64,000 nucleotides of DNA, taken from Tridacna crocea (Eukaryota > Mollusca > Bivalvia > Cardiida > Cardiidae). Under the pieces are notes generated by a model. That model ran no database searches, was not told the origin of the DNA, and saw only the letters and a program-made list of their open reading frames with translations. This document shows, in pieces, positions 1 to 64,000 of this stretch (within the stretch, counting starts at the first letter, position 1; each line of letters starts with the position of its first letter). The translations under genes and the position numbers were made by a program. The stretch covers positions 39,270,501 to 39,334,500 of the forward strand of contig OX031057.1 of the NCBI GenBank assembly GCA_943736015.1, written 5' to 3'.

Positions 1-38
1 TCTTCTGTTACTGCTATGCTTTTAATACTCTATGTTGG

Positions 39-242
39 TTAACTCTTTACCCATCAACAAAAGTCTGGACTGGTCTAAATTGAAAGCACTTGCAGATAAC
101 ATGATTACGGTGAGATTTGTCTAGGGGAAAATGATGAGATTTGAAAAAGGGAAAATGTGTAAAATGGTGTAGGAAAAGGAGAAAATATTGGTTACCAACA
201 TTTCTTCCTTTTGCCACAACATTTTTTCGCTTAGGGTCTGTA
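39..242 (+). mobile_element. MITE-A, diverged
   Basis: Left end TTAACTCTTTACC with the GGTCTAAATTGAAAGCAC segment is intact. The core reads GGTTACC but both arms carry unpaired changes. The right end merges with the next copy. Confidence 0.65.
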
Positions 243-478
243 ACCCTTTACCACAAAGTCCTACAATTTTACAACCCTTATAAAACAGGCTTTTGAAAAT
301 CCAATGGGAAAACATGGAAATGCTGGCAACTAGCATTTTTTTTCTTTTCTGTGCAAAGTGTACGACATTTTTAGGGACAAACTTTTATCATTTAAACCAC
401 ATGCACATTGAATATCTATGTCATCTGCAAATGTTTTCAGTTTGGATTAATCAAAATTTAACCATTTAAGAAAGTTAA
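239..478 (-). mobile_element. MITE-A, diverged
   Basis: Minus-type left end (AACCCTTTACCACA), decayed hairpin, then CATCTGCAAATG and a TTAA shared with the next copy. Confidence 0.6.
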
Positions 479-715
479 CTCTTTACCACACAATCCCGGT
501 TTTATTGACCAATAGAAAGAAAGCTTTTGAAACATCGTGAGAAAAGGAGAAAATGTTGGCTACCAGCATTTTCTCCTTTTCCCACGATGTCTTCAAAACC
601 TGAAAGTTCTCAAATCGGATTCATTTTCAATTTTTGATTCACATTAATTTTTTGTCGTCTGTAAATGCTTTCAGTTTGGAGCAGTCTAGAATTTTATTGT
701 TTGGTAAAAAGTTAA
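475..715 (-). mobile_element. MITE-A
   Basis: Complete. TTAACTCTTTACCACACAAT end, hairpin with GGCTACC centre, GTCGTCTGTAAATGC, TTAA shared with the next copy. Confidence 0.85.
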
Positions 716-926
716 CTCTTTTCCAAAGACAACAAATTGTAAGCATTCACAGACCACAAAGTAGACATAGTTCACATGATACTTTTTGTGGTTTATAGGG
801 TAGAAAAAACTGGGATAAGGAGGAAATGCAGGTTACCAGTATTTTCTCCTTTTCCTGCAATGTTTTCAAAAGCCTGCCTGCCTGCTCAGAGTCATTTAAA
901 CTCAGAATTAGGTGGCAAAGCGTTAA
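712..926 (+). mobile_element. MITE-A, diverged
   Basis: Chained to the preceding copy through one TTAA. The hairpin is imperfect and the right end reads GGCAAAGCGTTAA. Confidence 0.75.
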
Positions 927-1004
927 AGCATTTGATTGGTTGGTAAGGTTTAAAACATCAGATCAGGATGGCTTTTGTAGCTTTTGGAACCTTAATCTTT
1001 AACC

Positions 1005-1175
1005 AGACAACAAAATTTGGTAACTTTTCCAAATTGAAAGCATTTTGACACTAATGATAAACTTCGACCCATATGAAAAGCTTTGTTTATGGAAAAAAAT
1101 TTGTAGAAAGAGAAATGTAAGTAACCTTTTCCCACTATGTTTTCCAAAACCATCTTCGTGAAGGTTGTAAAGGAT
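1005..1175 (+). mobile_element. MITE-A relic
   Basis: AACCAGACAACAAAATT..CCAAATTGAAAGCATTT and a broken hairpin near 1110-1150 remain. Confidence 0.5.
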
Positions 1176-1373
1176 AGGGCACCCAAATGCGGATTCCTGT
1201 AACATCCCCTTTCATTGTCGACAAACAAATGAATTCTTCCAAGACTCCTGTAATCCATAATCCATCGGCTAATAGATGTTGGTGTCCAGCATTGCATACA
1301 GATTACCTGAGTCTTAGCCATATCTGTATGATGAAAGGTGATGTTGCACATAAACCATTAGGGTGACTTATCC

Positions 1374-1603
1374 TTAACTGGTTACCACACAATCCCGATT
1401 TTTAACAACCCCTGTGGAAGAGGCCTTTTGAAAACATTAAGGGAAAAGGAGAAAATGCTGGTAACCAGCATTTTCTCCTTTTCCCTTAATGTTTTCTTAC
1501 CTATCAAAGATAAGTACCGTTAGCGGAGACACGTTTGAATTGTCATCTGCAAATGCTTTCAATTTGGACAAGTTTTCATTTTCATCGTGTGGTAAAGAGT
1601 TAA
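1374..1603 (-). mobile_element. MITE-A with compensated arms
   Basis: Complete, TTAA to TTAA. Both arms differ from consensus in step: TTAAGGG on the left and CCCTTAA on the right, so pairing is kept. Centre GGTAACC. Confidence 0.9.
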
Positions 1604-1828
1604 CTTGTTACCAAACGACAAAATTTTACACTGGTCCAAATTGAAAGCGTTTGCAGACGACAAAATGAATGTGACTAAAGAATTGAAATTTGTTTTAAAA
1701 AGGGAAGAAAACATTGTGGGAAAAGGAGAAATTGCTGGTTACCAGCATTTTCTCCTTTTCCCACAATGTTTTCAAAAGGCTTCTTTTCCAGGAGTGTTAA
1801 AAGGCAGGATTGTTTGGTAAAGGGTTAA
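1600..1828 (+). mobile_element. MITE-A
   Basis: Complete; shares its left TTAA with the opposite-facing copy before it. Perfect core with GGTTACC centre. Confidence 0.9.
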
Positions 1829-2050
1829 ACTGTTTACTGGACAACAAAATTTTAGACTGGTCCAGTTTGAAAGCATCTGCAAATAACAAACTGATGGCAG
1901 CTCACAATATGTAGTTCGTATTTGAGAGCTACACGTATTTGAGGACATGTTGGGAAAGGAAAAGGTGCTAGTCACCAGCACTCTTTCCTTTCCCCACAAT
2001 GATTTCCAAGGGTTTTTCAGCAATGGTCATGTAAGATCTGCAATCCCTAA
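1825..2050 (+). mobile_element. MITE-A, diverged
   Basis: Third member of the chain starting at 1374. Left end and GACTGGTCCAGTTTGAAAGC are clear; hairpin GCTAGTCACCAGC is diverged and the right end decayed. Confidence 0.7.
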
Positions 2051-2174
2051 CTCATCAGTAACTATTATATAACTAAAGTTTTCGTAGGGGCTATTCAACC
2101 AATCTCTGCAGCCTCTGTCTTTAAATGTGAGAGTTGGGGCCATAGACCTTAACCAAAGAATTCCATGGTAACCA

Positions 2175-2404
2175 TTAACTCTTTACCACACAATGACGAT
2201 TTTCAACGTTCATGCAAGAGATGGCTTTTGAAAACATTGTGGGGAAAAGGAGAAAATGCTGGTTACCAGCATTTTCTCCTTTTCCCACAATGTTTTCTAC
2301 CCTATCAAAGAAAACTCATTTCATACAAGCCACATTGAAACTGTCACCAGCAAATGTTTTTAATTCGGACAGGTCTAAAATCCTGTTGTTTGTTAAAGAG
2401 TTAA
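2175..2404 (-). mobile_element. MITE-A with flipped centre
   Basis: Complete and minus by its ends, yet the core centre is GGTTACC, the plus form. This is the clearest exception to the centre-base rule I found. Confidence 0.85.
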
Positions 2405-2525
2405 AAGCATCGTTGTGTCACTCAGGTCTTGTTAATGAATCAGCACATAACTGGTTCCATTCATGCAACGTCAGGCTTGGCAATCAGGAATTGATTTACT
2501 GTACTGAATCTTCGTTCCCCTTTCC

Positions 2526-2748
2526 TTAACCTTTTACCAGAAAACAAATTTTTAGTCTTGTCCAAATTGAAGGCATTTGCATTTGCACAATTTCATTCAA
2601 TGGAGTAATTTTTCTTTGATAGGGTAAAAAACATTGTGGGAAAAGAAGATAATGCTGGTTACCAACATTTTCTCATTTTCCCACTATATTTTCCAAAGGT
2701 TCCTTTCCCAGGGCTGTTTAATGTCGGCATGGTGTGTTACAAGGTTAA
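2526..2748 (+). mobile_element. MITE-A
   Basis: Ends TTAACCTTTTACCAG and ACAAGGTTAA; hairpin with GGTTACC and some unpaired changes. Confidence 0.8.
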
Positions 2749-2758
2749 TCACTTTTCT

Positions 2759-2944
2759 TTAACCCTGTACCAAACAAGAAAATCTTAGACTAGTCTGTAT
2801 TAAAAGTACATTTACATAAAAATGACAAACATATACAAATAATTGTCTCAAATGAAAGAATTAAATTTTGTGTCTGGAAAAAAAAAAGTGGATTTAAAGG
2901 AGAATGTCCTGTTTAACAGCATTTTCTCCTTTAACTAAGGTTAA
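2759..2944 (+). mobile_element. MITE-A, truncated
   Basis: Left end TTAACCCTGTACCAAAC, decayed hairpin; right end absent, abutting the next copy. Confidence 0.6.
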
Positions 2945-2950
2945 AGTATG

Positions 2951-3179
2951 TTAACCCTTTACCATACAATCCCAACTTTTAACGACCCTTAGAAAAGAGC
3001 CTACTTAAAAGATTGTGGGAAAAGAAGAAAATACTGGTAACCAGCATTTTCTCCTTTTCCCACAATGTTTTCTTCCCTTCCCGAAAGAAATTTTAAATTT
3101 TCAGTCGCTCTTACTTTGTCATCTGCAAATGCTTTTAATTTGGACCGGTCTAAAATTTTGTTGTGTGGTAAAGAGTTAA
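2951..3179 (-). mobile_element. MITE-A
   Basis: Complete. TTAACCCTTTACCATACAAT to GTGGTAAAGAGTTAA; centre GGTAACC. Confidence 0.9.
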
Positions 3180-3391
3180 AGTATCTTTTTTTGGTTGCAT
3201 ACAGAACTTTGTCACATAAACACTAAAAGTTTTCCCGAAAGAGGAAACACCAGTTATTTTATTGTCTCATAAAGATTTCTATTTGCCTACAGCAGCTGTT
3301 TTGTTCAAGTGTGATCTTCATAGAGGGGATTTCAACGATAAAACATGGATAAAATCTATTCAGCTAGATTTTGTCAGAAACTTTCTAGTGC

Positions 3392-3500
3392 TTAACCTGT
3401 AAATGGTCACCTTTGCAGACAGTGCAGATCCAAGATCAGACTGCACAAAATGTGCAGTCTGATCTTGGATCTACACTGTCTGTTTCTCTGCCATACATCC
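3392..3500. mobile_element. family-H palindrome (partial element)
   Basis: A near-perfect inverted repeat at about 3419-3480: GATCCAAGATCAGACTGCAC and its inverse around AAAATG. The TTAA ends are not both visible. Confidence 0.6.
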
Positions 3501-3726
3501 TGATGAAATCATCCTTTCATTGACACATCTTCTTTATTACTGAGAATTTCTACTTTCTTAATTTAGCTCCACAAGAGTAATAGGGGGCCATTAGGCTTTC
3601 TAGAATCTTTCCAACATGAAAACAATGTTTTATTACTGAATTAAGTGAGGTAATGACTGGCAAACCATCAAAAAAAAAGAAAAGGAGAAATGTCAGAAAA
3701 AATTTTATTTTCTAACATATTTCATT

Positions 3727-3950
3727 TACCATTTACAACACAATCCCAACTTTAAACAACCTCCAGCTAAAAGACTAGAAAACCATATGAGAAAAGGAGA
3801 GAACGATGGTAACCAGCAGTTTGTCCTTTTTCCAACAATGTTTTCTGCCCTTTCATAGACAAATTTCATGATCTGTGTAAAATGTTATTTGATGTCTGCA
3901 ATTGCTTTCAAGTTTGAACACTCCAAAATTGTGTCATTTTGTAGAGTTAA
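3727..3950 (-). mobile_element. MITE-A, diverged
   Basis: Both ends recognisable (right TTTGTAGAGTTAA); hairpin arms carry several mismatches. Confidence 0.65.
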
Positions 3951-3965
3951 TGGAAAATGCAGCTT

Positions 3966-4095
3966 CTTAAATCTTTAGCAAACAGCAGAATTCTAGCCAG
4001 GTTCAGATTTTAAGCATTTGCACAAGACAGAGTAAATGTGATTCATTTGCACAAGACAGAGTAAATGTGATTCCAATACATTAACAATTGAGAAA
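3966..4095 (+). mobile_element. MITE-A relic with internal duplication
   Basis: Left half only. A roughly 29-bp piece starting ATTTGCACAAGACAGAG is tandemly duplicated at about 4014-4072. Confidence 0.5.
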
Positions 4096-4138
4096 AGTAG
4101 TCCAGGCAAATTCATACCATTAAAAAGTATGGACATCA

Positions 4139-4194
4139 TTAACTCCTTAGCTAACAACAAGATTTTTGTACGTGACTAAATTGAAAGCAATTGC
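4139..4194 (+). mobile_element. MITE-A left end, interrupted
   Basis: TTAACTCCTTAGC..AAATTGAAAGCAATTGC, then a subfamily-B element begins abruptly; probably its insertion site. Confidence 0.5.
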
Positions 4195-4423
4195 TTAACC
4201 CTTTACTCCACAGATACTCATTTCTACGCATTGCTTGTAAGAGCCTTTGGAAAACATTGTGGCAAAATGTGAAATTGCTCGTGACGAGCAATTTCACCTT
4301 TTGTCACAATGTTTTCTACACTATCAAAAAGTGTCATATACACATAAGAAAAGGCTTCATCCTTGCTGTTTTTTAGGGTCAATTAGAGATACCATAGAAA
4401 TGCCTTATGGAGTAAAGGGTTAA
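4195..4423 (+). mobile_element. MITE-B
   Basis: TTAACCCTTTACTCCACAGA to GGAGTAAAGGGTTAA. Hairpin core AATTGCTCGTGACGAGCAATT, centre base G. Shares AACATTGTGG outer arm letters with subfamily A but has distinct flanks. Confidence 0.9.
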
Positions 4424-4435
4424 AAGTTAAAACAA

Positions 4436-4571
4436 ATGAAATGTTACTCAAATGGTGATTTCTGCCTTTTATAGGTTTGAAAACATTGTAGGAAAAGGAG
4501 AAAATGCTCAATGTTTTTAAAAGGCCTCTTTCTCAGGGTGGTTAAAACTCCAGATTGTGTGGTAAAGAGTT
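4436..4571 (+). mobile_element. MITE-A with collapsed hairpin
   Basis: AACATTGTAGGAAAAGG and GAAAATGCTC are followed directly by AATGTTTT, so most of the right hairpin arm is deleted. Confidence 0.6.
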
Positions 4572-4674
4572 CAGGGTCTGATAAGGTGAGACAGTATAGC
4601 CTGTCAGCTTAGATTGTACTTAAACACTTTACATTTCTGGCAGTCAATGTAACTTTGACATACTGTACTGTAAT

Positions 4675-4975
4675 GTGGAACGGACAAAAGCCCACTGGGA
4701 CAAAAGCCCACTAGGACAAAAGCCCACTGGACAAAAGCCCACTGCTAATTTTGGCAGGGAGGACAAAAGCTCACTGTTTATAAAAGAGTCTTACAAGATC
4801 ATTTTTTATCATTTTTGTAAGAAAGCATTTTCTGCTTTTCACACGATGTTTTCTGCTCTTCTAAAGACAAGTCACATCATTATATGATTTTTTTAATCAA
4901 ATATATGATTATAACTAGAAGTGGGCTTTTGTCCAAGTGGGCTTTTGTCCTTGTGGACTTTTGTCCTACACCCAC
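4675..4975. repeat. foldback pair of GGACAAAAGCCCACT arrays
   Basis: Four to five tandem GGACAAAAGCCCACT units at 4680-4770 face three inverted units at 4919-4968. The 140-bp spacer includes a piece resembling a MITE right half. Confidence 0.75.
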
Positions 4976-5111
4976 TGTAACACAGTGTCAGACTCATAAT
5001 ATCTTTAGCTGCAAGTTGGCCTCATAGACATGTGCATGCTTATTACAGAACATTTTGATGTATTTGCCATTTGGAAACCCAGTATGTGTGTATATTTTGA
5101 ATTTCGAGCAA

Positions 5112-5184
5112 CATATAGTTTGCCATCTGCAAAATGCTTTCAATTTGGACAAGTCTAAATTTTTGTCTTCTTGTAAAGAGTTAA
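5112..5184 (-). mobile_element. MITE-A right part only
   Basis: CATCTGCAAAATGCTTTCAA..TTGTAAAGAGTTAA; sharing TTAA with the next copy. Confidence 0.6.
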
Positions 5185-5394
5185 CTCATTACCAAATGCA
5201 AAATTTTAGGTTTGTCCAAATGGAAAGCATTTGCAGACGACAAAATGAAAGTGACTGAAAATTTGAAATTTGTTTTGTGAAGGGTAGAATCAGCCAGGGA
5301 AAAAGGAGCAAAATGCTGGTTACCAGCATTTTCTCCTTTTCCTACAATGTTTTCCAAAGGCTTCTTTCTCAGGGATTGTGTGGTAATGGGTTAA
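5181..5394 (+). mobile_element. MITE-A
   Basis: Complete with GGTTACC centre; a short deletion trims the right flank. Lies in the intron just before the NPDC1 exon at 5474. Confidence 0.85.
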
Positions 5395-5473
5395 TAGAGG
5401 TTGCTTGCTTTCTAGAGGTGGCTTGCTTCATAGAGGTGGCTACTAATACAATTATTTTTTTGTTTCTTTCCAG

Positions 5474-5638
5474 ACTTCACTCACGGGTAAAAGCTGCAAG
5501 TGATGTGGAATACCCTGCCTATGGGGTCACAGGGCCCACTAAAGAGAGACTGCCCTCCCCGGGGGACAGGAAGCTGGCCCAGAGTGCACAAATGTATCAT
5601 TATCAGCATCAAAAACAGCAGATGATAGCTATGGAAAA
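5474..5638 (+). CDS. NPDC1: NPDC1 exon (LAQSAQMYHYQHQ block)
   Basis: The acceptor is TTTCTTTCCAG just before 5474 and the donor GTATGC starts at 5639. The exon encodes a juxtamembrane segment with a YPAYGVTGP motif and the conserved MYHYQHQKQQM block. It ends with two bases of a Lys codon completed by the next exon. A MITE (5181-5394) ends 79 bp upstream. Confidence 0.85.
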
Positions 5639-8623
5639 GTATGCATTGATTATTTATGCTTCAAAGTGGATCTCATGGCATTGTTGCAGACAGTGTTGAT
5701 AAAGGATAGACTGCAGAGCTAGTGCAGTTTGATCCTTGGTCAACTCTCTCTATTAAAAGACTATTGCAATTGCAATTGAATTCTAGGTTTACCTGAAATT
5801 ACCTAAAGTGAAACATTCCAAAGGTATTTCAGTTGGCAATCTAACAATTACTGGTATCATGACCAAAATCTGACAAGAGTGACTGACGTAAAATGATATC
5901 ATATAGCTAATCTGGTTTATCCGTACAGAAATTGTGTCGTCTTTTAATTTTAGAATACAGTTTGGAACACAATAAAGGAAAGTTGGTGAATATGAGCCAA
6001 GACTGCATTTTGTTCTGTATACTTTGATTTTTTGATCTACAATGTCTCCATAACTAGTCATTCCCCCACAGCAAAATGGAGAGGGTATACTGGAATAGCC
6101 ATGGCTGTCTATCCGTCTGTCCTTCAGTCAGTCTTTAGACACAAATTTGTCTGGACAAAGTCCCATAGTCTTTCAGGCACTGAACTAAAAATCTACACAG
6201 AGTGTTCCTGTATATATGAAGTTGTGCATGTGCAATTTTTATGACCCTGCTGGGATTTGTTGTGGAATTATCTCTTTTTTAACTTTTTTTTAACTCCTAC
6301 TGTTGTACTAAACCATTCTTCATTCTATGACAAAGACATATTTTGTGACACAGTACTGGTGGGGGAATGATCACGTTTATTAATAGCTCTAGTTAAACCC
6401 AGGTTTAACTCTTTACCACACGAGAAAATTTTAGACTGGTCCAACTTGAAAGCATTTGCAGATGAAAAAATTAAGGTGACTGAAAAATTTAAAATTGGTT
6501 TGGGAAGGGTACAAAAGATTGTGGGAAAAGGAGAAAATGCTGGTTACCAGCATTTTCTCCTTTTCCCACAATGTTTTCAAAAGGCTTCTTTCTCAGGGAC
6601 ATTAAAAGTCTGGATTGTGTGGTAAAGAGTTAAGGCTGCAAAGGCACAAATGTATGAAATCCTAAGTTTTTGTTTTCAGGGCCAATGGTGAAATGAAACA
6701 AGATGCATCTGAAGACGAATCAGAAGAGGAAAACGAAGAAGGAGATTATACTGTCTATGAATGTCCTGGTCTAGCACCTGTAAGTAACTCAATCTTCAAC
6801 CCATAACTCTTCACCAAACAGGAAAATTTTTAAAAATTCAAATTGAAAGCATTTGCAGTTGACGAAATAAATGTGACTCAAAAACTGAAACTTGACTTCA
6901 GAAGAGTAGAAAATATTGTGGGAAGAGGAGAAAATGCTGGTTACCAGCATATTCTCCTTTTCCTACATTGTTTTCAGAAGATTCCTTCTTCAGTGTCATA
7001 AAAGCCAGCGATTGTTTGGGAAAAGGTTAAAACCCCTTTTGTGCCATACCTATCTTTGCAGCCATTGTAGTTTACAGTGAGACTGCACAAAACATGCAGT
7101 CTGATCACTGATCTACATCTACACCATCCACTTTTCTCAAACATTATAGACAGATGCACCTATTTTTCACTAAATCCATTGGGCGAAGGCCGGTTGGCTT
7201 ATGTCGGGGCCCTGTGTCTGTCGTGCATCTGTCTGTCAGTGTGTGTGCCTTAACTTTTATTTCAAACTTCTCTGAAACTACCAATCCAGTTTTGATGAAA
7301 CCTCACAGAAATGATCCTGCTATGGTCCTCTTCAGAATTTCTTGAAAAAATTTGATTCCTTCAAAAACTCTGGTTGCCATGGCAACAAAACTTAAAAATA
7401 TTGGAAATCTTCGAAAATCTTCTTGTCTGAAACCATAAGGCCTAGGGCTACCAAATTTTTCTTCAAATTATAGCCCTAGGGTCAAAATTGGCCTGGTCGT
7501 GGAGTCACAAGTTTTACATGGGATTATATAGAGAAAACTTTAGAATTTTCCCAGCACCTAGTCATAAGGCCATGGGCTACCAAATCTTGCCTGCGGCTTC
7601 ATCTAGCAGACCTCTGCCAAGAGTGCCAACATTATAGCCCTGGGGTCAAATTTGACCCTGCCCCCGGGGGTCACAATTGCTGGGCGTATATAGAGAAAAC
7701 TTCAGAAGTCTCCTAGCCATAAGGCCTAGGGCTACCAAATTTGGCATGATGCTTTATCTAATGGACCTCTGCCAGAGAGCCAACATTATAGCTCTTGGAT
7801 CAAATTTGAACATGGCCAGGGGGTCCCAAGTTTTACATAGGCATATATAGAGAAAACTTCTGAAGTCTCCCAGCACCTAGCCATAAGGCGTAGAGCTACC
7901 AAAATCTGCATGTGGCTTTCTCTAACAGGATTATCAAAAATTGAAAATGAGTGTTTTTTATGGGGTGAAGTCCCTTAACAAATTTTGGACTCTTCCAAAT
8001 TGAAAATATCTGCAGAATATGAATTTGAAGTTAGGAATGAGCTTATGAAATTTTAGTTTGATCTGAATTAAAAGGATTTGCAGATGGCAAGTACTATCAC
8101 AACTCGACTGAATTGATGAGTTTTGTCCACAAAAGCACAGAAAACTTTGTAGGAAAAGGAGAAAAATGCTGGGTACCAGCATTTTCTCATTTTTCTCACA
8201 ATTTTTAACTAAGTCTTTTCTTGATGATCATTAAAACTCGAAATTGTGTGGTAAAGGGTTATACAAAAATTTGTTTAACTCTTTACCAAACAACAAAATT
8301 ATAGATTGGTTCAAATTGAAAGCATTCGCAGACAACGATTTCAGTGTTGCTCAAATGGCAGAATTTGTCAGGATTATGTGGTAAAGAGTTAATAAAGGTT
8401 TCAGCTGTGCAGTTGCAATGAAAATAAACATGTTTATGCTTTTCATGTGTAAAGTAACTTTTATTTCATACCATCCGAAAAACAAAATCAATTTCTTCTT
8501 TATTATTTTCAGACGGGTGAAATGGAAGTACGAAATCCACTTTTTACCGAAGAGTCCCAAACGCCTGTCAATGGTCAACCGCCAACAGTAAATGGAATAG
8601 GCGATGATGACACAGCAGAATAA
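5474..8623 (+). CDS. NPDC1: NPDC1 homologue, 3' part of gene (three last coding exons)
   Basis: Exons 5474-5638, 6680-6779 and 8513-8623 join in frame and end at a TAA stop. The product contains KLAQSAQMYHYQHQKQQM, then an acidic stretch, then DYTVYECPGLAPTGEMEVR followed by NPLF. This is the conserved cytoplasmic C-terminal signature of neural proliferation differentiation and control protein 1, a single-pass membrane protein studied in vertebrate neurons, where it is reported to affect cell-cycle exit. All four internal exon edges have AG/GT. The extracellular part and membrane segment are not in the window, so the gene is 5'-partial; the first base here is the third base of a split codon. 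The tail after NPLF is short and rich in Pro, Asn and Asp, with no similarity I recognise. MITEs sit close to every exon. Family assignment is strong; function in a mollusc is inferred. Confidence 0.85.
5688..5750. repeat. family-H palindrome, diverged
   Basis: CAGACAGTGTTGATAAAGG pairs loosely with the inverse at 5735-5750. Lies about 50 bp after an NPDC1 exon. Similar decayed copies at about 7079-7130 and 13178-13247. Confidence 0.5.
6405..6633 (+). mobile_element. MITE-A
   Basis: Complete; perfect core, GGTTACC. Intron of NPDC1, 46 bp before the next exon, in sense orientation. Confidence 0.9.
6680..6779 (+). CDS. NPDC1: NPDC1 exon (acidic linker, TVYECPGLAP)
   Basis: The acceptor TTGTTTTCAG precedes 6680 and the donor GTAAGT starts at 6780. 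The exon encodes an acidic linker (SEDESEEENEEGD) and the invariant TVYECPGLAP motif. It ends in phase 0. MITEs end 46 bp upstream (6633) and begin about 24 bp downstream (6803). Confidence 0.85.
6803..7030 (+). mobile_element. MITE-A
   Basis: Left TTAA mutated to ATAA; core GGTTACC; right TTGGGAAAAGGTTAA. Starts just inside the NPDC1 intron. Confidence 0.85.
7150..7935 (+). repeat. dispersed repeat with internal roughly 150-bp units
   Basis: GGTTGCCATGGCAAC near 7370, then units with ATAAGGCCTAGGGCTACCAA, AACATTATAGCCCTGGGGTC and TATATAGAGAAAACTTC recurring three times. Lies in the last NPDC1 intron; no open frame runs through it. Confidence 0.65.
7975..8262 (+). mobile_element. MITE-A, diverged, lengthened
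   Basis: Left flank appears twice in diverged form before the hairpin (GCTGGGTACCAGC). Right end GGTAAAGGGTTA. Confidence 0.6.
8275..8392 (+). mobile_element. MITE-A, hairpin deleted (118 bp)
   Basis: Both TTAA ends and flanks are intact, but the sequence jumps from the left flank directly to CAGGATTATGTGG, removing the palindrome. Confidence 0.8.
8513..8623 (+). CDS. NPDC1: NPDC1 last coding exon
   Basis: The acceptor TTATTTTCAG precedes 8513. The exon opens with TGEMEVRNPLF, the most conserved part of the family, then a lineage-specific tail ending GDDDTAE and TAA at 8621-8623. The first AATAAA I see downstream is near 9803, so the 3' UTR could be about 1.2 kb and carry a MITE (9151-9379); transcript data would be needed. 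Confidence 0.85.
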   Translation, partial: TGEMEVRNPLFTEESQTPVNGQPPTVNGIGDDDTAE

Positions 8624-8787
8624 ATAGTCTATTCTTTGTATATTCTATATTGATAGAAAAATAGGATCATCTGAACAAAATGAAAGTGTTGGAATTAATA
8701 GATTCATCCCCACCTTGAATTTAGATTTGAAATACTATTTTTATAAGATACATGCTATTATTACAATGAATATTGATGAAATTGAAG

Positions 8788-9010
8788 TTTTTACCAGATG
8801 ACAAAATGTTAGAGCTAGCTACATGGAATGCATTTGCAGAAAATCAAATTAGATGTGGTTTTTATGATTGGAATTCCTTTTGAAACCTTGAAAACATTGA
8901 TTGAAAATACAAAACAAAGTTGGTTATGGTATCTTTCCATTTCCGACAAAGTTTCGAAAAGCCATGCTCCAAAGGTTTGTAAAAACATTGGTTGTCTGGT
9001 CCAGGGTTAA
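8788..9010 (+). mobile_element. MITE-A relic
   Basis: TTTACCAGATGACAAAATG..GGAATGCATTTGCAGA at left and TCCAGGGTTAA at right; no recognisable hairpin centre. Confidence 0.45.
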
Positions 9011-9150
9011 GTTTATGTGATCTTACATAGCATCTTTCTACAATGCAATCCCAAATTTTTAACTATCCAGACAAAGAAAAGTATTGAAAATTTTCTTTTC
9101 CTATAATGTTGTTCTATCTGTTGTTGAAAAATCCCATCACTTGAGCAACA

Positions 9151-9379
9151 TTAACCCTTTACCAAACGACAAAATTATAGACTGGTCCAAATTTAAAGCA
9201 CTTGCAGAGGACAAAATAAATGTAATAAGAAAATTAAAACTTGTTTCCAGCAGGGTGGAAAACATTGTGGGAAAAGGAGAAAATGCTAGTTACCAGCATT
9301 TTCTCCTTTTCCCACAATGTTTTCCAAAGGCTTCTATCTCATGATTGTAAAATCCAGGAATTGTTTGTGAAAGGGTTAA
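9151..9379 (+). mobile_element. MITE-A
   Basis: Complete; centre AGTTACC pairs imperfectly. May lie in the NPDC1 3' UTR. Confidence 0.9.
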
Positions 9380-9479
9380 ATTTGTCTTTATTATATGTTT
9401 TCAGTCTGGAAAGCTCTTTGATTTTGTTGGCTGGTAGACAATTCATCATTTACCCTGGCAGGAGACTTGAATGACCTGT

Positions 9480-10060
9480 TTAATCTCAGATCAAATTTTC
9501 AAACTCAACGTAAATGTTCACAGTTCAGAGAAAAGTACATTTATATTTAGTATTATCAATAGGTGGTTGAAATGAATTTTACCATCTTGGATGGGGCCTT
9601 TCATGGGCCTCTCACTACCTGGTCAAATTTTATTTCGAATTACATATACATGTACCATGATTTATCTTACGATTGGCTTGTATATTTTTGTCTTTGCCAA
9701 TAAGAAGGCCAGATTTTGTTATTTTCAAAGATCATTTAATATATTTGATGAATATAAAGATTACAATTACAAATTTGAAAAATGAAAAAAGAAACCCCCT
9801 TATAATAAATACAGGAGTTAATGTTTTTCAACATTTTTTTTTTTAATTTATGTAATTGTTAATTTCAGGAAGGTTATCAGTGGGTGAAATTGATTATTCA
9901 TGAATATATTAATTATCAGTATGAAAGTTTTAGATGAATGAATTCAGTAAATCGCTGTTAGTGCAATAAAAACTTTATGTATTCAGATGATTATTAATTA
10001 TTCACATACATGTATCTACAAAATGGCATTTAAATGAGCAAGGCTCTGGCAAAGGGATCC
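9480..10060. other. stretch without a gene
   Basis: AT-rich, probably 3' flank of NPDC1. AATAAA near 9803; otherwise nothing recognised. Confidence 0.5.
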
Positions 10061-10290
10061 TTAACTCTTTCCAAAACAATTCCGACTTTTAACGAACCTG
10101 GATTAGAGGGGTTTTGAAAACATTGTTGGAAAAGGAGAAAATGCTGGTAACCAGCATTTTCTCCTTTTCCAACAATGTTTTCTACCCTGTCACATACAAA
10201 TTTCATCATTTAAGTCAACATTCAATTTGTCATCTGCAAAACCTTTTAATTTGGACAAGTCTTAAATTTTGTTGTTTGGTATAGAGTTAA
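10061..10290 (-). mobile_element. MITE-A with compensated arms
   Basis: Complete. Arms read TTGTTGGAAAAGG and CCTTTTCCAACAA: the G to T change is mirrored by C to A, keeping the stem perfect. Confidence 0.9.
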
Positions 10291-11084
10291 TGCATTTACA
10301 AGAAGCAGCAAACAAGTTATCATATTATTATTGATCCGTGAAATCCATTTCGTCTAACAATCAACTGAATCATGATGTAGCCTCATCCTTTGACAAGCAG
10401 AATGTTGACTAATAGCAAAAAATTGACCCGTGTAAACCTGTGCAGAATGTGCAGGCTGACTGGGTTCAATACTTTCTGCGGGGCACCATCCCTTATCACA
10501 GAGCATGGCTCAGAAACTTTATTTCATATTCTTTCACTGCTGACACGTAACCTTATCAAAGACAGATACTGCCCTGTTTTTGTTTGAAAAAAAAAGTCAG
10601 TTGAACACTGACAACTTGTTGTACCTTTAGGTTTTATCTGTAGGAGGTGACTGGGACCAAAACGGTGATTTAGGGTTGTGGCAAAATTCATTTATGTCTT
10701 TTTTTTTTTTGTATTAAATATTTATACATTGTGATTGTGTCACAGTGAGTTGTTATTATAATACAGACTAAATACTGCAATTGTTTTTAATGATTTATTA
10801 ATTTCCTTTTGTCTTTTCTGTCCAAACTAAGGAAAAGTTTTAATACTTCCTCATTGTTTCAGCCACTTTTATTGATGGTATATTGGTATGTTTATACGGT
10901 GTAATGATTAACAAAGCAGTCATGTACATTGTCCGTACATAACAGTGGATATACAAAGCCATTGGTGGAGCCATTGACATTCAAAAAATGTACCAATAAC
11001 AAAAGGTTTTCACCCAGGTCTGCCTACGTGGACTGCACCATACTTTAGCAGATGCATTAAACCATTTTTTCACAGAACAAGGCT
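10291..11084. other. stretch without a gene
   Basis: Contains a diverged relative of the GAGCATGGCTC repeat (10390-10520); the rest shows nothing I recognise. Confidence 0.5.
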
Positions 11085-11310
11085 TTAATTCTTTACTAAA
11101 CAACAAAATTTTAGATTTGTCCAAATTTGCAGCATTGGCAGACGACAAAAATGTGACTCAAAAATTGAGTCTTGACTTTAGAAGGATAGAAAACATTGTG
11201 GGAAAAGGAGAAAATGCTGACTACCAGCATTTTCTCCTTTTCCCACAGTGTTTTCAGAAGGCCTCTTCCTTTGGGTCATAAAAACCAGGGATTGTTTGGT
11301 AAAGGGTTAA
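11085..11310 (+). mobile_element. MITE-A
   Basis: Complete; TTAATTCTTTACTAAAC to GGTAAAGGGTTAA. Confidence 0.9.
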
Positions 11311-11839
11311 TCTGTAGTTATCATCCCTGACTTTTTAAGACAGGAGGTGTTTAGATAAGCCGAAGTCACATTCCAATCAAAACTTATGTTTTGAAATTTT
11401 TACTATTGGAAATTCAAATAATTCTCATAGAAAGAAGCTTTTAATTGGTCCAATCCTCATAATTTTTTTGAAAAGATGGATGGTACACTGTTTTCATGTT
11501 TAGTGGGACTTGTTGTTATTGTTGATATTTGCAGTATTTACTCTGTTTTTGTTATATTTTATCATCTGTTAATCTGTGCTCGTTTTACTGTCAAGATCTA
11601 AAATTTTCTTTTTTCTTCCTTCAGTTGATAATTAACAGAAGCATTCCTTTTTGGCTATTGAAAAGTAAGAATTGGAAATTTCTTATGTACTGAATTTGAT
11701 GAAAATTATTTTTAATGAGCGACATACATATACATAAATTTCCCCAAATTATTGATACCTTGAACGTCCTTTTCAGAGCTAGTCATATTAGAGTGTCCTT
11801 GATCAAGGTAATGAATAGTATTTGCCTATTGCTAGTAAA
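11311..11839. other. stretch without a gene
   Basis: AT-rich sequence with no repeat, frame or motif I can name. Confidence 0.5.
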
Positions 11840-12062
11840 TTAACTCTTTACCAAATGACAAAATATTAGAGAAATTGAAAGCACTTGCAGACAACAAAAT
11901 AATTGTAACCCAAAAATTGAAATTTGTTTCCAGCAGGGTAGAAAACATTGTGGGAAAAGGAGAAAATGCTGTTTACCAGCATTTTCTCCTTTTCCCACAA
12001 TGTTTTCAAAAGGCTTCTATCTCAGGGTCGTAAAAACCAGGGTTTGTTTGGTAAAGGGTTAG
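11840..12062 (+). mobile_element. MITE-A
   Basis: Complete; left flank shortened by a few bases, centre TTTACC, final base of TTAA mutated. Confidence 0.9.
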
Positions 12063-12469
12063 CATAGACATTAGTGAGCTGAGTAAGCTTAAGCAAACAA
12101 ACAAACAGCTTGGAATAAATTTTTAAAAAAGGGATATACATGTATATAACTGACCTATTACTGCTACCAAACGATTGCTTTTACCAAAGTGTTTTTATTT
12201 CCTTTATTATGCTGGAATTTTCTGAAAATATTTCTATACAGAATTTTCTCCTTTTTGAAGCCAAGTTTGAGGAAAAAGGTATCGAAATGTATGCTGTGTT
12301 GATGGACTACTGCTATGGAATGTACAAAATAAAGTAAAATAATACAGATGAATTGCTGTACAGAAAATCCAATACAGATAAATTTCTATACAGAAAATCC
12401 TTACAAGACGCCTGACAAGTCAATGGCAAAAGGAATAAAGAAGCGCAAAAAGATATTTATAAAAGACTC

Positions 12470-12656
12470 TAGAAAAAAATGCTTTTAAAAATATTGTGTA
12501 GAAAGAGGAAAATGTTGGCAACCAGCATTTTCTCCTTTTCTCACATTGCTTTCTACTGTTTGAAAGACACACTGCATCATTTGTTATGCTTTTAATTGGT
12601 TGTCTGCAGATACTTTTACCTGAAGTATAAAAAATGAGTCATTTGGTAAAAAACGT
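12470..12656 (-). mobile_element. MITE-A, diverged
   Basis: Hairpin arms and the TTGTCTGCAGATAC..CATTTGGTAAA right flank are visible; left end lost. Confidence 0.55.
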
Positions 12657-12988
12657 TTTCCTTCTTGGAGGTAACATCAGACATCAGGGTTGTCAAACCA
12701 CAGGAATGTGTGGTAAAGGATAAAATGGCTCAATGTATAGTTTTCTCTCCACATACCAAAATAGATTATCAATGTTCATTGTTTGTAGAAATCATTTCAT
12801 GTTTCATCTTGTTTAGATCTGATGAATTTTATAAGGGTACATCCTTTTCAGTGGACACTGCATCATTAAAACATTTCACACTTAACAGAATATTGACTGC
12901 ACTTGGAATCACTAGGTCTTTATAGGAAAAATTGTAATACACTAGATCAACTTGTGTTAACATAGAGAACACCTTCTACTGGGCAGAT

Positions 12989-13115
12989 TCCTACTGAACA
13001 AATCCCGAGTTTTAATATGCGTAAGAATGGTAACCAGCATTTTCTCCTTTTTCTCACAATGTTTTCAAAAGCCGTCTTCAGAATAAAAACTGGAGATTGC
13101 GCAGTAAAGGGTTAA
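12989..13115 (+). mobile_element. MITE-A derivative with two like ends
   Basis: Both sides look like the same (right) end: AAATCCCGAGTTTTAA on the left mirrors TAAAAACTGGAGATTG on the right. Short, consistent with a rearrangement at the palindrome. Confidence 0.5.
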
Positions 13116-13389
13116 GGATAAAGTTCCATAGTACACAAAGAGTTTATTTGGTCATTACAGTATACAGAAGAAAGAGGCAGACAGTGTAGGTCTAAGATCA
13201 GGCTGCATTTTTATGCTGCCTGACTTTGATATATGTTCACTGTACAAGTTACCAGAGCAAAACAACTAGTTACAGCATGGTGCATAAAGTGTAATACACA
13301 ATGAAGATTTGAAAGAAGTGCTAAGTTGTTAGAAATGATGCCTTGATGGTTTAACTTTTTACCAAATGAAAAAATTTAGGACAATACAG

Positions 13390-13612
13390 ATCCAACTTAA
13401 TTCCATGTTTTAACAGCCTTTGCAGAGAGGGCTTTTGAAAACTTTGGGAATAAGATGAGATGCTGATCACCAGCAATTTCTGTTTTCCACACAATGTTTT
13501 CTTCCCTTATAGAGACATATCTAATCACACTTCAGTGTCTTTTTTCATGTGTCGTCTGTAAATGGTTTAAATTTGGAAGAGTCTAAAATATTCTCATCTG
13601 GTAAATGGTTTA
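13390..13612 (-). mobile_element. MITE-A, diverged
   Basis: Left end TTAATTCCATGTTTTAAC, weak hairpin (GATCACCAGC), GTCGTCTGTAAATGG right flank. A fragment of another copy lies at 13351-13385. Confidence 0.55.
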
Positions 13613-13642
13613 CGTTTGTGCATAAACTTGAGTTCATATTAT

Positions 13643-13868
13643 ACCTTTACCATTGAATGACGCCTTTTAACATCAGTGAGGAAGAAACCTTTTGAAAACA
13701 TTGTGGGAAAAGGAGAAAATGCTGTTAACCAGCATTTCCTCCTTTTCCCACAATGTTTTCTATCCTAAAAAGGTCAAATTCCTTTATTTGAGTCACATGT
13801 AAATTGTCGTCTGCAAAATGGATTCAATTTGGACAAGGCAAAAATTTTGTCATCTGGTAATGGGTCAA
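13643..13868 (-). mobile_element. MITE-A
   Basis: Strong hairpin (GCTGTTAACCAGC) with near-perfect arms; ends mutated (TACCTTTACCATTG, GGTAATGGGTCAA). Confidence 0.75.
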
Positions 13869-14661
13869 GCAGGGGGCTAACACTTTGTGTGTATGGCCCC
13901 CTAGTAATTTAGACACATATTGTTATATATACACATGTATACACACATAGTTAACAAGTTGCTTCTGTTACTTCACCAATAAATCTGTGCACTTCTCAGA
14001 TCTCATCAATTTGGTGAAGTAAGTGCTAGTGTGAGATTGTCAGGATGTTCAAGTTACACTGAGAGTTGCCATGGAAACCATTTGGCTTTGTAATACTTCT
14101 TCATGCAAATTTTAGTGGGAAAAAAAAGATGAATAAGGAGCAACTTTATTGAATAAAATAGGTTTTTTTGACGGATGAAGAGTCCTATTAAAGACTAAAC
14201 ATATTCCTTAGACAAATAATACATAAATGAGGGTAATGTAAGTTTGTGCTTTTTGTAAAATTGGAGTGTTGTCTCTTTAATTCTTTAATTGCTTAAAATA
14301 AGGTTTCTATGTAGATCAAGATTAGACAGCACAGAGCAATCAGTGAGGATTTGTATTCACCAGAAAACTAAAAAGATGAATTGGGCTTTTGACAACATTC
14401 TGGGAATTGGGAAAATGTGGTTGTTATTATTATAAAACATTTTCTCCTTATCCCCACATGTCAAAGAAATTTATATTTTTATAAATTATTAATTTTTTTT
14501 TTTTCATTTCTCAAAGTATAGGGAGAGTCTCATGGTTTCCATGGTGAGATTAATGTTGTGACTGTATTGTTAGTATGTCACAATAGTTTTTATGAAATTG
14601 GTTTTATTTCGTAATTAATCTTTATACCTTGCTGAGCATCATGAGGATTGTCCAGATTGAT
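13869..14661. other. stretch without a gene
   Basis: Microsatellite-like TATATATACACATG near 13925 and one MITE relic; otherwise nothing seen. Confidence 0.5.
14380..14466 (-). mobile_element. MITE-A relic
   Basis: GGGCTTTTGACAACATTCTGG and a loose hairpin remain; ends lost. Confidence 0.4.
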
Positions 14662-14890
14662 TTAACCCTTTACCAGACGATAAAATTTTAGACCATCAAA
14701 TTGAAAACATCAGCAGACGACAAAATTAAAGTGACTCAAAATTTAGAATTTCTTTTGAGAAGGGTAGAAAACATTGTGGGGAAAGGAGAAAATGCTGGTT
14801 ACCAGCATTTTCTCCTTTTCTTACAATGTTTTCAGAAGGCTTCTTTTACACAGAGTCATGAGAAACCAGGATTGTTTGGTAAAGAGTTAA
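14662..14890 (+). mobile_element. MITE-A
   Basis: Complete; TTAACCCTTTACCAGACG to GGTAAAGAGTTAA, GGTTACC centre. Confidence 0.9.
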
Positions 14891-14989
14891 AAGCTATGTA
14901 TTACAGGATAACAGTATGTCAGCTTTGTCCTCTTTCAAGACAACTTTAGACTCCAAAATTGGGCGTGTGGATGGATGGAAAATATTGTC

Positions 14990-15394
14990 TCTTTACCATA
15001 CATCAAAATTTTAGACTTGCGCAAATTATACAGATGACAAAATACTGTATTAGTACAAATTTTTGCAACATGGAAATTTTTGCCATTTCGCAAATGTGAA
15101 AAATTTGCAAACGTTTCTGTTTGCATACTGTACTTCATGTATACCAACAAATAACGTCTTGAATTGGCAAACATTTCCATTTGCAAAATGTCTGTAATTT
15201 GCCCATTTTTTGACACGCGTATATATCCATGCATACAGTAAATGTTATTCAGAAATTGACATTTGTTTTGGGAAGGGTAGAAAACTTTGTTTGAAAAGGA
15301 GAAAATGCTGATTACCAGCAATTCTTCTTTTCCCAGAATGTTTTCAAAAGTCTCCCCAAGGATCATCAAAAGTTGGGATTATTTGGTAGAAGGT
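14990..15394 (+). mobile_element. MITE-A interrupted by about 200 bp
   Basis: Left flank up to CAGATGACAAAAT, then about 15045-15245 of AT-rich sequence bounded by TACTGTATT and ACAGTAAAT, then the normal right part with hairpin GATTACCAGC. A second insertion is the simplest reading. Confidence 0.55.
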
Positions 15395-15859
15395 TGTAGC
15401 ATATTCTCATTGAAAAATGAAAAAAAAAAAAACACAATAATACATTTTTTTTTCTGGTTTGACTAAAAAATGTTGGTACCATTTGCCATTCATGCAGACT
15501 TTACCAAAACATCTTTTGGAAAAGGCTAAAAATATATTGTAAAAAAAAAAGAAATACCAAAATACCATGAGTATCTATGTCTCCCATATATTTGATTTGA
15601 CACCTACAAAGTCTTGGAATATGTTATTTTATGAGCTGAAACTTTTGTCTAGCAAAGAGGCAGTCTGAAAAACTGGTTTGACACAACCTGATGATGTAAG
15701 TAATGGGCTGACAGGCTTATTGAATATATAAATGTAAGACCATTAATATGAAATAAAACTAATTATAGTGAGAAATCTTTGTATATGTTCTTTCTTTCAT
15801 CAATCATGCAGGCTTTTTTTCACATATCATTTCTTGACAAGAACTGGCCCCTTGACAAT

Positions 15860-16115
15860 AATTGAACCTCTATTCAAATTCAAGCCCTGGGATCAGAATT
15901 GGCTCAGGGATCACAAATTTTACATGGGCTTATACAGTTAAAAACTTTAAAAACCTTCTTATTCCTAATACTAAAGGCCTATGCTACTGAATGTTGCATG
16001 TAGCTTCACCTAGTTGATCTCTACTTAGAATATTCAAATTATAGCCCTGGGAACAACATTGGCCATATCCTATGGGTCACATGTTTTATATGGCCTTACC
16101 ATGTACATGTACTTA
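15860..16115 (+). repeat. relic of the ATTATAGCCCTGGG repeat
   Basis: ACATGGGCTTATACAG, AAATTATAGCCCTGGGAAC and related pieces match the units at 7150-7935. Confidence 0.5.
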
Positions 16116-16980
16116 AAAATTTGGAAACTTTAAAAACCGTCTTGTTCCTGGCAATAACACCCGGAGCTTACCAACTTTGCATGTATGTTTATATACAGCT
16201 GACCTCAACCAACATAGGTGGGAAACTTCATGTTCAAAAGCCAATGGCTCTGGCGAGAAAATGTTGTATTGGTCTTCTGTTTCTGAAAACATTGGCTGAA
16301 AACAACCAAACAACAGTTATGCTTGTCATTATTTATAAATAATGTGTTCGTATGTCTGAAATTCCAAATAAGAAGAACGTCATGAAATGCTCTGGTCTTT
16401 CAAAGTGTTTTCTACTCTACAGAGTTTTAATTAGTGTGCAATGTTTTCGGAATGAATAATTTGTGGCATGGATTGACCGTCATTATGTCACAGACCTAAA
16501 TTCAATATAACTGATGGATAAGCAGTGGAGGGGCGTGGGGGGGTTTGAAAATTGGAAACGGTGGGAGGTGAAAATTTGAAACTGGTATTAATTACAGGAG
16601 TATGATTATCACATTACCGGAAAATTGGTAAGTCTATTTACCCAAAGCAACCCCAAGGCACTATGTCGCCAAGGTACATTTATAGTTGCTTCATCATTGG
16701 ATTTGTACTGAGTTGATTTTTCAATTGAAAGAAACTGGTCAACTGGCAAAGCCGTAGCGGTTCGAAGTGGGCCGGGTGCAAATGGATGAATGTTGACATT
16801 ACCTACAGTCCGGTACAACATCCCGTTCATTCATTATCTGATAATTTGTGTGACTTTAAGAAGTTTCTGTATTACATGAACAAATTTGCTTTCTTTCCTT
16901 TCTGTGTACACTGATTGATGTCAATGGAAAGCTCTGTGTGGCGCGAAACCAGAGATAGGCTTGAATTAGGATTAATTCTA

Positions 16981-18180
16981 TGGTCAAAGGGAAATAACTC
17001 GTATATATTGACACCACTTCCGTAATGGCAGAGTTACATCCCTTATGTTTGTTGACGACATTAAAACTCAAGACCAATAAACTAGACGCAGTTTGTGAAG
17101 ACGATCTGTATCGGATAAAAAAAGTTCGTAAAGCTTTCACTATTTTTGGTACATTTAAGACGGGATCGTAGATGCTGCCTCTGCTGAAAGTATTATGACA
17201 GTAGACGAAGAAACCAATATTGCAGACGTAGTTACTATTTTTAAACAGGTGGTAGTCTCCCTTTTTTTTCCATCATATAAATTTGTAATGAAGGCGACCG
17301 CCAGCATTTAAACTTGGAAGAAACGATTCGGTTATAATAGTTATTAAGAGCTCACACAGAATCATAATATATTTTTAAATGAAATTTATCAAGTAATAAA
17401 TGTATACACCATAAATATATGCTTGCTTATGCTACAATTTCAACTTAAAACCACCGACACGTTTTCGTTGAATTGAGATTTCGAGGTTATTAAAATATCG
17501 TTAATAAGGGCTGAACTGTCAGTTTCCGATCATATTTTTCCTATCATTGATTGTGAAGAGCAGGGTACAGAAATTGAAAGCATACTTGAATCTTCCAAGC
17601 CAGTAAATGGAGATGAAAGCAGTGTTTTTTCCTTATAGCATTGATGTTGATTCCAATTCAGACCCCACCCCCTTTTTTGTAGCGGAAGTGAGTTATAAGT
17701 GGAGAGGTCACTCTCAATTCAGTTGAACACATCCCTAAGTAAGTTAACTGACTTAAACTAATGAGCATCCTGTCGTTCACTAAAAAATACACCAGCTAAT
17801 CATAACTTTAAGAATCAGCACAGACTAAACTCGAGCGTATAAGTTTATGAACAGTCTGATCTTGAATCTACATGGTCCGATCAGAACATTTTTCCTAAAG
17901 ACAACTACATGTACTTTGAAATAGCAAAGATTGGATTTTTAAAAATCGACTTGAATGTTTCATTTGACATATTGAGCAGGATAAGGGTTAACAGAGGGTC
18001 TAGGTTTGTCAATAGACCGTGTGGGTATAAATAAACCCAGCACCGTTTCTGAAAGTTCCGGTGTGGCTGTTTGTAATAGTTGAAAGAAAGACCATGCCGA
18101 GGGCGGGGTGTAACTATAAGGGAGAATACTCTTCATAACTGATGGATAAGTAGATTGTACGAGTTATTTCCCTTTGACCA
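16981..18180. repeat. 23-bp perfect inverted repeat 1.15 kb apart
   Basis: TGGTCAAAGGGAAATAACTC at 16981 returns inverted at 18158-18180, and ATAACTGATGGATAAG recurs in direct orientation (16507, 18135). The motif AAGGGAAATAACTC may be a common dispersed word, so this need not be one element. Confidence 0.45.
17194..17247 (+). CDS. possible first coding exon of an unidentified gene
   Basis: An ATG opens a short frame reading MTVDEETNIADVVTIFKQ that ends at CAG followed by GTGGTAGT, a usable donor. It lies in the longest stretch without MITEs. No following exon could be joined convincingly, so this is a weak call and could be chance. Confidence 0.25.
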
Positions 18181-19132
18181 TTAAATCACAATGGAATGTG
18201 ACGGTGACCGTTTCAAGACGCGAGACTACAGACAGATGTGCAATGATACATGTATTTAGGAGCTTAAATTTCTCTTGTTCACTTTATTCCATCCCGATTT
18301 TGATCTATTAAAACATCCTCTAGACCTCTTGCCTACTATCTTTTTTTTTTAATTAAAAGCGTAGATCAAGATCAGGGACCTTATCTATGTGTATATATAA
18401 AATCACTGATCTAGATCGATTAAAATTTGATTTTCTTATAAAATGTTGTCGGCTAGAGGCCTACCTTCGAAGTAGAATGTTAGGGTTATCCTTTGTTTTA
18501 GAGGTGGAGAGGAGTTTGTTAACCCTGTCTCAAATGGGATTCGGCGAGCCAACCTCCTTAGAAAAAAAATATATCAAAATTACAGCAATTCTGAGGCATT
18601 TTGAGACCAGTTGTGCTAGTTAAACTCAAATAAATAGACTATATTTTTTTCTGCCGATGACAGCTTTGATCATGAAAAAACGGACTGAAATTATTTTGCA
18701 TTGGTATTACTCCATATAGACAAACTTGTGTTGCTCGTGATTTAATTTTGACTCTTGCATAAGGATGATAATTTATGCAATTGACTTATACCTAGGTACC
18801 AGTGTGAACAATGAAGCGGGAAACAAATAGAAACCGGTCAATCGTAGGTCAACAGTTGCATTAACTAATATAGTTCTAAGAGTAAATAGACAGTGATAAT
18901 TACAAATTTGTGGAAGGTCCTCACACTGACACCTGTTTGATAGCAGTTAAGCCCAGGATCGAGCCAGGAATCAATTCCATTCTTCTGGGACCACCAGGGT
19001 CGGACAGCTTAAATATGATGAACCTTACTAATGTCTTGAAGCAGTCTGTAGATCCATGCAGTATTCATTGGAAAAAAATGTTGATGTTATTTTGTGAATA
19101 TTTTGATACATAGTTGCTGATATCAAATGAAG

Positions 19133-19362
19133 TTAATTCTTTACCACATGAGAAAATTTTAGACTGATCCAAATTGAAAGCATTTGCAGACAACAAAATA
19201 AAGGTGAGTGAAAAATTTAAAAAATGTTCTGGGAAGGGTAGAAAACACAGTGGGAAAAGAACAAAATGCTGGCCACCAGCATTTTCTCCTTTTCCCATAG
19301 TGTTTTCAAAAGGCTTCTTTCTCAGGGGCGTCAAAAGTAGGGATTATGTGGTAATGGGTAAA
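19133..19362 (+). mobile_element. MITE-A
   Basis: Complete; core GGCCACC; outer arm letters ACACAGTGGG face CCCATAGTGT. Confidence 0.85.
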
Positions 19363-19861
19363 GGCTTACGACAACTGGAGAAAGTAAGAAGATATGTAGA
19401 TATAAACACTAGCAAACCAAGGCAAAGCAGGTGGTTCTGTGTGGAAAAGATCTCAAATAAGTGGCATATATATGTATAAACATGTTTTACACCTTATAAT
19501 AAAATATTTGTACGTGTGTTTGGGTGTGTTTGATGCAGTAGGGTATTGTAGTGTCATTTGGGTGTCTTGGGGTGATTAGAACACTTGCTGGCAAATACCC
19601 GGATGTAGAGCCGGCGTCGTTTGTATTTTGGCATTTTGTCAGATAAAAAGTTGACTTCTTTCGCGTAAGTCTAACGCTGATAGATGCCCATTAATTGCAA
19701 TATGAATTCTGCTTAATATTTTAAGCATTAAGACACCTACGTTCAGCCTGGTACGCGAAAAACCGTTTTTGTTTCGTACATTTATGGATCGTTAAACATG
19801 GTTGCGAGGTCAGGTCGTTTTCCCCTAGTCGTTTCGTCCCGACTTGGTGTTGTTCTTTCTC

Positions 19862-19980
19862 CCAGCTCATTTTCTTTTCCCACAATGTTTTCCAGTCTTA
19901 CAAACACAAAATACATCATTTGAGCCAAATCTGAATTGAGGTTTATTAATGCTTTCACATTGGGAACAAGTCTATAGTAT
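19862..19980 (-). mobile_element. MITE-A half
   Basis: Starts abruptly at the right hairpin arm; internal letters (TTACAAACACAAAATACATC) match inversely the copy at 21435. Confidence 0.5.
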
Positions 19981-21363
19981 AGTCAAGTAGTATCGTATAT
20001 ACTATACAGTAGAGTTATTGGATACTCCTATTCTGAAACACACACACACAAAAAAAACATACATTTTGCTGATCTACCCAAAATATATCTACATGTATAC
20101 ATTAAATTAGAACAATAATGTGGTAACATAATTAATACAGTTTTCTGTACCGCCTACCAGACAGTCTTGAGTTTTAATAACTCTGACAAATCTATTGTTC
20201 TTTCAAATCTTTGCTCAACGTCTTCTTGACAGTCATCTCAAGTTATCTCTAAAACATAGATGTTTTTTATCCTGAAAAACAGTAAAGGTATTCAAAGAAA
20301 TATAATCATGTATCCTATGCAGTGGTGGATTTGATTTTGCTAGCCTGAGCACTTTTTCTACTCAAGGCATGGAGATTTGTAATCAAGTATTACAGAGCAG
20401 CTGCTCCATAGAACTGCGTTGTTTAAGGTAGTGAACTACTTCCTAAAAATGGCAGAAAGGCCAACAATCTGATATAGATGATTTCATTAGAAATCCATGT
20501 GCATTGCAAACTTGGATTTCATCTTTTTTCTTTAAGCACTCTTTTATAATTGTCCGCCTTCTTAATTTTTCTTCTCAATTAATCTGGGAGGTATGTCATT
20601 CAGTTTTATTAATTGATTTAGTTGGAGTACTTTAAAATCAAATCACATCCACCACGTAGTCTCAATAATGAGACGCTCTGGTGATCTTTTTCATATTTGG
20701 ACATTTATTGTGCACCGTATCAGAGGCGACCAGTCGAAAAGTAGCATCGCCTTTGGGAGTCCCGGACAGTTATCTGTACTAGTCCACCATGGTATATCTA
20801 CAATCTCTGGTTTTAGGACAGCGACTTTCCATTTAATTTGCTTGTCTTGACTCTATGATCTATCAAGTTGTCCACACAACTGGCTTCTCAGGCCTCTATT
20901 TTGATAGTAAATATCTTGAACTGAATATTTCTGTACCCCCGCCCTCTAAAATCCTTCATTTCAAGCAGTTTTACTTCAAAAAAACGCATGATGACATATA
21001 TAGATCATCTGCTACGTCATGTGGCAATATTTTCTGATCATGTGACTACAAATTGGCGCAGGATGTATCAAGTCGTATTGATTTTCATATGAAAACCATC
21101 AAAGTCACATGCATCAAATTTCAGCATGGCACTGGAGTGGGACAGTGGTGAAGGTCAAGGTTGATTTTATTTCGAATGTTTGGATGAAACCGCATCACAT
21201 TTTCTATGACGCTAACTAAAAGATGAAATTCGAAAATTATTAGGTGACTTATTGTAAAAGTTTTGACCTTTTCATTGTCGGACCGTAACTAACGATTTAC
21301 GGATGTTTCGGTAACATAGACTTACAGTGTAAATCAATTGGATGTTTCGGTAACAAAGCAATT
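19981..21363. other. stretch without a gene
   Basis: A minus-strand open stretch around 20690-20840 has no start or splice support. GGATGTTTCGGTAACA occurs twice at 21301-21357. Nothing else identified. Confidence 0.5.
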
Positions 21364-21990
21364 ATACTCTTAAAAGATTCAACCTGTCTTATATGATGCA
21401 TCAGTGCATCACCCTCTGCAATTCAGATTTGGCTCAAATGATGTAATTTGTGTTTGTAAGACTGGAAACATTGTGGGAAAAGAAAATAAGCTGATGTAAT
21501 TTGTGTTTGTAAGACTGGAAACATTGTGGGAAAAGAAAATAAGCTGATTACCAGCTTTTGCTCTTTTTCTCATATATTTCGAACAATTTTCTCTCAGGGT
21601 TGTTAAAATTTGGTATTGTGTGTTAAAGGTTAATTACAGTTGTGATTTGTTTTTTGACGACCATTATTTCCTGCTAGATGGCATTCTACAGATACACATC
21701 TATCTAAATTGGGCCATCTGGGTACAAAACTGGACTACTTTTCTATGCGACAAAGTCACAAACATTACTTTGAATAAAACACTACCTAGTAGGATTCATT
21801 CAGTTATAATCAGTAGTTCAGAGAAATATGGAGCTAAAACAGGCCTGATTTCTCCTCAAACTTATTGGTAAAACTAAAAAGCCATTTTCTCCATTACTAC
21901 TTTATAGCATGGATTACTATAATCCCTGAACTAAGTGGAGGGTGATGCACTGATGCATCATATCAGACAGGTTGAATCTTTTAAGAGTAT
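21364..21990. mobile_element. 627-bp element with 53-bp terminal inverted repeats
   Basis: ATACTCTTAAAAGATTCAAC at 21364 recurs inverted at 21938-21990 with about one mismatch over 53 bp, including TGATGCATCAGTGCATCACC. It contains a MITE-A copy and no transposase frame. Class unassigned; target duplication not certain. Confidence 0.7.
21435..21633 (+). mobile_element. MITE-A with 53-bp tandem duplication
   Basis: TGATGTAATTTGTGTTTGTA through AAGAAAATAAGC occurs twice in a row (about 21439-21491 and 21492-21544), then a diverged right arm and TTAA. Confidence 0.7.
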
Positions 21991-22133
21991 GACATGCGCA
22001 GACAACGTTTTGACTGCAGAACACCTGAACGTAGTGGACAGTGAAGATCCAAGTTTTGCTTGCTCAGTGCACAGTATTGTGTCAGGATGGTGTGGTAAAG
22101 GGTTAAATACTTAACCCTTTGCCACCCAATGTT

Positions 22134-22231
22134 TTTTTCTGATACCAGCATTTTCTCCTTTTCCCACAATGTTTTCAAAAGGCTTCTTTCACAGGGTCAT
22201 TAAAAGTCGGAATTGTGTGGTAAAGGGTTAA
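22134..22231 (+). mobile_element. MITE-A right half, with other TTAA ends nearby
   Basis: Hairpin right arm to GGTAAAGGGTTAA. On both sides TTAACCCTTTGCCACYCAAT occurs (about 22112 and 22233), the end of a different TTAA element. Confidence 0.6.
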
Positions 22232-22404
22232 ACACTTAACCCTTTGCCACTCAATGGTTTTTTCTGATATTTTGTAATTACTACTGGTGATAGATCTATT
22301 CAAAAATGGATGTTTGGGTTGCTTCCAGCATTGTCCATGTCTTAAAAGTAAAGACCCGTCTTCACTCTTAATTTGCCAATGGTCCCATTAATTTATTAGC
22401 GCTT

Positions 22405-22561
22405 AGGAAAAAACACTTTCGAAAACTTTTCTCCTTTTCCCACAATGTTTTCTTCCCATCCAAATGAAAATTCAGTATGTCAGTGTCACGTTTATTTTTG
22501 TTGTCATGAATGTCTTTTAATTGGGGATAGTCTAAAATTTTGTTGTGTTGTAAAGGGTTAC
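22405..22561 (-). mobile_element. MITE-A right half
   Basis: Right arm CTCCTTTTCCCACAATGTTT to TGTAAAGGGTTA; left arm missing. A further fragment at about 22590-22655. Confidence 0.55.
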
Positions 22562-22747
22562 AGACAAGCTTGAGCATCTATAAATATTAATTTTGTTGTC
22601 TGCAAAATGCTTGTAGTGTGAAAAGTGTAAAATTTTGTCATGTGATAAAGAGCTATAAAAGACAGTACTAGATTGGCTATGTCTTGAATTTGAAGGAAGT
22701 TCTACCATAAAGTTAAAAAATTGACAAACTATGTATTCATATTTATT

Positions 22748-22956
22748 GACTCATTACCAAACTGGAAAATTGTAGCATTTCCAGATGACAAAATTAGTAT
22801 GGCTCAAAGATTGAAATTTGTTTGAGGAAGGGTAGAAAACATTGTGAGAAAAGGAGACAATGCTTGATACCAGCTTTTTCTCCTTTTCCTATGATGTTTT
22901 CAAAAATCTTCTTTCTCAGGGTTGTTAAAAGGCAACATTGTGTGGTAAAGGATTAA
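22748..22956 (+). mobile_element. MITE-A
   Basis: Nearly complete; TCATTACCAAAC start, hairpin TTGATACCAGC, GGATTAA end. Confidence 0.75.
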
Positions 22957-23061
22957 CTTGTGTACGCACATGTTGTAAATATTGTTTAGTGTTTTTCATA
23001 TTTAAGAATACAATATCAAAACTTTGTTACATTTTGTTTGTACTATTTCGAGTCTGTGCCA

Positions 23062-23885
23062 TTTACTGATATGTCAAATCTCTATGAATTTTAGGAAAAA
23101 CAGAAAGAAATCTCACAATTTTAGCCCTGGTATTGAGAATCACCTTGGTAACTGAGTGAACCAGCGGATCACCAGTGTCAATCTGTGCAACAGTCATCAC
23201 TGTCTTATGAAGAAAAGGTCGAACGGTCGGTCTTGTCTTCAGTAGAGGTATAAAACTTATTGTTTTGTGAATGATAGCTTGTGAAAAGTTACAATATTGT
23301 CAGATGCTACTTTTGCTGCCAAATAAAAAAGTTTGGTAGTATCAGTCAATTGGTCATGTGATGAAAATTTTGTCACATGATCATTATTTTGATATGTAAT
23401 TAGGTTTCCTAATTTACATTCGTTTTTTGCCTAAAAGATGACAGTGGATATGCTCTTACATAAGCAGAAGACATACTGCATATTAAGTTACCACGGACTA
23501 ACTGATGCATTAGCAGATATCAACATTTTAGACTTGTACAAATTGTGAATATTTGTTGATGGTGAATATGGCACTAATGATGAGATATATTCCCTGAAGA
23601 GAAGAAAACATTGTGTAAAAAGGAGATAGTGCTTGTCAGCCTGTAGATAAAAGCGACTATGAAATTGTCATGAGTAGGAGCTATATAATCCACTTTTATT
23701 TTTTGGCATTCTTTTTCTGAAGTTCCATTTGTATATACATAGTTATTATATACATTTGTGACTCCTTGGACAAAGCTTTTCACTGGCTATCAGACTTTTC
23801 GTAAAAGTTGGGTAAAGAACATACCTTTTTTTCTTTACTCATCTTCCATGAAACCTTTAACAAAGAAAAATTCAGAATGCCCTAA
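23062..23885. repeat. segmental duplication, copy 1
   Basis: 23062-23490 and 23718-23885 match copy 2 at high identity (my estimate over 90% in the first block). The gap holds a MITE relic found only here. On the minus strand a frame of about 130 codons is open. Confidence 0.8.
23508..23640 (+). mobile_element. MITE-A relic
   Basis: CAACATTTTAGACTTGTAC and GAAAACATTGTGTAAAAAGG remain; inside copy 1 of the segmental duplication and absent from copy 2. Confidence 0.45.
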
Positions 23886-23897
23886 AGGTTTAACTAT

Positions 23898-24126
23898 TCA
23901 ACTCTTTTACCACATGACAAAACTTTAGACTGGTTCAAATTGAAAGCATTTGCAGACAACAATATCAAAATGACTGAAAATTTGAAATTTGTTTTGGAAG
24001 GGTAGAAAACATTGTGGGAAAAGGAGAAAATGCTGGTTACCAGCATTTTCTCCTTTTCCCACAATGGTTTCTGAAGGCTTCATTCTAAGGATCTTTAAAA
24101 GTCGGGATTGTGTGGTAAAGGGTTAA
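23898..24126 (+). mobile_element. MITE-A
   Basis: Complete; perfect core apart from a right arm AATGGTTT. Confidence 0.9.
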
Positions 24127-24256
24127 TACATTTTTATGACACACATGTTTTGTAAATTGAATGTAGCGCTTTACACAAAAAATTTTAGGCTTGTATTAAC
24201 TAGAAGAATTTTCAGAAAACAAGTCCGATAGAATTTAAATATAAGTTTTGCTTTAG

Positions 24257-24491
24257 TTAAAACTCATTACCAAACAACAACATTTTAGGCTTGTCCAAAT
24301 CCAAAGCATTTGCAGACGACAAAATGAAAGTGACTGAAAATTTGAAATTTTTATTTGTATTGAAGGGTAGAAAACATTGTGGGTAAAGGAGAAAATACTG
24401 GTTACCAGCATTTTCTCCTTTTCCCCCAGTGTTTTCTAAAGGCTTCTTTCTCAGGGGCGTCAAAAGTAGGGATTGTGTGGTAATGGGTTAA
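24257..24491 (+). mobile_element. MITE-A
   Basis: Complete; ends in the GTGGTAATGGGTTAA variant. Confidence 0.9.
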
Positions 24492-24755
24492 CGGGGGCTT
24501 GATGCTCGATACCATGCAAGTCGCCACACATGGATCCATAATGTCCATTTTGTCTGACAGTCGACTGATCCTGAGGTACATTGGTCCTTGGGAATGCAGA
24601 ATATTGATTAAAAGCAAAATGTTTTGCTTAGAGTGTGCAAGCTGACATGGGTCTGTACTTTCTGCAGATGCATTTAGCCCTCTTTTCACAAAGCATGATT
24701 CATGTGTTGTTGTTTTAAATTGGTAGAAACATTTGGTAATGTTTTATTCCTCTTA

Positions 24756-24848
24756 GACCTTTTACCACACAATGATCACTTTTGACGCCCCTGAGGTCTG
24801 CAAATGCTTTCAATTTGGACCAGTCGTTAAATTTGTCGTTTGGTAAAG
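24756..24848 (-). mobile_element. MITE-A, hairpin deleted (about 93 bp)
   Basis: TTTTACCACACAATG..CGCCCCTGAG is joined directly to GTCTGCAAATGCTTTC; the whole palindrome is missing. Confidence 0.75.
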
Positions 24849-25044
24849 GACAAGTCGAAATTGAAAAAATTTCCAGACAATAAAATAAATCTGAATCAAA
24901 AATTGAATTTTGAATTGGAAAGGGTAGAAAACATTGTGCAAAAAGGAGAAAATGCTGGTTGCATTTTCTCCTTTTCACACAATGTTTTCAAAAGGCTTCT
25001 ATCATAGGGGTGTTAAAAGTTGGGATTGTGTGGTAAAGGGTTAA
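24849..25044 (+). mobile_element. MITE-A
   Basis: Abuts the previous copy. Left end truncated; hairpin shortened at the centre (GCTGGTTGCATT). Confidence 0.75.
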
Positions 25045-25095
25045 GACAAATTCCAGCATTTGAGGCATACTAGTATTTAATACATGTATGGCTGT

Positions 25096-25470
25096 TGCCA
25101 AGCCCTGGTAGCTTAGTTGAGCTCAGGACTTGAAAACAGGAGGTCCAGGGTTCGATCCCTGGGCCTGCCCGGGTGGCTCAGTGGTGAGCGTGTTGGACTC
25201 ATGACCTGGTGGTTTTGAGTTCGATACCCGGTTGAGGCGAACTTTCTTACCGGCGTATTTTCGCCTCGCACCTCTGCTGAAGCATGTGAGAAAAGTAGTT
25301 GGTGGCTTTGGAAAGGAAGTTTTGTTAGAACTGGTGTGAGAAAGCTAGGAAACACATGTGCGTCACCGACTGCCATGATATGACCTTAGCTGTTAAAGTG
25401 GCGTTAAAGCCCAGTACAACCAACAACAACAGCGATCCCTGGCGTGGCCAATTTCTTTCCAAGGATTAAT
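25096..25470 (+). mobile_element. older tRNA-derived SINE, split by another SINE
   Basis: GGTAGCTTAGTTGAGCTCAG (A-box-like) and GGGTTCGATCCCTGG (B-box-like) precede the insertion at 25163; the host resumes after 25442 with CGTGGCCAATTTC. Confidence 0.6.
25163..25432 (+). mobile_element. tRNA-derived SINE with 10-bp target duplication
   Basis: GGTGGCTCAGTGGTGAGCGT and GAGTTCGATACCCGG are tRNA-like A and B boxes; the tail reads GTGGCGTTAAAGCCCAGTAC then CAACAACAACAACA. CGATCCCTGG is duplicated at 25153-25162 and 25433-25442. Confidence 0.85.
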
Positions 25471-25674
25471 GATAGTCACTGCAACAGAATTCGTTCTTCT
25501 CTCACCACTGATCATTGTTTTGATGATGGTTGTGTGGGATAGTACCCAGTTGTTTGGAAAGAATATTGTGCTGAGTACTGGTTGCAGAAACTCTAGGAAA
25601 GCACAGATGGTGTACTGCCCACTGTGATACAACTGAAATTATGTTGAAAACCGCTTTGAACACCATTCAATCAA

Positions 25675-25838
25675 TATGTCTGCAGGTGCTTTCAAGCGAG
25701 GCAAGTTTAAAATTTTGTTGTCTTAAAAGAGTTAAAGACAAGTTTGACCATTTAGGAAACATTTACATATGTATTTTATAATCTGCAGATGCTTTCAGTG
25801 TGCCAAATACCAAATTTTATTGTCTATTAAAGAGTTGA
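25675..25838 (-). mobile_element. MITE-A right-end fragments (two)
   Basis: TGTCTGCAGGTGCTTTCAA..AGAGTTAAAG at 25675-25737 and ATCTGCAGATGCTTTCAG..AGAGTTGAA at 25770-25838. Confidence 0.5.
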
Positions 25839-25898
25839 ATTAGGCAGTGCATATACTAGGTAGGGCTTTGTTTCAGCATTAGCCTATAGTTAAGGTGT

Positions 25899-26075
25899 TT
25901 AACCCATTACCACACAATCCCTACTTTTGACAACCCTGAGAAAGAAGCGTATAGAAAAAATTGTTTTCTACCATTCACAAAACAAATTGTAAATTTTCAG
26001 TCACTTTTATATTGTCTTCTGCAAATGCTTTCAACATGGGCAAGCCTAAAATATTGTCATTTGGTAAAGAGTTAA
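25899..26075 (-). mobile_element. MITE-A, hairpin deleted
   Basis: TTAA to TTAA (GGTAAAGAGTTAA) with good flanks; the core collapses to AAAAATTGTTTTCTACC. Confidence 0.8.
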
Positions 26076-26244
26076 GGTATTTAGGAAAAAATAAAACTGA
26101 AGTAACTGTAAACAAATGAACCAGATTCATTTGTTTACATATGCTTGCTCATGTTGTATCATGACATGGTTTCTCAAAATTTAGAAAACAAAGTTTAACA
26201 ACTTTTTGTAACATATCTGTTTATGCTACATTATATATTTAACT

Positions 26245-27335
26245 TTTACTGACATCAAATCTATTGAATTTTAGGAAAAACAGAAAGGAATCTCACAATT
26301 TTAGCCCTGGTATTGAGATCACCTTGGTAACTGAGTGAACCAGCGGATCACCAGTGTCATTCTGTGCAACAGTCATCACTGTCTTATGAAGAAAAGGTCG
26401 AACAGTCGGTCTTGTCTTCAGTAGAGGTATAAAACTTATTGTTTTGTGAATGATAGCTTGTGAAAAGTTACAATATTGTCAGATGCTACTTTTGCTGCCA
26501 AATTAAAGTTTGGTAGTATCAGTCAAATAGTCATGTGATGAAAATTTTGTCACATGATCATAATATTGATTATTAGGTTTCCCACTTCACATCCATTTTT
26601 TGCCTGAAAGGTGATGGTGGATATGTCTTTACTCAAGCAGAGAACATACTGTTTTCTATTTCTTTATTATAATAAGCCAACATTTTTTTTTCTTTTTCCT
26701 CAATGTATTCTTCTCTCCCTATAAAAATATGCCTAAATTTTTGCCACATGTGACCAGTTATCAAAGAATGCTTTCAGTGATTTCAAAATTTTGTCATATT
26801 GGAAAGTTTAAGAGGTTATCTATGGAACACTTAAGATTAGATACACATTTGAATACATATGTTTATGATCAACTTCTTGATTGACAAGTCATGTTTTTGA
26901 TATAAATACATAATTTATCCTTAGGCTTTATTCTATGCCAAAAATACTAACATATATATCACCAAATTGTTTGTTAAAACATTTCAAAAGAACAGTAAAG
27001 GTATATAGAGCAAAGCTGTAAAATCAACAAAAATTTTCGACATGCATGAGTCTCTAAGTTTCATTTGTATATACATAGGTATGTATGAGCCATGCTCTTT
27101 GAAAAGTGGGCTTTGCACATCTACAAATGTTTTGACCCAGGTCAGCCTACCCAATTCAAAAAGGATATTCAGTAAGCCCTTTTTTGCCAGAGCATGGCTT
27201 ATATACATATAAGTTACTGTTGGACAAGACTTTTCACTGGCTATCATAGTTAACTTTTTCTGAAAGTTGGGTTAAGAATACTCATGTATTCTGTACTTAA
27301 CTTCCATGGAAACTTTTTAAGAATATCAGAATACT
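26245..27335. repeat. segmental duplication, copy 2
   Basis: 26245-26658 and about 27055-27335 match copy 1. One-base and two-base differences shift the long minus-strand frame. A 114-bp repeat (27087-27200) is inserted only in this copy. Confidence 0.8.
27087..27200. mobile_element. 114-bp repeat with GAGCCATGCTCT inverted ends
   Basis: GAGCCATGCTCTTTGAAAAG to GCCAGAGCATGGCT. Truncated relatives at 10390-10520, 24520-24700, 38290-38404 with 38917-38940, 43336-43390 and 46545-46690 share the ..CAGAGCATGRCT end. Confidence 0.65.
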
Positions 27336-27572
27336 AAGAAAGTATGGATTATTTTATGTATGGATGTGACATACAGTGGGTCTTGTGTTGTGTTAGAATT
27401 TCTATGTACATGTACATTGTGAGATTATTTTGTGATGTACTTTGCCATCTATATAATGTAATATATAAAACTGGTATATATTACGTCATATAGATTGTGA
27501 ACTTAGCTGAGTTCATATTTCCCTCTACAAACAGTAAACACTGTGATCTGAAATAAACACACAGCCATTATT

Positions 27573-27801
27573 TTAACCCTTTCCCAAACAAACCCTGGTT
27601 TTTACGGGTTTGGGATAGTAGGCTTTTGAAAACATTGTGGGAAAAGGAGAAAATGCTGGTAACCAGCATTTTCTCCTTTTCCCACAATGTTTTCTACCCT
27701 ATCATAGACCGAAATTATCTTTTCAGCAAGAGTTGAATGGTCGTCTGCAAATGCTTTCACTTTGGTCTAGTCCAAAAGTTTGTCGTTTGGGAAAGGGTTA
27801 A
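27573..27801 (-). mobile_element. MITE-D
   Basis: TTAACCCTTTCCCAAACA end, CCTGGTTTTTACGGG flank, A-type hairpin (GGTAACC), and GTTTGGGAAAGGGTTAA. Differs from A mainly at its ends. Confidence 0.9.
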
Positions 27802-28025
27802 ATCTTTACCAAAAGACAGAATTTTAGACTGGTCGAAATTGAGAGCATTTGCAGATGAAAAAATTGATGTGACACAAAAATCAAAATTTGACTATGGAAG
27901 AGATGAAAACTTTGTGGGAAAAGGAGAAAATGCTGGTTACCAGCATTTTCTCCTTTTCCCACAGTGTTTTCAGAAGGCTTCTCCCTCGGGGACGTTAAAA
28001 GACAAGATTGTTTGGTAAAAGGTCA
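27798..28025 (+). mobile_element. MITE-A
   Basis: Shares TTAA with the preceding D copy, opposite orientation. Complete; GGTTACC. Confidence 0.85.
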
Positions 28026-28352
28026 ACACTTGACTTTGGAACGTGAGCAACATTGCCAAGACACGCTGGTCTGCACATCTCTACCACTTTTCACCACACT
28101 TTTGTTCGTCCAACTGGCTAAATAATCATCATCAAATTTTTTATCAGCAAACAAGAAATTTTTCCAACACCTTTTTACTGTGCAACTATTTTTTTTTTTT
28201 CAAGCACCAAGCAACTCGTTCTCTGGTGTTCTCATCCTTAACATGCAGTACCTCCCTGACAGATTGTTTTTTGTATACTAGATTATGTAAACTGCGCTGC
28301 ATAGACCCAAGAAAACCTTGTGTAACTTTATTAAATTGTCCAGTGATTTCCT

Positions 28353-28560
28353 TTAACCCATTACCACACAATCCCTACTTTTGACGCCCCTGAGAAAGAA
28401 GCCTTTTGAAAACACTGGTAACCAGCATTTTCTCCTTTCCCCACAGTGTTTTTTACCCTTCAGAGAACAAATTTCATTTTTTCAATCACCTTTATTTTGT
28501 AGTCTGCAAATGCTTTCAATTTGAACCAGCCTAAAATTTTGTCGTGTGGTAAAGAGTTAA
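28353..28560 (-). mobile_element. MITE-A
   Basis: Both ends complete; the left hairpin arm is shortened (AACACTGGTAACCAG). Confidence 0.85.
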
Positions 28561-29134
28561 AATAAGTCATCTGTTTGAATGATTCTTTTTAGAATATTTT
28601 CACCACTATCTGTCATATTTTATGGTTTCACAGTATTAGGCTTGTTTCCAGTGTCACCCCTTTCATGCTAACACTATAGAAAAAATCTGCAACAACTTAT
28701 TTCAAGCCTGTCTGAAACATTTGTAGCTTTCAAACCACTTTCTATTGGATCTACATGCTTTTTAAGAACATAAGACAGTAGCTGTTTACTGTGCTTTCTT
28801 GGCATAATATTATGTGTCATTATTGTAGAACTTACGAAAGCTGACATTTTGTGAAATCTCTGTTATTACTGAAGACATTTACTTCAAACTCGGATAATTT
28901 GTTAACTGTCAAAAGAGGAACCTAAACAACAAAGGCTGGTAACTACCAAAGTACTTTTGATGCAGTTATGCCCCTTTCAGCCCTTCTATTTTTTTTTTAT
29001 GAAAATCAAGTCCTTACAGCCGAGCCTTGGCATCCACATATGGTGCTCTTGTACAAATTGGTAGAAGTGCTTCAGATTAAATGATTTGAATCTATATTCC
29101 ACCTTTTTGACTTTGCTCTAAAATCTGCCTGTTT
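28561..29134. other. stretch without a gene
   Basis: No repeat, exon or motif recognised. Confidence 0.5.
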
Positions 29135-29431
29135 TTAACCCTTAACCAAACAATCCCTTGTTTTAATGACCCTGAGAAAGTATCCTTTTGATAACATTGA
29201 GGGAAAAGGAGAAAATGCTGGTTTCCAAACAATCCATTGTTTTGATGGCTCTAAGAAAGTATGCTTTTGAAAACAATAAGGGAAAAGGAGAAAATGCTCG
29301 TAACCAGCATTTTCCCCACAAAGTTTTTTATCCTTATTAAGGACAGAAATCAACACCATAGCAACATAAATTTGCTGCTAATGCTTTGAGTTTGGTCCAG
29401 TCTAAAATTTTGATGTTTGGTAAAGTGTTAA
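29135..29431 (-). mobile_element. MITE-A with duplicated left arm
   Basis: A roughly 79-bp piece from CCAAACAATCC to GAAAATGCTSG is present twice in tandem, so the element is about 297 bp with two left arms and one right arm. Confidence 0.8.
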
Positions 29432-29522
29432 GATATTTGTCAATTTCTAACAATATGTCCAAAATCTATCAAGAAAATGGGTCGAAATTCACATGGAACA
29501 AAAAGTTAAATATACTTCATTA

Positions 29523-29665
29523 TTAACCCTTTATTCAAGTTTCAACTGCCTTGAAAGTAATTTTTTTCAAACATGGAGAAAAGGAGAAAATGTTGGTACA
29601 TATACATGTATCAGAATTTTCTTCTTTTCCCTCAAGGGTTTTTTATCTTATGAAAGACAAACCCC
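29523..29665 (-). mobile_element. MITE-A, truncated
   Basis: TTAACCCTTTATTCAAG start and diverged hairpin; right end replaced by the next copy. Confidence 0.6.
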
Positions 29666-29895
29666 TTAACCCATTACCACACATTCTATACGTTTGACGC
29701 TCCTGGAAAAGAAGGCTTTTTGAAAACATTGTCGGAAAAGGAGAAAATGCTGGTAACCAGCATTTTTTCTTTTTCCCACAATATTTTCTACCCTTCACAA
29801 AACAAATTTTTAAATTTTAGTCATTTTCATATTGTCGTCTTCAAATGCTTTTGATTTGGACAAGTCTAAAATAATGCCATCTGGTAATGAGTTAA
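29666..29895 (-). mobile_element. MITE-A
   Basis: Complete; TTAACCCATTACCACACATT to GGTAATGAGTTAA. Confidence 0.9.
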
Positions 29896-29907
29896 CATTG
29901 ATTTCAT

Positions 29908-29976
29908 ATGGTATGTTATCTGAAAATGCTTTCAACCTGGTAAGGTCTAAAATTCTGTTGTTTTGTAAAGGGTTAA
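29908..29976 (-). mobile_element. MITE-A right-end fragment
   Basis: ATCTGAAAATGCTTTCAACC to TTTGTAAAGGGTTAA only. Confidence 0.55.
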
Positions 29977-30042
29977 ACAAAATTATCATTCACCTTGAAA
30001 AATCCACAAGGTATACACTTGCTCTATTCTAACCATCATTAG

Positions 30043-30900
30043 GGTACCTGCTTGAGCTACAGATTGTTGGTGCCAGAAGACGGCTATTTCTTTTGAAGTT
30101 TTGTAACGGGTAAGATTATTTGTTCGTTAATTTGGTCTCAAAATCTTCACAAAAAAACAAAAATCCTTGTTGTAATATGGGTAGTAGGCCTTGGAGAAAG
30201 TGGTAATGAAATGAGAAAATGCTGGTAAATAGGATTTCCTACATTATCACGCACAAATTTCACTATTTAAAACACAGTTTCTCTTGTCTGTAAATGCTTT
30301 CAATTTGGACAAGTGAATGATATCAACCAAAGGTACAGAGTGGAACACCATTTCAAACATGAGGTCTTCCATATACCAATGAATCAGTTCCAGGAGCTCC
30401 TTTTACTGGCACTTTGCATAACACATTCCAAGCTATTGGCTGTTCTACCTTGGATACCTACAGGTTTGTACTATTGGCTTGAAAGTTTGCTTAGCAGGAT
30501 AAGGTTCAAGCCTTTCAGGATGCCCCTCTCTTAACTCTTTCACAAACAATCCCTGGTTTTTATGACCCAGAGGTGGAAGCCTTTTGAAAATGTTGTGGGA
30601 AAAGGAGAAAATGCTGGTAACCAGCATTTTCTCCTTTACCCACAATAATTTCTACCCTGCTGGAAACGAATTTCAGCTGATGAATTTTGTTTGTCTGCAA
30701 TTGCTTTTAAGTTGCACCAGTCTAAAATTTTGTTGTTTGGTAAAGGGTTAAGAAAGAGTTTAGCTGAGTTGAGATCCCATCACACAAGCCCAAGATTACA
30801 AGTTGTGTGTCTACAACCTGGAATTTTATCTCTAACAAATGACCCTTTGTATTTTCTGCCCTCGACACTAAGAAAGTTTCAGAACTATACAGGAAAATGA
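30043..30900 (+). CDS. possible exon chain of an unidentified gene
   Basis: Three open segments join in phase: 30043-30109 (YLLELQIVGARRRLFLLKF), about 30332-30471 (VFHIPMNQFQELLLLAL) and about 30767-30900 (PGILSLTNDPLYFLPS then TGA at 30898-30900). The first has a good acceptor and GTAAGA donor; the other borders are weak and a MITE lies between the last two. The final motif vaguely resembles the G.l.lT..LYF.P pattern of PH/GRAM-like segments such as those in BEACH proteins. Chance is a real alternative. Confidence 0.2.
30200..30315 (-). mobile_element. MITE-A relic
   Basis: GAGAAAATGCTGGTAAATAGG and TGTAAATGCTTTCAATTTGG persist. Confidence 0.45.
30531..30751 (-). mobile_element. MITE-A/D
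   Basis: Complete; CCTGGTTTTTATGACC flank resembles D, right end GGTAAAGGGTTAA resembles A. Confidence 0.85.
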
Positions 30901-30907
30901 ACTTTTA

Positions 30908-31347
30908 TTTCATGCTTACCGGTAGGATATTGAGAAATAGCAGTGAAAATATTTTTCGATCTTACACTGGTACAACCAGTGAAAATACCGATTTTCACGT
31001 TCTTGTTGCCTAGGTAAATTGCGCGTGCCTAACAACTGGATGGGAAATATGACGTCATATACCTTACATTTCTCGCGCTTGACGTAACATTGCTATGTGG
31101 GAGGGGTACGCCACGGGGAGTACGGGAAAAAAACTGTACTGAATTTTGACAAAGCTCCTTCCAGAAAGGGTTAAAAGCATAAGATAAATAGAATATTTGT
31201 TTTTTTCGGTGAAAGATCGAAATTTATTTCATCTCGTGAACACCATCAGTAATATTTTCACTTGTGGCTGCGCCACTCGTGAAAATATTACCGATGGTGT
31301 CCACTCGATGAAATAAATTTCGATCTTTCACCGAAAAAAACAAATAT
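30908..31347. mobile_element. 440-bp element with a 3' hairpin of about 66-bp arms
   Basis: GGATATTGAGAAATAGC at left, AAACAAATATCC at right. The 3' third (31193-31347) folds: GGTGAAAGATCGAAATTTAT pairs with its inverse around GGCTGCGCCAC. Second copy at 56869-57305. Confidence 0.8.
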
Positions 31348-31426
31348 CCTCTATGTCTCTTTTGTTGCACAGTATGTTCTTACCTTTGAAAGACAAACAG
31401 TATCACTTGACAAGCATTCTCTAGCT

Positions 31427-31784
31427 CTAGCTGATGAGAAAATCTTGGCCTTGTCCAGCTTGAAAAGATTTGCCGAAAGCAAATTACAGTTAAACCTGTG
31501 TTGGAGACCACCTGTATTAAGAGACTATCTACTTTAAGAGACCACCTGCTTCAAGAGACCACTGTTCTGATACAACAAGTTTTCTAACATTAACCTGATA
31601 TGAGTTGTATTTAAAGACCACCTGCTGTAAGAGACCAATTTCAGTACTTCCCTTGAGTGGTCTCTGAATACAGGTTGTACTGTACCTCACATTATTACAT
31701 TTGTGTATGAAAGGGTAGAAAACCATGCTTTCAAATGCCAATCGCAATGAGTGTTAAAACTTGGGACTGTTTAGTAAAGGTTAA
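31427..31784 (+). mobile_element. MITE-A host interrupted by another element
   Basis: Left flank (GATGAGAAAATCTTGGCC..GATTTGCCGAAAG) and right flank (GAAAGGGTAGAAAACC..TAGTAAAGGTTAA) are separated by the element at 31485-31684; the palindrome is lost. Confidence 0.55.
31485..31684. mobile_element. 200-bp repeat with TACAGTTAAACCTGT-type inverted ends
   Basis: Starts TACAGTTAAACCTGTGTTGG and ends ACAGGTTGTACTGTA. Interior repeats AAGAGACCACCTGC. I associate this repeat class with bivalve DNA; nested in a MITE relic. Confidence 0.6.
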
Positions 31785-31872
31785 GTGTGACTGATGGGTA
31801 TCAAACTTGGAACTTACGGAATATGAATCCTACATCCATGCCACTGATCCATGCAAGACCTCTCATTTAGAC

Positions 31873-31955
31873 AAGAGTTATTCCTTTGGCTCTGTAGAAC
31901 ATTGTAAAGCTCTGCTGGACTTTGTACAGAAGTTCTCTGTGGGAAGGCAGGAGTA
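31873..31955 (+). CDS. possible internal exon of an unidentified gene
   Basis: The frame SYSFGSVEHCKALLDFVQKF is open between a pyrimidine-rich acceptor (CCTCTCATTTAG) and a GTAAGC donor at 31956. Open sequence extends upstream without another acceptor. No family recognised; a 60-aa minus-strand frame also covers it. Confidence 0.2.
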
Positions 31956-32350
31956 AGCTTAGAGTGTTTTGTACAGTGCCTATCGTTATGCACCAAGACT
32001 GTATTTCAATAAACTGTGTAGACTTACACAAATTGTTTGGTATTGTATATGCAGGATGTTTCATGATACATGTTACACTTTCAACTAAGCCTTATGTAGG
32101 TTCGTTATAAAGATAATGAAGTAAAATTTATACCATTTGACAAGTTGAAGAATTAAGTTTTATCACATGCACACTTTGTGAGGTAGCATTGAACAGTAGA
32201 GGCAGCTTTTGCAACATTTACAGAAAGTGATTTTTGTAGCTCTTCACTTGAAGCAAAGGTTTATGCCAGCACTTTATAGTAAAGTATCTAGCACAATATG
32301 CAATGTGGTTTTAGCAGATGATTCAGCAGTAAACACAGAAAAAAGTGTAT

Positions 32351-32578
32351 TTAACTCATAACCAAATGACAAAATTTAAGGTCTGTCCAAATCGAAAGTA
32401 TTTGCAGACAAAATATTAAAAGTGTCTGAAAATTTGAAATTTGCTTGTGAAGGGTAGAAAACATTGTGGGAAAAGGAGAAAATGGTGGTTAGCAGCATTT
32501 TCTCCATTCCCCACAAAGTTTTTATAAGGCTTCTTTCACAGGGTCATCAGAAGTAGGGATTGTGTGGTAATGGGTTAA
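32351..32578 (+). mobile_element. MITE-A
   Basis: Complete; hairpin GGTGGTTAGCAGC slightly mismatched. Confidence 0.9.
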
Positions 32579-32870
32579 ATGGATTGAGAAGAAAGTTTGA
32601 ATCAAGAGTTACCTTGTAAACAACCCCCTTCACTTGCTGAACATAAAGTGCATTGTACTTTTTTTCTGTGAGGTTTTTTTATGAAGAGACGAAATTTCCT
32701 GCGACATTAAAATGAGCATCATTTTGAAGATTTGATGTAAATCTATGTATATTTCAAAACAATAGTACCCTTTATCATTCAATGTTGCCTCGAATACTGT
32801 GCATGTCATAATACTTGATTTTTTTAACTTCAAATGGTATAAATTGTAGCACCCTTATAAACTCCAAAGG

Positions 32871-33090
32871 GTCCTGCTTGGCACAATGGTAAAGTGTTTG
32901 ACCAATGACCTGGAGGTCCCAGCTTCGAGCCTCGCTGAATCCATTGGGTCTCTTTGGAAGTGTCCTTGGGCAAGACACTCTAGAGCCCAAGCCTAGTTCT
33001 GCTAACAACCTTGAAATACATGAATAATGTGAGCTGTTCCTGTAATAGTACCAAAATAATGTGAAAAGCGGCTTAAAACACATTTAATCA
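32871..33090 (+). mobile_element. tRNA-derived SINE
   Basis: TTGGCACAATGGTAAAGTGT and CAGCTTCGAGCCTCGC as box A and B relics, then GTGTCCTTGGGCAAGACACT, a conserved SINE core I know from several invertebrate SINEs, and a GCGGCTTAAAACAC tail. Confidence 0.7.
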
Positions 33091-33276
33091 GTTCTTTTAT
33101 AAACACTATACCTTATACATATTTGAAAATGTACGTAACATGTTTTATGAAACACCCTGTTCATACATACCATCATTTTTTTCCCCTAAGGTATGAGCTG
33201 GCATAAATTTATGCAAATACTGACAAACAAAGTCCATAACAAACAAACAAGTGAACAAATGCATGTCAGAAATAAG

Positions 33277-33361
33277 GGAACAGGCAGGATTTGAACCCTA
33301 GAATGCCCTGACGAAAGGCCAATACCTTAATCACTTAGTCAAAGAGATATCTCCCCAACGC
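33277..33361 (-). mobile_element. tRNA-like SINE head, minus strand
   Basis: Reverse complement reads TTGACTAAGTGATTAAGGTA..TCTAGGGTTCAAATCCTG, a tRNA-like head. A similar relic at 34045-34352 is split by the family-H MITE. Confidence 0.55.
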
Positions 33362-33432
33362 AGTTGTTAGGTATTGTATTTTGACCAGGACGCAGCCATG
33401 CATGAAGGAGTGGTTTCCCATAACACTCCCTC

Positions 33433-33661
33433 TTAACTCTTTACCAAACAACAAAATTTTAGACTGGTCCAAATTGAAAGCATTTGCAGACGACAAAATA
33501 AAAGTGACTGGAAATTTGAAATTTCTTTTAGGAAGGCAAGAAAACATTGTGGGAAAAGGAGAAAATGCTGGTTACCAGCATTTTCTCCTTTTCCCACAAT
33601 GTTTTCAGAAGGCTTCTTTCTCGGGGTCATTAAAAGTAGGGATTGTGTTTTAAAGAGTTAA
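33433..33661 (+). mobile_element. MITE-A
   Basis: Complete; perfect core. First of a head-to-tail pair sharing TTAA at 33658-33661. Confidence 0.9.
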
Positions 33662-33887
33662 CCCATTACCAAATGACAATATTGTAGACTGGTCCAAATT
33701 GAAAGCATTTGCAGACGACAAAACTAAAGTGACTGAAAATTTGAAATTTGTGTAGTGAAGGGTAGAAAACATTGTGGGGAAAGGACAAAAATGCTGGTTA
33801 CCAGCATTTTCTCCTTTTCCCACAATGTTTTCTAAAGGCTTCTTTCTCAGGGGCTTCAAAAGTAGGGATTGTGTGGTAATGGGTTAA
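33658..33887 (+). mobile_element. MITE-A
   Basis: Complete; second of the head-to-tail pair; ends GGTAATGGGTTAA. Confidence 0.9.
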
Positions 33888-34091
33888 AGTCATCATTTAT
33901 CGATGCCTCAAGAAAGACCGCTTTTGGACAACAAATGTAATGAATGGCTAAATGGCCAATCCCGGACAAGCCCCCATCCGAACATGAAAGTTGGCAACTA
34001 GGAAACAAATGAACAAATGCATAGCTGAAATACAAACCAAATCTGGCGGGATTTCAACCCATGGCGGACAAATATCCTCGTTTTTTGAGGT

Positions 34092-34304
34092 TTAACCCTT
34101 ATCCTGCTAAGTAACTAAAATGAAATTTTCAATTCAATTGTAAGAACCCATTTTTTTTTTATTTCAAAGGTATAATCTAGGGAATAAAATCTCCTGATCG
34201 GACAGTGTAGATCAAAGATCAGACTGCACATTCTGTGCAGTCTGATCTTGATCTACAATGTCCACAAAACGTCTGTGAGTCGCGATGAGCAGCCAAAGGG
34301 TTAA
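34092..34304 (+). mobile_element. second TTAA-flanked palindrome-bearing MITE (family H)
   Basis: TTAACCCTTATCCTGCTAAG to AGCAGCCAAAGGGTTAA. Interior palindrome at 34201-34262 (GATCAGACTGCACA and inverse). Sits inside a tRNA-like SINE fragment. Confidence 0.75.
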
Positions 34305-34688
34305 AAGACCAATACCGTAACCACTGAGCCAAATAGATATCTCCCAAATGCAGCAGTCAGGTGTTGTATTTAAATCGAGATGAAGCCGTGCATGAAAGGG
34401 GTGGTCTCCCGTAAAAATCTGTTTACTCAATTTGGAAATTTATGCAGTTTAGTGAAACTTGTTTTCAGACTTCATGCTTGCTTACCTAAACTGCATGTAT
34501 GCACCACAAAATTTTATAAGTACACAGTTCCAGTCCAGGAGTTTATTGTTTGGTGTACTAGCAGCTTTGAAAATGCTCACTCAAAAGTTATTTAGTTAAC
34601 TCTTTACCAAATGACAAAATTTGAGATTTCTCAGATTGAAAGGATTTGCAGACAACATAAATTTGACTCAAAAAAATAGAATCTTGAC

Positions 34689-35452
34689 TTAAAGGTGGGT
34701 ATTCAGAATTTTCACATCACACCAAATTAAAAAATATATATGTCACTGAAATTTATATGAAAAAATAATACAAATCATCAATTATTAAGAATCATAAAAT
34801 TACAAAAAAAATTTTTTTGGTGATATTCCCTTAACCCATTACCACACGAGAAAAATTTAGACTGGTTCAAATTGAAAGCATTTGCAGACGACAAAATAAA
34901 GGTGACTGAAAAGTTGAAATTTGTTCTGGAAAGGATAGAAAACACTGTGGGAAAAGGAGAAAATGCTGGTTACCAGCATTTTCTCCTTTTCCTACAGTGT
35001 TTTCAGAAGGCTTCTTTCTCAGGGGCGTCAAAAGTAGGGATTGTGTGGTAATGGGTTAAAAGGTTACCTAGCCTCTTAAGCTATTTTTAGATTTCCTTCC
35101 AAAATCAAAAAAGCATTGTGGGAATGTTAAGTGACTTGCACGTGACTTATGACTATTAAATTCCATAACATAACAAACATTTAATTATTTTCCATAATGT
35201 CTAGAACTTCGGATGCTATATTTGAAGCTTCATCTGTATATTTCCAGTATGTAAATGAGCGAGTTGCTCATGTAAAAATAGATCGTGTTTCCCTTCATTG
35301 TCGACCTGGGCTGTAGTAAATCTCTAATCTATCTAATTGTCGGATGGTTTTCGACTACTGGGGTTTAATGAATGAAAATTATAAGGCTTTGGGAGTACAA
35401 GGATGATTTTTTTTGTAAAATTTTGTCCCAAAATCTGAAGGGCCACCTTTAA
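34689..35452. mobile_element. TTAA-flanked element nested in a MITE-A
   Basis: Begins TTAAAGGTGGGTATTCAG and ends CTGAAGGGCCACCTTTAA: imperfect inverted ends around TTAA. It contains the MITE-A at 34831-35059. No coding frame. Confidence 0.7.
34831..35059 (+). mobile_element. MITE-A (innermost of three levels)
   Basis: Complete; outer arms ACACTGTGGG and CCTACAGTGT show a mirrored T/C, A/G change. Confidence 0.9.
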
Positions 35453-35728
35453 AAAGAGTAGAAAACATTGTAGGAAAAGGAGAAAGCGCTGGTGCCAGCA
35501 TTTTCTCCTTTTCCTACCATGTTTTCTAAAGGCTTTTTTCTATGCGTCGTTAAAAGTTGGGATTGTGTGGTAAAGCGTTAAGGAAATTTGATTCTGTGTG
35601 TAGACTTATTTCATATCAAAAGTTTTCCTAGTAATAAAAAGTTATTTAGTCTGTATAACAAAAGTTTATCTAGAAATGAAAAGGTTTTTTGCTATGAAGG
35701 CTTGTTTTACAACAATGGAATTCATGAA

Positions 35729-35957
35729 TTAAACCTTTCCCAAACAACAAATTTTGGACTCTTCCAAACCAAAAGAGTTTGCAGATGGCAATTTTAGATT
35801 TGGAGAAAATGGCAGAAAGTTCTCAAAAAGGGTAGAAAACACTGTGGGAAAAGGAGAAATTGCTCGTTATGAGCAATTTCTCCTTTTTCCCACAGTGTTT
35901 TCAAAAGACTTTTACTACAGACACATAAAAACCAGGGCTTGTTTGGGAAAGGGTTAA
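35729..35957 (+). mobile_element. MITE-C
   Basis: TTAAACCTTTCCCAAACAAC to TTTGGGAAAGGGTTAA. Core AAATTGCTCGTTATGAGCAATT; outer arms ACACTGTGGG/CCCACAGTGT. Confidence 0.9.
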
Positions 35958-36043
35958 ACCTTTTACCACAAGATTAGAAGTTTAATAACTTTGATGAGGA
36001 CTTACAAATGTTTTGTGAAAACAAAAAGACAGATAACTAAGCC

Positions 36044-36271
36044 TTAACTCTGCACAGCACAATCTGGCTTTTTGATGACCCTGATAAAGATACCTTTGAA
36101 AACATTGTGGGAAATGAAGAAAATAGTGGTAACCAGCATTTTCTCATGTTCCCACAATGTTTTCTACCCTTCCAAAATTGAATTTAAATTTTTTATTCAC
36201 ATTTATTTTGATGTCTGCAAATGCTTTCAATTTGGACAAGTCCAAACTTTTGTTGTTTGGTTCAGAATTAA
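36044..36271 (-). mobile_element. MITE-A
   Basis: Nearly complete; ends about 105 bp before the acceptor of the first NKRF-like coding exon. Hairpin has a few mismatches (AATAGTGGTAACCAGC). Confidence 0.85.
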
Positions 36272-36413
36272 GTAATACATCTAATTTCAGTTGGAATTTG
36301 TAATGCTTTGATAATTATTAACAGGGCAACAGCATACATAAAACTATTTACTTTGCCTATCTATTTTCGTAACAGACACATCTTTGGTATTTGTGAAGAT
36401 ATTAGTCAAAAAG

Positions 36414-37164
36414 ATGAGTTGGTCGCACATGTTTGATGATAGTGGTGTGTTTAGCGGGTTTGGAGAGGCAGGAGGTTATAGTGGTGCCAATAAAAGACCA
36501 GCCTATGAACAAGGTGGTAACCAGGTATTTAAGAAGCCAAGAGGAGGAGCAGTCGGAGGGGACAGATTTGGGTCCCATCAAAGTGCAGAAAGTGAGGCTG
36601 AATGGAATTCTGGTGGTTGGTCCGAGGAGAACTATGAAGGGCCAACATCTTGGGATGATATGGGGTCATATGGTGGCACTGGGGCTGGAAGTGGAGGAAA
36701 TGACCCATTTTCTAGCCTGTCTGAAATTACATCTTGGGACCAGATCGCAAGTGGAGGGAAAAAAAGAGGCGGGGCTAATGCAAGGGGCGGGAGGCAAAGA
36801 GGGCAAGGATCTACATCCAGGGGTGGTTACGGTGGGAATTCATCAAGGGGAGCATTTGGAGGTGATAGCATGCAGCTTGGAGCTGATGATGATGATTGGG
36901 GGTTTGATGATGATTATGGCAATGATGATTATGGCAATGATGATTATGGCTCAGGAGGTGGGGGGAACTATAGAAGTGGTAGCAGGGGATCAGGTAGAGG
37001 GGGTCAAAGTGGTAATAAATCTGGTGGTAGGTTTGGTGGGAATAAGGGTGGTGGTAGTGGGGGATGGGGTGGCGGTGGTGGGGGGAGAGGTGGTAGGGGG
37101 AAAAGTGGTGGTGCTGGTGGTGGGCGTGGAGCCTTCAACAGAAGAGGAGGTGGGGGTGGTGCAG
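36414..37164 (+). CDS. NKRF: NKRF-like exon 1 (RGG-rich N-terminus)
   Basis: It begins MSWSHMFDDSGVFSGFGEAG. An in-frame TTG lies upstream, but the ATG at 36414 is the first Met. An acceptor TTCGTAACAG ends at 36375, so this exon probably begins in 5' UTR at 36376 after a non-coding exon. NDDYG is repeated in tandem at residues 169-179 in an acidic patch, followed by RGG/GGG-rich sequence to residue 250. The donor GTACGA starts at 37165 and leaves one base of a Gly codon. The RNA-like strand is very G-rich. Confidence 0.85.
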
Positions 37165-40100
37165 GTACGAAATTTTCTGTAAGGTGTATCCTTCCATTGT
37201 TTGTTATCACTATGGATGGCTTTTATATATTACCATGAGCTGATTTCACTTTAACCCATTACTGCACAATGATATCCTTTAACACCCTTGAGGAAGAAGC
37301 CTTTTGAAAACGTTGTGAGAAAAGGACAAAATGCTGGTAACCAGCATTTTCTCCTTTTCCCACAAAGTTTTCTATCCTATCAAAGCAAAATTGCACCATT
37401 TGGGCCACTTTGAAAATGGTGTCTACAAATGCTTTCAATTTAGATTGGTCTAGAATTTTGCTGTGTGGTAAAGGGTTAACCCTTTACCAAACAATCCCTG
37501 GTTTTTACAAACCTGAGGAAGATGGTTTTTGAAAAAATTGTGGAAAAAGGAAAAAAATACTGGTAACCAGCTTTTTCTCCTTTTCCCACAATTTTTCCTA
37601 ACCAGCTGGAGAAAAGCTTCAGTTTTTGATTGGATCTATTTGGTGGTCTGCGAGTGCTTTTGATTTGGACCAGTCTAAAATTTTGTCCTTTGGTAAAGAG
37701 TTAAGTTTTCTAGTTATGGACCAATAACCTTGATCAGTCCCAATGTAAACACTTTGTAATAATAGATCCAGTAGACAAGGCATGAAATTACTACTGGATA
37801 CTGGATAATGTATCCATGATGCAACATAGCATAAAGCATGTCTTATGCCAAATAATATAGAAGAAATCATTGGCAATGCTAGATACTGTGGGACAAATCA
37901 ACTATTAACTCTACCACATGACAAAATTTTAGACTGGTCCAAATTGAAAGCACTTGCAGATGACAAAGGTAACACAAAAATTAAACTTTGTTTCCATCAG
38001 GGTAGAAAACATTGTGGGAAAAGGAGAAAATGCTGGTTACCAGCATTTTCTCCTTTTCCCTCCATGTTTTGAAAAGGCTTTTACTTCAGGGTCGTTGAAA
38101 GTCAGGATTGTGTGGTAAAGATTTAAACAGAGAATTGAAGGTTCAATTGAAGTAGTGCATCATGATACAGTGTCTGCCATTCTCTGGCAAAAGGGGGCTT
38201 AATGCATCTCTGTAGTATATTATACCAAGCTACTTGCCACAATGATGTAGCCATATAATCCATTTGGTCAAACTGTGGACTGAATCATGAGGTAGATTGG
38301 TCCTCAGGCATGCTGAAAATATGCATATAGGAAAAATGTTTTGACATAGGTCAGCCTGTGCTCTCCATGCATATTGCACATAGAGTTTGATCCCTTTTAC
38401 AAGTCCATTAAAGCATCCCCGTGGGGTCCCGGGGGTTTTTTACTTTATAGAATAGGACCTCGGCCTTTCTCTATGGCATGTCGTAAAAGGCGACTAAAAT
38501 TAGAGACAAACGGCTGCTTTCCTCGTAATTCGTAGGATTGCAGCAGGCTGGGTAGTTCTTATTCCAAATCCTATATTTTTTTTCTTGATGTAAATAGGGT
38601 TTGGAATGGGAATCAATTGGCCTGTGGGACCCCGTGTGGTTTAATCGGGGGTATAAGAATAAACCACTGCAGTCCCGCGATCGTCACATCTGCCATTTCA
38701 TCTGGCGGAACAAAAGTGACAGCATGCATGTCGTAAAAGGCGACAAAAGGGGCATCATTTTGTGTTTCATCCATTCCTCATTTATCATGTTTGTCTTATG
38801 TTGTTGCACATGTATGTTATTTTCACCTCACATTATTGTTTACTAAGTAAGTGCGCCCAATATGACCTAAGTTGTCGACGGGCCATAAAACACTATTCAT
38901 TCATTCCATTAAAGCAACATTTCACAGAGCATGACTCGTGTGTATGTATAGAGGGAAATTTCTTGTGAATCTTTTATGAACTGTGTACCACACAAGTCCA
39001 ACTTTTGATAACCCTTAGAAAGAAACCTTTTGAAAACAATGTTGGAAAAGAAGAAAATGCTGGTAACCAGCATTTTCTCCTTTTCCCACAATGTTTTCTT
39101 TCCTTTTTGATATGTATTTTAAATTTTCAGTCACTTTTACTTTGACGTCTGCAAATGCTGTTGAGTTGGACCAGTCTAAAATTTTGTCGTTTGGTAAAGA
39201 GTTAAGCCATTGTCAGGCAATCCTGTGTTTTAACTCTTTACCATATGACAAAATTTTTGACTTGTCCAAATTGAAAGCATTTGCAGATGACATAATAAAT
39301 GTGACTCGAAAATTGAAACCTATATTTAGACGAGTGGAAAACATTACAGGAAAGGGAGAAAATGCTGGTTACCAGCATTTTCTCCTTTACCTAGAATGAT
39401 TTCTGATGGCTTCTTCGTCTGGGTCACAAAACCCAGGGATTGTTCGGTAAAGTGTTAAATTCCCTTGGAAAAACAGTCCATACAACATTGTGGGAAAAAG
39501 AAATTAAACTGGTAACTATGTTTAAAGTATGCCTTTGTGGTACTCCACAGTTAAAGACAAATAGATGCCGGATTTGTATGTTGATGAAATTGGATGTTTT
39601 AAAATCTCTTTTCTTTTTTTTCTTATTCAGGGGGTTTTGGAAACAAGGCAAACTTGCCAATCATAGAAAAGGTAAAATTGTGTTTTCTTTTTTTCTCTTG
39701 GTTCAAAATGCTTTGAATTTGATTTTTCCTTAACACTGTATAAATGGCAAAATTTTTGGCAGGTAAAAATCAGTGCTTGCAGACAACAAATTAGATGTGG
39801 CTTAGATGCTGAGATTTATTTTTGAAAGTATAGAAAATATTTTTGTTAACTTTTTACCACACAATCCCGACTTTTAACAACCCTTAGAAAGAAAGCCTTT
39901 GAAAACATTGTGGGAAAAAGAGAAAATGCTGGTAACACCATTTTCTCCTTTTCCCACAATGTTTTCTACCCTTTCCAAGTCCTATTTCAGTTTTAGATTA
40001 ACATTTATTTTGTCGTCTGCAAATGCTTTCAATTTGGACTGGTCCAAAATTTTGTCATTTGGCAAAGAGTTAAAGGAGAATCTATTGGTTCCTATGATTT

Positions 40101-43100
40101 TTTTTCTAACAATGATTTCAAAAACCTTCTTACTTTAACTCTTCACAAAACAATAAAATCATTGACTTTCAATTCAAGGAATTTGTAGGCTACAAATTTA
40201 ATTAGACTAAAATAATGTGATTCTGATTCTTCTATTAACCCTTTCCCAAACGACAAATTTTGGACTCTTCCAGACCAAAAGAGTTTGCAGACGACAATTC
40301 TAGATTTGGAAGAAATGGCAGAAAGTTCTCAAAAAAGGGTAGGAAACACTGTGGGAAAAGGAGAAATTGCTTGTTACGAGCAATTTCTCCTTTTCCCACC
40401 GCATTTTCAAAACATCTTTACTGCAGACACGTAAAAACCAGGGCTTGTTTGGGAAAGGGTTAAAGTTTACAAAACATGGATGTAAAAAGGAGGATATGCT
40501 CACAACCAGTAATTAAACCTTGGGTAAAATTTTACTCCGTGCCATACTAGAAATTTCAAACTTTCTTACATGGAAAGCATTTATAGATAACAACTTGGGA
40601 CTCAATGGTGGGAGTTGTGTTTGTCAGGTTAGAAAACAAATGGCATACAACATGCGAAAAGTGGCATTAGGACATATGCATAAACTTTTGTCTCGGATCA
40701 GCCTGCGCAGGCTAATCCACAATGGTTCTTTACAACTACATTAGATTTTGTACTAAAATAGACTTGCATTTACCACAAGCCCTTGATTTCTAAAGAGCCA
40801 GACATTAAAGATTTTTGAAAACAGAGTGGAAAAAGACGAAATTTTACCAGCATTTCCTCCTTTATTTCACAATGTTTATCTATTCTGTTAATGAAAAATC
40901 ACATAAATTGAGCCTTAACTCATTACCAAAGGACAAAGTTTTAGGTTTGTTCAAATCAAAAGTGTTTGTAGACAACAAAATTAAAGTGGTTGAAAATTTG
41001 AATTTTGTTTTGTGAAAGGTAGAAAACAGTGTGGGAAGGAGAGAAAATGCTGCTTACCAGCATTTTCTCCTGTTCCCACAATGTTTTCTGTTTTCTTTTG
41101 CAGGGTGGTCAGAAGTAGGGATTGTGTGGTTATGGGATATTGTATTTATTATTTTGCTTTCAGCAAATGCTTACATTCAGAACAAGGATATATTTTTATA
41201 GTTCAGTAAGAGGTTAAAACATTGTGAGCCAAAGAAAAGCTTGTTTTTTTCTTTTTCCTTAACAGTTCAAACTGTACACATCTTTTCTGAAGAATGACAA
41301 ATTTCAAAGACAAAACTCCATACAGTCATTGGAAAATGCATGCATGTGTACCAATTTGAACTTGAGAGTAAACTACGAGTGTGTAGAAATGCCTCGCATT
41401 TACAACAGGTATGCTTTCTACTGTTTTACTATTGTGTATAGGTGATGTGTCAGGTGTCACAAATTCTTAGTTCAACATAGTCAGATTTAAAAAATTTGTA
41501 CATTGAAATTATTTGCAGACAATTACTTGTATAACTTATCTCTTTATCAAGCTAGAAATTCTAGACTCTTCCAAATTGGAAGTACAAGCAGACGACAAAT
41601 TTTGAATTGATGAAAATGAGTAAAGATTTCTGATGTGGGCAGAAAAGATACTTGGATACTTTGTTACAAGTAATCTCTCCTTTTACAGTAGTGCTTTTTA
41701 ACCCTTTCCCAAACAATCCCTGGTTTTTACGGGTCTGGAATTGTAGCCTTTTGAAAACATTGTGGGAAAAGGAGAAAATGCTGGTAACCAGTTTTCTCAT
41801 CCTCGGATACCCCGGGGTCTCCCTATTTGGTATGCTACATGGACCCCTGGGACAACTGACTAATAAAACTTTGAATCAGCCGCCGAAAATTGATACGAAA
41901 CGTCATAGCGTACAGTCCACTCGCCCATCACAAAATGATGATGGAACCAATGAAAAGCCAGCATTCGGCCAGCGGTAAAGCGATGGAAATTCAATTAATT
42001 GTCCCAGGGGTCGATGTAGCGTAGCAAATAGGGAGACCCCGGGGTATCCGAGGATGAGTTTTCTAGCCTATCATAGACAGAAATCATCTTTTTAGCAAGA
42101 GTTGAATTGTTGTCTGCAAATGCTTTCAATTTGGACAAGCCTAAATATTGTCGTTTGGGAAAGGGTTAAAGCCTTCTTCTTCAGGGTTGTTAACACATTG
42201 TTAAAGTGTGTGTTGTGTGTGTGTGTGTGGTGGGGGGGGGGGAATCTGATAGGGTAAGAGACATTTAAAGAAGTTTCTGTGTGTTACCATTCTTTCCTGT
42301 CTGACCGTATTCAAAACCTCTCATCCTCAGGGTTGCATTATATTGTATGAAACGGGGATAAAGGGTCTCCTGTCAAATGCCAGAATTAGAAATGGACAAC
42401 TTAACCCTTTACCCCATATGGCATTTCTATGACATCTCTGATTGATCCTAAATGACAGCAAGGATGAAGCCGTTTCTTATGTGTAAATGACACCTTTTGA
42501 TAGCATTGAAAACATTGTGACAAAAGGTGAAATTGCTCGTCACGAGCAATTTCACCTTTTGCAACAATGTTTTCCAAAGGCTCCTACAAGCAATGTGTAG
42601 AAATGAGTATCTATGGAGTAAAGGGTTAAGTAAATCATCGCTGTCCATCTGTCACCCAGTTCTTAACGCTTTACCACATAATTTCTAATAACTCTGAAGA
42701 GGAAGGCTTTTGAAAACATTGTGGAAATTGGAGATAACATGGTAACCAGCATTTTCTTTGTTAACTGCAAAGTGTTACACTCTTTCTGCTACAAATCCCA
42801 TCATTTGTATATTTATTTTGTTGTCTGCAAATGCTGTCAAATTCAAATTCAGTGTGTTAGATGTATAAAATTTTGTCAATTGGAAAAGAGTTAATGGTAA
42901 ATACAATTTGCTTTAGAAAGATTTTGAAAACTTTGTCATATTAGCTCTTTTCCAAATGACAGAATTTTGGAATGGTCCAAATTGAAAGCATTTGCAGACG
43001 AAAAAATCAATTTAAATCAAAAACTGAAATTTGATTTGGGAAGGGTCGGAAAAAAGGGGAAAATGCTGGTTACCAACAGTTTTTCTCCTTTTCCCACAAT

Positions 43101-46100
43101 GTTTCTCAAAAAGCTTCTTTTGTTAGCGTCGTAAAAAGTTGTGATAGTGTGGCAAAAGGTTAAATGGACTGTTTGCTCACAGCAAATTATCTCAGATGTG
43201 ATGCATAGAATTGTTTCGTCTGCCTGTCAAGCATTATCTTCTAAGTACAAGATCATTAAGCATTGTAAGAAAAACAGAAAGTGTTGTTTGCTAGTACTTT
43301 TCCCAAATGATTTATTTTGCCCTTGATCAATCAATTCTACATGAGCCGTGCTCTTTGAAAAGGGGGCTTAATGCATTTGCGAAAAGTGTCGACCAATTTG
43401 GACTAGTCTGAACTTTTGTTGCTTGGTAAAGAGTTGGAACACTTTTGTGACAGAAATGTCCCTTTCATGACTTAAAATTTTCACTGAAAATCAATTTTAT
43501 TTCTAAAAACAACTGCAGCCAAGAATTGGGACCCGCATTCAGTATTTTTTTTTTTTTTTCAGGCAAGTTTTTACTGGGAAACTGAGCATCAGTGGAATAT
43601 TTCTAATAAGATCTGTTGGATGTAACAAGAAGGAGTTAAAACATGAGGTGTTTAACAAAGGTTATGACTTGCTGATGAATTCCTCCCTGGACGACATTAA
43701 CAGCTTGAAGGATCCTGGTACAGACATGGTCAGGTATATATAACTTCTTTATGTTCCTTTTCACCCTTTACCATGCAGTCCCAAGTTCTAATCACCCTAG
43801 AGAAGAAGAACCCTTTACCAAACGACAAAATTTTAGACTTGCCTAAATTGAAAGCATTTGCAGATGACAAAATAAACGTGATGCAAAAATTGAAACTTGA
43901 CTTTAGAAGGATAGAAAACATTGTGGGAAAAGGAAAAAATGCTGGTTACCAGCATTTTCTCCTTTTCCCACATTGTTTTCAAAGGCTTTCTTTCCTAGGG
44001 TCGTTAAAAGTAGAGATTGTGTGGTAAACGGTTAAAAGCATTTGAGAAAAGAAGAAAATGCAGGCTACCAGCACTCTCTGCTATCACAAATTTGTCTAAG
44101 CTTCCAAAATCAAATTTCAACTTTTGAGTCATATTTATTTTGTAAGTCTGTAAATACTTTCTACTTTGAGAAGTTTAAAACCTGGTTATCAGTAAAAGTG
44201 TTAATCGTTTATCAAACAACAAAATTTTGGACAAAGGTTATGATGGAATGAACTATCTGCATTATTACAGAGCAAGTATAGAAAAGTATCTACAAAGTAC
44301 AGGCAAGCCAGCGTACTATGAGGGTCTGGGAACACCTGTCTACAAACCCATGCCAGAAATAATCGCCTCAATTACTAAAAACCTTGAAACAGTGACTGTC
44401 CTCTGTACTGGTCTTAGAAAGCTAACAGCTTATCTAAAAGTGAGTATTTTCTGTCTATATTTCAGTCTGTATGTCTGCCTTGAATTTCGTCTTTCTTCCT
44501 CTTTTACCCATTTCTCCCTCAATAGTGTTTGTATTGTGTTTAATACCAATTTCACTGCTTTCCTGTAGTTTTGTTTACTGTTACTTCACACAGCATCGTA
44601 CCCAAGGCACTGGCTACTTTCCCATGTAACCATTGCTGTAGGAATAATCAGCTGTGAAAGAATAATTAATTAAAAGACTAATCAATGACTACCATCAGAC
44701 TTCAGGAAGAAAATTGTCCAGTTTGGGTTTAAAACCAGTTACCCTCTGGTTTCAAAGCATGTAGGCTACTTACCGTGCCACGAGGCTCAGTACCCACATA
44801 TATTTTAACTCATTACCACATGACAAAATTTTAGACTGGTTCAAATTGAAAGCATTTGTAGACCACAAAATAAAGGTGACTGAAAAATTGAAATTTGTTC
44901 TGGGAAGGGTAGAAAACACTGTGGGAAAAGGAGAAAATGCTGGTTACCAGCATTTTCTCCTTTTCCTACAGTGTTTTCAAAAGGGTTCTTTCTCAGGGGC
45001 GTCAAAAGTAGGGATTGTGTGGTAATGGGTTAAAATATGGGTCACATTTTATTTTTCATCTGTAAATACTTTAATTCTTTACCAAATAACCAAATTTCAG
45101 ACTTGACCAAGTTGAAAGCATTTGTAGATGACAAATGAAGTGCAAATTATGATTTTGCACTTAATGGGATTGAAAACATTGTATTAGAAGGAAAAAATGC
45201 TGGTGACAAAAAATGCTGGTCACCAGCATTTTCTCCCTTTCCCACAATGCTTTCAAAAGGCTACTTCCCTAGGGTCATTAAAACTCTGGATTGTGTGGTG
45301 AAGAGTTAAAAGTTTAGAGATCTAAATTTCTGTTGTGTGGTAAAGGATTAATCTTTTTTTTTTTTCAAAAGAAAGACAGGAATTTTGACAAGTCGAATTT
45401 GAAAGCATATACGGATGACCAAAAAATATGACTCAGAAATTTGGTTTTGGGAAGGTAGAAAACGTTGTGGGAAGAGGAGAAAATGCTGGTTCCCAGCATT
45501 TTTTTCTTTTCCCACAATGTTTCTGAAAGCTGTCTTTCTCCGGGTTGTTATAAGTCTGTGTTGTGTGGTCAGGGATTAAGCTTAGGATCATAATGATTCT
45601 ACACTCAACTTCTAATCTGAATTACAGCATAGGTTCACACATTTCCCTTTTCAGATTCTTTGGATTCTTATCTGCATTAAGTGCCCTAGTATACTCTCTA
45701 CCTAACAACAAAGTCTTTGACTTTTGCAGACAACAAGAAATAGAAACTTCTCTTTTGGATAGCAGAAAACATTTTTGTGGGTGAAAAGGGAAAAAGATGC
45801 TGGTTGCCAGCATTTTATCTTTTTCTCCACAAGGCTTTGAAAAGGATTTTCCTTTTAGGTTGCTAAGAGTTAACCCATTACCACACAATCCCTACTTTTG
45901 ACGCCCCTGAGAAAGAAGCCTTTAGAAAACATTGTTGGAAAAGGAGAAAATGCTGGTAACAGCATTTTCTCCTTTTCCCACAATGTTTTCTACCCTTCAC
46001 AAAACAAATTTCAAATTTTCAATCATTTTTATTTTGTTGTCTGCAAATGCTTTCGATTTGGACAAACCTAAAATATTGTTGTTTGGTAATGAGTTAAAGG

Positions 46101-49100
46101 GTTAATGTAGGCTGACGTTTTTACTCAGTTGATTTCTTGCATACAAGCTTGACTGCTTGATAACTAGGAGGATTTAACTCTTAGGCTGCTAAGCATGACT
46201 CCCTCACCTTTTTCAGACTGTGTAGATCAAGATCAAACTGTACAGAACATGCAGTGTGGTCTTGGATCTATACTGTCCAGTACAGTGAGTTTTCTTTGAT
46301 TTTCTTTATATTTTTCCTTGCAAAAGTTTTAATCGTAAGCAATGTTGTCTCACCACTGGCTGTAAACCTTAGTTTACTTAGCAGCTTTTAGGGTTAATGC
46401 ATGTTTAGATGCAGGTGTGCCATCTTTTATATTTGAATGTCAATATGGGAAAAGATGGTTTAATTTAGTTTCAAAATGTGTTTCATACAAAGCAAGTCAC
46501 AGTTCAATGTTGAGAAATATTTTTCTATTGAACAGCTTCATCATGAGGTAGAAAGGCACTTTTGCATGCAGACATTTCACTTAAAGCAAAAAATTTTGAC
46601 CATTGTCAGCTTGCATGGACTCTGCAGGCAGGTCTTGTCTATACTTTTTGAAAATGTATTAAACCATCTTTTCACAGAGGATGACTTATTTATATTAAAC
46701 AGGGTCCTGTGCAGCTTCCGGACAATCCAATCTCCATGTTGGAGCAAGCCATGATAGCGTCCAAGTGTGGTTTACAGCACATGTTCCAGATTGACTCTAG
46801 CACCAACGATGGCGTACCATCATTTGAAGGACGTTTTATTTTAGGTAGGGTTTTGAATTAAGCATTTCATTATATGGCTTGCAACACACGAAAAGGGACA
46901 TTCGGACATTTGCGTAAAATGTCGTCTCGGATCAGCCTGCGCAGTTAGCGCAGGCTGATCCGAAATGGCACTTTACGACTACATTGGAGTTTGTGCTACA
47001 GTAGACTTGTGCAAAATAGAACATTACTTAAAAATGGAGAGTGTCATTTCGGATTAGCCTGCAGGGACTGCGTAGCCTGATCCAAGACGACACTGTACGC
47101 AAAAAGTCAGAAAGTCCCTTTTCATGTGTTGCATGCCATATAAACCTTAACCCATTACCACACAATCCCTATTTTTGACCACCCTAAGGAAGGAGCCTTT
47201 GGAAAACATTGTGGGAAAAGGAGAAAATGCTGGTAACCAGCATTTTCTCCTTTTCCCACAATGTTTTCTTCTCTTCACAAAACATATTTCAAATTTTCAG
47301 TCACTTTTATTTTGACATCTGCAAATACTTTTGATTTGGACAAAGCTAAAATATTGTGATGTGGTAATGGGTTAAAGAAGCAATTTTAACAATTTTACCT
47401 TAGATCACTCCCTTTCTTCCATGAGGTTGTGAAAACACCACATGATTGTTTGGCAAAGTCTTAAATTTTATTGTTTGTTAAAGAATTCAATAGAAATCAT
47501 TGTAGCCACATGTTAGGTGTCACAAATGCCTTTGGTATGGTTTTTTGTAATGAGTAACTGTTTACAACACCATCCATAGTTTTCAAGATCCTAAAGAAGG
47601 AATTGTTTGAAAACATCGTGAAAAAGGGAGAAAATCCTTCATCCATTTCTAACACTTTTCTTCCTTTTGAAAGACAAGCAATATCGTTTTCAGATTTTTC
47701 GATAGTCCTTTTTTAATGCCCTCAAGAGCAACAAGTCTAGAATCTTGTCATGTGGTAAACGGCTAAACATAATGCCAGTGTCTCTCTTGGCTCAGTGGTC
47801 AAGGTCATGGATTTGATACTCAGAAGTTCTAGATTAGATACCACTGGCAATGCTGGATGAGTTGGAGTGTCTAATAGCAAGGCACTGCAGAACTGCAGCC
47901 TTGCCCATGTAATATCCACGTAATATATGAAAAAGTGAGGTTGTTTTCTTACAGCATATTTAAAAGTCTTGCTCAAAAGATACACAAACTTTAAATCATT
48001 TAAAAAAAAAGAAAAAAAACACCTTTGAATCATTTATGAAAGGTTTAAACTCCGTCTATGAATTGCAAGAGTTATGTCAGAAAAAGAAATCAAATGGATG
48101 TTTTATTGATTCATGGGAAAAATACGCCTTTTCCCCCAAGCATGTCATGATTGTGCACAATACTTGCAAAACAATCTCCATGAACACAAGGATAGGTGCC
48201 TTGGATGTGATATGACTGAAATGATGCAGAAAGTGGGATAATAAGCAGTATTATAATTGTGAAAACTGCATCAGACAGTAAAATAAGTAGACACAGTCTT
48301 TTTTGTTGAAACATTTACTTTAAAAGTTGTGGGTCCCTATTTGCCATTCTTAAGAAAATTCTTGGTGTGAATTTAAATTCAGAAAGTTATCCAACTTATG
48401 GATATTTATTCACCAACTATTTCAACAACCATTCTTACGAAAGTTCACAGTCTTATTCTTCAAGATTTTCTAAATATGAGGTAACACAACTACATATTGG
48501 TTAAACCATTTGCCAATCAGAAGCTGTGTTACTTTCCAATTTGAAGCAGCATATTCGAAGGTCTTGTTCAAACATAAGTTGAACCATTTGCCAATCAAAA
48601 GTTGTGTTACTTTCGAATTTAGGAAAGCCCTGAGAATAAGACTAAGAACATTCCTAAGAATGCTTGGTGAGCACAGACCCTGATTGGCTACACCATTTTG
48701 TTTAGCTAAACAGGACTTGCATAATTTTCAAATATTGACTTTTATTAGAACAAGAGGAGCTGGGCCTGTATTCACCAACCATTCTTGAGAATATTCTTAG
48801 TCTTATTCTCCAAGGTTTCTAAATTTGTAAGTAACACAACTTCTGATTGGCTAAACCATTTGGTTTAGCCAATCAGAAGTTGTATTACTTACAAATGTAG
48901 AAAATTCTGGAGAATAAGATGACAAACGTTCTTAAGATTTGTTGGTGAATACAGGCCCAGGAATATGGGCCAAGGAATAGGGGCCCAGGAATGTTCTTGA
49001 GAATTGTTGATTAATATGGGCCATGTACTGATACAAAAGTTACGACAGCTAGGTAACAATTTATCTCATTGCATATTGCAGAGGACACTCCCATTGCTAG

Positions 49101-52100
49101 AGCTTCTGATCCAAACAAGAAACTGTGCAAGCAGGAAACCTATTCCCTTGCTCTGAAAGCACTTCTAAACAAGTCTGTCAGTGATTTAGTAATTCCTGTG
49201 GAAAAAGAGGGTGAGGAGAAAGCAAACCCAGAGGATGAACATCTTGAAAATGAAGCTATTGTGGCGGGCATAAATATACCAGATACGGTAGGATATTTTG
49301 TTTTTCTGTTCTCTCAAATCTTATGTGATTATCAAATAATCCCTAGTTGTGATGACCATTAGGAAAAGGTCTTTTGAAAACATTGTGGTAACCAGGTAAC
49401 CAGGCATTTTTTTCTTTTCCCACAATGATTCTGACCCTAGCAAAGCAATTTTATAGAGAAGTCTGATCATTCTAGCTGTATCTAATATGTAAAAGTCTAC
49501 AAATGCTTTGAATTTGAATTTGCCTTGAACAGGCCTAAAAGTTTGCTTCATGGTACAGAGCTTATTTGCTTAGGGAAATAAAATATAAGGCTTGTCTGTT
49601 TATTAGTTGAAGATGTCAAATTAAACATGCCGTGAATAATGAGATTGGTGTTTGAAATTGTGGAAAATAGTGTGGGAAGAGGAGAGAAGCATGTGCCTGA
49701 AGACACTCCCATGAAAAAACCAGGGCCCGTATTCACCAACCGTTCTTAAGAACATTCTTGGTCTTATTCTTCAAAGTTTGCCGATTTGAAAGTAACAGAA
49801 CTTCTGATTGGCTAAACCAAATGGTTTAGCCAATCAGAAGTTCTGTTACTTTCACAGTCAGTCAATCTTGAAGAATAAGACAAAGAATATTCTTAAGAAT
49901 GGTTGGTGAATACGGACCCAGTGCTTTGAATGAAATTGAACCAAGAGTCCCAATGTATGAATCCTACACCTTCACCTCTGACCAAGCAGTGCCCTTTTAC
50001 TGGGTTAAAGGCCCAGTAAAGGCTAAAATATCAAAGCAGATATCAAAATACATTAGATTTAAATCATAGCATTTAAAAGTACGAAAAATATTGTGGAGGT
50101 GACAATCTGTTACCCTGTGATCAGTCCATAGGTTGGTGTCAGGCAAAAAATAAACTAGAGACACAGCTACTTAACAGGTTTTAGCCTAGTTTTGAAATTA
50201 ATTTCTCAACGACTAACACTTGGAACAACTATACAATAACAGATTGTCATCTTCACAATAATTTCCATACCTTTAAATGGTATGATACAAATTCAGATGC
50301 ATTCAAACAACCTTTTTTTTTGTTTACATTTGGTTATGATACAAATTCAGATGCATTCAAACAACCTTTTTTTGTTTACATTTGGTTATGATACAAATTC
50401 AAATGCATTCAAACAACATTTTTTTTTGTTTTTTTGTTTTTTGTTTACATTTGGTTATGATACAAATTCAAATGCATTCAAACAACCTTTATTTGTTTAC
50501 ATTTGGTTACGATACAAGTTAAAATGCATTCAAACAACCTTTTTTTTTGGTTTACATTTGGTTATGATACAAATTCAGATGCATTCAAACAACCTTTTTT
50601 TGTTTACATGTGGTTATGATACAAATTCAGATGCATTCAAACAACCTTTTTTTGTTTACATTTGGGTTTTTTTTGTTACTTTATGCATTTATCAAACAGT
50701 CTTGAGATTTAACAACCTCCCAGAAGAAGGCTTCTGAAAATGTTGTGGAAAAAGGAGAAAAGACTTGTAACCAACACCTTGTCTTTTTCCTGCATTTTTT
50801 TCTATGTTTTCAAATACATTTTTGAGTAAATTTCATGTTGCCATGAACAAATGCTTTCAGTTTGGATCAGTGAATAATTTTGCCATATGGTAAAGAGTCA
50901 GATGTATAGACTTGTTATTTTATGTTCGCCATAGGATGCCCCAGCCCCTGTGCCCAAAGCGTCTCTGAACAATGCACCAGTTTTGGAAAAATTCAGGAAC
51001 TTGGTGACCTCGCTGACAGCAACAGCATATTCTGAGAACAACACTGTGGCAGTTGAAAATTGTATTTTAAACAGTGGATTGACCGTCACATGTGTTTATA
51101 AACGTGTCAAGCCAACATCAGACACCTGCTCATCTTGTGACATTTTCATTGAAGATGTGCATATTAGCTCAGGTAAAATCATTTCTAACCATTTCCCAAA
51201 CAAGCCCTGGTTTTTACATGTCTGCAGTAAAAGTCTATTGAAAACACTGTGGGAAAACGAGAAATTGCTCGTAACGAGCAATTTCTCCTTTTCCCACAGT
51301 GTTTTCTACCCTTTTTGAGAACTTTCTGCCATTTTCTTCAAATCTAAAATTGTCATCTGCAAACTCTTTCAGTTTTGAAGAGTCCAAAATTTGTCGTTTG
51401 GGAAAGGATTAATTTACATAGAAAGATGGTCTCTTACAGTGGGCTTGCCACTGTGATGTATCTGAAATAACTTGGAAACCCAGTCAATATCTTAACTCAT
51501 CGCCAAGCGACATAATTTTTAGGTTTGTCCAAATTGAAAGCATTTGCAGACCACAAAATAAAACTAAATGAAAGTTTGAAAATTGTTTTGTGAAGGGTAG
51601 AAAACATTGTGGGAAAAGGAGAAAATGCTGGTTACCATATGAATTATTTTGGACATAAGGTGCCTGTATTTAACCCACTTTATGCAGAAGTTAAACGCAA
51701 GGCTTGAAAAGAGCTAGTATCGACTCCATGTACTGAAAGGCCGAGTAGGAGCCAAATTGAATGATATGGTTGTTAACCCTTTACTCCACAGATACTCATT
51801 TCTACGCATTGCTTGTTGGAGCATTTGGAAAACATTGTAGCAAAAGGTGAAATTGCTCGTGACGAGCAATTTCACCTTTTGCCACAACGTTTTCTATGCT
51901 ATCAAAAGGTGTCATATACACATAAGAAACAGCTTCATCCTTGCTGTTATTTAGGGTCAATTAGAGATAGCATAGAAATGCCTTATGGGGTAAAGGGTTA
52001 AAATGTATTTGTAATTTAATTCATTCCACTTAAAAGTTGGGAATTAATTGCAGTGATGACAATCTGTTACTCTAATGTCAAAAGTAGGGATTTTGTGGTA

Positions 52101-55100
52101 ATGGGTTAGCCATTAGCTTGCTAGGCTTAAACTTATGTTGACACAGATTAAATCAAGTTTAGATTACTCAGAATGTATTTCGTCAAAGCAACCTTGACTA
52201 TTGCAAAATATAATCTGTTTTTCATATTGTAAAGGGTGCATTTTATTAACTCTTTACCAAATGACAAAATTTTAGACATCCCCAAATTGAAAGCAATTGC
52301 AGATGACAAATTTCAGCTGCCTCAAATGATGAAAGTAGTCCTTGATAGGGTAGAAAATATTGCGGGAAAAGGAGAAAATGCTGGTTACCAGCATTTTCTC
52401 TTTTACCCATAATGTTTTCAAGAGGTTTCTTTCACAAGGTTGTTAAAAGTCAGGATTGGGTGGTAAAATATAAAAGGGAGCTAATCAGATTTTAATAATC
52501 ATACCAACCTTCAAAAAGTGATTCATTTAATTATGTAAGGCGATAGCTAGCAAATCATCAGTAAAGAATGACAGTCAGAAAAAGGAAATTTTTATTTCAC
52601 TTGTATTTCAAAATTGGGATATTATGTCTCTTAGCTCTTTACCACATGACAAGATAGAAAACTTGTTCAAATCTTACGTGTTATCAGACAACAATTTTCA
52701 TGGAGGGACAACAAGATAATGCTGGTTACCAGCATTTTCTCCTATTCACAGAAAGTTTCAAATCTCTTGTTACTGAGGGTCGTTAAAACTCAGGAGTGTG
52801 TGGTAAAGGGTTAAGGTATTTACAAATATCCTGCCAGCATTTTCTGGAAAGCTGTTGGACAAATTAGACTTGGCTCATAAGGTAAGATTTGTCTCAGAAA
52901 GGGTAGAAAACATTGTGGAGAAAAGAAAAATACTAGCATTTTCTCCTATACCAATAATGTTTTCACATGCCGTCTTCTCCAGTTGTTTAAGCATGGAAAG
53001 GTTTGGTGAAGAATTAAAGTTGTTGAAACAAAATCTGGTTACATGTTGCTTTTATCATACTCTTGTGAATGTTCCTTTAATATTCTGTATTCAGGTTATG
53101 GTAAAAGCAAAGTGGGGTGTTTAGTTGATGCCTATAACAATGCCTGGGAGATACTTGTAAATACACTACCAGAGGACATACCTGCCAACCACAGATACAT
53201 AACTCCTAATGAAACTACAGGTAAGATACATAATAGTGGGGTAAATTCTCTTGAACCCTTGAAGTGAAGTGCCAAGTAAATAAAATGGACTTTCTCAAAA
53301 AATAGTATATTTGAAGATTTCTTAACTCATTACCAAATGTCAAAGTTTAAGGTCCAAATTGAAAGCACTTGCAGGTGACAAAATAATCGGAACTCAAAAA
53401 TTGAAATTTGTTTCCAGTAGGGTAGAAAACATTGTGGGAAAAGGAGAAAATGCTGGTTACCAGCATTTTCTACTTTTCCAACTATGTTTTCAAAAAGCTT
53501 TTATCTCAGGATCGTAAAAAAACAGGGATTGTTTGGGATAGGGTTGAAGTAGCAACATTGTGAATTTAGGATCATACTTCATGTGTATGTTAATGTACTA
53601 TGTGACTGATCCTATCTTACACTCGTCACAAAAAGCAGCCTAAATTTCCATTGCCAGCCCCAAAGAACTGAAGTTGTGCTAAGCACTCTTAACATTTCAC
53701 CTTTAATGACCTAGAGAAAGGAGGCTTTTGAGAACATTGTAGGAAAAGCAGAAAATGTTTTGTTTCTTGTTTTCCCAAGAATTAAGAATGCTCGCTACCG
53801 TTTCATTTAATTGTATGTTTATCATTCACCTGTATGTCTTGTTTACAATTATACACCCGCAAACGAAGTTTGTGGGGGGTATACTGGAATCATCCTGTCG
53901 GGCGGTCGGGTGGTCTGTATGCAATATCTTGTCCAGACAACTTCTCCTACAGTTTCAATCCAATTCGCTTGATACTTGGCAGAAGTGTCCATTTGGAGTT
54001 GTAGATGTGCGAGACGCAAATTTTGTGAAAATTCCATCAAGAATTACTGAGTTATTGCCCCTGATTTTACTTAAAAATGCTTGTCCAGACAATTCCTCCT
54101 ACATTTTCTGTCTGATTCACTTTAAACTTGGCAGAAGTGTTCATTAGGAGTTGTAGATGTGCAAGATGCAACTTTCGCAAAAATTCTATGAAGACTTAAT
54201 GAGTTATTGCCCCTGTGACATGAAATATAGGGGCGGGGGTATTTATCACCTTTAGTGATAGTTATTCTAGTTTTGTAATGTTGTACATGTGTATGGGCCG
54301 GTGGCCTACATTTCACATTAAACTTGAAACTTGAAAACTTCAAAGAAAAGTCCCATTGTTTGAGCCATATTTGTCTTCTGCAGAGGTACTTCGAAAAAAA
54401 AAAAAAAAATTAATAAATAAACACTCAGCGTATGGAATCATAATCAAATGTAACTTTTACTTGTAGGGCAGTTAGTGTTAGATGTTACTGTCAAAGGTGG
54501 CACAAAACCAATCAAGGAGTCCAATATGGCGTTACTGGCTAGACATGGATATGATCCAAATGACAGAAGCAAGAGCATAAAGGATATCGTGATTTTTGAA
54601 ACATCCAACTGGTGTTTAGACAGAAAGCAGTATGCATTTTGTATCCTTCAAAAGAGTGCAACTTACAGCGGGGTCTATCTGCATTGGACTTTTGAGTCAG
54701 TTGGGCCCACTAGAGTCAGCAATTATCAACATGAAGCAAAGCCCATTTCCAAGACAAAGTAAGATTTATTCCCTGTGTTAACTCTTTACCACACAAACTC
54801 GACTTTTAATGACTCTGAAAGAGAAGGCTTTGGAAAACAGTGTGGAAAAAGGAGAAAATGCTGGTAACCAGCATTTTCTCCTTTTCCCACAATGTTTTCT
54901 ACCCTATTAAAGGCAGAAATCATAATGTTAGCTACATTTTATTCGTTGTCTGCATTTATTTAAAAATTTGAGGATTAAAAAATTTTGATATGCGGTAAAG
55001 GGTTAAGAGACTAATCTAAAACTTGTTTTATCCTCTAAAATCCAAGATATGTCATTTAATTTACTGATACTTTCTGTATTAACCAATCAAATAGCTGATC

Positions 55101-58100
55101 TTAGAGTTTTAAGGTAAAATAGTCATATTGTTTGTTGTTTCTTGAGTTAGAAAACATTGTGGGACAAGGTGAAAATGCTGCTAACCAGTATTTTATCCAT
55201 TTCCCTCAACCCTTTACCACACCATTACGACTTTAAAGACCCTGAACTAGGAAGTCTTTTGAAAACATTGTGGGAAAAGGGGAAAATGCTGGTAACCAGC
55301 ATTTTCTTCTTTCTCACAAAGTATACTACCCTATCAAAGCAAAATCGAGTCTGCTGTCAGCAAATGCATTCATTTGGATTGGTATAAATGTTTGCGGTGT
55401 GGTAAGGGTTAATGTTATCAACATTGGTTCTACCTCAGAATTGGAAAATATGTGGGATTTTTAGGTAAAAGTTTTTCTATGGTAATTAATCACAGTTGAT
55501 GATTGCTTGCTGGAAATATATCAGTTCAGTCATCATGATGTGGGTAGTTCCAAAAGTTGAACCCACCAATCAAGGATTCCAACCCAAGACTCCTGATCTT
55601 AGGGGCAAATGCTGTAGCCTTTCACCTTGATGTTCTATAATTGTTATTGATAATGGTGACCAATTATTAATATTGACTTAATCGGGGGAAAATATTTTCT
55701 AGACATATAGTTAGGTTTTTTCTACATAGATCATGGTACTGCCTTGATCTACAGCTATGATAGTCATTAGATTGTATTTCCCATTTTTAGCTCACTTGAG
55801 CACAACATGCTCAAGTGTAGCTTTTACCCTGTGGCCGTCATGCATCGTCTGTCGTGTGTCGTCAACAATTCTTTAAACATCAACTCCTCCTAAACTGTCG
55901 GGCCAATTTGGACCATACTTGGCTGGAATGTTCCTTTGGAGGTCGTCTTTGAAAAGTGTTCACAGAATTTGATTCCATCAAAAACTCTGGTTGCCATGGC
56001 AACCAAGCGGAATTTTCCAAGAAATTCTTAAAGAATTTTCTCTTCTGAACCGCTGGTCAGATTTTGAAATAATTTCACAGAGATGATCCTTGGATGACCC
56101 TTTTCAAAACATGTTTGCGAATTTTTTATCTGTATAGAAACATGGCTCTGGTGAATGGGGGGTACTTGCACTATATGGCCATGAAGAAATTCTTAAAAAT
56201 TTCTTCTTTTCTGAAAGCGCTGGTCAGATTTTGAAATAATTTCACAGAAATGTTCGTTTGGTAGCACTTTTCGAAAATTATAAGGGAAAGTTTTATCCGT
56301 AGAAAAACAACAGGCGATTGTTGGCACCTGTATATGGTACTCTTGTTTGACATATGTTTTTAGTTCCTGTCGAGCATCTTCTTTGAGAAATTGTCCTTAG
56401 GTGATATATCCAAAAATTATTTGCAGAATTCTGATTCATCAAAATCATTTCTGTGGTGATGATTGTAGGGGTCATGACAGATTTTGAAATCACTTTTACA
56501 GGTGACCTTTTCAAAATCGCTTGGCAAAATAATGGTTTTGTTTCCAAAGTTACTCGATTCCTCAAAAAAAAAAAATTGGCTATGGTCATCTCACAAATTC
56601 AGGTGAGCGATGCAGGGCCACATTGGCCCTCTTGTCTAGATTTACAGGTAGGATGTGTAGAGTGTTTGTCATGTCCTAGATATGTTGCCAGATTTAGCAA
56701 AAGTTTGGTTACACAGTCTACTGCAACAATGGTAGCTTGTATATTGATGTGGTATACTGTTTTGTCATTTTCGAGATGCATAGAGAACATAATGGTTACA
56801 AAGTTTCCTACAATTTCTTCTACTCTTTCAAAGATAATTACCAGTACTTGAGTAATAATCATATTTGTTTCATGCTTTCTGGTAGGATATCGAGAAATAG
56901 CAGTGAAAATATTTTTCGATATTACATAGGGTATGACCAGTGAAAATACCGATTTTCATATTGTTGTTGCCAAGGTAAATTGTGCATGCCTCACAACCAG
57001 ATGGAAATATGACGTCATTTACCTTACATTTCTCACACCTGACGTAATATTGTAATACGTTGCTGTGCTGGAGGGGTATGCCACGGGAATAACAGAAAAG
57101 AACTGTACTGGATTTTGATAAAGCTTGTCCAGGAAAGGGTTAAAAGCAAAAAATAAATAGAATTTTTTTTTTTTTTTTCGGTGAAAGATCAAGAATTATT
57201 TCATCTCTTGAACACCATCTGCACAGCCACTCGTGAAATTATTACAGATGGAGTTCACTCAATGAAATAAATTTCGATCATTCACCAAAAAAAATAAATA
57301 TCCCCTATTTCTTAGTACAAACGCTTTCAAAACTTACAAATGTAAACCTTTGTCTTCTGGGAAAGAGGTAAAAACTGAGCAATAGATTTTTTCATGTTTT
57401 TGCAGATGTGTGCTATATATCCAAGGAACCAAGCTGTCAGAGCATACTGCCTTTGGTAGGAATAAAGTGAGAAACTTTGCAGCAGCTGAAATATTGTTTA
57501 GATTGTATGAGACACAAGATGTGGTCCATGTGAGTATATCTACTCTTTTAGACAAACTCCTGAGTGTTTTGTCTCACAACTTATGTACATATTGTTGAGA
57601 AAACAGAAATCACTTGGCATAGGTAATTTGCCCCTTCCTTGCACAAATATTTGCATGATTTTTTTACCTGTTAACCCATTACCATACAATCCATACTTTT
57701 GACATCCCTGAGAAAGAAGCCATTTGAAAACAATGTGGGAAAAGGAGAAAATGCTGGTAACCAGCATTTTCTCCTTTTCCCACACTGTTTTCTACCCTTC
57801 CCAGTACAAATTTCATTTTTTCAGTCACTTTTATTTTGTCGTCTCCAAATGCTTTCAATTTGGACCAGTCTAAATTTTCTCGTGTGGTAAAGAGTTGAAC
57901 ATAAACTGATCAGTAAAACCTTAAGTTTGATTGTTACTCTAACATAAAATGTGAATTTGACCCTATGAACACATTGCAACTAAAGCATGTTTAAATGTCA
58001 TTCTATAAAGAGTGACATCGTTCTGTATAAAGTAAGTTACCTTTGGCTGTTCCAAGTCGTGCTCTCCGATACTTTATCAATGAAGGTCACTTGATGTAAA

Positions 58101-59406
58101 CAAATTGTCATTTTTTGCTCCTTGACCAAGGGGGAAGGAAAATCCTTTACCAATATTAACTGTTGTAACCCTTTCCCAAACAACAAACTTTTGGACTAAA
58201 CCAAATTGAAAGCATTTGCAGACAATTCAACTCTTGCTGAAAAGATGATTTCTGTCTATGATAGGGTAGAAAACATTGTGGGAAAAGGAGAAAATGCTGG
58301 TTACCAGCATTTTCTCCTTTTCCCACAATGTTTTCAAAAGGCTACTATTCCAGACCCGTAAAAACCAGGGATTGTTTGGGAAAGGGTTAATTAAAGTTGA
58401 CAACGATGAAATGTTACCAGTAAACAAATGTAAAGTATCTTTTCAAGTTTATGGTTACTTTAAAATTGACCAGTGTTGCATTGGAAACGGGACTTGGAGG
58501 GGGTGGAGTAATATTTAGAGGATTCAAAGCAACCACGACTCTAATGTCTGACAATACATTCATTCTCCTTTGTCATTTGGAAGGCAGAAAATATAAAAGT
58601 AAAACTGGACATTTTTTTATGTTGTGTATGATGCCTACGGACTTATTCACATTTTGATTTTATTGAAATTTTTCATTTGAAGCCATTTGTAGGAACTTGT
58701 ATAATTGCTATAATCATTATGAGTGGCCAGGTATTAAAAGAGCTGAATATGTTTATTGCTCCAGTGACAAGAAAAAAAAGTAGGGATCAATCAGCCTGCA
58801 TCAGTTCTTGTTACTTTTCCATCTATTCACCTTTGAATTGACCTTGATTGGAGCAGCTATTTTTATTTTGTGAGGATGTTTTTTTTTGAAAGATGACTGC
58901 AGCAGACTTGTGGTAAGGGTGGCTTTGTCAGATTAAATTGGATAATTATATTACAGATGTCAAAGGTGGATCTAAGTGGAAAATGTGTTCCTTATAGCCA
59001 GATTGAAACAGAGGCCAACCGTCTGAGAAATCAAGCCAAAGTATTGAAGAAGGAAGAGGATGAGGCAGACAGGTTCATAGTCCAGGCAGTACAAAACAGA
59101 GTCGACAGTTTCTTACCAAATCCTGATGGGGAAGACTTGGTCATTGGGCCCGGATTACGGGACATAGAGATAGGGGAGGTTCAGGCATATGCTCTCTCGA
59201 AACACTACATGTCTTCTGTGAAACAAGATGGTGGAAAAAATTACCTGGTCATTTCAGGACCACTTGATCTACAAACTATTGTGGCAAAGTTGAAGTCTGC
59301 AGGTGGAAATATGGGAAAGTTCAAACTTATACCAAGATCCAGTTTGCCAAAACTGTCAGACCTGGATTCCAAAGGAAGAATTGAAACTCCATTTTCACTG
59401 GCCTAG
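36414..59406 (+). CDS. NKRF: NKRF-like RNA-binding protein, 12 coding exons, 950 aa, complete
   Basis: Twelve exons with AG/GT borders and matching phases (lengths 751, 41, 143, 171, 169, 142, 206, 238, 126, 292, 124 and 450 nt) give 2,853 nt, a 950-residue protein plus stop. Residues 1-250 are low-complexity Gly/Ser/Asp with RGG boxes and a basic KKPR near 40. dsRBD-like folds lie at about 265-350, 426-500, 555-650 and 708-798. The last carries HTAFGRNKVRNFAAAEIL, a typical dsRBD second helix. Residues 839-927 align by pattern with the NKRF R3H region. The LTATAY block (third fold) and SIKDIVIFE (before the fourth) match NKRF layout. Vertebrate NKRF is a nuclear and nucleolar protein that represses NF-kappa-B targets and works with XRN2 and DHX15 in pre-rRNA processing. 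Here the G-patch is missing, and the RGG region and first two folds are extra. The start ATG at 36414 opens the RGG exon. Family call is from memory. Confidence 0.75.
37251..37479 (-). mobile_element. MITE-A
   Basis: Complete; intron 1 of the NKRF-like gene; shares TTAA with the next copy. Confidence 0.9.
37476..37704 (-). mobile_element. MITE-A/D
   Basis: Complete; head-to-tail with the previous copy. CCTGGTTTTTACAAACC flank. Confidence 0.9.
37906..38126 (+). mobile_element. MITE-A
   Basis: TTAACTCTACCACATGACAA start (3 bp shorter), GGTTACC centre, right end GGTAAAGATTTAA. Confidence 0.9.
38416..38905 (+). mobile_element. 490-bp retroposon with 11-bp target duplications
   Basis: CCATTAAAGCA at 38405-38415 and again at 38906-38916 bound the insert. 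It contains two CATGTCGTAAAAGGCGAC motifs and ends GCCATAAAACACTATTCATT plus a short ATTC repeat, as SINE-like retroposons do. It interrupts an older repeat whose end (CACAGAGCATGACTCG) follows. Confidence 0.8.
38977..39205 (-). mobile_element. MITE-A
   Basis: Left end mutated (ACTGTGTACCACACAAG); hairpin and right end intact; GGTAACC. Confidence 0.85.
39230..39458 (+). mobile_element. MITE-A
   Basis: Complete; arms with unpaired changes (ATTACAGGAAAGG). A hairpin-arm fragment follows at 39485-39515. Confidence 0.85.
39631..39671 (+). CDS. NKRF: NKRF-like exon 2 (micro-exon)
   Basis: A 41-nt exon after a long pyrimidine tract ending TTATTCAG, donor GTAAAA at 39672. It encodes GGFGNKANLPIIEK with the split Gly, linking the RGG region to the first dsRBD-like fold. 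Phase continuity with both neighbours supports it. Confidence 0.75.
39730..39846 (+). mobile_element. MITE-A left half
   Basis: TTAACACTGTATAAATGGC to GAAAATATTTTTG, ending at the TTAA of the next copy. Just after NKRF-like exon 2. Confidence 0.55.
39846..40073 (-). mobile_element. MITE-A
   Basis: Complete; centre GGTAACACC with a lost base. Confidence 0.9.
40235..40463 (+). mobile_element. MITE-C
   Basis: Close relative of 35729-35957 (CTTCCAGACCAAAAGAGTTT). Core TTGCTTGTTACGAGCAA. Confidence 0.9.
40640..40760. repeat. fragment of the CAGCCTGCGCAGG repeat
   Basis: GGCATACAACATGCGAAAAG and TCGGATCAGCCTGCGCAGG resemble the left part of 46877-47143; truncated. Confidence 0.55.
40770..40914 (-). 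mobile_element. MITE-A relic
   Basis: TTTTGAAAACAGAGTGG and a loose hairpin; abuts the next copy. Confidence 0.5.
40915..41139 (+). mobile_element. MITE-A
   Basis: Left TTAACTCATTACCAAAGG good; right end mutated (GGTTATGGGATA). About 125 bp before NKRF-like exon 3. Confidence 0.8.
41266..41408 (+). CDS. NKRF: NKRF-like exon 3 (first half of dsRBD-like fold 1)
   Basis: The acceptor TTTTTCCTTAACAG precedes 41266 and the donor GTATGC starts at 41409. It encodes FKLYTSFLKNDKF, the amphipathic first helix, then LNLRVNYECVEMPRIYNR, consistent with the first beta strand. It ends in phase 2. Confidence 0.8.
41698..42169 (-). mobile_element. MITE-D interrupted by a 259-bp transposon
   Basis: TTAACCCTTTCCCAAACAAT..GGTAACCAG then the insert, then TTTTCTAGCCTATCATAG..TTTGGGAAAGGGTTAA. 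The host lacks the right hairpin arm, so that arm was deleted before the insertion. Confidence 0.85.
41798..42056. mobile_element. 259-bp DNA transposon, 58-bp TIRs, 8-bp target duplication
   Basis: Starts CATCCTCGGATACCCCGGGG and ends in its inverse; about 3 mismatches over 58 bp. AGTTTTCT is present at 41790-41797 and 42057-42064. An 8-bp duplication is typical of hAT and some other superfamilies; no transposase inside. Confidence 0.85.
42206..42242. repeat. (TG)n/(G)n microsatellite
   Basis: GTGTGTTGTGTGTGTGTGTG runs into a run of about eleven G. Confidence 0.9.
42401..42629 (-). mobile_element. MITE-B
   Basis: Complete in reverse; centre GCTCGTCACGAGC (C, as expected for minus). Ends GGAGTAAAGGGTTAA. 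Confidence 0.9.
42663..42894 (-). mobile_element. MITE-A, diverged
   Basis: Ends TTAACGCTTTACCACAT and GGAAAAGAGTTAA; hairpin poor. Confidence 0.75.
42941..43163 (+). mobile_element. MITE-A
   Basis: TTAGCTCTTTTCCAAATG start; part of the left outer arm deleted; GGTTACCAACAG centre. Confidence 0.8.
43563..43733 (+). CDS. NKRF: NKRF-like exon 4 (second half of dsRBD-like fold 1)
   Basis: A poly-T tract and CAG precede 43563; donor GTATAT starts at 43734. It encodes GKLSISGIFLIRSVG (strands) and NKKELKHEVFNKGYDLLMN, where the KKxxKH pattern is that of a dsRBD second helix. A MITE-derived fragment begins about 25 bp downstream. Confidence 0.8.
43808..44035 (+). mobile_element. MITE-A
   Basis: Inserted in or fused to a minus-type end fragment (43761-43807). 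Right end GGTAAACGGTTAA. Follows NKRF-like exon 4 closely. Confidence 0.85.
44041..44201 (-). mobile_element. MITE-A, diverged
   Basis: Hairpin relic (GCAGGCTACCAGC) and right flank GTCTGTAAATACTTTC. Ends 70 bp before NKRF-like exon 5. Confidence 0.5.
44271..44439 (+). CDS. NKRF: NKRF-like exon 5 (inter-domain linker)
   Basis: The acceptor GCATTATTACAG precedes 44271; donor GTGAGT at 44440. It encodes a 56-residue linker with YYEGLGTPVYKPMPEIIA and no domain I recognise. The intron sequence just upstream is a broken MITE ending near 44235. Confidence 0.75.
44728..44800 (-). mobile_element. tRNA-like SINE relic, minus strand
   Basis: Reverse complement contains GTGGCACGGTAAGTAGCC and ACCAGAGGGTAACTGG; too diverged to be a tRNA gene. 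Confidence 0.35.
44805..45033 (+). mobile_element. MITE-A
   Basis: Complete; outer arms ACACTGTGGG/CCTACAGTGT like 34831-35059, suggesting a shared sublineage. Confidence 0.9.
45071..45309 (+). mobile_element. MITE-A, with small internal duplication
   Basis: AAAAAATGCTGGTGAC is repeated before the centre GGTCACC; right end GGTGAAGAGTTAA. Confidence 0.8.
45347..45580 (+). mobile_element. MITE-A, diverged
   Basis: Poly-T expansion in the left end; hairpin GGTTCCCAGC; right end GGTCAGGGATTAA. Confidence 0.7.
45690..45873 (+). mobile_element. MITE-A, diverged
   Basis: Hairpin GCTGGTTGCCAGC with GTGGGTGAAAAGG arm; shares TTAA with the next copy. Confidence 0.65.
45870..46097 (-). mobile_element. 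MITE-A
   Basis: Complete; centre lost one base (GGTAACAGC). Confidence 0.9.
46174..46397 (+). mobile_element. family-H MITE
   Basis: TTAACTCTTAGGCTGCTAAG to AGCTTTTAGGGTTAA with the GTGTAGATCAAGATCAAACT palindrome at about 46216-46278. Same layout as 34092-34304. Confidence 0.7.
46703..46844 (+). CDS. NKRF: NKRF-like exon 6 (first half of dsRBD-like fold 2)
   Basis: The acceptor TATTAAACAG precedes 46703; donor GTAGGG at 46845. It encodes NPISMLEQAMIASKCGLQH (first helix) and PSFEGRFIL (strand). Phase 1 at its end matches exon 7. Confidence 0.8.
46877..47143. mobile_element. 267-bp foldback/TIR element
   Basis: TATATGGC at 46873 and GCCATATA at 47135-47142 close it; inner arms match (GCAACACACGAAAAGGGAC with its near-inverse). 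Contains the GATCAGCCTGCGCAG..CTGCGCAGGCTGATC-like inverted motif. Confidence 0.75.
47147..47375 (-). mobile_element. MITE-A
   Basis: Complete; perfect core; begins right after the foldback element. Confidence 0.9.
47555..47766 (-). mobile_element. MITE-A, diverged
   Basis: TTTACAACACCATCCATAG start, right end CATGTGGTAAACGGCTAA; hairpin centre lost. Confidence 0.5.
47770..47965 (+). mobile_element. SINE-like retroposon (tRNA-like head)
   Basis: TTGGCTCAGTGGTCAAGGTC and TCTAGATTAGATACCA resemble A and B boxes of a tRNA-derived SINE; AGCAAGGCACTGCAG follows. Diverged. Confidence 0.5.
48034..48761. other. stretch without a gene
   Basis: Intron of the NKRF-like gene. Apart from diverged foldback relics near 48400-48690 I see nothing recognisable. 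Confidence 0.5.
48762..48958. mobile_element. 197-bp palindromic foldback element
   Basis: GGGCCTGTATTCACCAACC to GTTGGTGAATACAGGCCC. The arms pair almost throughout around GGCTAAACCATTTGGTTTAGCC. Confidence 0.8.
49082..49287 (+). CDS. NKRF: NKRF-like exon 7 (second half of dsRBD-like fold 2, acidic linker)
   Basis: The acceptor CATATTGCAG precedes 49082; donor GTAGGA at 49288. NKKLCKQETYSLALKALLNK has the lysine-rich helix pattern of a dsRBD. An acidic linker EGEEKANPEDEHLENEA follows. A diverged MITE starts about 40 bp downstream. Confidence 0.8.
49326..49560 (-). mobile_element. MITE-A, diverged
   Basis: Left hairpin arm largely replaced by GGTAACCAGGTAACCAGG; right flank GTCTACAAATGCTTTGAA. 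Begins about 40 bp after NKRF-like exon 7. Confidence 0.6.
49723..49919. mobile_element. 197-bp palindromic foldback element, second copy
   Basis: Same structure and length as 48762-48958: GGGCCCGTATTCACCAACC with centre AAACCAAATGGTTT. Further diverged relics at about 48398-48480 and 48600-48690. Confidence 0.8.
50085..50266. repeat. 182-bp inverted-repeat unit
   Basis: AATATTGTGGAGGTGACAAT near 50087 returns inverted as ATTGTCATCTTCACAATAAT near 50242. A one-arm relic sits near 52054. Confidence 0.55.
50280..50667. repeat. minisatellite, 52-55-bp unit, seven to eight copies
   Basis: Units start TATGATACAAATTCAGATGC and end in a variable T run plus TTTACATTTGGT; starts at 50280, 50335, 50387, 50456, 50508, 50563 and 50615. 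One unit is longer through extra T/TTG. Confidence 0.9.
50688..50900 (-). mobile_element. MITE-A, diverged
   Basis: TTTATCAAACAGTC start, hairpin with mismatches, GGTAAAGAGTCA end, 35 bp before NKRF-like exon 8. Confidence 0.7.
50935..51172 (+). CDS. NKRF: NKRF-like exon 8 (first half of dsRBD-like fold 3)
   Basis: The acceptor TTCGCCATAG precedes 50935; donor GTAAAA at 51173. It encodes PVLEKFRNLVTSLTATAYSE and CDIFIEDVHISSG. The EKxxxxxxxLTAT pattern matches the first dsRBD-like fold of NKRF. MITEs flank it closely: one ends about 35 bp upstream, another starts about 12 bp downstream. Confidence 0.8.
51185..51412 (-). mobile_element. MITE-C
   Basis: Begins about 12 bp after the donor of NKRF-like exon 8. 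Core AATTGCTCGTAACGAGCAATT (A centre, minus); ends TTTGGGAAAGGATTAA. Confidence 0.9.
51492..51640 (+). mobile_element. MITE-A left part, cut at the hairpin centre
   Basis: Complete left part to GCTGGTTACCA, then unrelated sequence. A matching right end (GTCAAAAGTAGGGATTTTGT..GGGTTA) occurs at 52076-52108, so about 435 bp may be inserted here, with loss of one arm. Confidence 0.65.
51773..52001 (+). mobile_element. MITE-B
   Basis: Complete; very close to 4195-4423; centre GTGAC. Confidence 0.9.
52246..52472 (+). mobile_element. MITE-A
   Basis: TTAACTCTTTACCAAATG start; arms ATTGCGGG; right TTAA lost (GGTAAAATATAA). Confidence 0.85.
52631..52814 (+). mobile_element. MITE-A, internally shortened
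   Basis: TTAGCTCTTTACCACATG start, left arm mostly deleted, GGTTACC centre, GGTAAAGGGTTAA end. Confidence 0.75.
52850..53029 (+). mobile_element. MITE-A relic
   Basis: GGACAAATTAGACTTGGC and GGGTAGAAAACATTGTGG remain; lies 65 bp before NKRF-like exon 9. Confidence 0.5.
53095..53220 (+). CDS. NKRF: NKRF-like exon 9 (second half of dsRBD-like fold 3)
   Basis: The acceptor TCTGTATTCAG precedes 53095; donor GTAAGA at 53221. It encodes YGKSKVGCLVDAYNNAWEIL, the second helix of a degenerate dsRBD, then a Pro/Asn linker. Phase 1 at both ends is consistent with its neighbours. Confidence 0.8.
53322..53546 (+). mobile_element. MITE-A
   Basis: TTAACTCATTACCAAATG start; right arm slightly mutated; end GGGATAGGGTTGA. 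Confidence 0.85.
53686..53775 (-). mobile_element. MITE-A left half
   Basis: AACATTTCACCTTTAATGACC to GAAAATGTTTTG; right half missing. Confidence 0.5.
53838..54260 (+). repeat. dispersed repeat with GGGGGTATACTGGAATCA motif
   Basis: ACACCCGCAAACGAAGTTTG, GGGGGGTATACTGGAATC and two roughly 165-bp internal units around CTTGTCCAGACAAYTYCTCC. A related fragment is at 6060-6150. I associate this with bivalve repeats. Confidence 0.6.
54467..54758 (+). CDS. NKRF: NKRF-like exon 10 (linker and first half of dsRBD-like fold 4)
   Basis: The acceptor TTTACTTGTAG precedes 54467; donor GTAAGA at 54759. It encodes RSKSIKDIVIFETSNW and RKQYAFCILQKSATYSGVYL, which align by pattern with the inter-domain DIKDLVV-like segment and the next dsRBD helix of NKRF. 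Reading through the donor gives an immediate TAA. A MITE begins 20 bp after the exon. Confidence 0.8.
54778..55006 (-). mobile_element. MITE-A
   Basis: Complete; starts 20 bp after NKRF-like exon 10; GGTAACC. Confidence 0.9.
55145..55208 (+). mobile_element. MITE-A hairpin fragment
   Basis: GTTAGAAAACATTGTGGGAC and a loose hairpin, cut by the next copy. Confidence 0.5.
55206..55412 (-). mobile_element. MITE-A
   Basis: TCAACCCTTTACCACACC start, GGTAACC centre, shortened right arm, GGTAAGGGTTAA end. Confidence 0.85.
55797..56634 (+). repeat. dispersed repeat with AGCTCACTTGAGC end
   Basis: Begins TTAGCTCACTTGAGCACAAC and ends AGGTGAGCGATGCAGGGCC..GGCCCTCTTG. Internal blocks repeat TTTTGAAATAATTTCACAG. 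Contains GGTTGCCATGGCAACC. Similar block at 7150-7935. Confidence 0.65.
56869..57305. mobile_element. second copy of the 30908-31347 element
   Basis: GGATATCGAGAAATAGCAGTG to AAATAAATATCC. The hairpin is less perfect and its loop region shorter than in the first copy. In NKRF-like intron 10, about 100 bp before exon 11. Confidence 0.8.
57406..57529 (+). CDS. NKRF: NKRF-like exon 11 (second half of dsRBD-like fold 4)
   Basis: The acceptor TGTTTTTGCAG precedes 57406; donor GTGAGT at 57530. It encodes CVLYIQGTKLSE and HTAFGRNKVRNFAAAEIL, the clearest dsRBD helix in the protein. It ends in phase 0 after DVVH. Confidence 0.85.
57671..57898 (-). mobile_element. MITE-A
   Basis: Complete; TTAACCCATTACCATACAAT to GGTAAAGAGTTGA. 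Confidence 0.9.
58164..58390 (+). mobile_element. MITE-D
   Basis: GTAACCCTTTCCCAAACAAC start, perfect core GGTTACC, TTTGGGAAAGGGTTAA end. Confidence 0.9.
58957..59406 (+). CDS. NKRF: NKRF-like exon 12 (R3H-like C-terminus)
   Basis: The acceptor TTATATTACAG precedes 58957; stop TAG at 59404-59406. It encodes a charged helix (RLRNQAKVLKKEEDEADRF) and an R3H-like block with NYLVISGPLDLQTIVAKLKS and GKFKLIP. The residues expected to be Arg and His of the R3H motif appear to be Ile and Gln. No G-patch precedes it. An AATAAA at 59750 lies in MITE-derived sequence. Confidence 0.85.
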   Translation: MSKVDLSGKCVPYSQIETEANRLRNQAKVLKKEEDEADRFIVQAVQNRVDSFLPNPDGEDLVIGPGLRDIEIGEVQAYALSKHYMSSVKQDGGKNYLVISGPLDLQTIVAKLKSAGGNMGKFKLIPRSSLPKLSDLDSKGRIETPFSLA

Positions 59407-59507
59407 AAAATTGAGACTTGAAAGTAATGGCTCTTTCTAACCATGCCTAGAAAAGAAAGTTTGTATTTCAATCCCATATCATACAGCAAAATTCTTAACT
59501 TGTCAAA

Positions 59508-59731
59508 TTAACCCTTTACTCTATAGATACTCATTTCTGCACATTGCTTGTAGGAGCCTGTGGAAAACATTATGGCAAAAGGTGAAATTGCTCGTGACGA
59601 GCAATTTCACCTTTTGCCACAATGTTTTCTACACTATGATGTCATATACACATAAGAAACGGCTTGATCCTTGATGTTATTTAGGGTCAATTAGAGATAC
59701 CGTAGAAATGCCTTATGGGGTAAAGTGTTAA
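59508..59731 (+). mobile_element. MITE-B
   Basis: About 100 bp after the NKRF-like stop codon, so possibly in the 3' UTR. Centre GTGAC; end GGTAAAGTGTTAA. Confidence 0.9.
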
Positions 59732-59917
59732 AGGCATATGCAAATGACTAATAAATGTGGTTCAGATGATAGATTATCTTTGAAAGGGTAGAAAACATCG
59801 GGAAAAAAAGTAAGAGAAAATGCTGGTTACTAGTTTTTTCTCCCTTTCTCACAATGTTTTTTTAAAGGCTCTTTTTCATAGGATCGTTAAAACTAGTGTT
59901 GTGTGGTAAGGGGTAAA
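59732..59917 (+). mobile_element. MITE-A, left end missing
   Basis: Picks up at GCATATGCAAATGAC directly after the B copy, as if B had inserted in its left end. Carries AATAAA at 59750. Confidence 0.65.
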
Positions 59918-60084
59918 GAGGAATACTACTGATGTAATAGTGATAAAAAAAATTGTCACAAAAGGACCATTGGTGATTTTCTTTTTGTTTTATTTCTTGG
60001 ACAGCAAAGAGTATTTGAAATTTAAAAAAAATCAAAAGAAAATTGTCATCATTGTCACATTAAGGAAAATTTACTTAGTTTTTA

Positions 60085-60215
60085 CTTTACTTTATCCAAA
60101 AGACAAAAAAAGTATAACACAACCAAATTTCAAGCATTTGCATATAAAAAAAATACATGTGGCTCAGAACATTTATTTCTGTCCTTTGAATGATATAAAA
60201 CGAGTAGAAATAAAA
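60085..60215 (+). mobile_element. MITE-A relic
   Basis: AACCAAATTTCAAGCATTTG and AATACATGTGGCTCAGAAC; hairpin absent. Confidence 0.45.
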
Positions 60216-60282
60216 AAAGGAAATATGGTAAAGTTTTGAACTGCAGAGGGAGCCTTTCTTTTTATATATAAAAGTTTCAGTG

Positions 60283-60511
60283 TTAACTCTTTACCACACA
60301 ACAAAATTTTGGACTTGTCCAAATTGAAAGCATTTGCAGACGACAAAATAAATGTGAATCAAAAATTGAAAATTGATTTGGAAAGGGTAGAAAACATTGT
60401 GGGAAAAGGAGAAAATGCTGGTTACCAGCATTTTCTCTTTTTCCCACAATGTTTTCAAAGGCTTTCTTTCTCAGGGTCGTTAAAAGTCGGGATTGTGTGG
60501 TAATGGGTTAA
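60283..60511 (+). mobile_element. MITE-A
   Basis: Complete; GGTTACC; ends GGTAATGGGTTAA. Confidence 0.9.
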
Positions 60512-60591
60512 TCCAAGTTATTGTCACTTGATGGTAGTATAGTTTTATGGAAAAAGAAATGATTTTAAATATCTTTGTAAATATCACATTA

Positions 60592-60737
60592 ACTCTTTAC
60601 CAAACGATATATATCCAGTGGGCTAGAAAACATTGTGAGAAAAGGAAAAAATGCTGGTTACCAGCATTTTCTCCTTTTTTCACAATGTTTTCAAAGGCTT
60701 CTATCTCAGAGTCGTAAAAACCAGGGATTGTTTAACT
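60592..60737 (+). mobile_element. MITE-A, shortened left flank
   Basis: TTAACTCTTTACCAAACG then GTGGGCTAGAAAACATTG; right part GTCGTAAAAACCAGGG merges with the tandem unit. Confidence 0.75.
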
Positions 60738-61140
60738 AAAAAATTGAAATTTATTTCCAGGTGGGCAGAAAACATTGTTGGAAAAGGAGAAAATGCTGGT
60801 TACCAATATTTTCTCCTTTTCTCACAATGTTTTCAAAAGGCTTCTATCTCAGGGCCGTATACACCAGGGATTGTTTGTTAAAGGGTTAAAAATTGTGTCG
60901 TAAGCTTGATGTTTTTAAACATCCACTTCAGTGGATTGTTTAACTAAAAAATAGAAATTTATTTCCAGGTGGGCAGAAAACATTGTGAGAAAACGAGAAA
61001 ATGCTAGTTACCAGCATTTTCTCCTTTCCTCACAGTGTTTTCAAAAGGCTTCTATCTCGGGGCTGTTAAAACCAGGGATTGTTTGGTAAAGGGTTAAAAA
61101 TTGTGTCGTAAGCTTGATGTTTCCAAACATCCACTTCAGT
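60725..61140. repeat. 208-bp tandem duplication containing a MITE
   Basis: Two units (60725-60932, 60933-61140), each GGATTGTTTAACTAAAAAAT, a MITE-A hairpin, GTTAAAAATTGTGTCGTAAG and AAACATCCACTTCAGT. Differences between units are scattered, so the event is not recent. Confidence 0.85.
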
Positions 61141-61317
61141 ATTATAGTAAATGGTTATTTTAGAATCATGCACTCCATCAACTTTTTACAGTGACGCCTT
61201 TTCTTTTTTGTTCCTTCATCAAACGTTTTCTTTCTGTGCATCATAATAATCCTTGAAATATTGGAGTGCAATCTTGTTTGATGAGTGAAATTGTATACCA
61301 AAAAAAAAAAAAGTTTC

Positions 61318-61544
61318 TTAACTCTTTACCAAATGACAAAATTTTGGACCAGACTAAATTGAAAGCATTTGCAGATGACAAAATAAGCATGACTGAAAAA
61401 TTGTAGTTTGGTTCGGGAAGGGTAAAAAACAATGTTGGAAAAGGAGAAAATGCTGGTTACCAATTTTCTCCTTTTCCTACAAAGTTTTCAAAGGCTTCTT
61501 TCTAATAGGGTCTTTAAAAGTCCAGAACGTGTAGAAAGAGTTAA
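61318..61544 (+). mobile_element. MITE-A
   Basis: TTAACTCTTTACCAAATG start; core shortened (GGTTACCAATTTTC); end GTAGAAAGAGTTAA. Confidence 0.85.
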
Positions 61545-61714
61545 GGCAGCATTACCAACACTTCATATCAATAGAGCCAAGGGGATCAGTTTTAGGCCCT
61601 GTTGTTGGACTTGGAACCTAGACCTGCAGATTAGTTTCCTGTTGGAAATTCTTGCCTTTTTAATGTCCCAGGAAAAGATGGTGTGGAACTGTATCATAGG
61701 AAACACGGTCTATA
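61545..61714. other. short unassigned stretch
   Basis: Part of a 128-codon plus-strand frame (61432-61818) that runs through a MITE and a dispersed repeat; not considered a gene. Confidence 0.4.
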
Positions 61715-61985
61715 CGCCCCAAGGGTCATATCATTTTATGGCTCCAGTCGCCTGTCTGTCCAACGGTCTGTCTGGTGGCATTTCCTTGAATATGCAACTC
61801 CTCATACAGTTTTTATAGGAACAAGCCCAAACTTACTACGATGAATGTCGGTGATCATCTCTGCATGTTACTCTTAAAATTTGGATCTCGTGAGGTGTTC
61901 TCGATTTTCAAACATCTTACTGGCACAAGACCCTTCGGTAGTACATGCACCGCTCTGCGAAGCTCTTGTTATGAATGAGTGCACA
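61715..61985 (+). repeat. dispersed repeat fragment
   Basis: TATACGCCCCAAGGGTCATA, GTCTGTCCAACGGTCTGTC and CTCCTCATACAGTTTTTATAG resemble the GTATACTGG/CTGTCC class of repeats; no open frame of interest. Confidence 0.45.
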
Positions 61986-62054
61986 AGAAAATATAAATAA
62001 GTGAAATAAAAAAAAAAGTAGTAACTGAAGCACTGGTTGATATGCTATTTTTGG

Positions 62055-62205
62055 AAAATTCTGTACCATATGACAAATTTGTAGACTTGAATGGAATGTC
62101 GGTAAAATAATGAGATATGTTCCTGTTAGATTTATAGAAAAACATTATGGGAAAACAAAAAAATGCTGGTGACAAGCATTTTCTCCTTTTTCTAAGCCAG
62201 AAGGT
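62055..62205 (+). mobile_element. MITE-A, diverged
   Basis: CTGTACCATATGACAAAT start, hairpin GCTGGTGACAAGC; right end displaced. Confidence 0.55.
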
Positions 62206-62343
62206 TTGTATTGTGTTATGACCACAGTCATTAGAAGTTCACACAAACTGTTTCCCTGACATGCCCCTTTGGGTGTATAAGAACTGCTTTGTGAAGCTTG
62301 TACTCCAAAATGTTTTCATAAGCTGTTTTCAAACTCTGGGTCA

Positions 62344-62572
62344 TTAACCCCTTACCAAATGACAAAATTTTAGACTGGTGCAAATTGAAAGCATTTGCAG
62401 ACGACAAAAAAAATGTGGCTCAAAAATTGAAATTTGTGTTGGGAAGGGTAGAAAATATTGTGGGGAAAGGAGACAATGCTGGTTACCAGCATTGTCTCCT
62501 TTTCCCACAATGTTTTCAGAAGGCTTCTTTCTCAGGGTCACTAAAAGTTGCGATTGTGTGGTAAAGGGTTAA
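62344..62572 (+). mobile_element. MITE-A
   Basis: Complete; core changed symmetrically to GAGACAATGC and GCATTGTCTC; ends GGTAAAGGGTTAA. Confidence 0.9.
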
Positions 62573-62805
62573 AACATGTCATTGTTTGATAGAGGGCAGA
62601 AAAAAATATTCAAAAATCATAGTAGCTTTTTTTTATAGAGTATAATTATGGATCATCAACACTTGCATAAATAAGCATCTGTACTTGTAGTTGTTCAATG
62701 TCTATCAATTCTACTCATTTTCATTTTTCATTTCATAACAAATAAACTTCCTTCTTAACTTGATGACTTTTCAATTGATGTTGCTTCCTGCTGCCAATAT
62801 TTTTT

Positions 62806-64000
62806 ATGCCCCTCTTTGGAAAAGAGGGGGTATATTGCTTTGCACTTGTCGGTCCGTTGGTCTGTTGGTCCGTCGGTCGGTCCGTAGACCACATTTTTGT
62901 CCGGAGCATAACTCAAAAAGTATTTCATGTATCATCTTGAAACTACATAGGTGGATAGATCTCATTTAGGAGAAGTGCAGTGCACAAGAATCATAACTCT
63001 GCCCATCATATTTATGGAGTTATTGCCCTTTGTTGATTTTCATACTTGATTTTTGTCCGGAGCGTAACTCTAAAAGTATTTCAGGTATCGTCTTGAAACT
63101 ACGTAGGTGGATAATCTCATTAAGGAGAAGTGCAGTGCATAATAAATCATAACTCTGCCCATCATATTAATGGAGTTATTGCCCTTTGTTGATTTTCATA
63201 CTTAATTTTTGTCCGCAGCATAACTCAAAAGGTTTTTCAGGTATTATCTTGAAACTTTATATGTGGATAGATCTCATTCAGAAGTGCAGTGCACAAGTAC
63301 CATAACTCTGCCCATCATATTTTTTGAGTTATTGCCCTTTGTTGATATTCATACTTAATTTTTGTCCGGAGCATAACTCTAAAAGTATTTCAGATATTAT
63401 CTTGAAACTTTATATGTGGATAGATCTCATTCAGAAGTGCAGTGCACAAGTACCATAACTCTGCCTATCACATTTTTTGAGTTATTGCCCTTTGTTGATA
63501 TTCATACTTAAATTTTGTCCGGAGCATAACTCTAAAAGTATTTTAGGTATCATCTTGAAAATACATGTACATAGGTGGATTTATCTCATGAAGGAGAAGT
63601 GCACTGCACAAGAATCATAACTCTGCCCATCATATTTTTGGAGTTATTGCCCTTTGTTGATTTTCATACTTAATTTTTGTCCGGAGCATAACTCAAAAAG
63701 TATTTCAGGTATCACCTTGAAACCTCATAGGTGGATTTATCTTATTAAGGAGAAGTGCAGTGCACAAGAACCATAACTCTGCCCATCATATTTTTGGAGT
63801 TATTGCTCTTTGTTGATTTTCATACTTAATTTTTGTCCGGAGCACAACTCAAAAGGTTTTTCAGGTATTATCTTGAAACTTTATATGTGGATAGATCTCA
63901 TTAAGGAGAAGTGCAGTGCACAAGAACCATAACTCTGCCCATTATATTTTTGCAGTTATTGCCCTTTGATGATTTTTGTACTTAATTTTTGTCCGGAGCA
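62806..64000. repeat. satellite-like tandem array, about 156-bp unit, runs off the window
   Basis: A GGGGGTATATTGC leader and CTGTTGGTCCGTCGGTCGGT precede units anchored on GTCCGGAGCATAACTC at 62899, 63055, 63211, 63364, 63517, 63679, 63835 and 63991. Each unit holds GAAGTGCAGTGCACAAG and TAACTCTGCCCATCATA. No frame is open across units. Confidence 0.9.

Follow-up and report, generated by a model that had tools for sequence, protein, structure and literature searches.

The window examined here, a 64,000-nucleotide stretch of Tridacna crocea DNA, contains many copies of a repeat that can fold into a hairpin, and in some of them a departure from the consensus in one hairpin arm is accompanied by the complementary departure in the other. 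Does this matching exceed chance, and if so, is it produced in each copy, handed down by descent, or maintained in those copies from which new ones arise?

The repeat is an abundant TTAA-flanked MITE with a central palindrome

The element is a MITE of about 230 bp flanked by TTAA, with a 67-bp palindrome at its centre that leaves one middle base unpaired. Base pairs of the palindrome are numbered 1-33, counted outward from the centre. The window contains 118 copies, which make up 34% of its sequence, and a further 267 copies account for 19% of 26 remote 10-kb stretches, each of which holds between 1 and 27. Extrapolation from the sampled stretches gives about one million copies in the genome. 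Copy number is high and size homogeneous, below approximately 500 bp (304 of 460 matches cover more than 180 model positions); its length suggests that the element is non-coding. Terminal inverted repeats are present (TTAACYCTTTACCA and TGGTAAAGRGTTAA at the two ends), and an exact TTAA was found at the left end in 210 of 274 cases and at the right end in 215 of 253. Gaps of fewer than 8 bases occurred between 20 of 247 MITE neighbours, compared to about 1.3 expected, and TTAA was present in all 12 close junctions displayed. One copy (1599..1828, + strand), for example, adjoins its neighbour (1373..1604, - strand) at TTAA.

Judged from sequence, the MITE probably belongs to the piggyBac-type superfamily; a TTAA target is also used by Kolobok elements. 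The same genome contains 118 matches to PF13843 (DDE_Tnp_1_7), a domain that we take to be linked to piggyBac, many of them without inner stops; the partner of the MITE would be recognisable among such transposase genes by ends of the form TTAACYCTTTACC. The motif described after the terminal TTAA of piggyBac/TTAA elements is CC[C/T]T (PMC2872659). CCCT follows TTAA in the B and C consensus sequences and at the right end of A, while the left end of A mostly reads CTCT. B and A have the terminal TTAACCCTTTACC and the palindrome in common, with little similarity visible by eye (unscored) in between. No tRNA was detected in the window, four ORF pieces of the window gave no Pfam match, and searches of viral and prokaryote contigs did not return the exact palindrome.

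Matched arm changes exceed chance

A previous inspection of the DNA without database searches (the sequence-only reading) had named several symmetric changes. All of them are present, although several of the positions it gave are element starts and not arm positions. Pair 22 is changed on both arms from G:C to T:A in copy 10060..10293 (-; palindrome 10116-10182) and from G:C to A:T in copy 35422..35582 (+), which also carries four one-sided changes. A matched A:T to C:G change at pair 10 is found in copy 62343..62572 (+; palindrome 62451-62517) together with two one-sided changes. Copies 34829..35059 (+; palindrome 34938-35004) and 44803..45033 (+; palindrome 44912-44978) have the same arms, with a matched T:A to C:G change at pair 26 and the one-sided change 22R. 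Perfect consensus palindromes are located at 27628-27694 (copy 27573..27803, -) and 33540-33606 (copy 33431..33662, +). Among the C-type copies, pairs 3, 8 and 26 are matched in 35728..35957 (+), pairs 8 and 26 are matched and pair 3 is doubled but non-complementary in 40233..40463 (+), and the third lies at 51186..51413 (-; palindrome 51240-51306). The reading had also ascribed one symmetric motif to all B copies. Indeed, pairs 3, 8, 13 and 20 are changed in each of the four found, namely 4138..4318 (+; changes matched; palindrome 4250-4316), 42400..42630 (+; palindrome 42508-42574), 51772..52003 (-; palindrome 51828-51894) and 59468..59631 (+; palindrome 59563-59629), the first and last being delimited by their match to the A profile. 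Only the copy at 59468, however, has the quoted 11-mers without deviation on its two arms.

A looser cut-off yielded 134 matches in the window, 98 of them with at least 120 aligned positions and 82 with arms. These 82 copies contain 47 matched changes, 18 doubled but unmatched changes and 354 one-sided changes; the expectation that the other arm often follows is not borne out. Nevertheless, the symmetry is genuine and exceeds what chance would give. In 51 of the 82 copies, selected for a one-base centre (47 distinct rows, one with an inserted base), an independent tool counted 36 cells changed on both sides compared to 6.5 after shuffling (0 of 500 shuffles as high), and sliding the partner by 1-3 columns left 5-16 such cells. 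These counts rule out independent drift alone, in agreement with the sequence-only reading.

In the set of 82 copies, the 47 matched changes compare to 12.8 after permutation and to 27.7 when right arms were permuted within bins of arm divergence (reached in none of 2000 permutations in either case); the binned shuffle may pair a copy with its own arm and is conservative. Removal of the B (4) and C (3) copies left 23 matched changes vs. 10.3 permuted (0 of 2000 as high) and vs. 17.3 within divergence bins (196 of 2000 as high, not significant). Restricting this set to its 61 least diverged copies gave 14 matched changes vs. 4.7 permuted and 8.6 binned (71 of 2000 as high). In the 75 window copies that belong to neither B nor C, a shift control gave a weak peak only, with 40 double deviations of any kind at zero shift and 19-38 elsewhere.

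Matched changes in single copies are largely inherited

Six variants, at pairs 3, 8, 13, 20, 26 and 28, were excluded from the next count. The remaining matched doubles numbered 49, where 36.9-40.4 were expected with divergence bins and 25.9 without them, and unmatched doubles 70 vs. 66.6-69.3 expected. A 208-bp tandem duplication (60725..61140, +) comprises two MITE copies that differ at 8 of the 67 bases of the palindrome and at 9 of the remaining 141. None of the eight arm differences lies at a mirrored position. One of them (L21) faces a change shared by both copies at R21, so that at this position a matched pair has been either disrupted or newly formed. Arm-to-arm copying during DNA repair or replication, which the sequence-only reading had proposed next to selection for a folded RNA, is not supported as the main cause where it would act on inserted copies, in view of the small excess outside the excluded variants and the unmirrored duplicate. 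Matched changes seen in single copies are largely inherited, not repaired into each copy. A search for duplicated outer flanks returned many one-sided matches.

Some arm copying is nevertheless possible according to two observations. Close sister pairs (n = 72) showed 22 matched changes in either phase and 15 in true phase vs. 10.2 in the permutation null, an approximately twofold excess reached by 0 of 3000 shuffles. Pair 28 is matched in eight copies with eight separate origins (2.5 expected); matching at this pair is recurrent and not due to descent.

Two adjacent pairs (23 and 24) are altered at once on both arms of copy 1373..1604 (palindrome 1430-1496), giving CATTAAGGG/CCCTTAATG. Genome-wide, 77 exact palindromes carry these TTAA arms on both sides and 37 on the left arm only, compared to 34,027 of the consensus form. 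If palindromes changed on the right arm only were as frequent as the left-only ones, independence would predict about 0.04 with both arms changed. The change is thus not private to this copy, which belongs to a genome-wide group.

Inherited arm changes are matched

Trees were built from the flanks alone. From a sample of 459 copies, 330 had at most 8 gapped pairs; the tree tests used the 281, from the window and 30 stretches, with no more than 5 such pairs and with 90 or more flank positions. In the split design the tree was built from half of the flank columns and tested on the other half. Net of shuffles, 17% of carriers of flank variants (variants with at most 45 carriers; half-flank tree) were inherited and 39-44% of the 150 matched carriers, but only 0.6% of the 1124 one-sided arm carriers (1.3% with the full-flank tree). 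Eight random splits of the flanks gave 13.8% for flank, 0.9% for one-sided and 40.9% for matched changes. The same order was found for the A copies only (257 of 281; 7.0%, 0.7% and 17.4%) and for frequency-matched variants with 13-30 carriers (19.5%, 1.5% and 64.8%). Among the rarest variants (2-5 carriers), the difference between flank and one-sided changes was slight (0.6% vs. 0.2%). Non-complementary doubles were never inherited (0 of 70). Some one-sided changes may be inherited, e.g. 22R, which had 29 carriers and 25 origins in the sample, compared to 27.9 origins by chance, besides its presence in copies 34829 and 44803.

Since matched changes are to a considerable extent inherited and one-sided changes almost never, spreading lineages transmit matched arms, and copies later decay unmatched. 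Shared subfamily ancestry, named by the sequence-only reading as the finding that would speak against its proposal, largely accounts for matching at the single-copy level; it is nonetheless the matched arm changes that are inherited, and hardly the one-sided ones. Divergence from the consensus is 8.6% in the arms and 21.8% in the flanks.

Selection on source elements is the best fit

We favour, with modest confidence, the view that the hairpin is the fixed centre of a non-autonomous TTAA DNA transposon and that a symmetric or folded state is selected in source elements. Such selection in spreading lineages is supported by the inheritance test. A copy would be a good source only as long as its palindrome is intact, and a source mutated on one arm would cease to act as one unless the opposite arm acquired the mirror change. 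In rare cases symmetry would have been regained, and such lineages would have founded subfamilies (B, C, the pair-26 group and the TTAA group); after insertion each copy would be free to decay on either arm. The role of the palindrome is most likely a DNA-level function in mobilisation, as a dyad site for a transposase or host factor or as an extruded hairpin; as single-stranded DNA it folds with -37.2 kcal/mol (z -16.6). A weakness of this view is that the large matched variants stem from few lineages (B, C, pair 26), with perhaps 3-6 independent source-level events by our estimate. Per position, source lineages undergo matched change at about 13-14% of the rate seen in the flanks, while two independent hits would give about 5% by a rough estimate. 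This higher rate counts against selection, as do the recurrence at pair 28, the adjacent two-pair change, the L21 difference in the tandem duplicate, the small difference between flank and one-sided variants at 2-5 carriers and the possibly inherited 22R. The twofold excess in sister pairs also counts against it, as selection alone need not produce it.

Some of these observations lend weight to a possible but doubtful alternative, in which one arm was copied onto the other in the source lineage at or before each amplification (intrastrand template switching, quasipalindrome correction), one-sided changes would thereby disappear or become matched, and selection on the hairpin is unnecessary. 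Source copying accounts for the same scarcity of inherited one-sided changes, for the sister-pair excess, for the recurrent matching at pair 28 and for the two-pair change in 77 exact palindromes, and a mutation class of this kind is documented (PMC8794818). However, copying without selection predicts a matched rate per pair close to the flank rate (two inputs, half of them resolved to the variant), and the net inherited carriers were about 1.8-2.0 per pair vs. 13-14 per flank column. Strand swaps make up four of the five matched variants with most inherited carriers, compared to 278 of 1124 one-sided changes, albeit with five linked cases only. Template switching should furthermore shift the outer limit of the palindrome, which by eye is identical in the A, B and C consensus sequences, and the tandem duplicate shows no mirrored difference.

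In a related and rather unlikely scheme, amplification itself would pass through the folded palindrome with one arm copied from the other, so that each new copy starts with a perfect hairpin. If true, such hairpin-templated proofreading would be a reason for the roughly one million copies of the MITE.

A folded RNA is less likely to be the role of the palindrome than a function at the DNA level. According to this quite improbable explanation the palindrome is transcribed and its stem, as a small-RNA precursor or another structured RNA, has to stay paired. The RNA fold of the element consensus does contain the palindrome as one unbroken stem (z -9.7), and such a stem could accommodate the matched changes. 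On the other hand, one-sided changes leaving a G-T wobble on the + strand (12 inherited vs. 5.8 by chance) were not clearly passed on more often than those leaving A-C (6 vs. 4.2) or other mismatches (7 vs. 3.0), swaps, and not transitions through G-U, account for four of the five main matched variants, and the window gave no Rfam match at gathering scores. Shared ancestry and chance only, with subfamilies that happen to carry doubles and differences in copy age explaining the remainder, is very improbable, as it fits the non-significant binned excess without B and C but cannot explain that matched changes are inherited and one-sided ones not, while flank variants are.

Relation to known elements

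For coral elements it has been asked why MITEs become so numerous and whether their internal sequence matters (PMC2872659). In the sampled part of this genome a single MITE family occupies roughly one fifth of the sequence, and its million or so copies act as a mutation screen in which variants with an intact palindrome appear to be those that spread. From the way in which matched, one-sided and flank changes differ, the role of an internal hairpin can be tested quantitatively, and selection could be told from arm copying by counting patterns in a single assembly. Neither the MITE itself nor matched changes in any MITE hairpin were found in the literature among the matches listed.

The coral MITEs termed CMITE have a conserved internal region, TTAA ends and a link to piggyBac (PMC2872659). 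Like them, the Tridacna element is short, presumably non-coding and TTAA-ended, with an internal region common to otherwise different families; by comparison of the sequences, its internal module appears more conserved between MITE families than the remainder. CMITEs differ in being about 100 bp long as whole elements, and the words palindrome and hairpin are absent from the main text of that report, whereas the Tridacna module is a perfect palindrome whose arm changes were tested. For RNA hairpins that arise and are maintained by template switching, too, matching changes in the two strands of a stem are described, some of them spanning several bases (PMC8794818). Those were inferred in the histories of RNA genes, among them microRNA and rRNA genes, whereas here one-sided changes persist in the copies and matching is seen at the level of the spreading lineage. 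Foldback elements such as Tm1 (PMC3169594) are likewise transposable elements able to fold back; going by their description, this MITE differs from them in its short terminal repeats and in its central palindrome of 67 bp, whose middle base is unpaired.

An abundant TTAA-type MITE with a palindromic centre

A single repeat accounts for 118 copies and 34% of the bases in the window. With a profile built from 20 seed copies it was also detected in all 26 remote 10-kb stretches sampled from the same genome (1.05 Gb, 31 contigs), where 267 copies (1–27 per stretch) make up 19% of bases; extrapolation from these stretches gives about 1.08 million copies in the genome. The element is about 230 bp long, starts with TTAACYCTTTACCA, ends with TGGTAAAGRGTTAA and carries at its centre a 67-bp palindrome of two 33-bp arms and one unpaired base. 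Of 274 left ends, 210 carry an exact TTAA, as do 215 of 253 right ends. Gaps between neighbouring copies are shorter than 8 bases in 20 of 247 cases (about 1.3 expected), and TTAA is present in 12 of 12 junctions printed between abutting copies; copies abut at a TTAA in window 1373–1828, 27573–28026, 33431–33887 and 37250–37705. The element is a TTAA-type MITE and is probably piggyBac-like. The genome contains 118 matches to the transposase domain PF13843 (DDE_Tnp_1_7), many without inner stops, and because several share identical score and frame length, recent copying is suggested.

Copies of subfamily B have their ends and palindrome in common with the main copies (A), with little other similarity visible by eye. 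Coral CMITEs (PMC2872659) likewise have TTAA ends, together with an internal region that is conserved from one family to another. However, the words palindrome and hairpin are absent from the main text of that paper, and the central palindrome is a feature of the Tridacna crocea element. The MITE and piggyBac passages covered in a publication on bivalve genomes (PMC10294476) do not describe this element.

Matched changes in the palindrome arms

Arm positions were numbered outward from the centre as pairs 1–33 (L, left arm; R, right arm). Changes on both arms are called matched if complementary and unmatched doubles if not; one-sided changes affect a single arm. Every arm change named in the sequence-only reading, which had claimed symmetric change of both arms, was found. 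In 51 chosen window copies 36 cells were changed on both sides, compared to 6.5 after shuffling. The symmetry is thus real and beyond chance, but was overstated, as matched changes are a minority: 82 window copies show 47 matched changes, 18 unmatched doubles and 354 one-sided changes. Sixteen of the 47 belong to the four B copies and eight to the three copies of subfamily C. Without B and C, 23 matched changes stand against 10.3 after permutation and 17.3 after permutation within divergence bins; for the 61 least diverged of these copies the values are 14, 4.7 and 8.6. The best case of that reading, TTAAGGG/CCCTTAA at pairs 23 and 24 of copy 1373–1604(-), is present but not private to this copy. 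Exact palindromes of this variant (one centre base only, every other position exact) occur 77 times genome-wide with both arms changed and 37 times with the left arm only, compared to 34,027 of the consensus type, and the changed 27-base arm counted alone occurs 758 times.

A wider sample from the window and 30 stretches, comprising 281 copies whose arms and flanks (the element outside the palindrome) were of good quality, revealed two kinds of change. Six variants affect both arms far more often than expected: pair 3 G:C>C:G (19 matched, 2.0 expected), pair 8 A:T>T:A (24, 3.0), pair 13 A:T>T:A (11, 1.0), pair 20 G:C>C:G (12, 1.0), pair 26 T:A>C:G (27, 6.3) and pair 28 C:G>T:A (8, 2.5). Five of them occur as blocks, namely 3, 8, 13 and 20 in B, 3, 8 and 26 in C, and 26 in a group of A copies. 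With all six set aside, 49 matched changes remain versus 36.9–40.4 within divergence bins and 25.9 unbinned, and 70 unmatched doubles versus 66.6–69.3.

Inheritance of arm changes

Trees were calculated from flank columns alone; inherited carriers are carriers minus parsimony origins, and shuffled labels served as null. Half of the flank columns built the tree and the other half was tested, with flank variants limited to ≤45 carriers. On this tree 576 of 2871 carriers of flank variants were inherited (78 by chance), 21 of 1124 for one-sided (13.8) and 68 of 150 for matched arm variants (2.2), and none of 70 for unmatched doubles. The reciprocal tree gave 521/2699, 19/1124, 61/150 and 0/70, respectively, and the full-flank tree 27/1124 for one-sided variants (12.3 by chance). 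The order matched > flank > one-sided was kept over eight random flank splits. Net inheritance in A copies alone was 17.4% for matched, 7.0% for flank and 0.7% for one-sided variants. Among frequency-matched variants the corresponding values were 64.8, 19.5 and 1.5% (13–30 carriers), 53.0, 3.5 and 1.0% (6–12 carriers) and 2.6, 0.6 and 0.2% (2–5 carriers, flank and one-sided barely apart). Unmatched arm changes arise freely, at 6.1% per site in each copy, and are seldom passed on. According to these results the arm changes that spread are the matched ones, and matched changes are mainly passed down by subfamilies. Of the five matched variants that have most inherited carriers, four are strand swaps (G:C>C:G, A:T>T:A), compared to 278 of 1124 one-sided changes in the 281 copies.

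Selection and arm copying

That one-sided changes are rarely inherited is compatible with two processes. Under selection, a mismatched copy would be a poor source for new copies. Alternatively, in the source lineage one arm may be copied from the other, so that one-sided changes are not inherited; a role of template switching in both the origin and the maintenance of RNA hairpins has been proposed (PMC8794818). Such copying is supported by one variant altering two adjacent pairs and by 72 close sister pairs, which hold 22 matched changes in either phase and 15 in true phase versus 10.2, although the values are 13 versus 18.3 in 32 pairs of intermediate distance and 43 versus 27.0 in 35 distant pairs. 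The matched change at pair 28, outside any block, has eight origins in eight carriers and is therefore recurrent, which also speaks for copying. Nevertheless, copying without selection predicts that matched changes build up per position about as fast as flank changes, and far fewer were observed: net inherited carriers in the half-flank test amounted to about 1.8–2.0 per pair, 13–14 per flank column and 0.11 per one-sided arm site. Selection is therefore favoured over copying alone, with some copying possible. Copying after insertion, by which inserted copies make their own arms alike, is opposed by the tandem duplicate 60725–61140, in which none of the differences (8/67 in the palindrome, 9/141 outside) is mirrored; one of the eight, L21, lies opposite an R21 change common to both duplicates, so that at this pair either an existing match was lost or a new one was completed.

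The palindrome may act either as DNA or as RNA: it folds strongly in both forms, and inherited one-sided changes show no clear preference for wobble pairs. Among the papers listed in literature searches, none was seen to describe matched changes in the arms of a MITE hairpin. The interest lies in why spreading lineages retain matched arms.

Further sequence features

Among the matches listed, no perfect palindrome falls within C1:2674918–3502496 of the same genome (~0.83 Mb), while they are frequent on both sides; this is either a real gap or unsearched sequence. Window 36342–37238 comprises 298 glycine-rich codons without stop, had no Pfam match in the 192 residues scanned, and is perhaps a host exon. 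Long palindromes with no relation to the main element are also present in the window, at 3416–3482, 31210–31330, 46913–46977, 48816–48903 and 49787–49854; several of them resemble sequences in other sampled stretches. A second palindromic repeat family has copies in two sampled stretches (L019:6282–6354 and L014:89–161), which show a matched C:G/T:A difference, GAATCGTCTC/GAGACGATTC versus GAATTGTCTC/GAGACAATTC.
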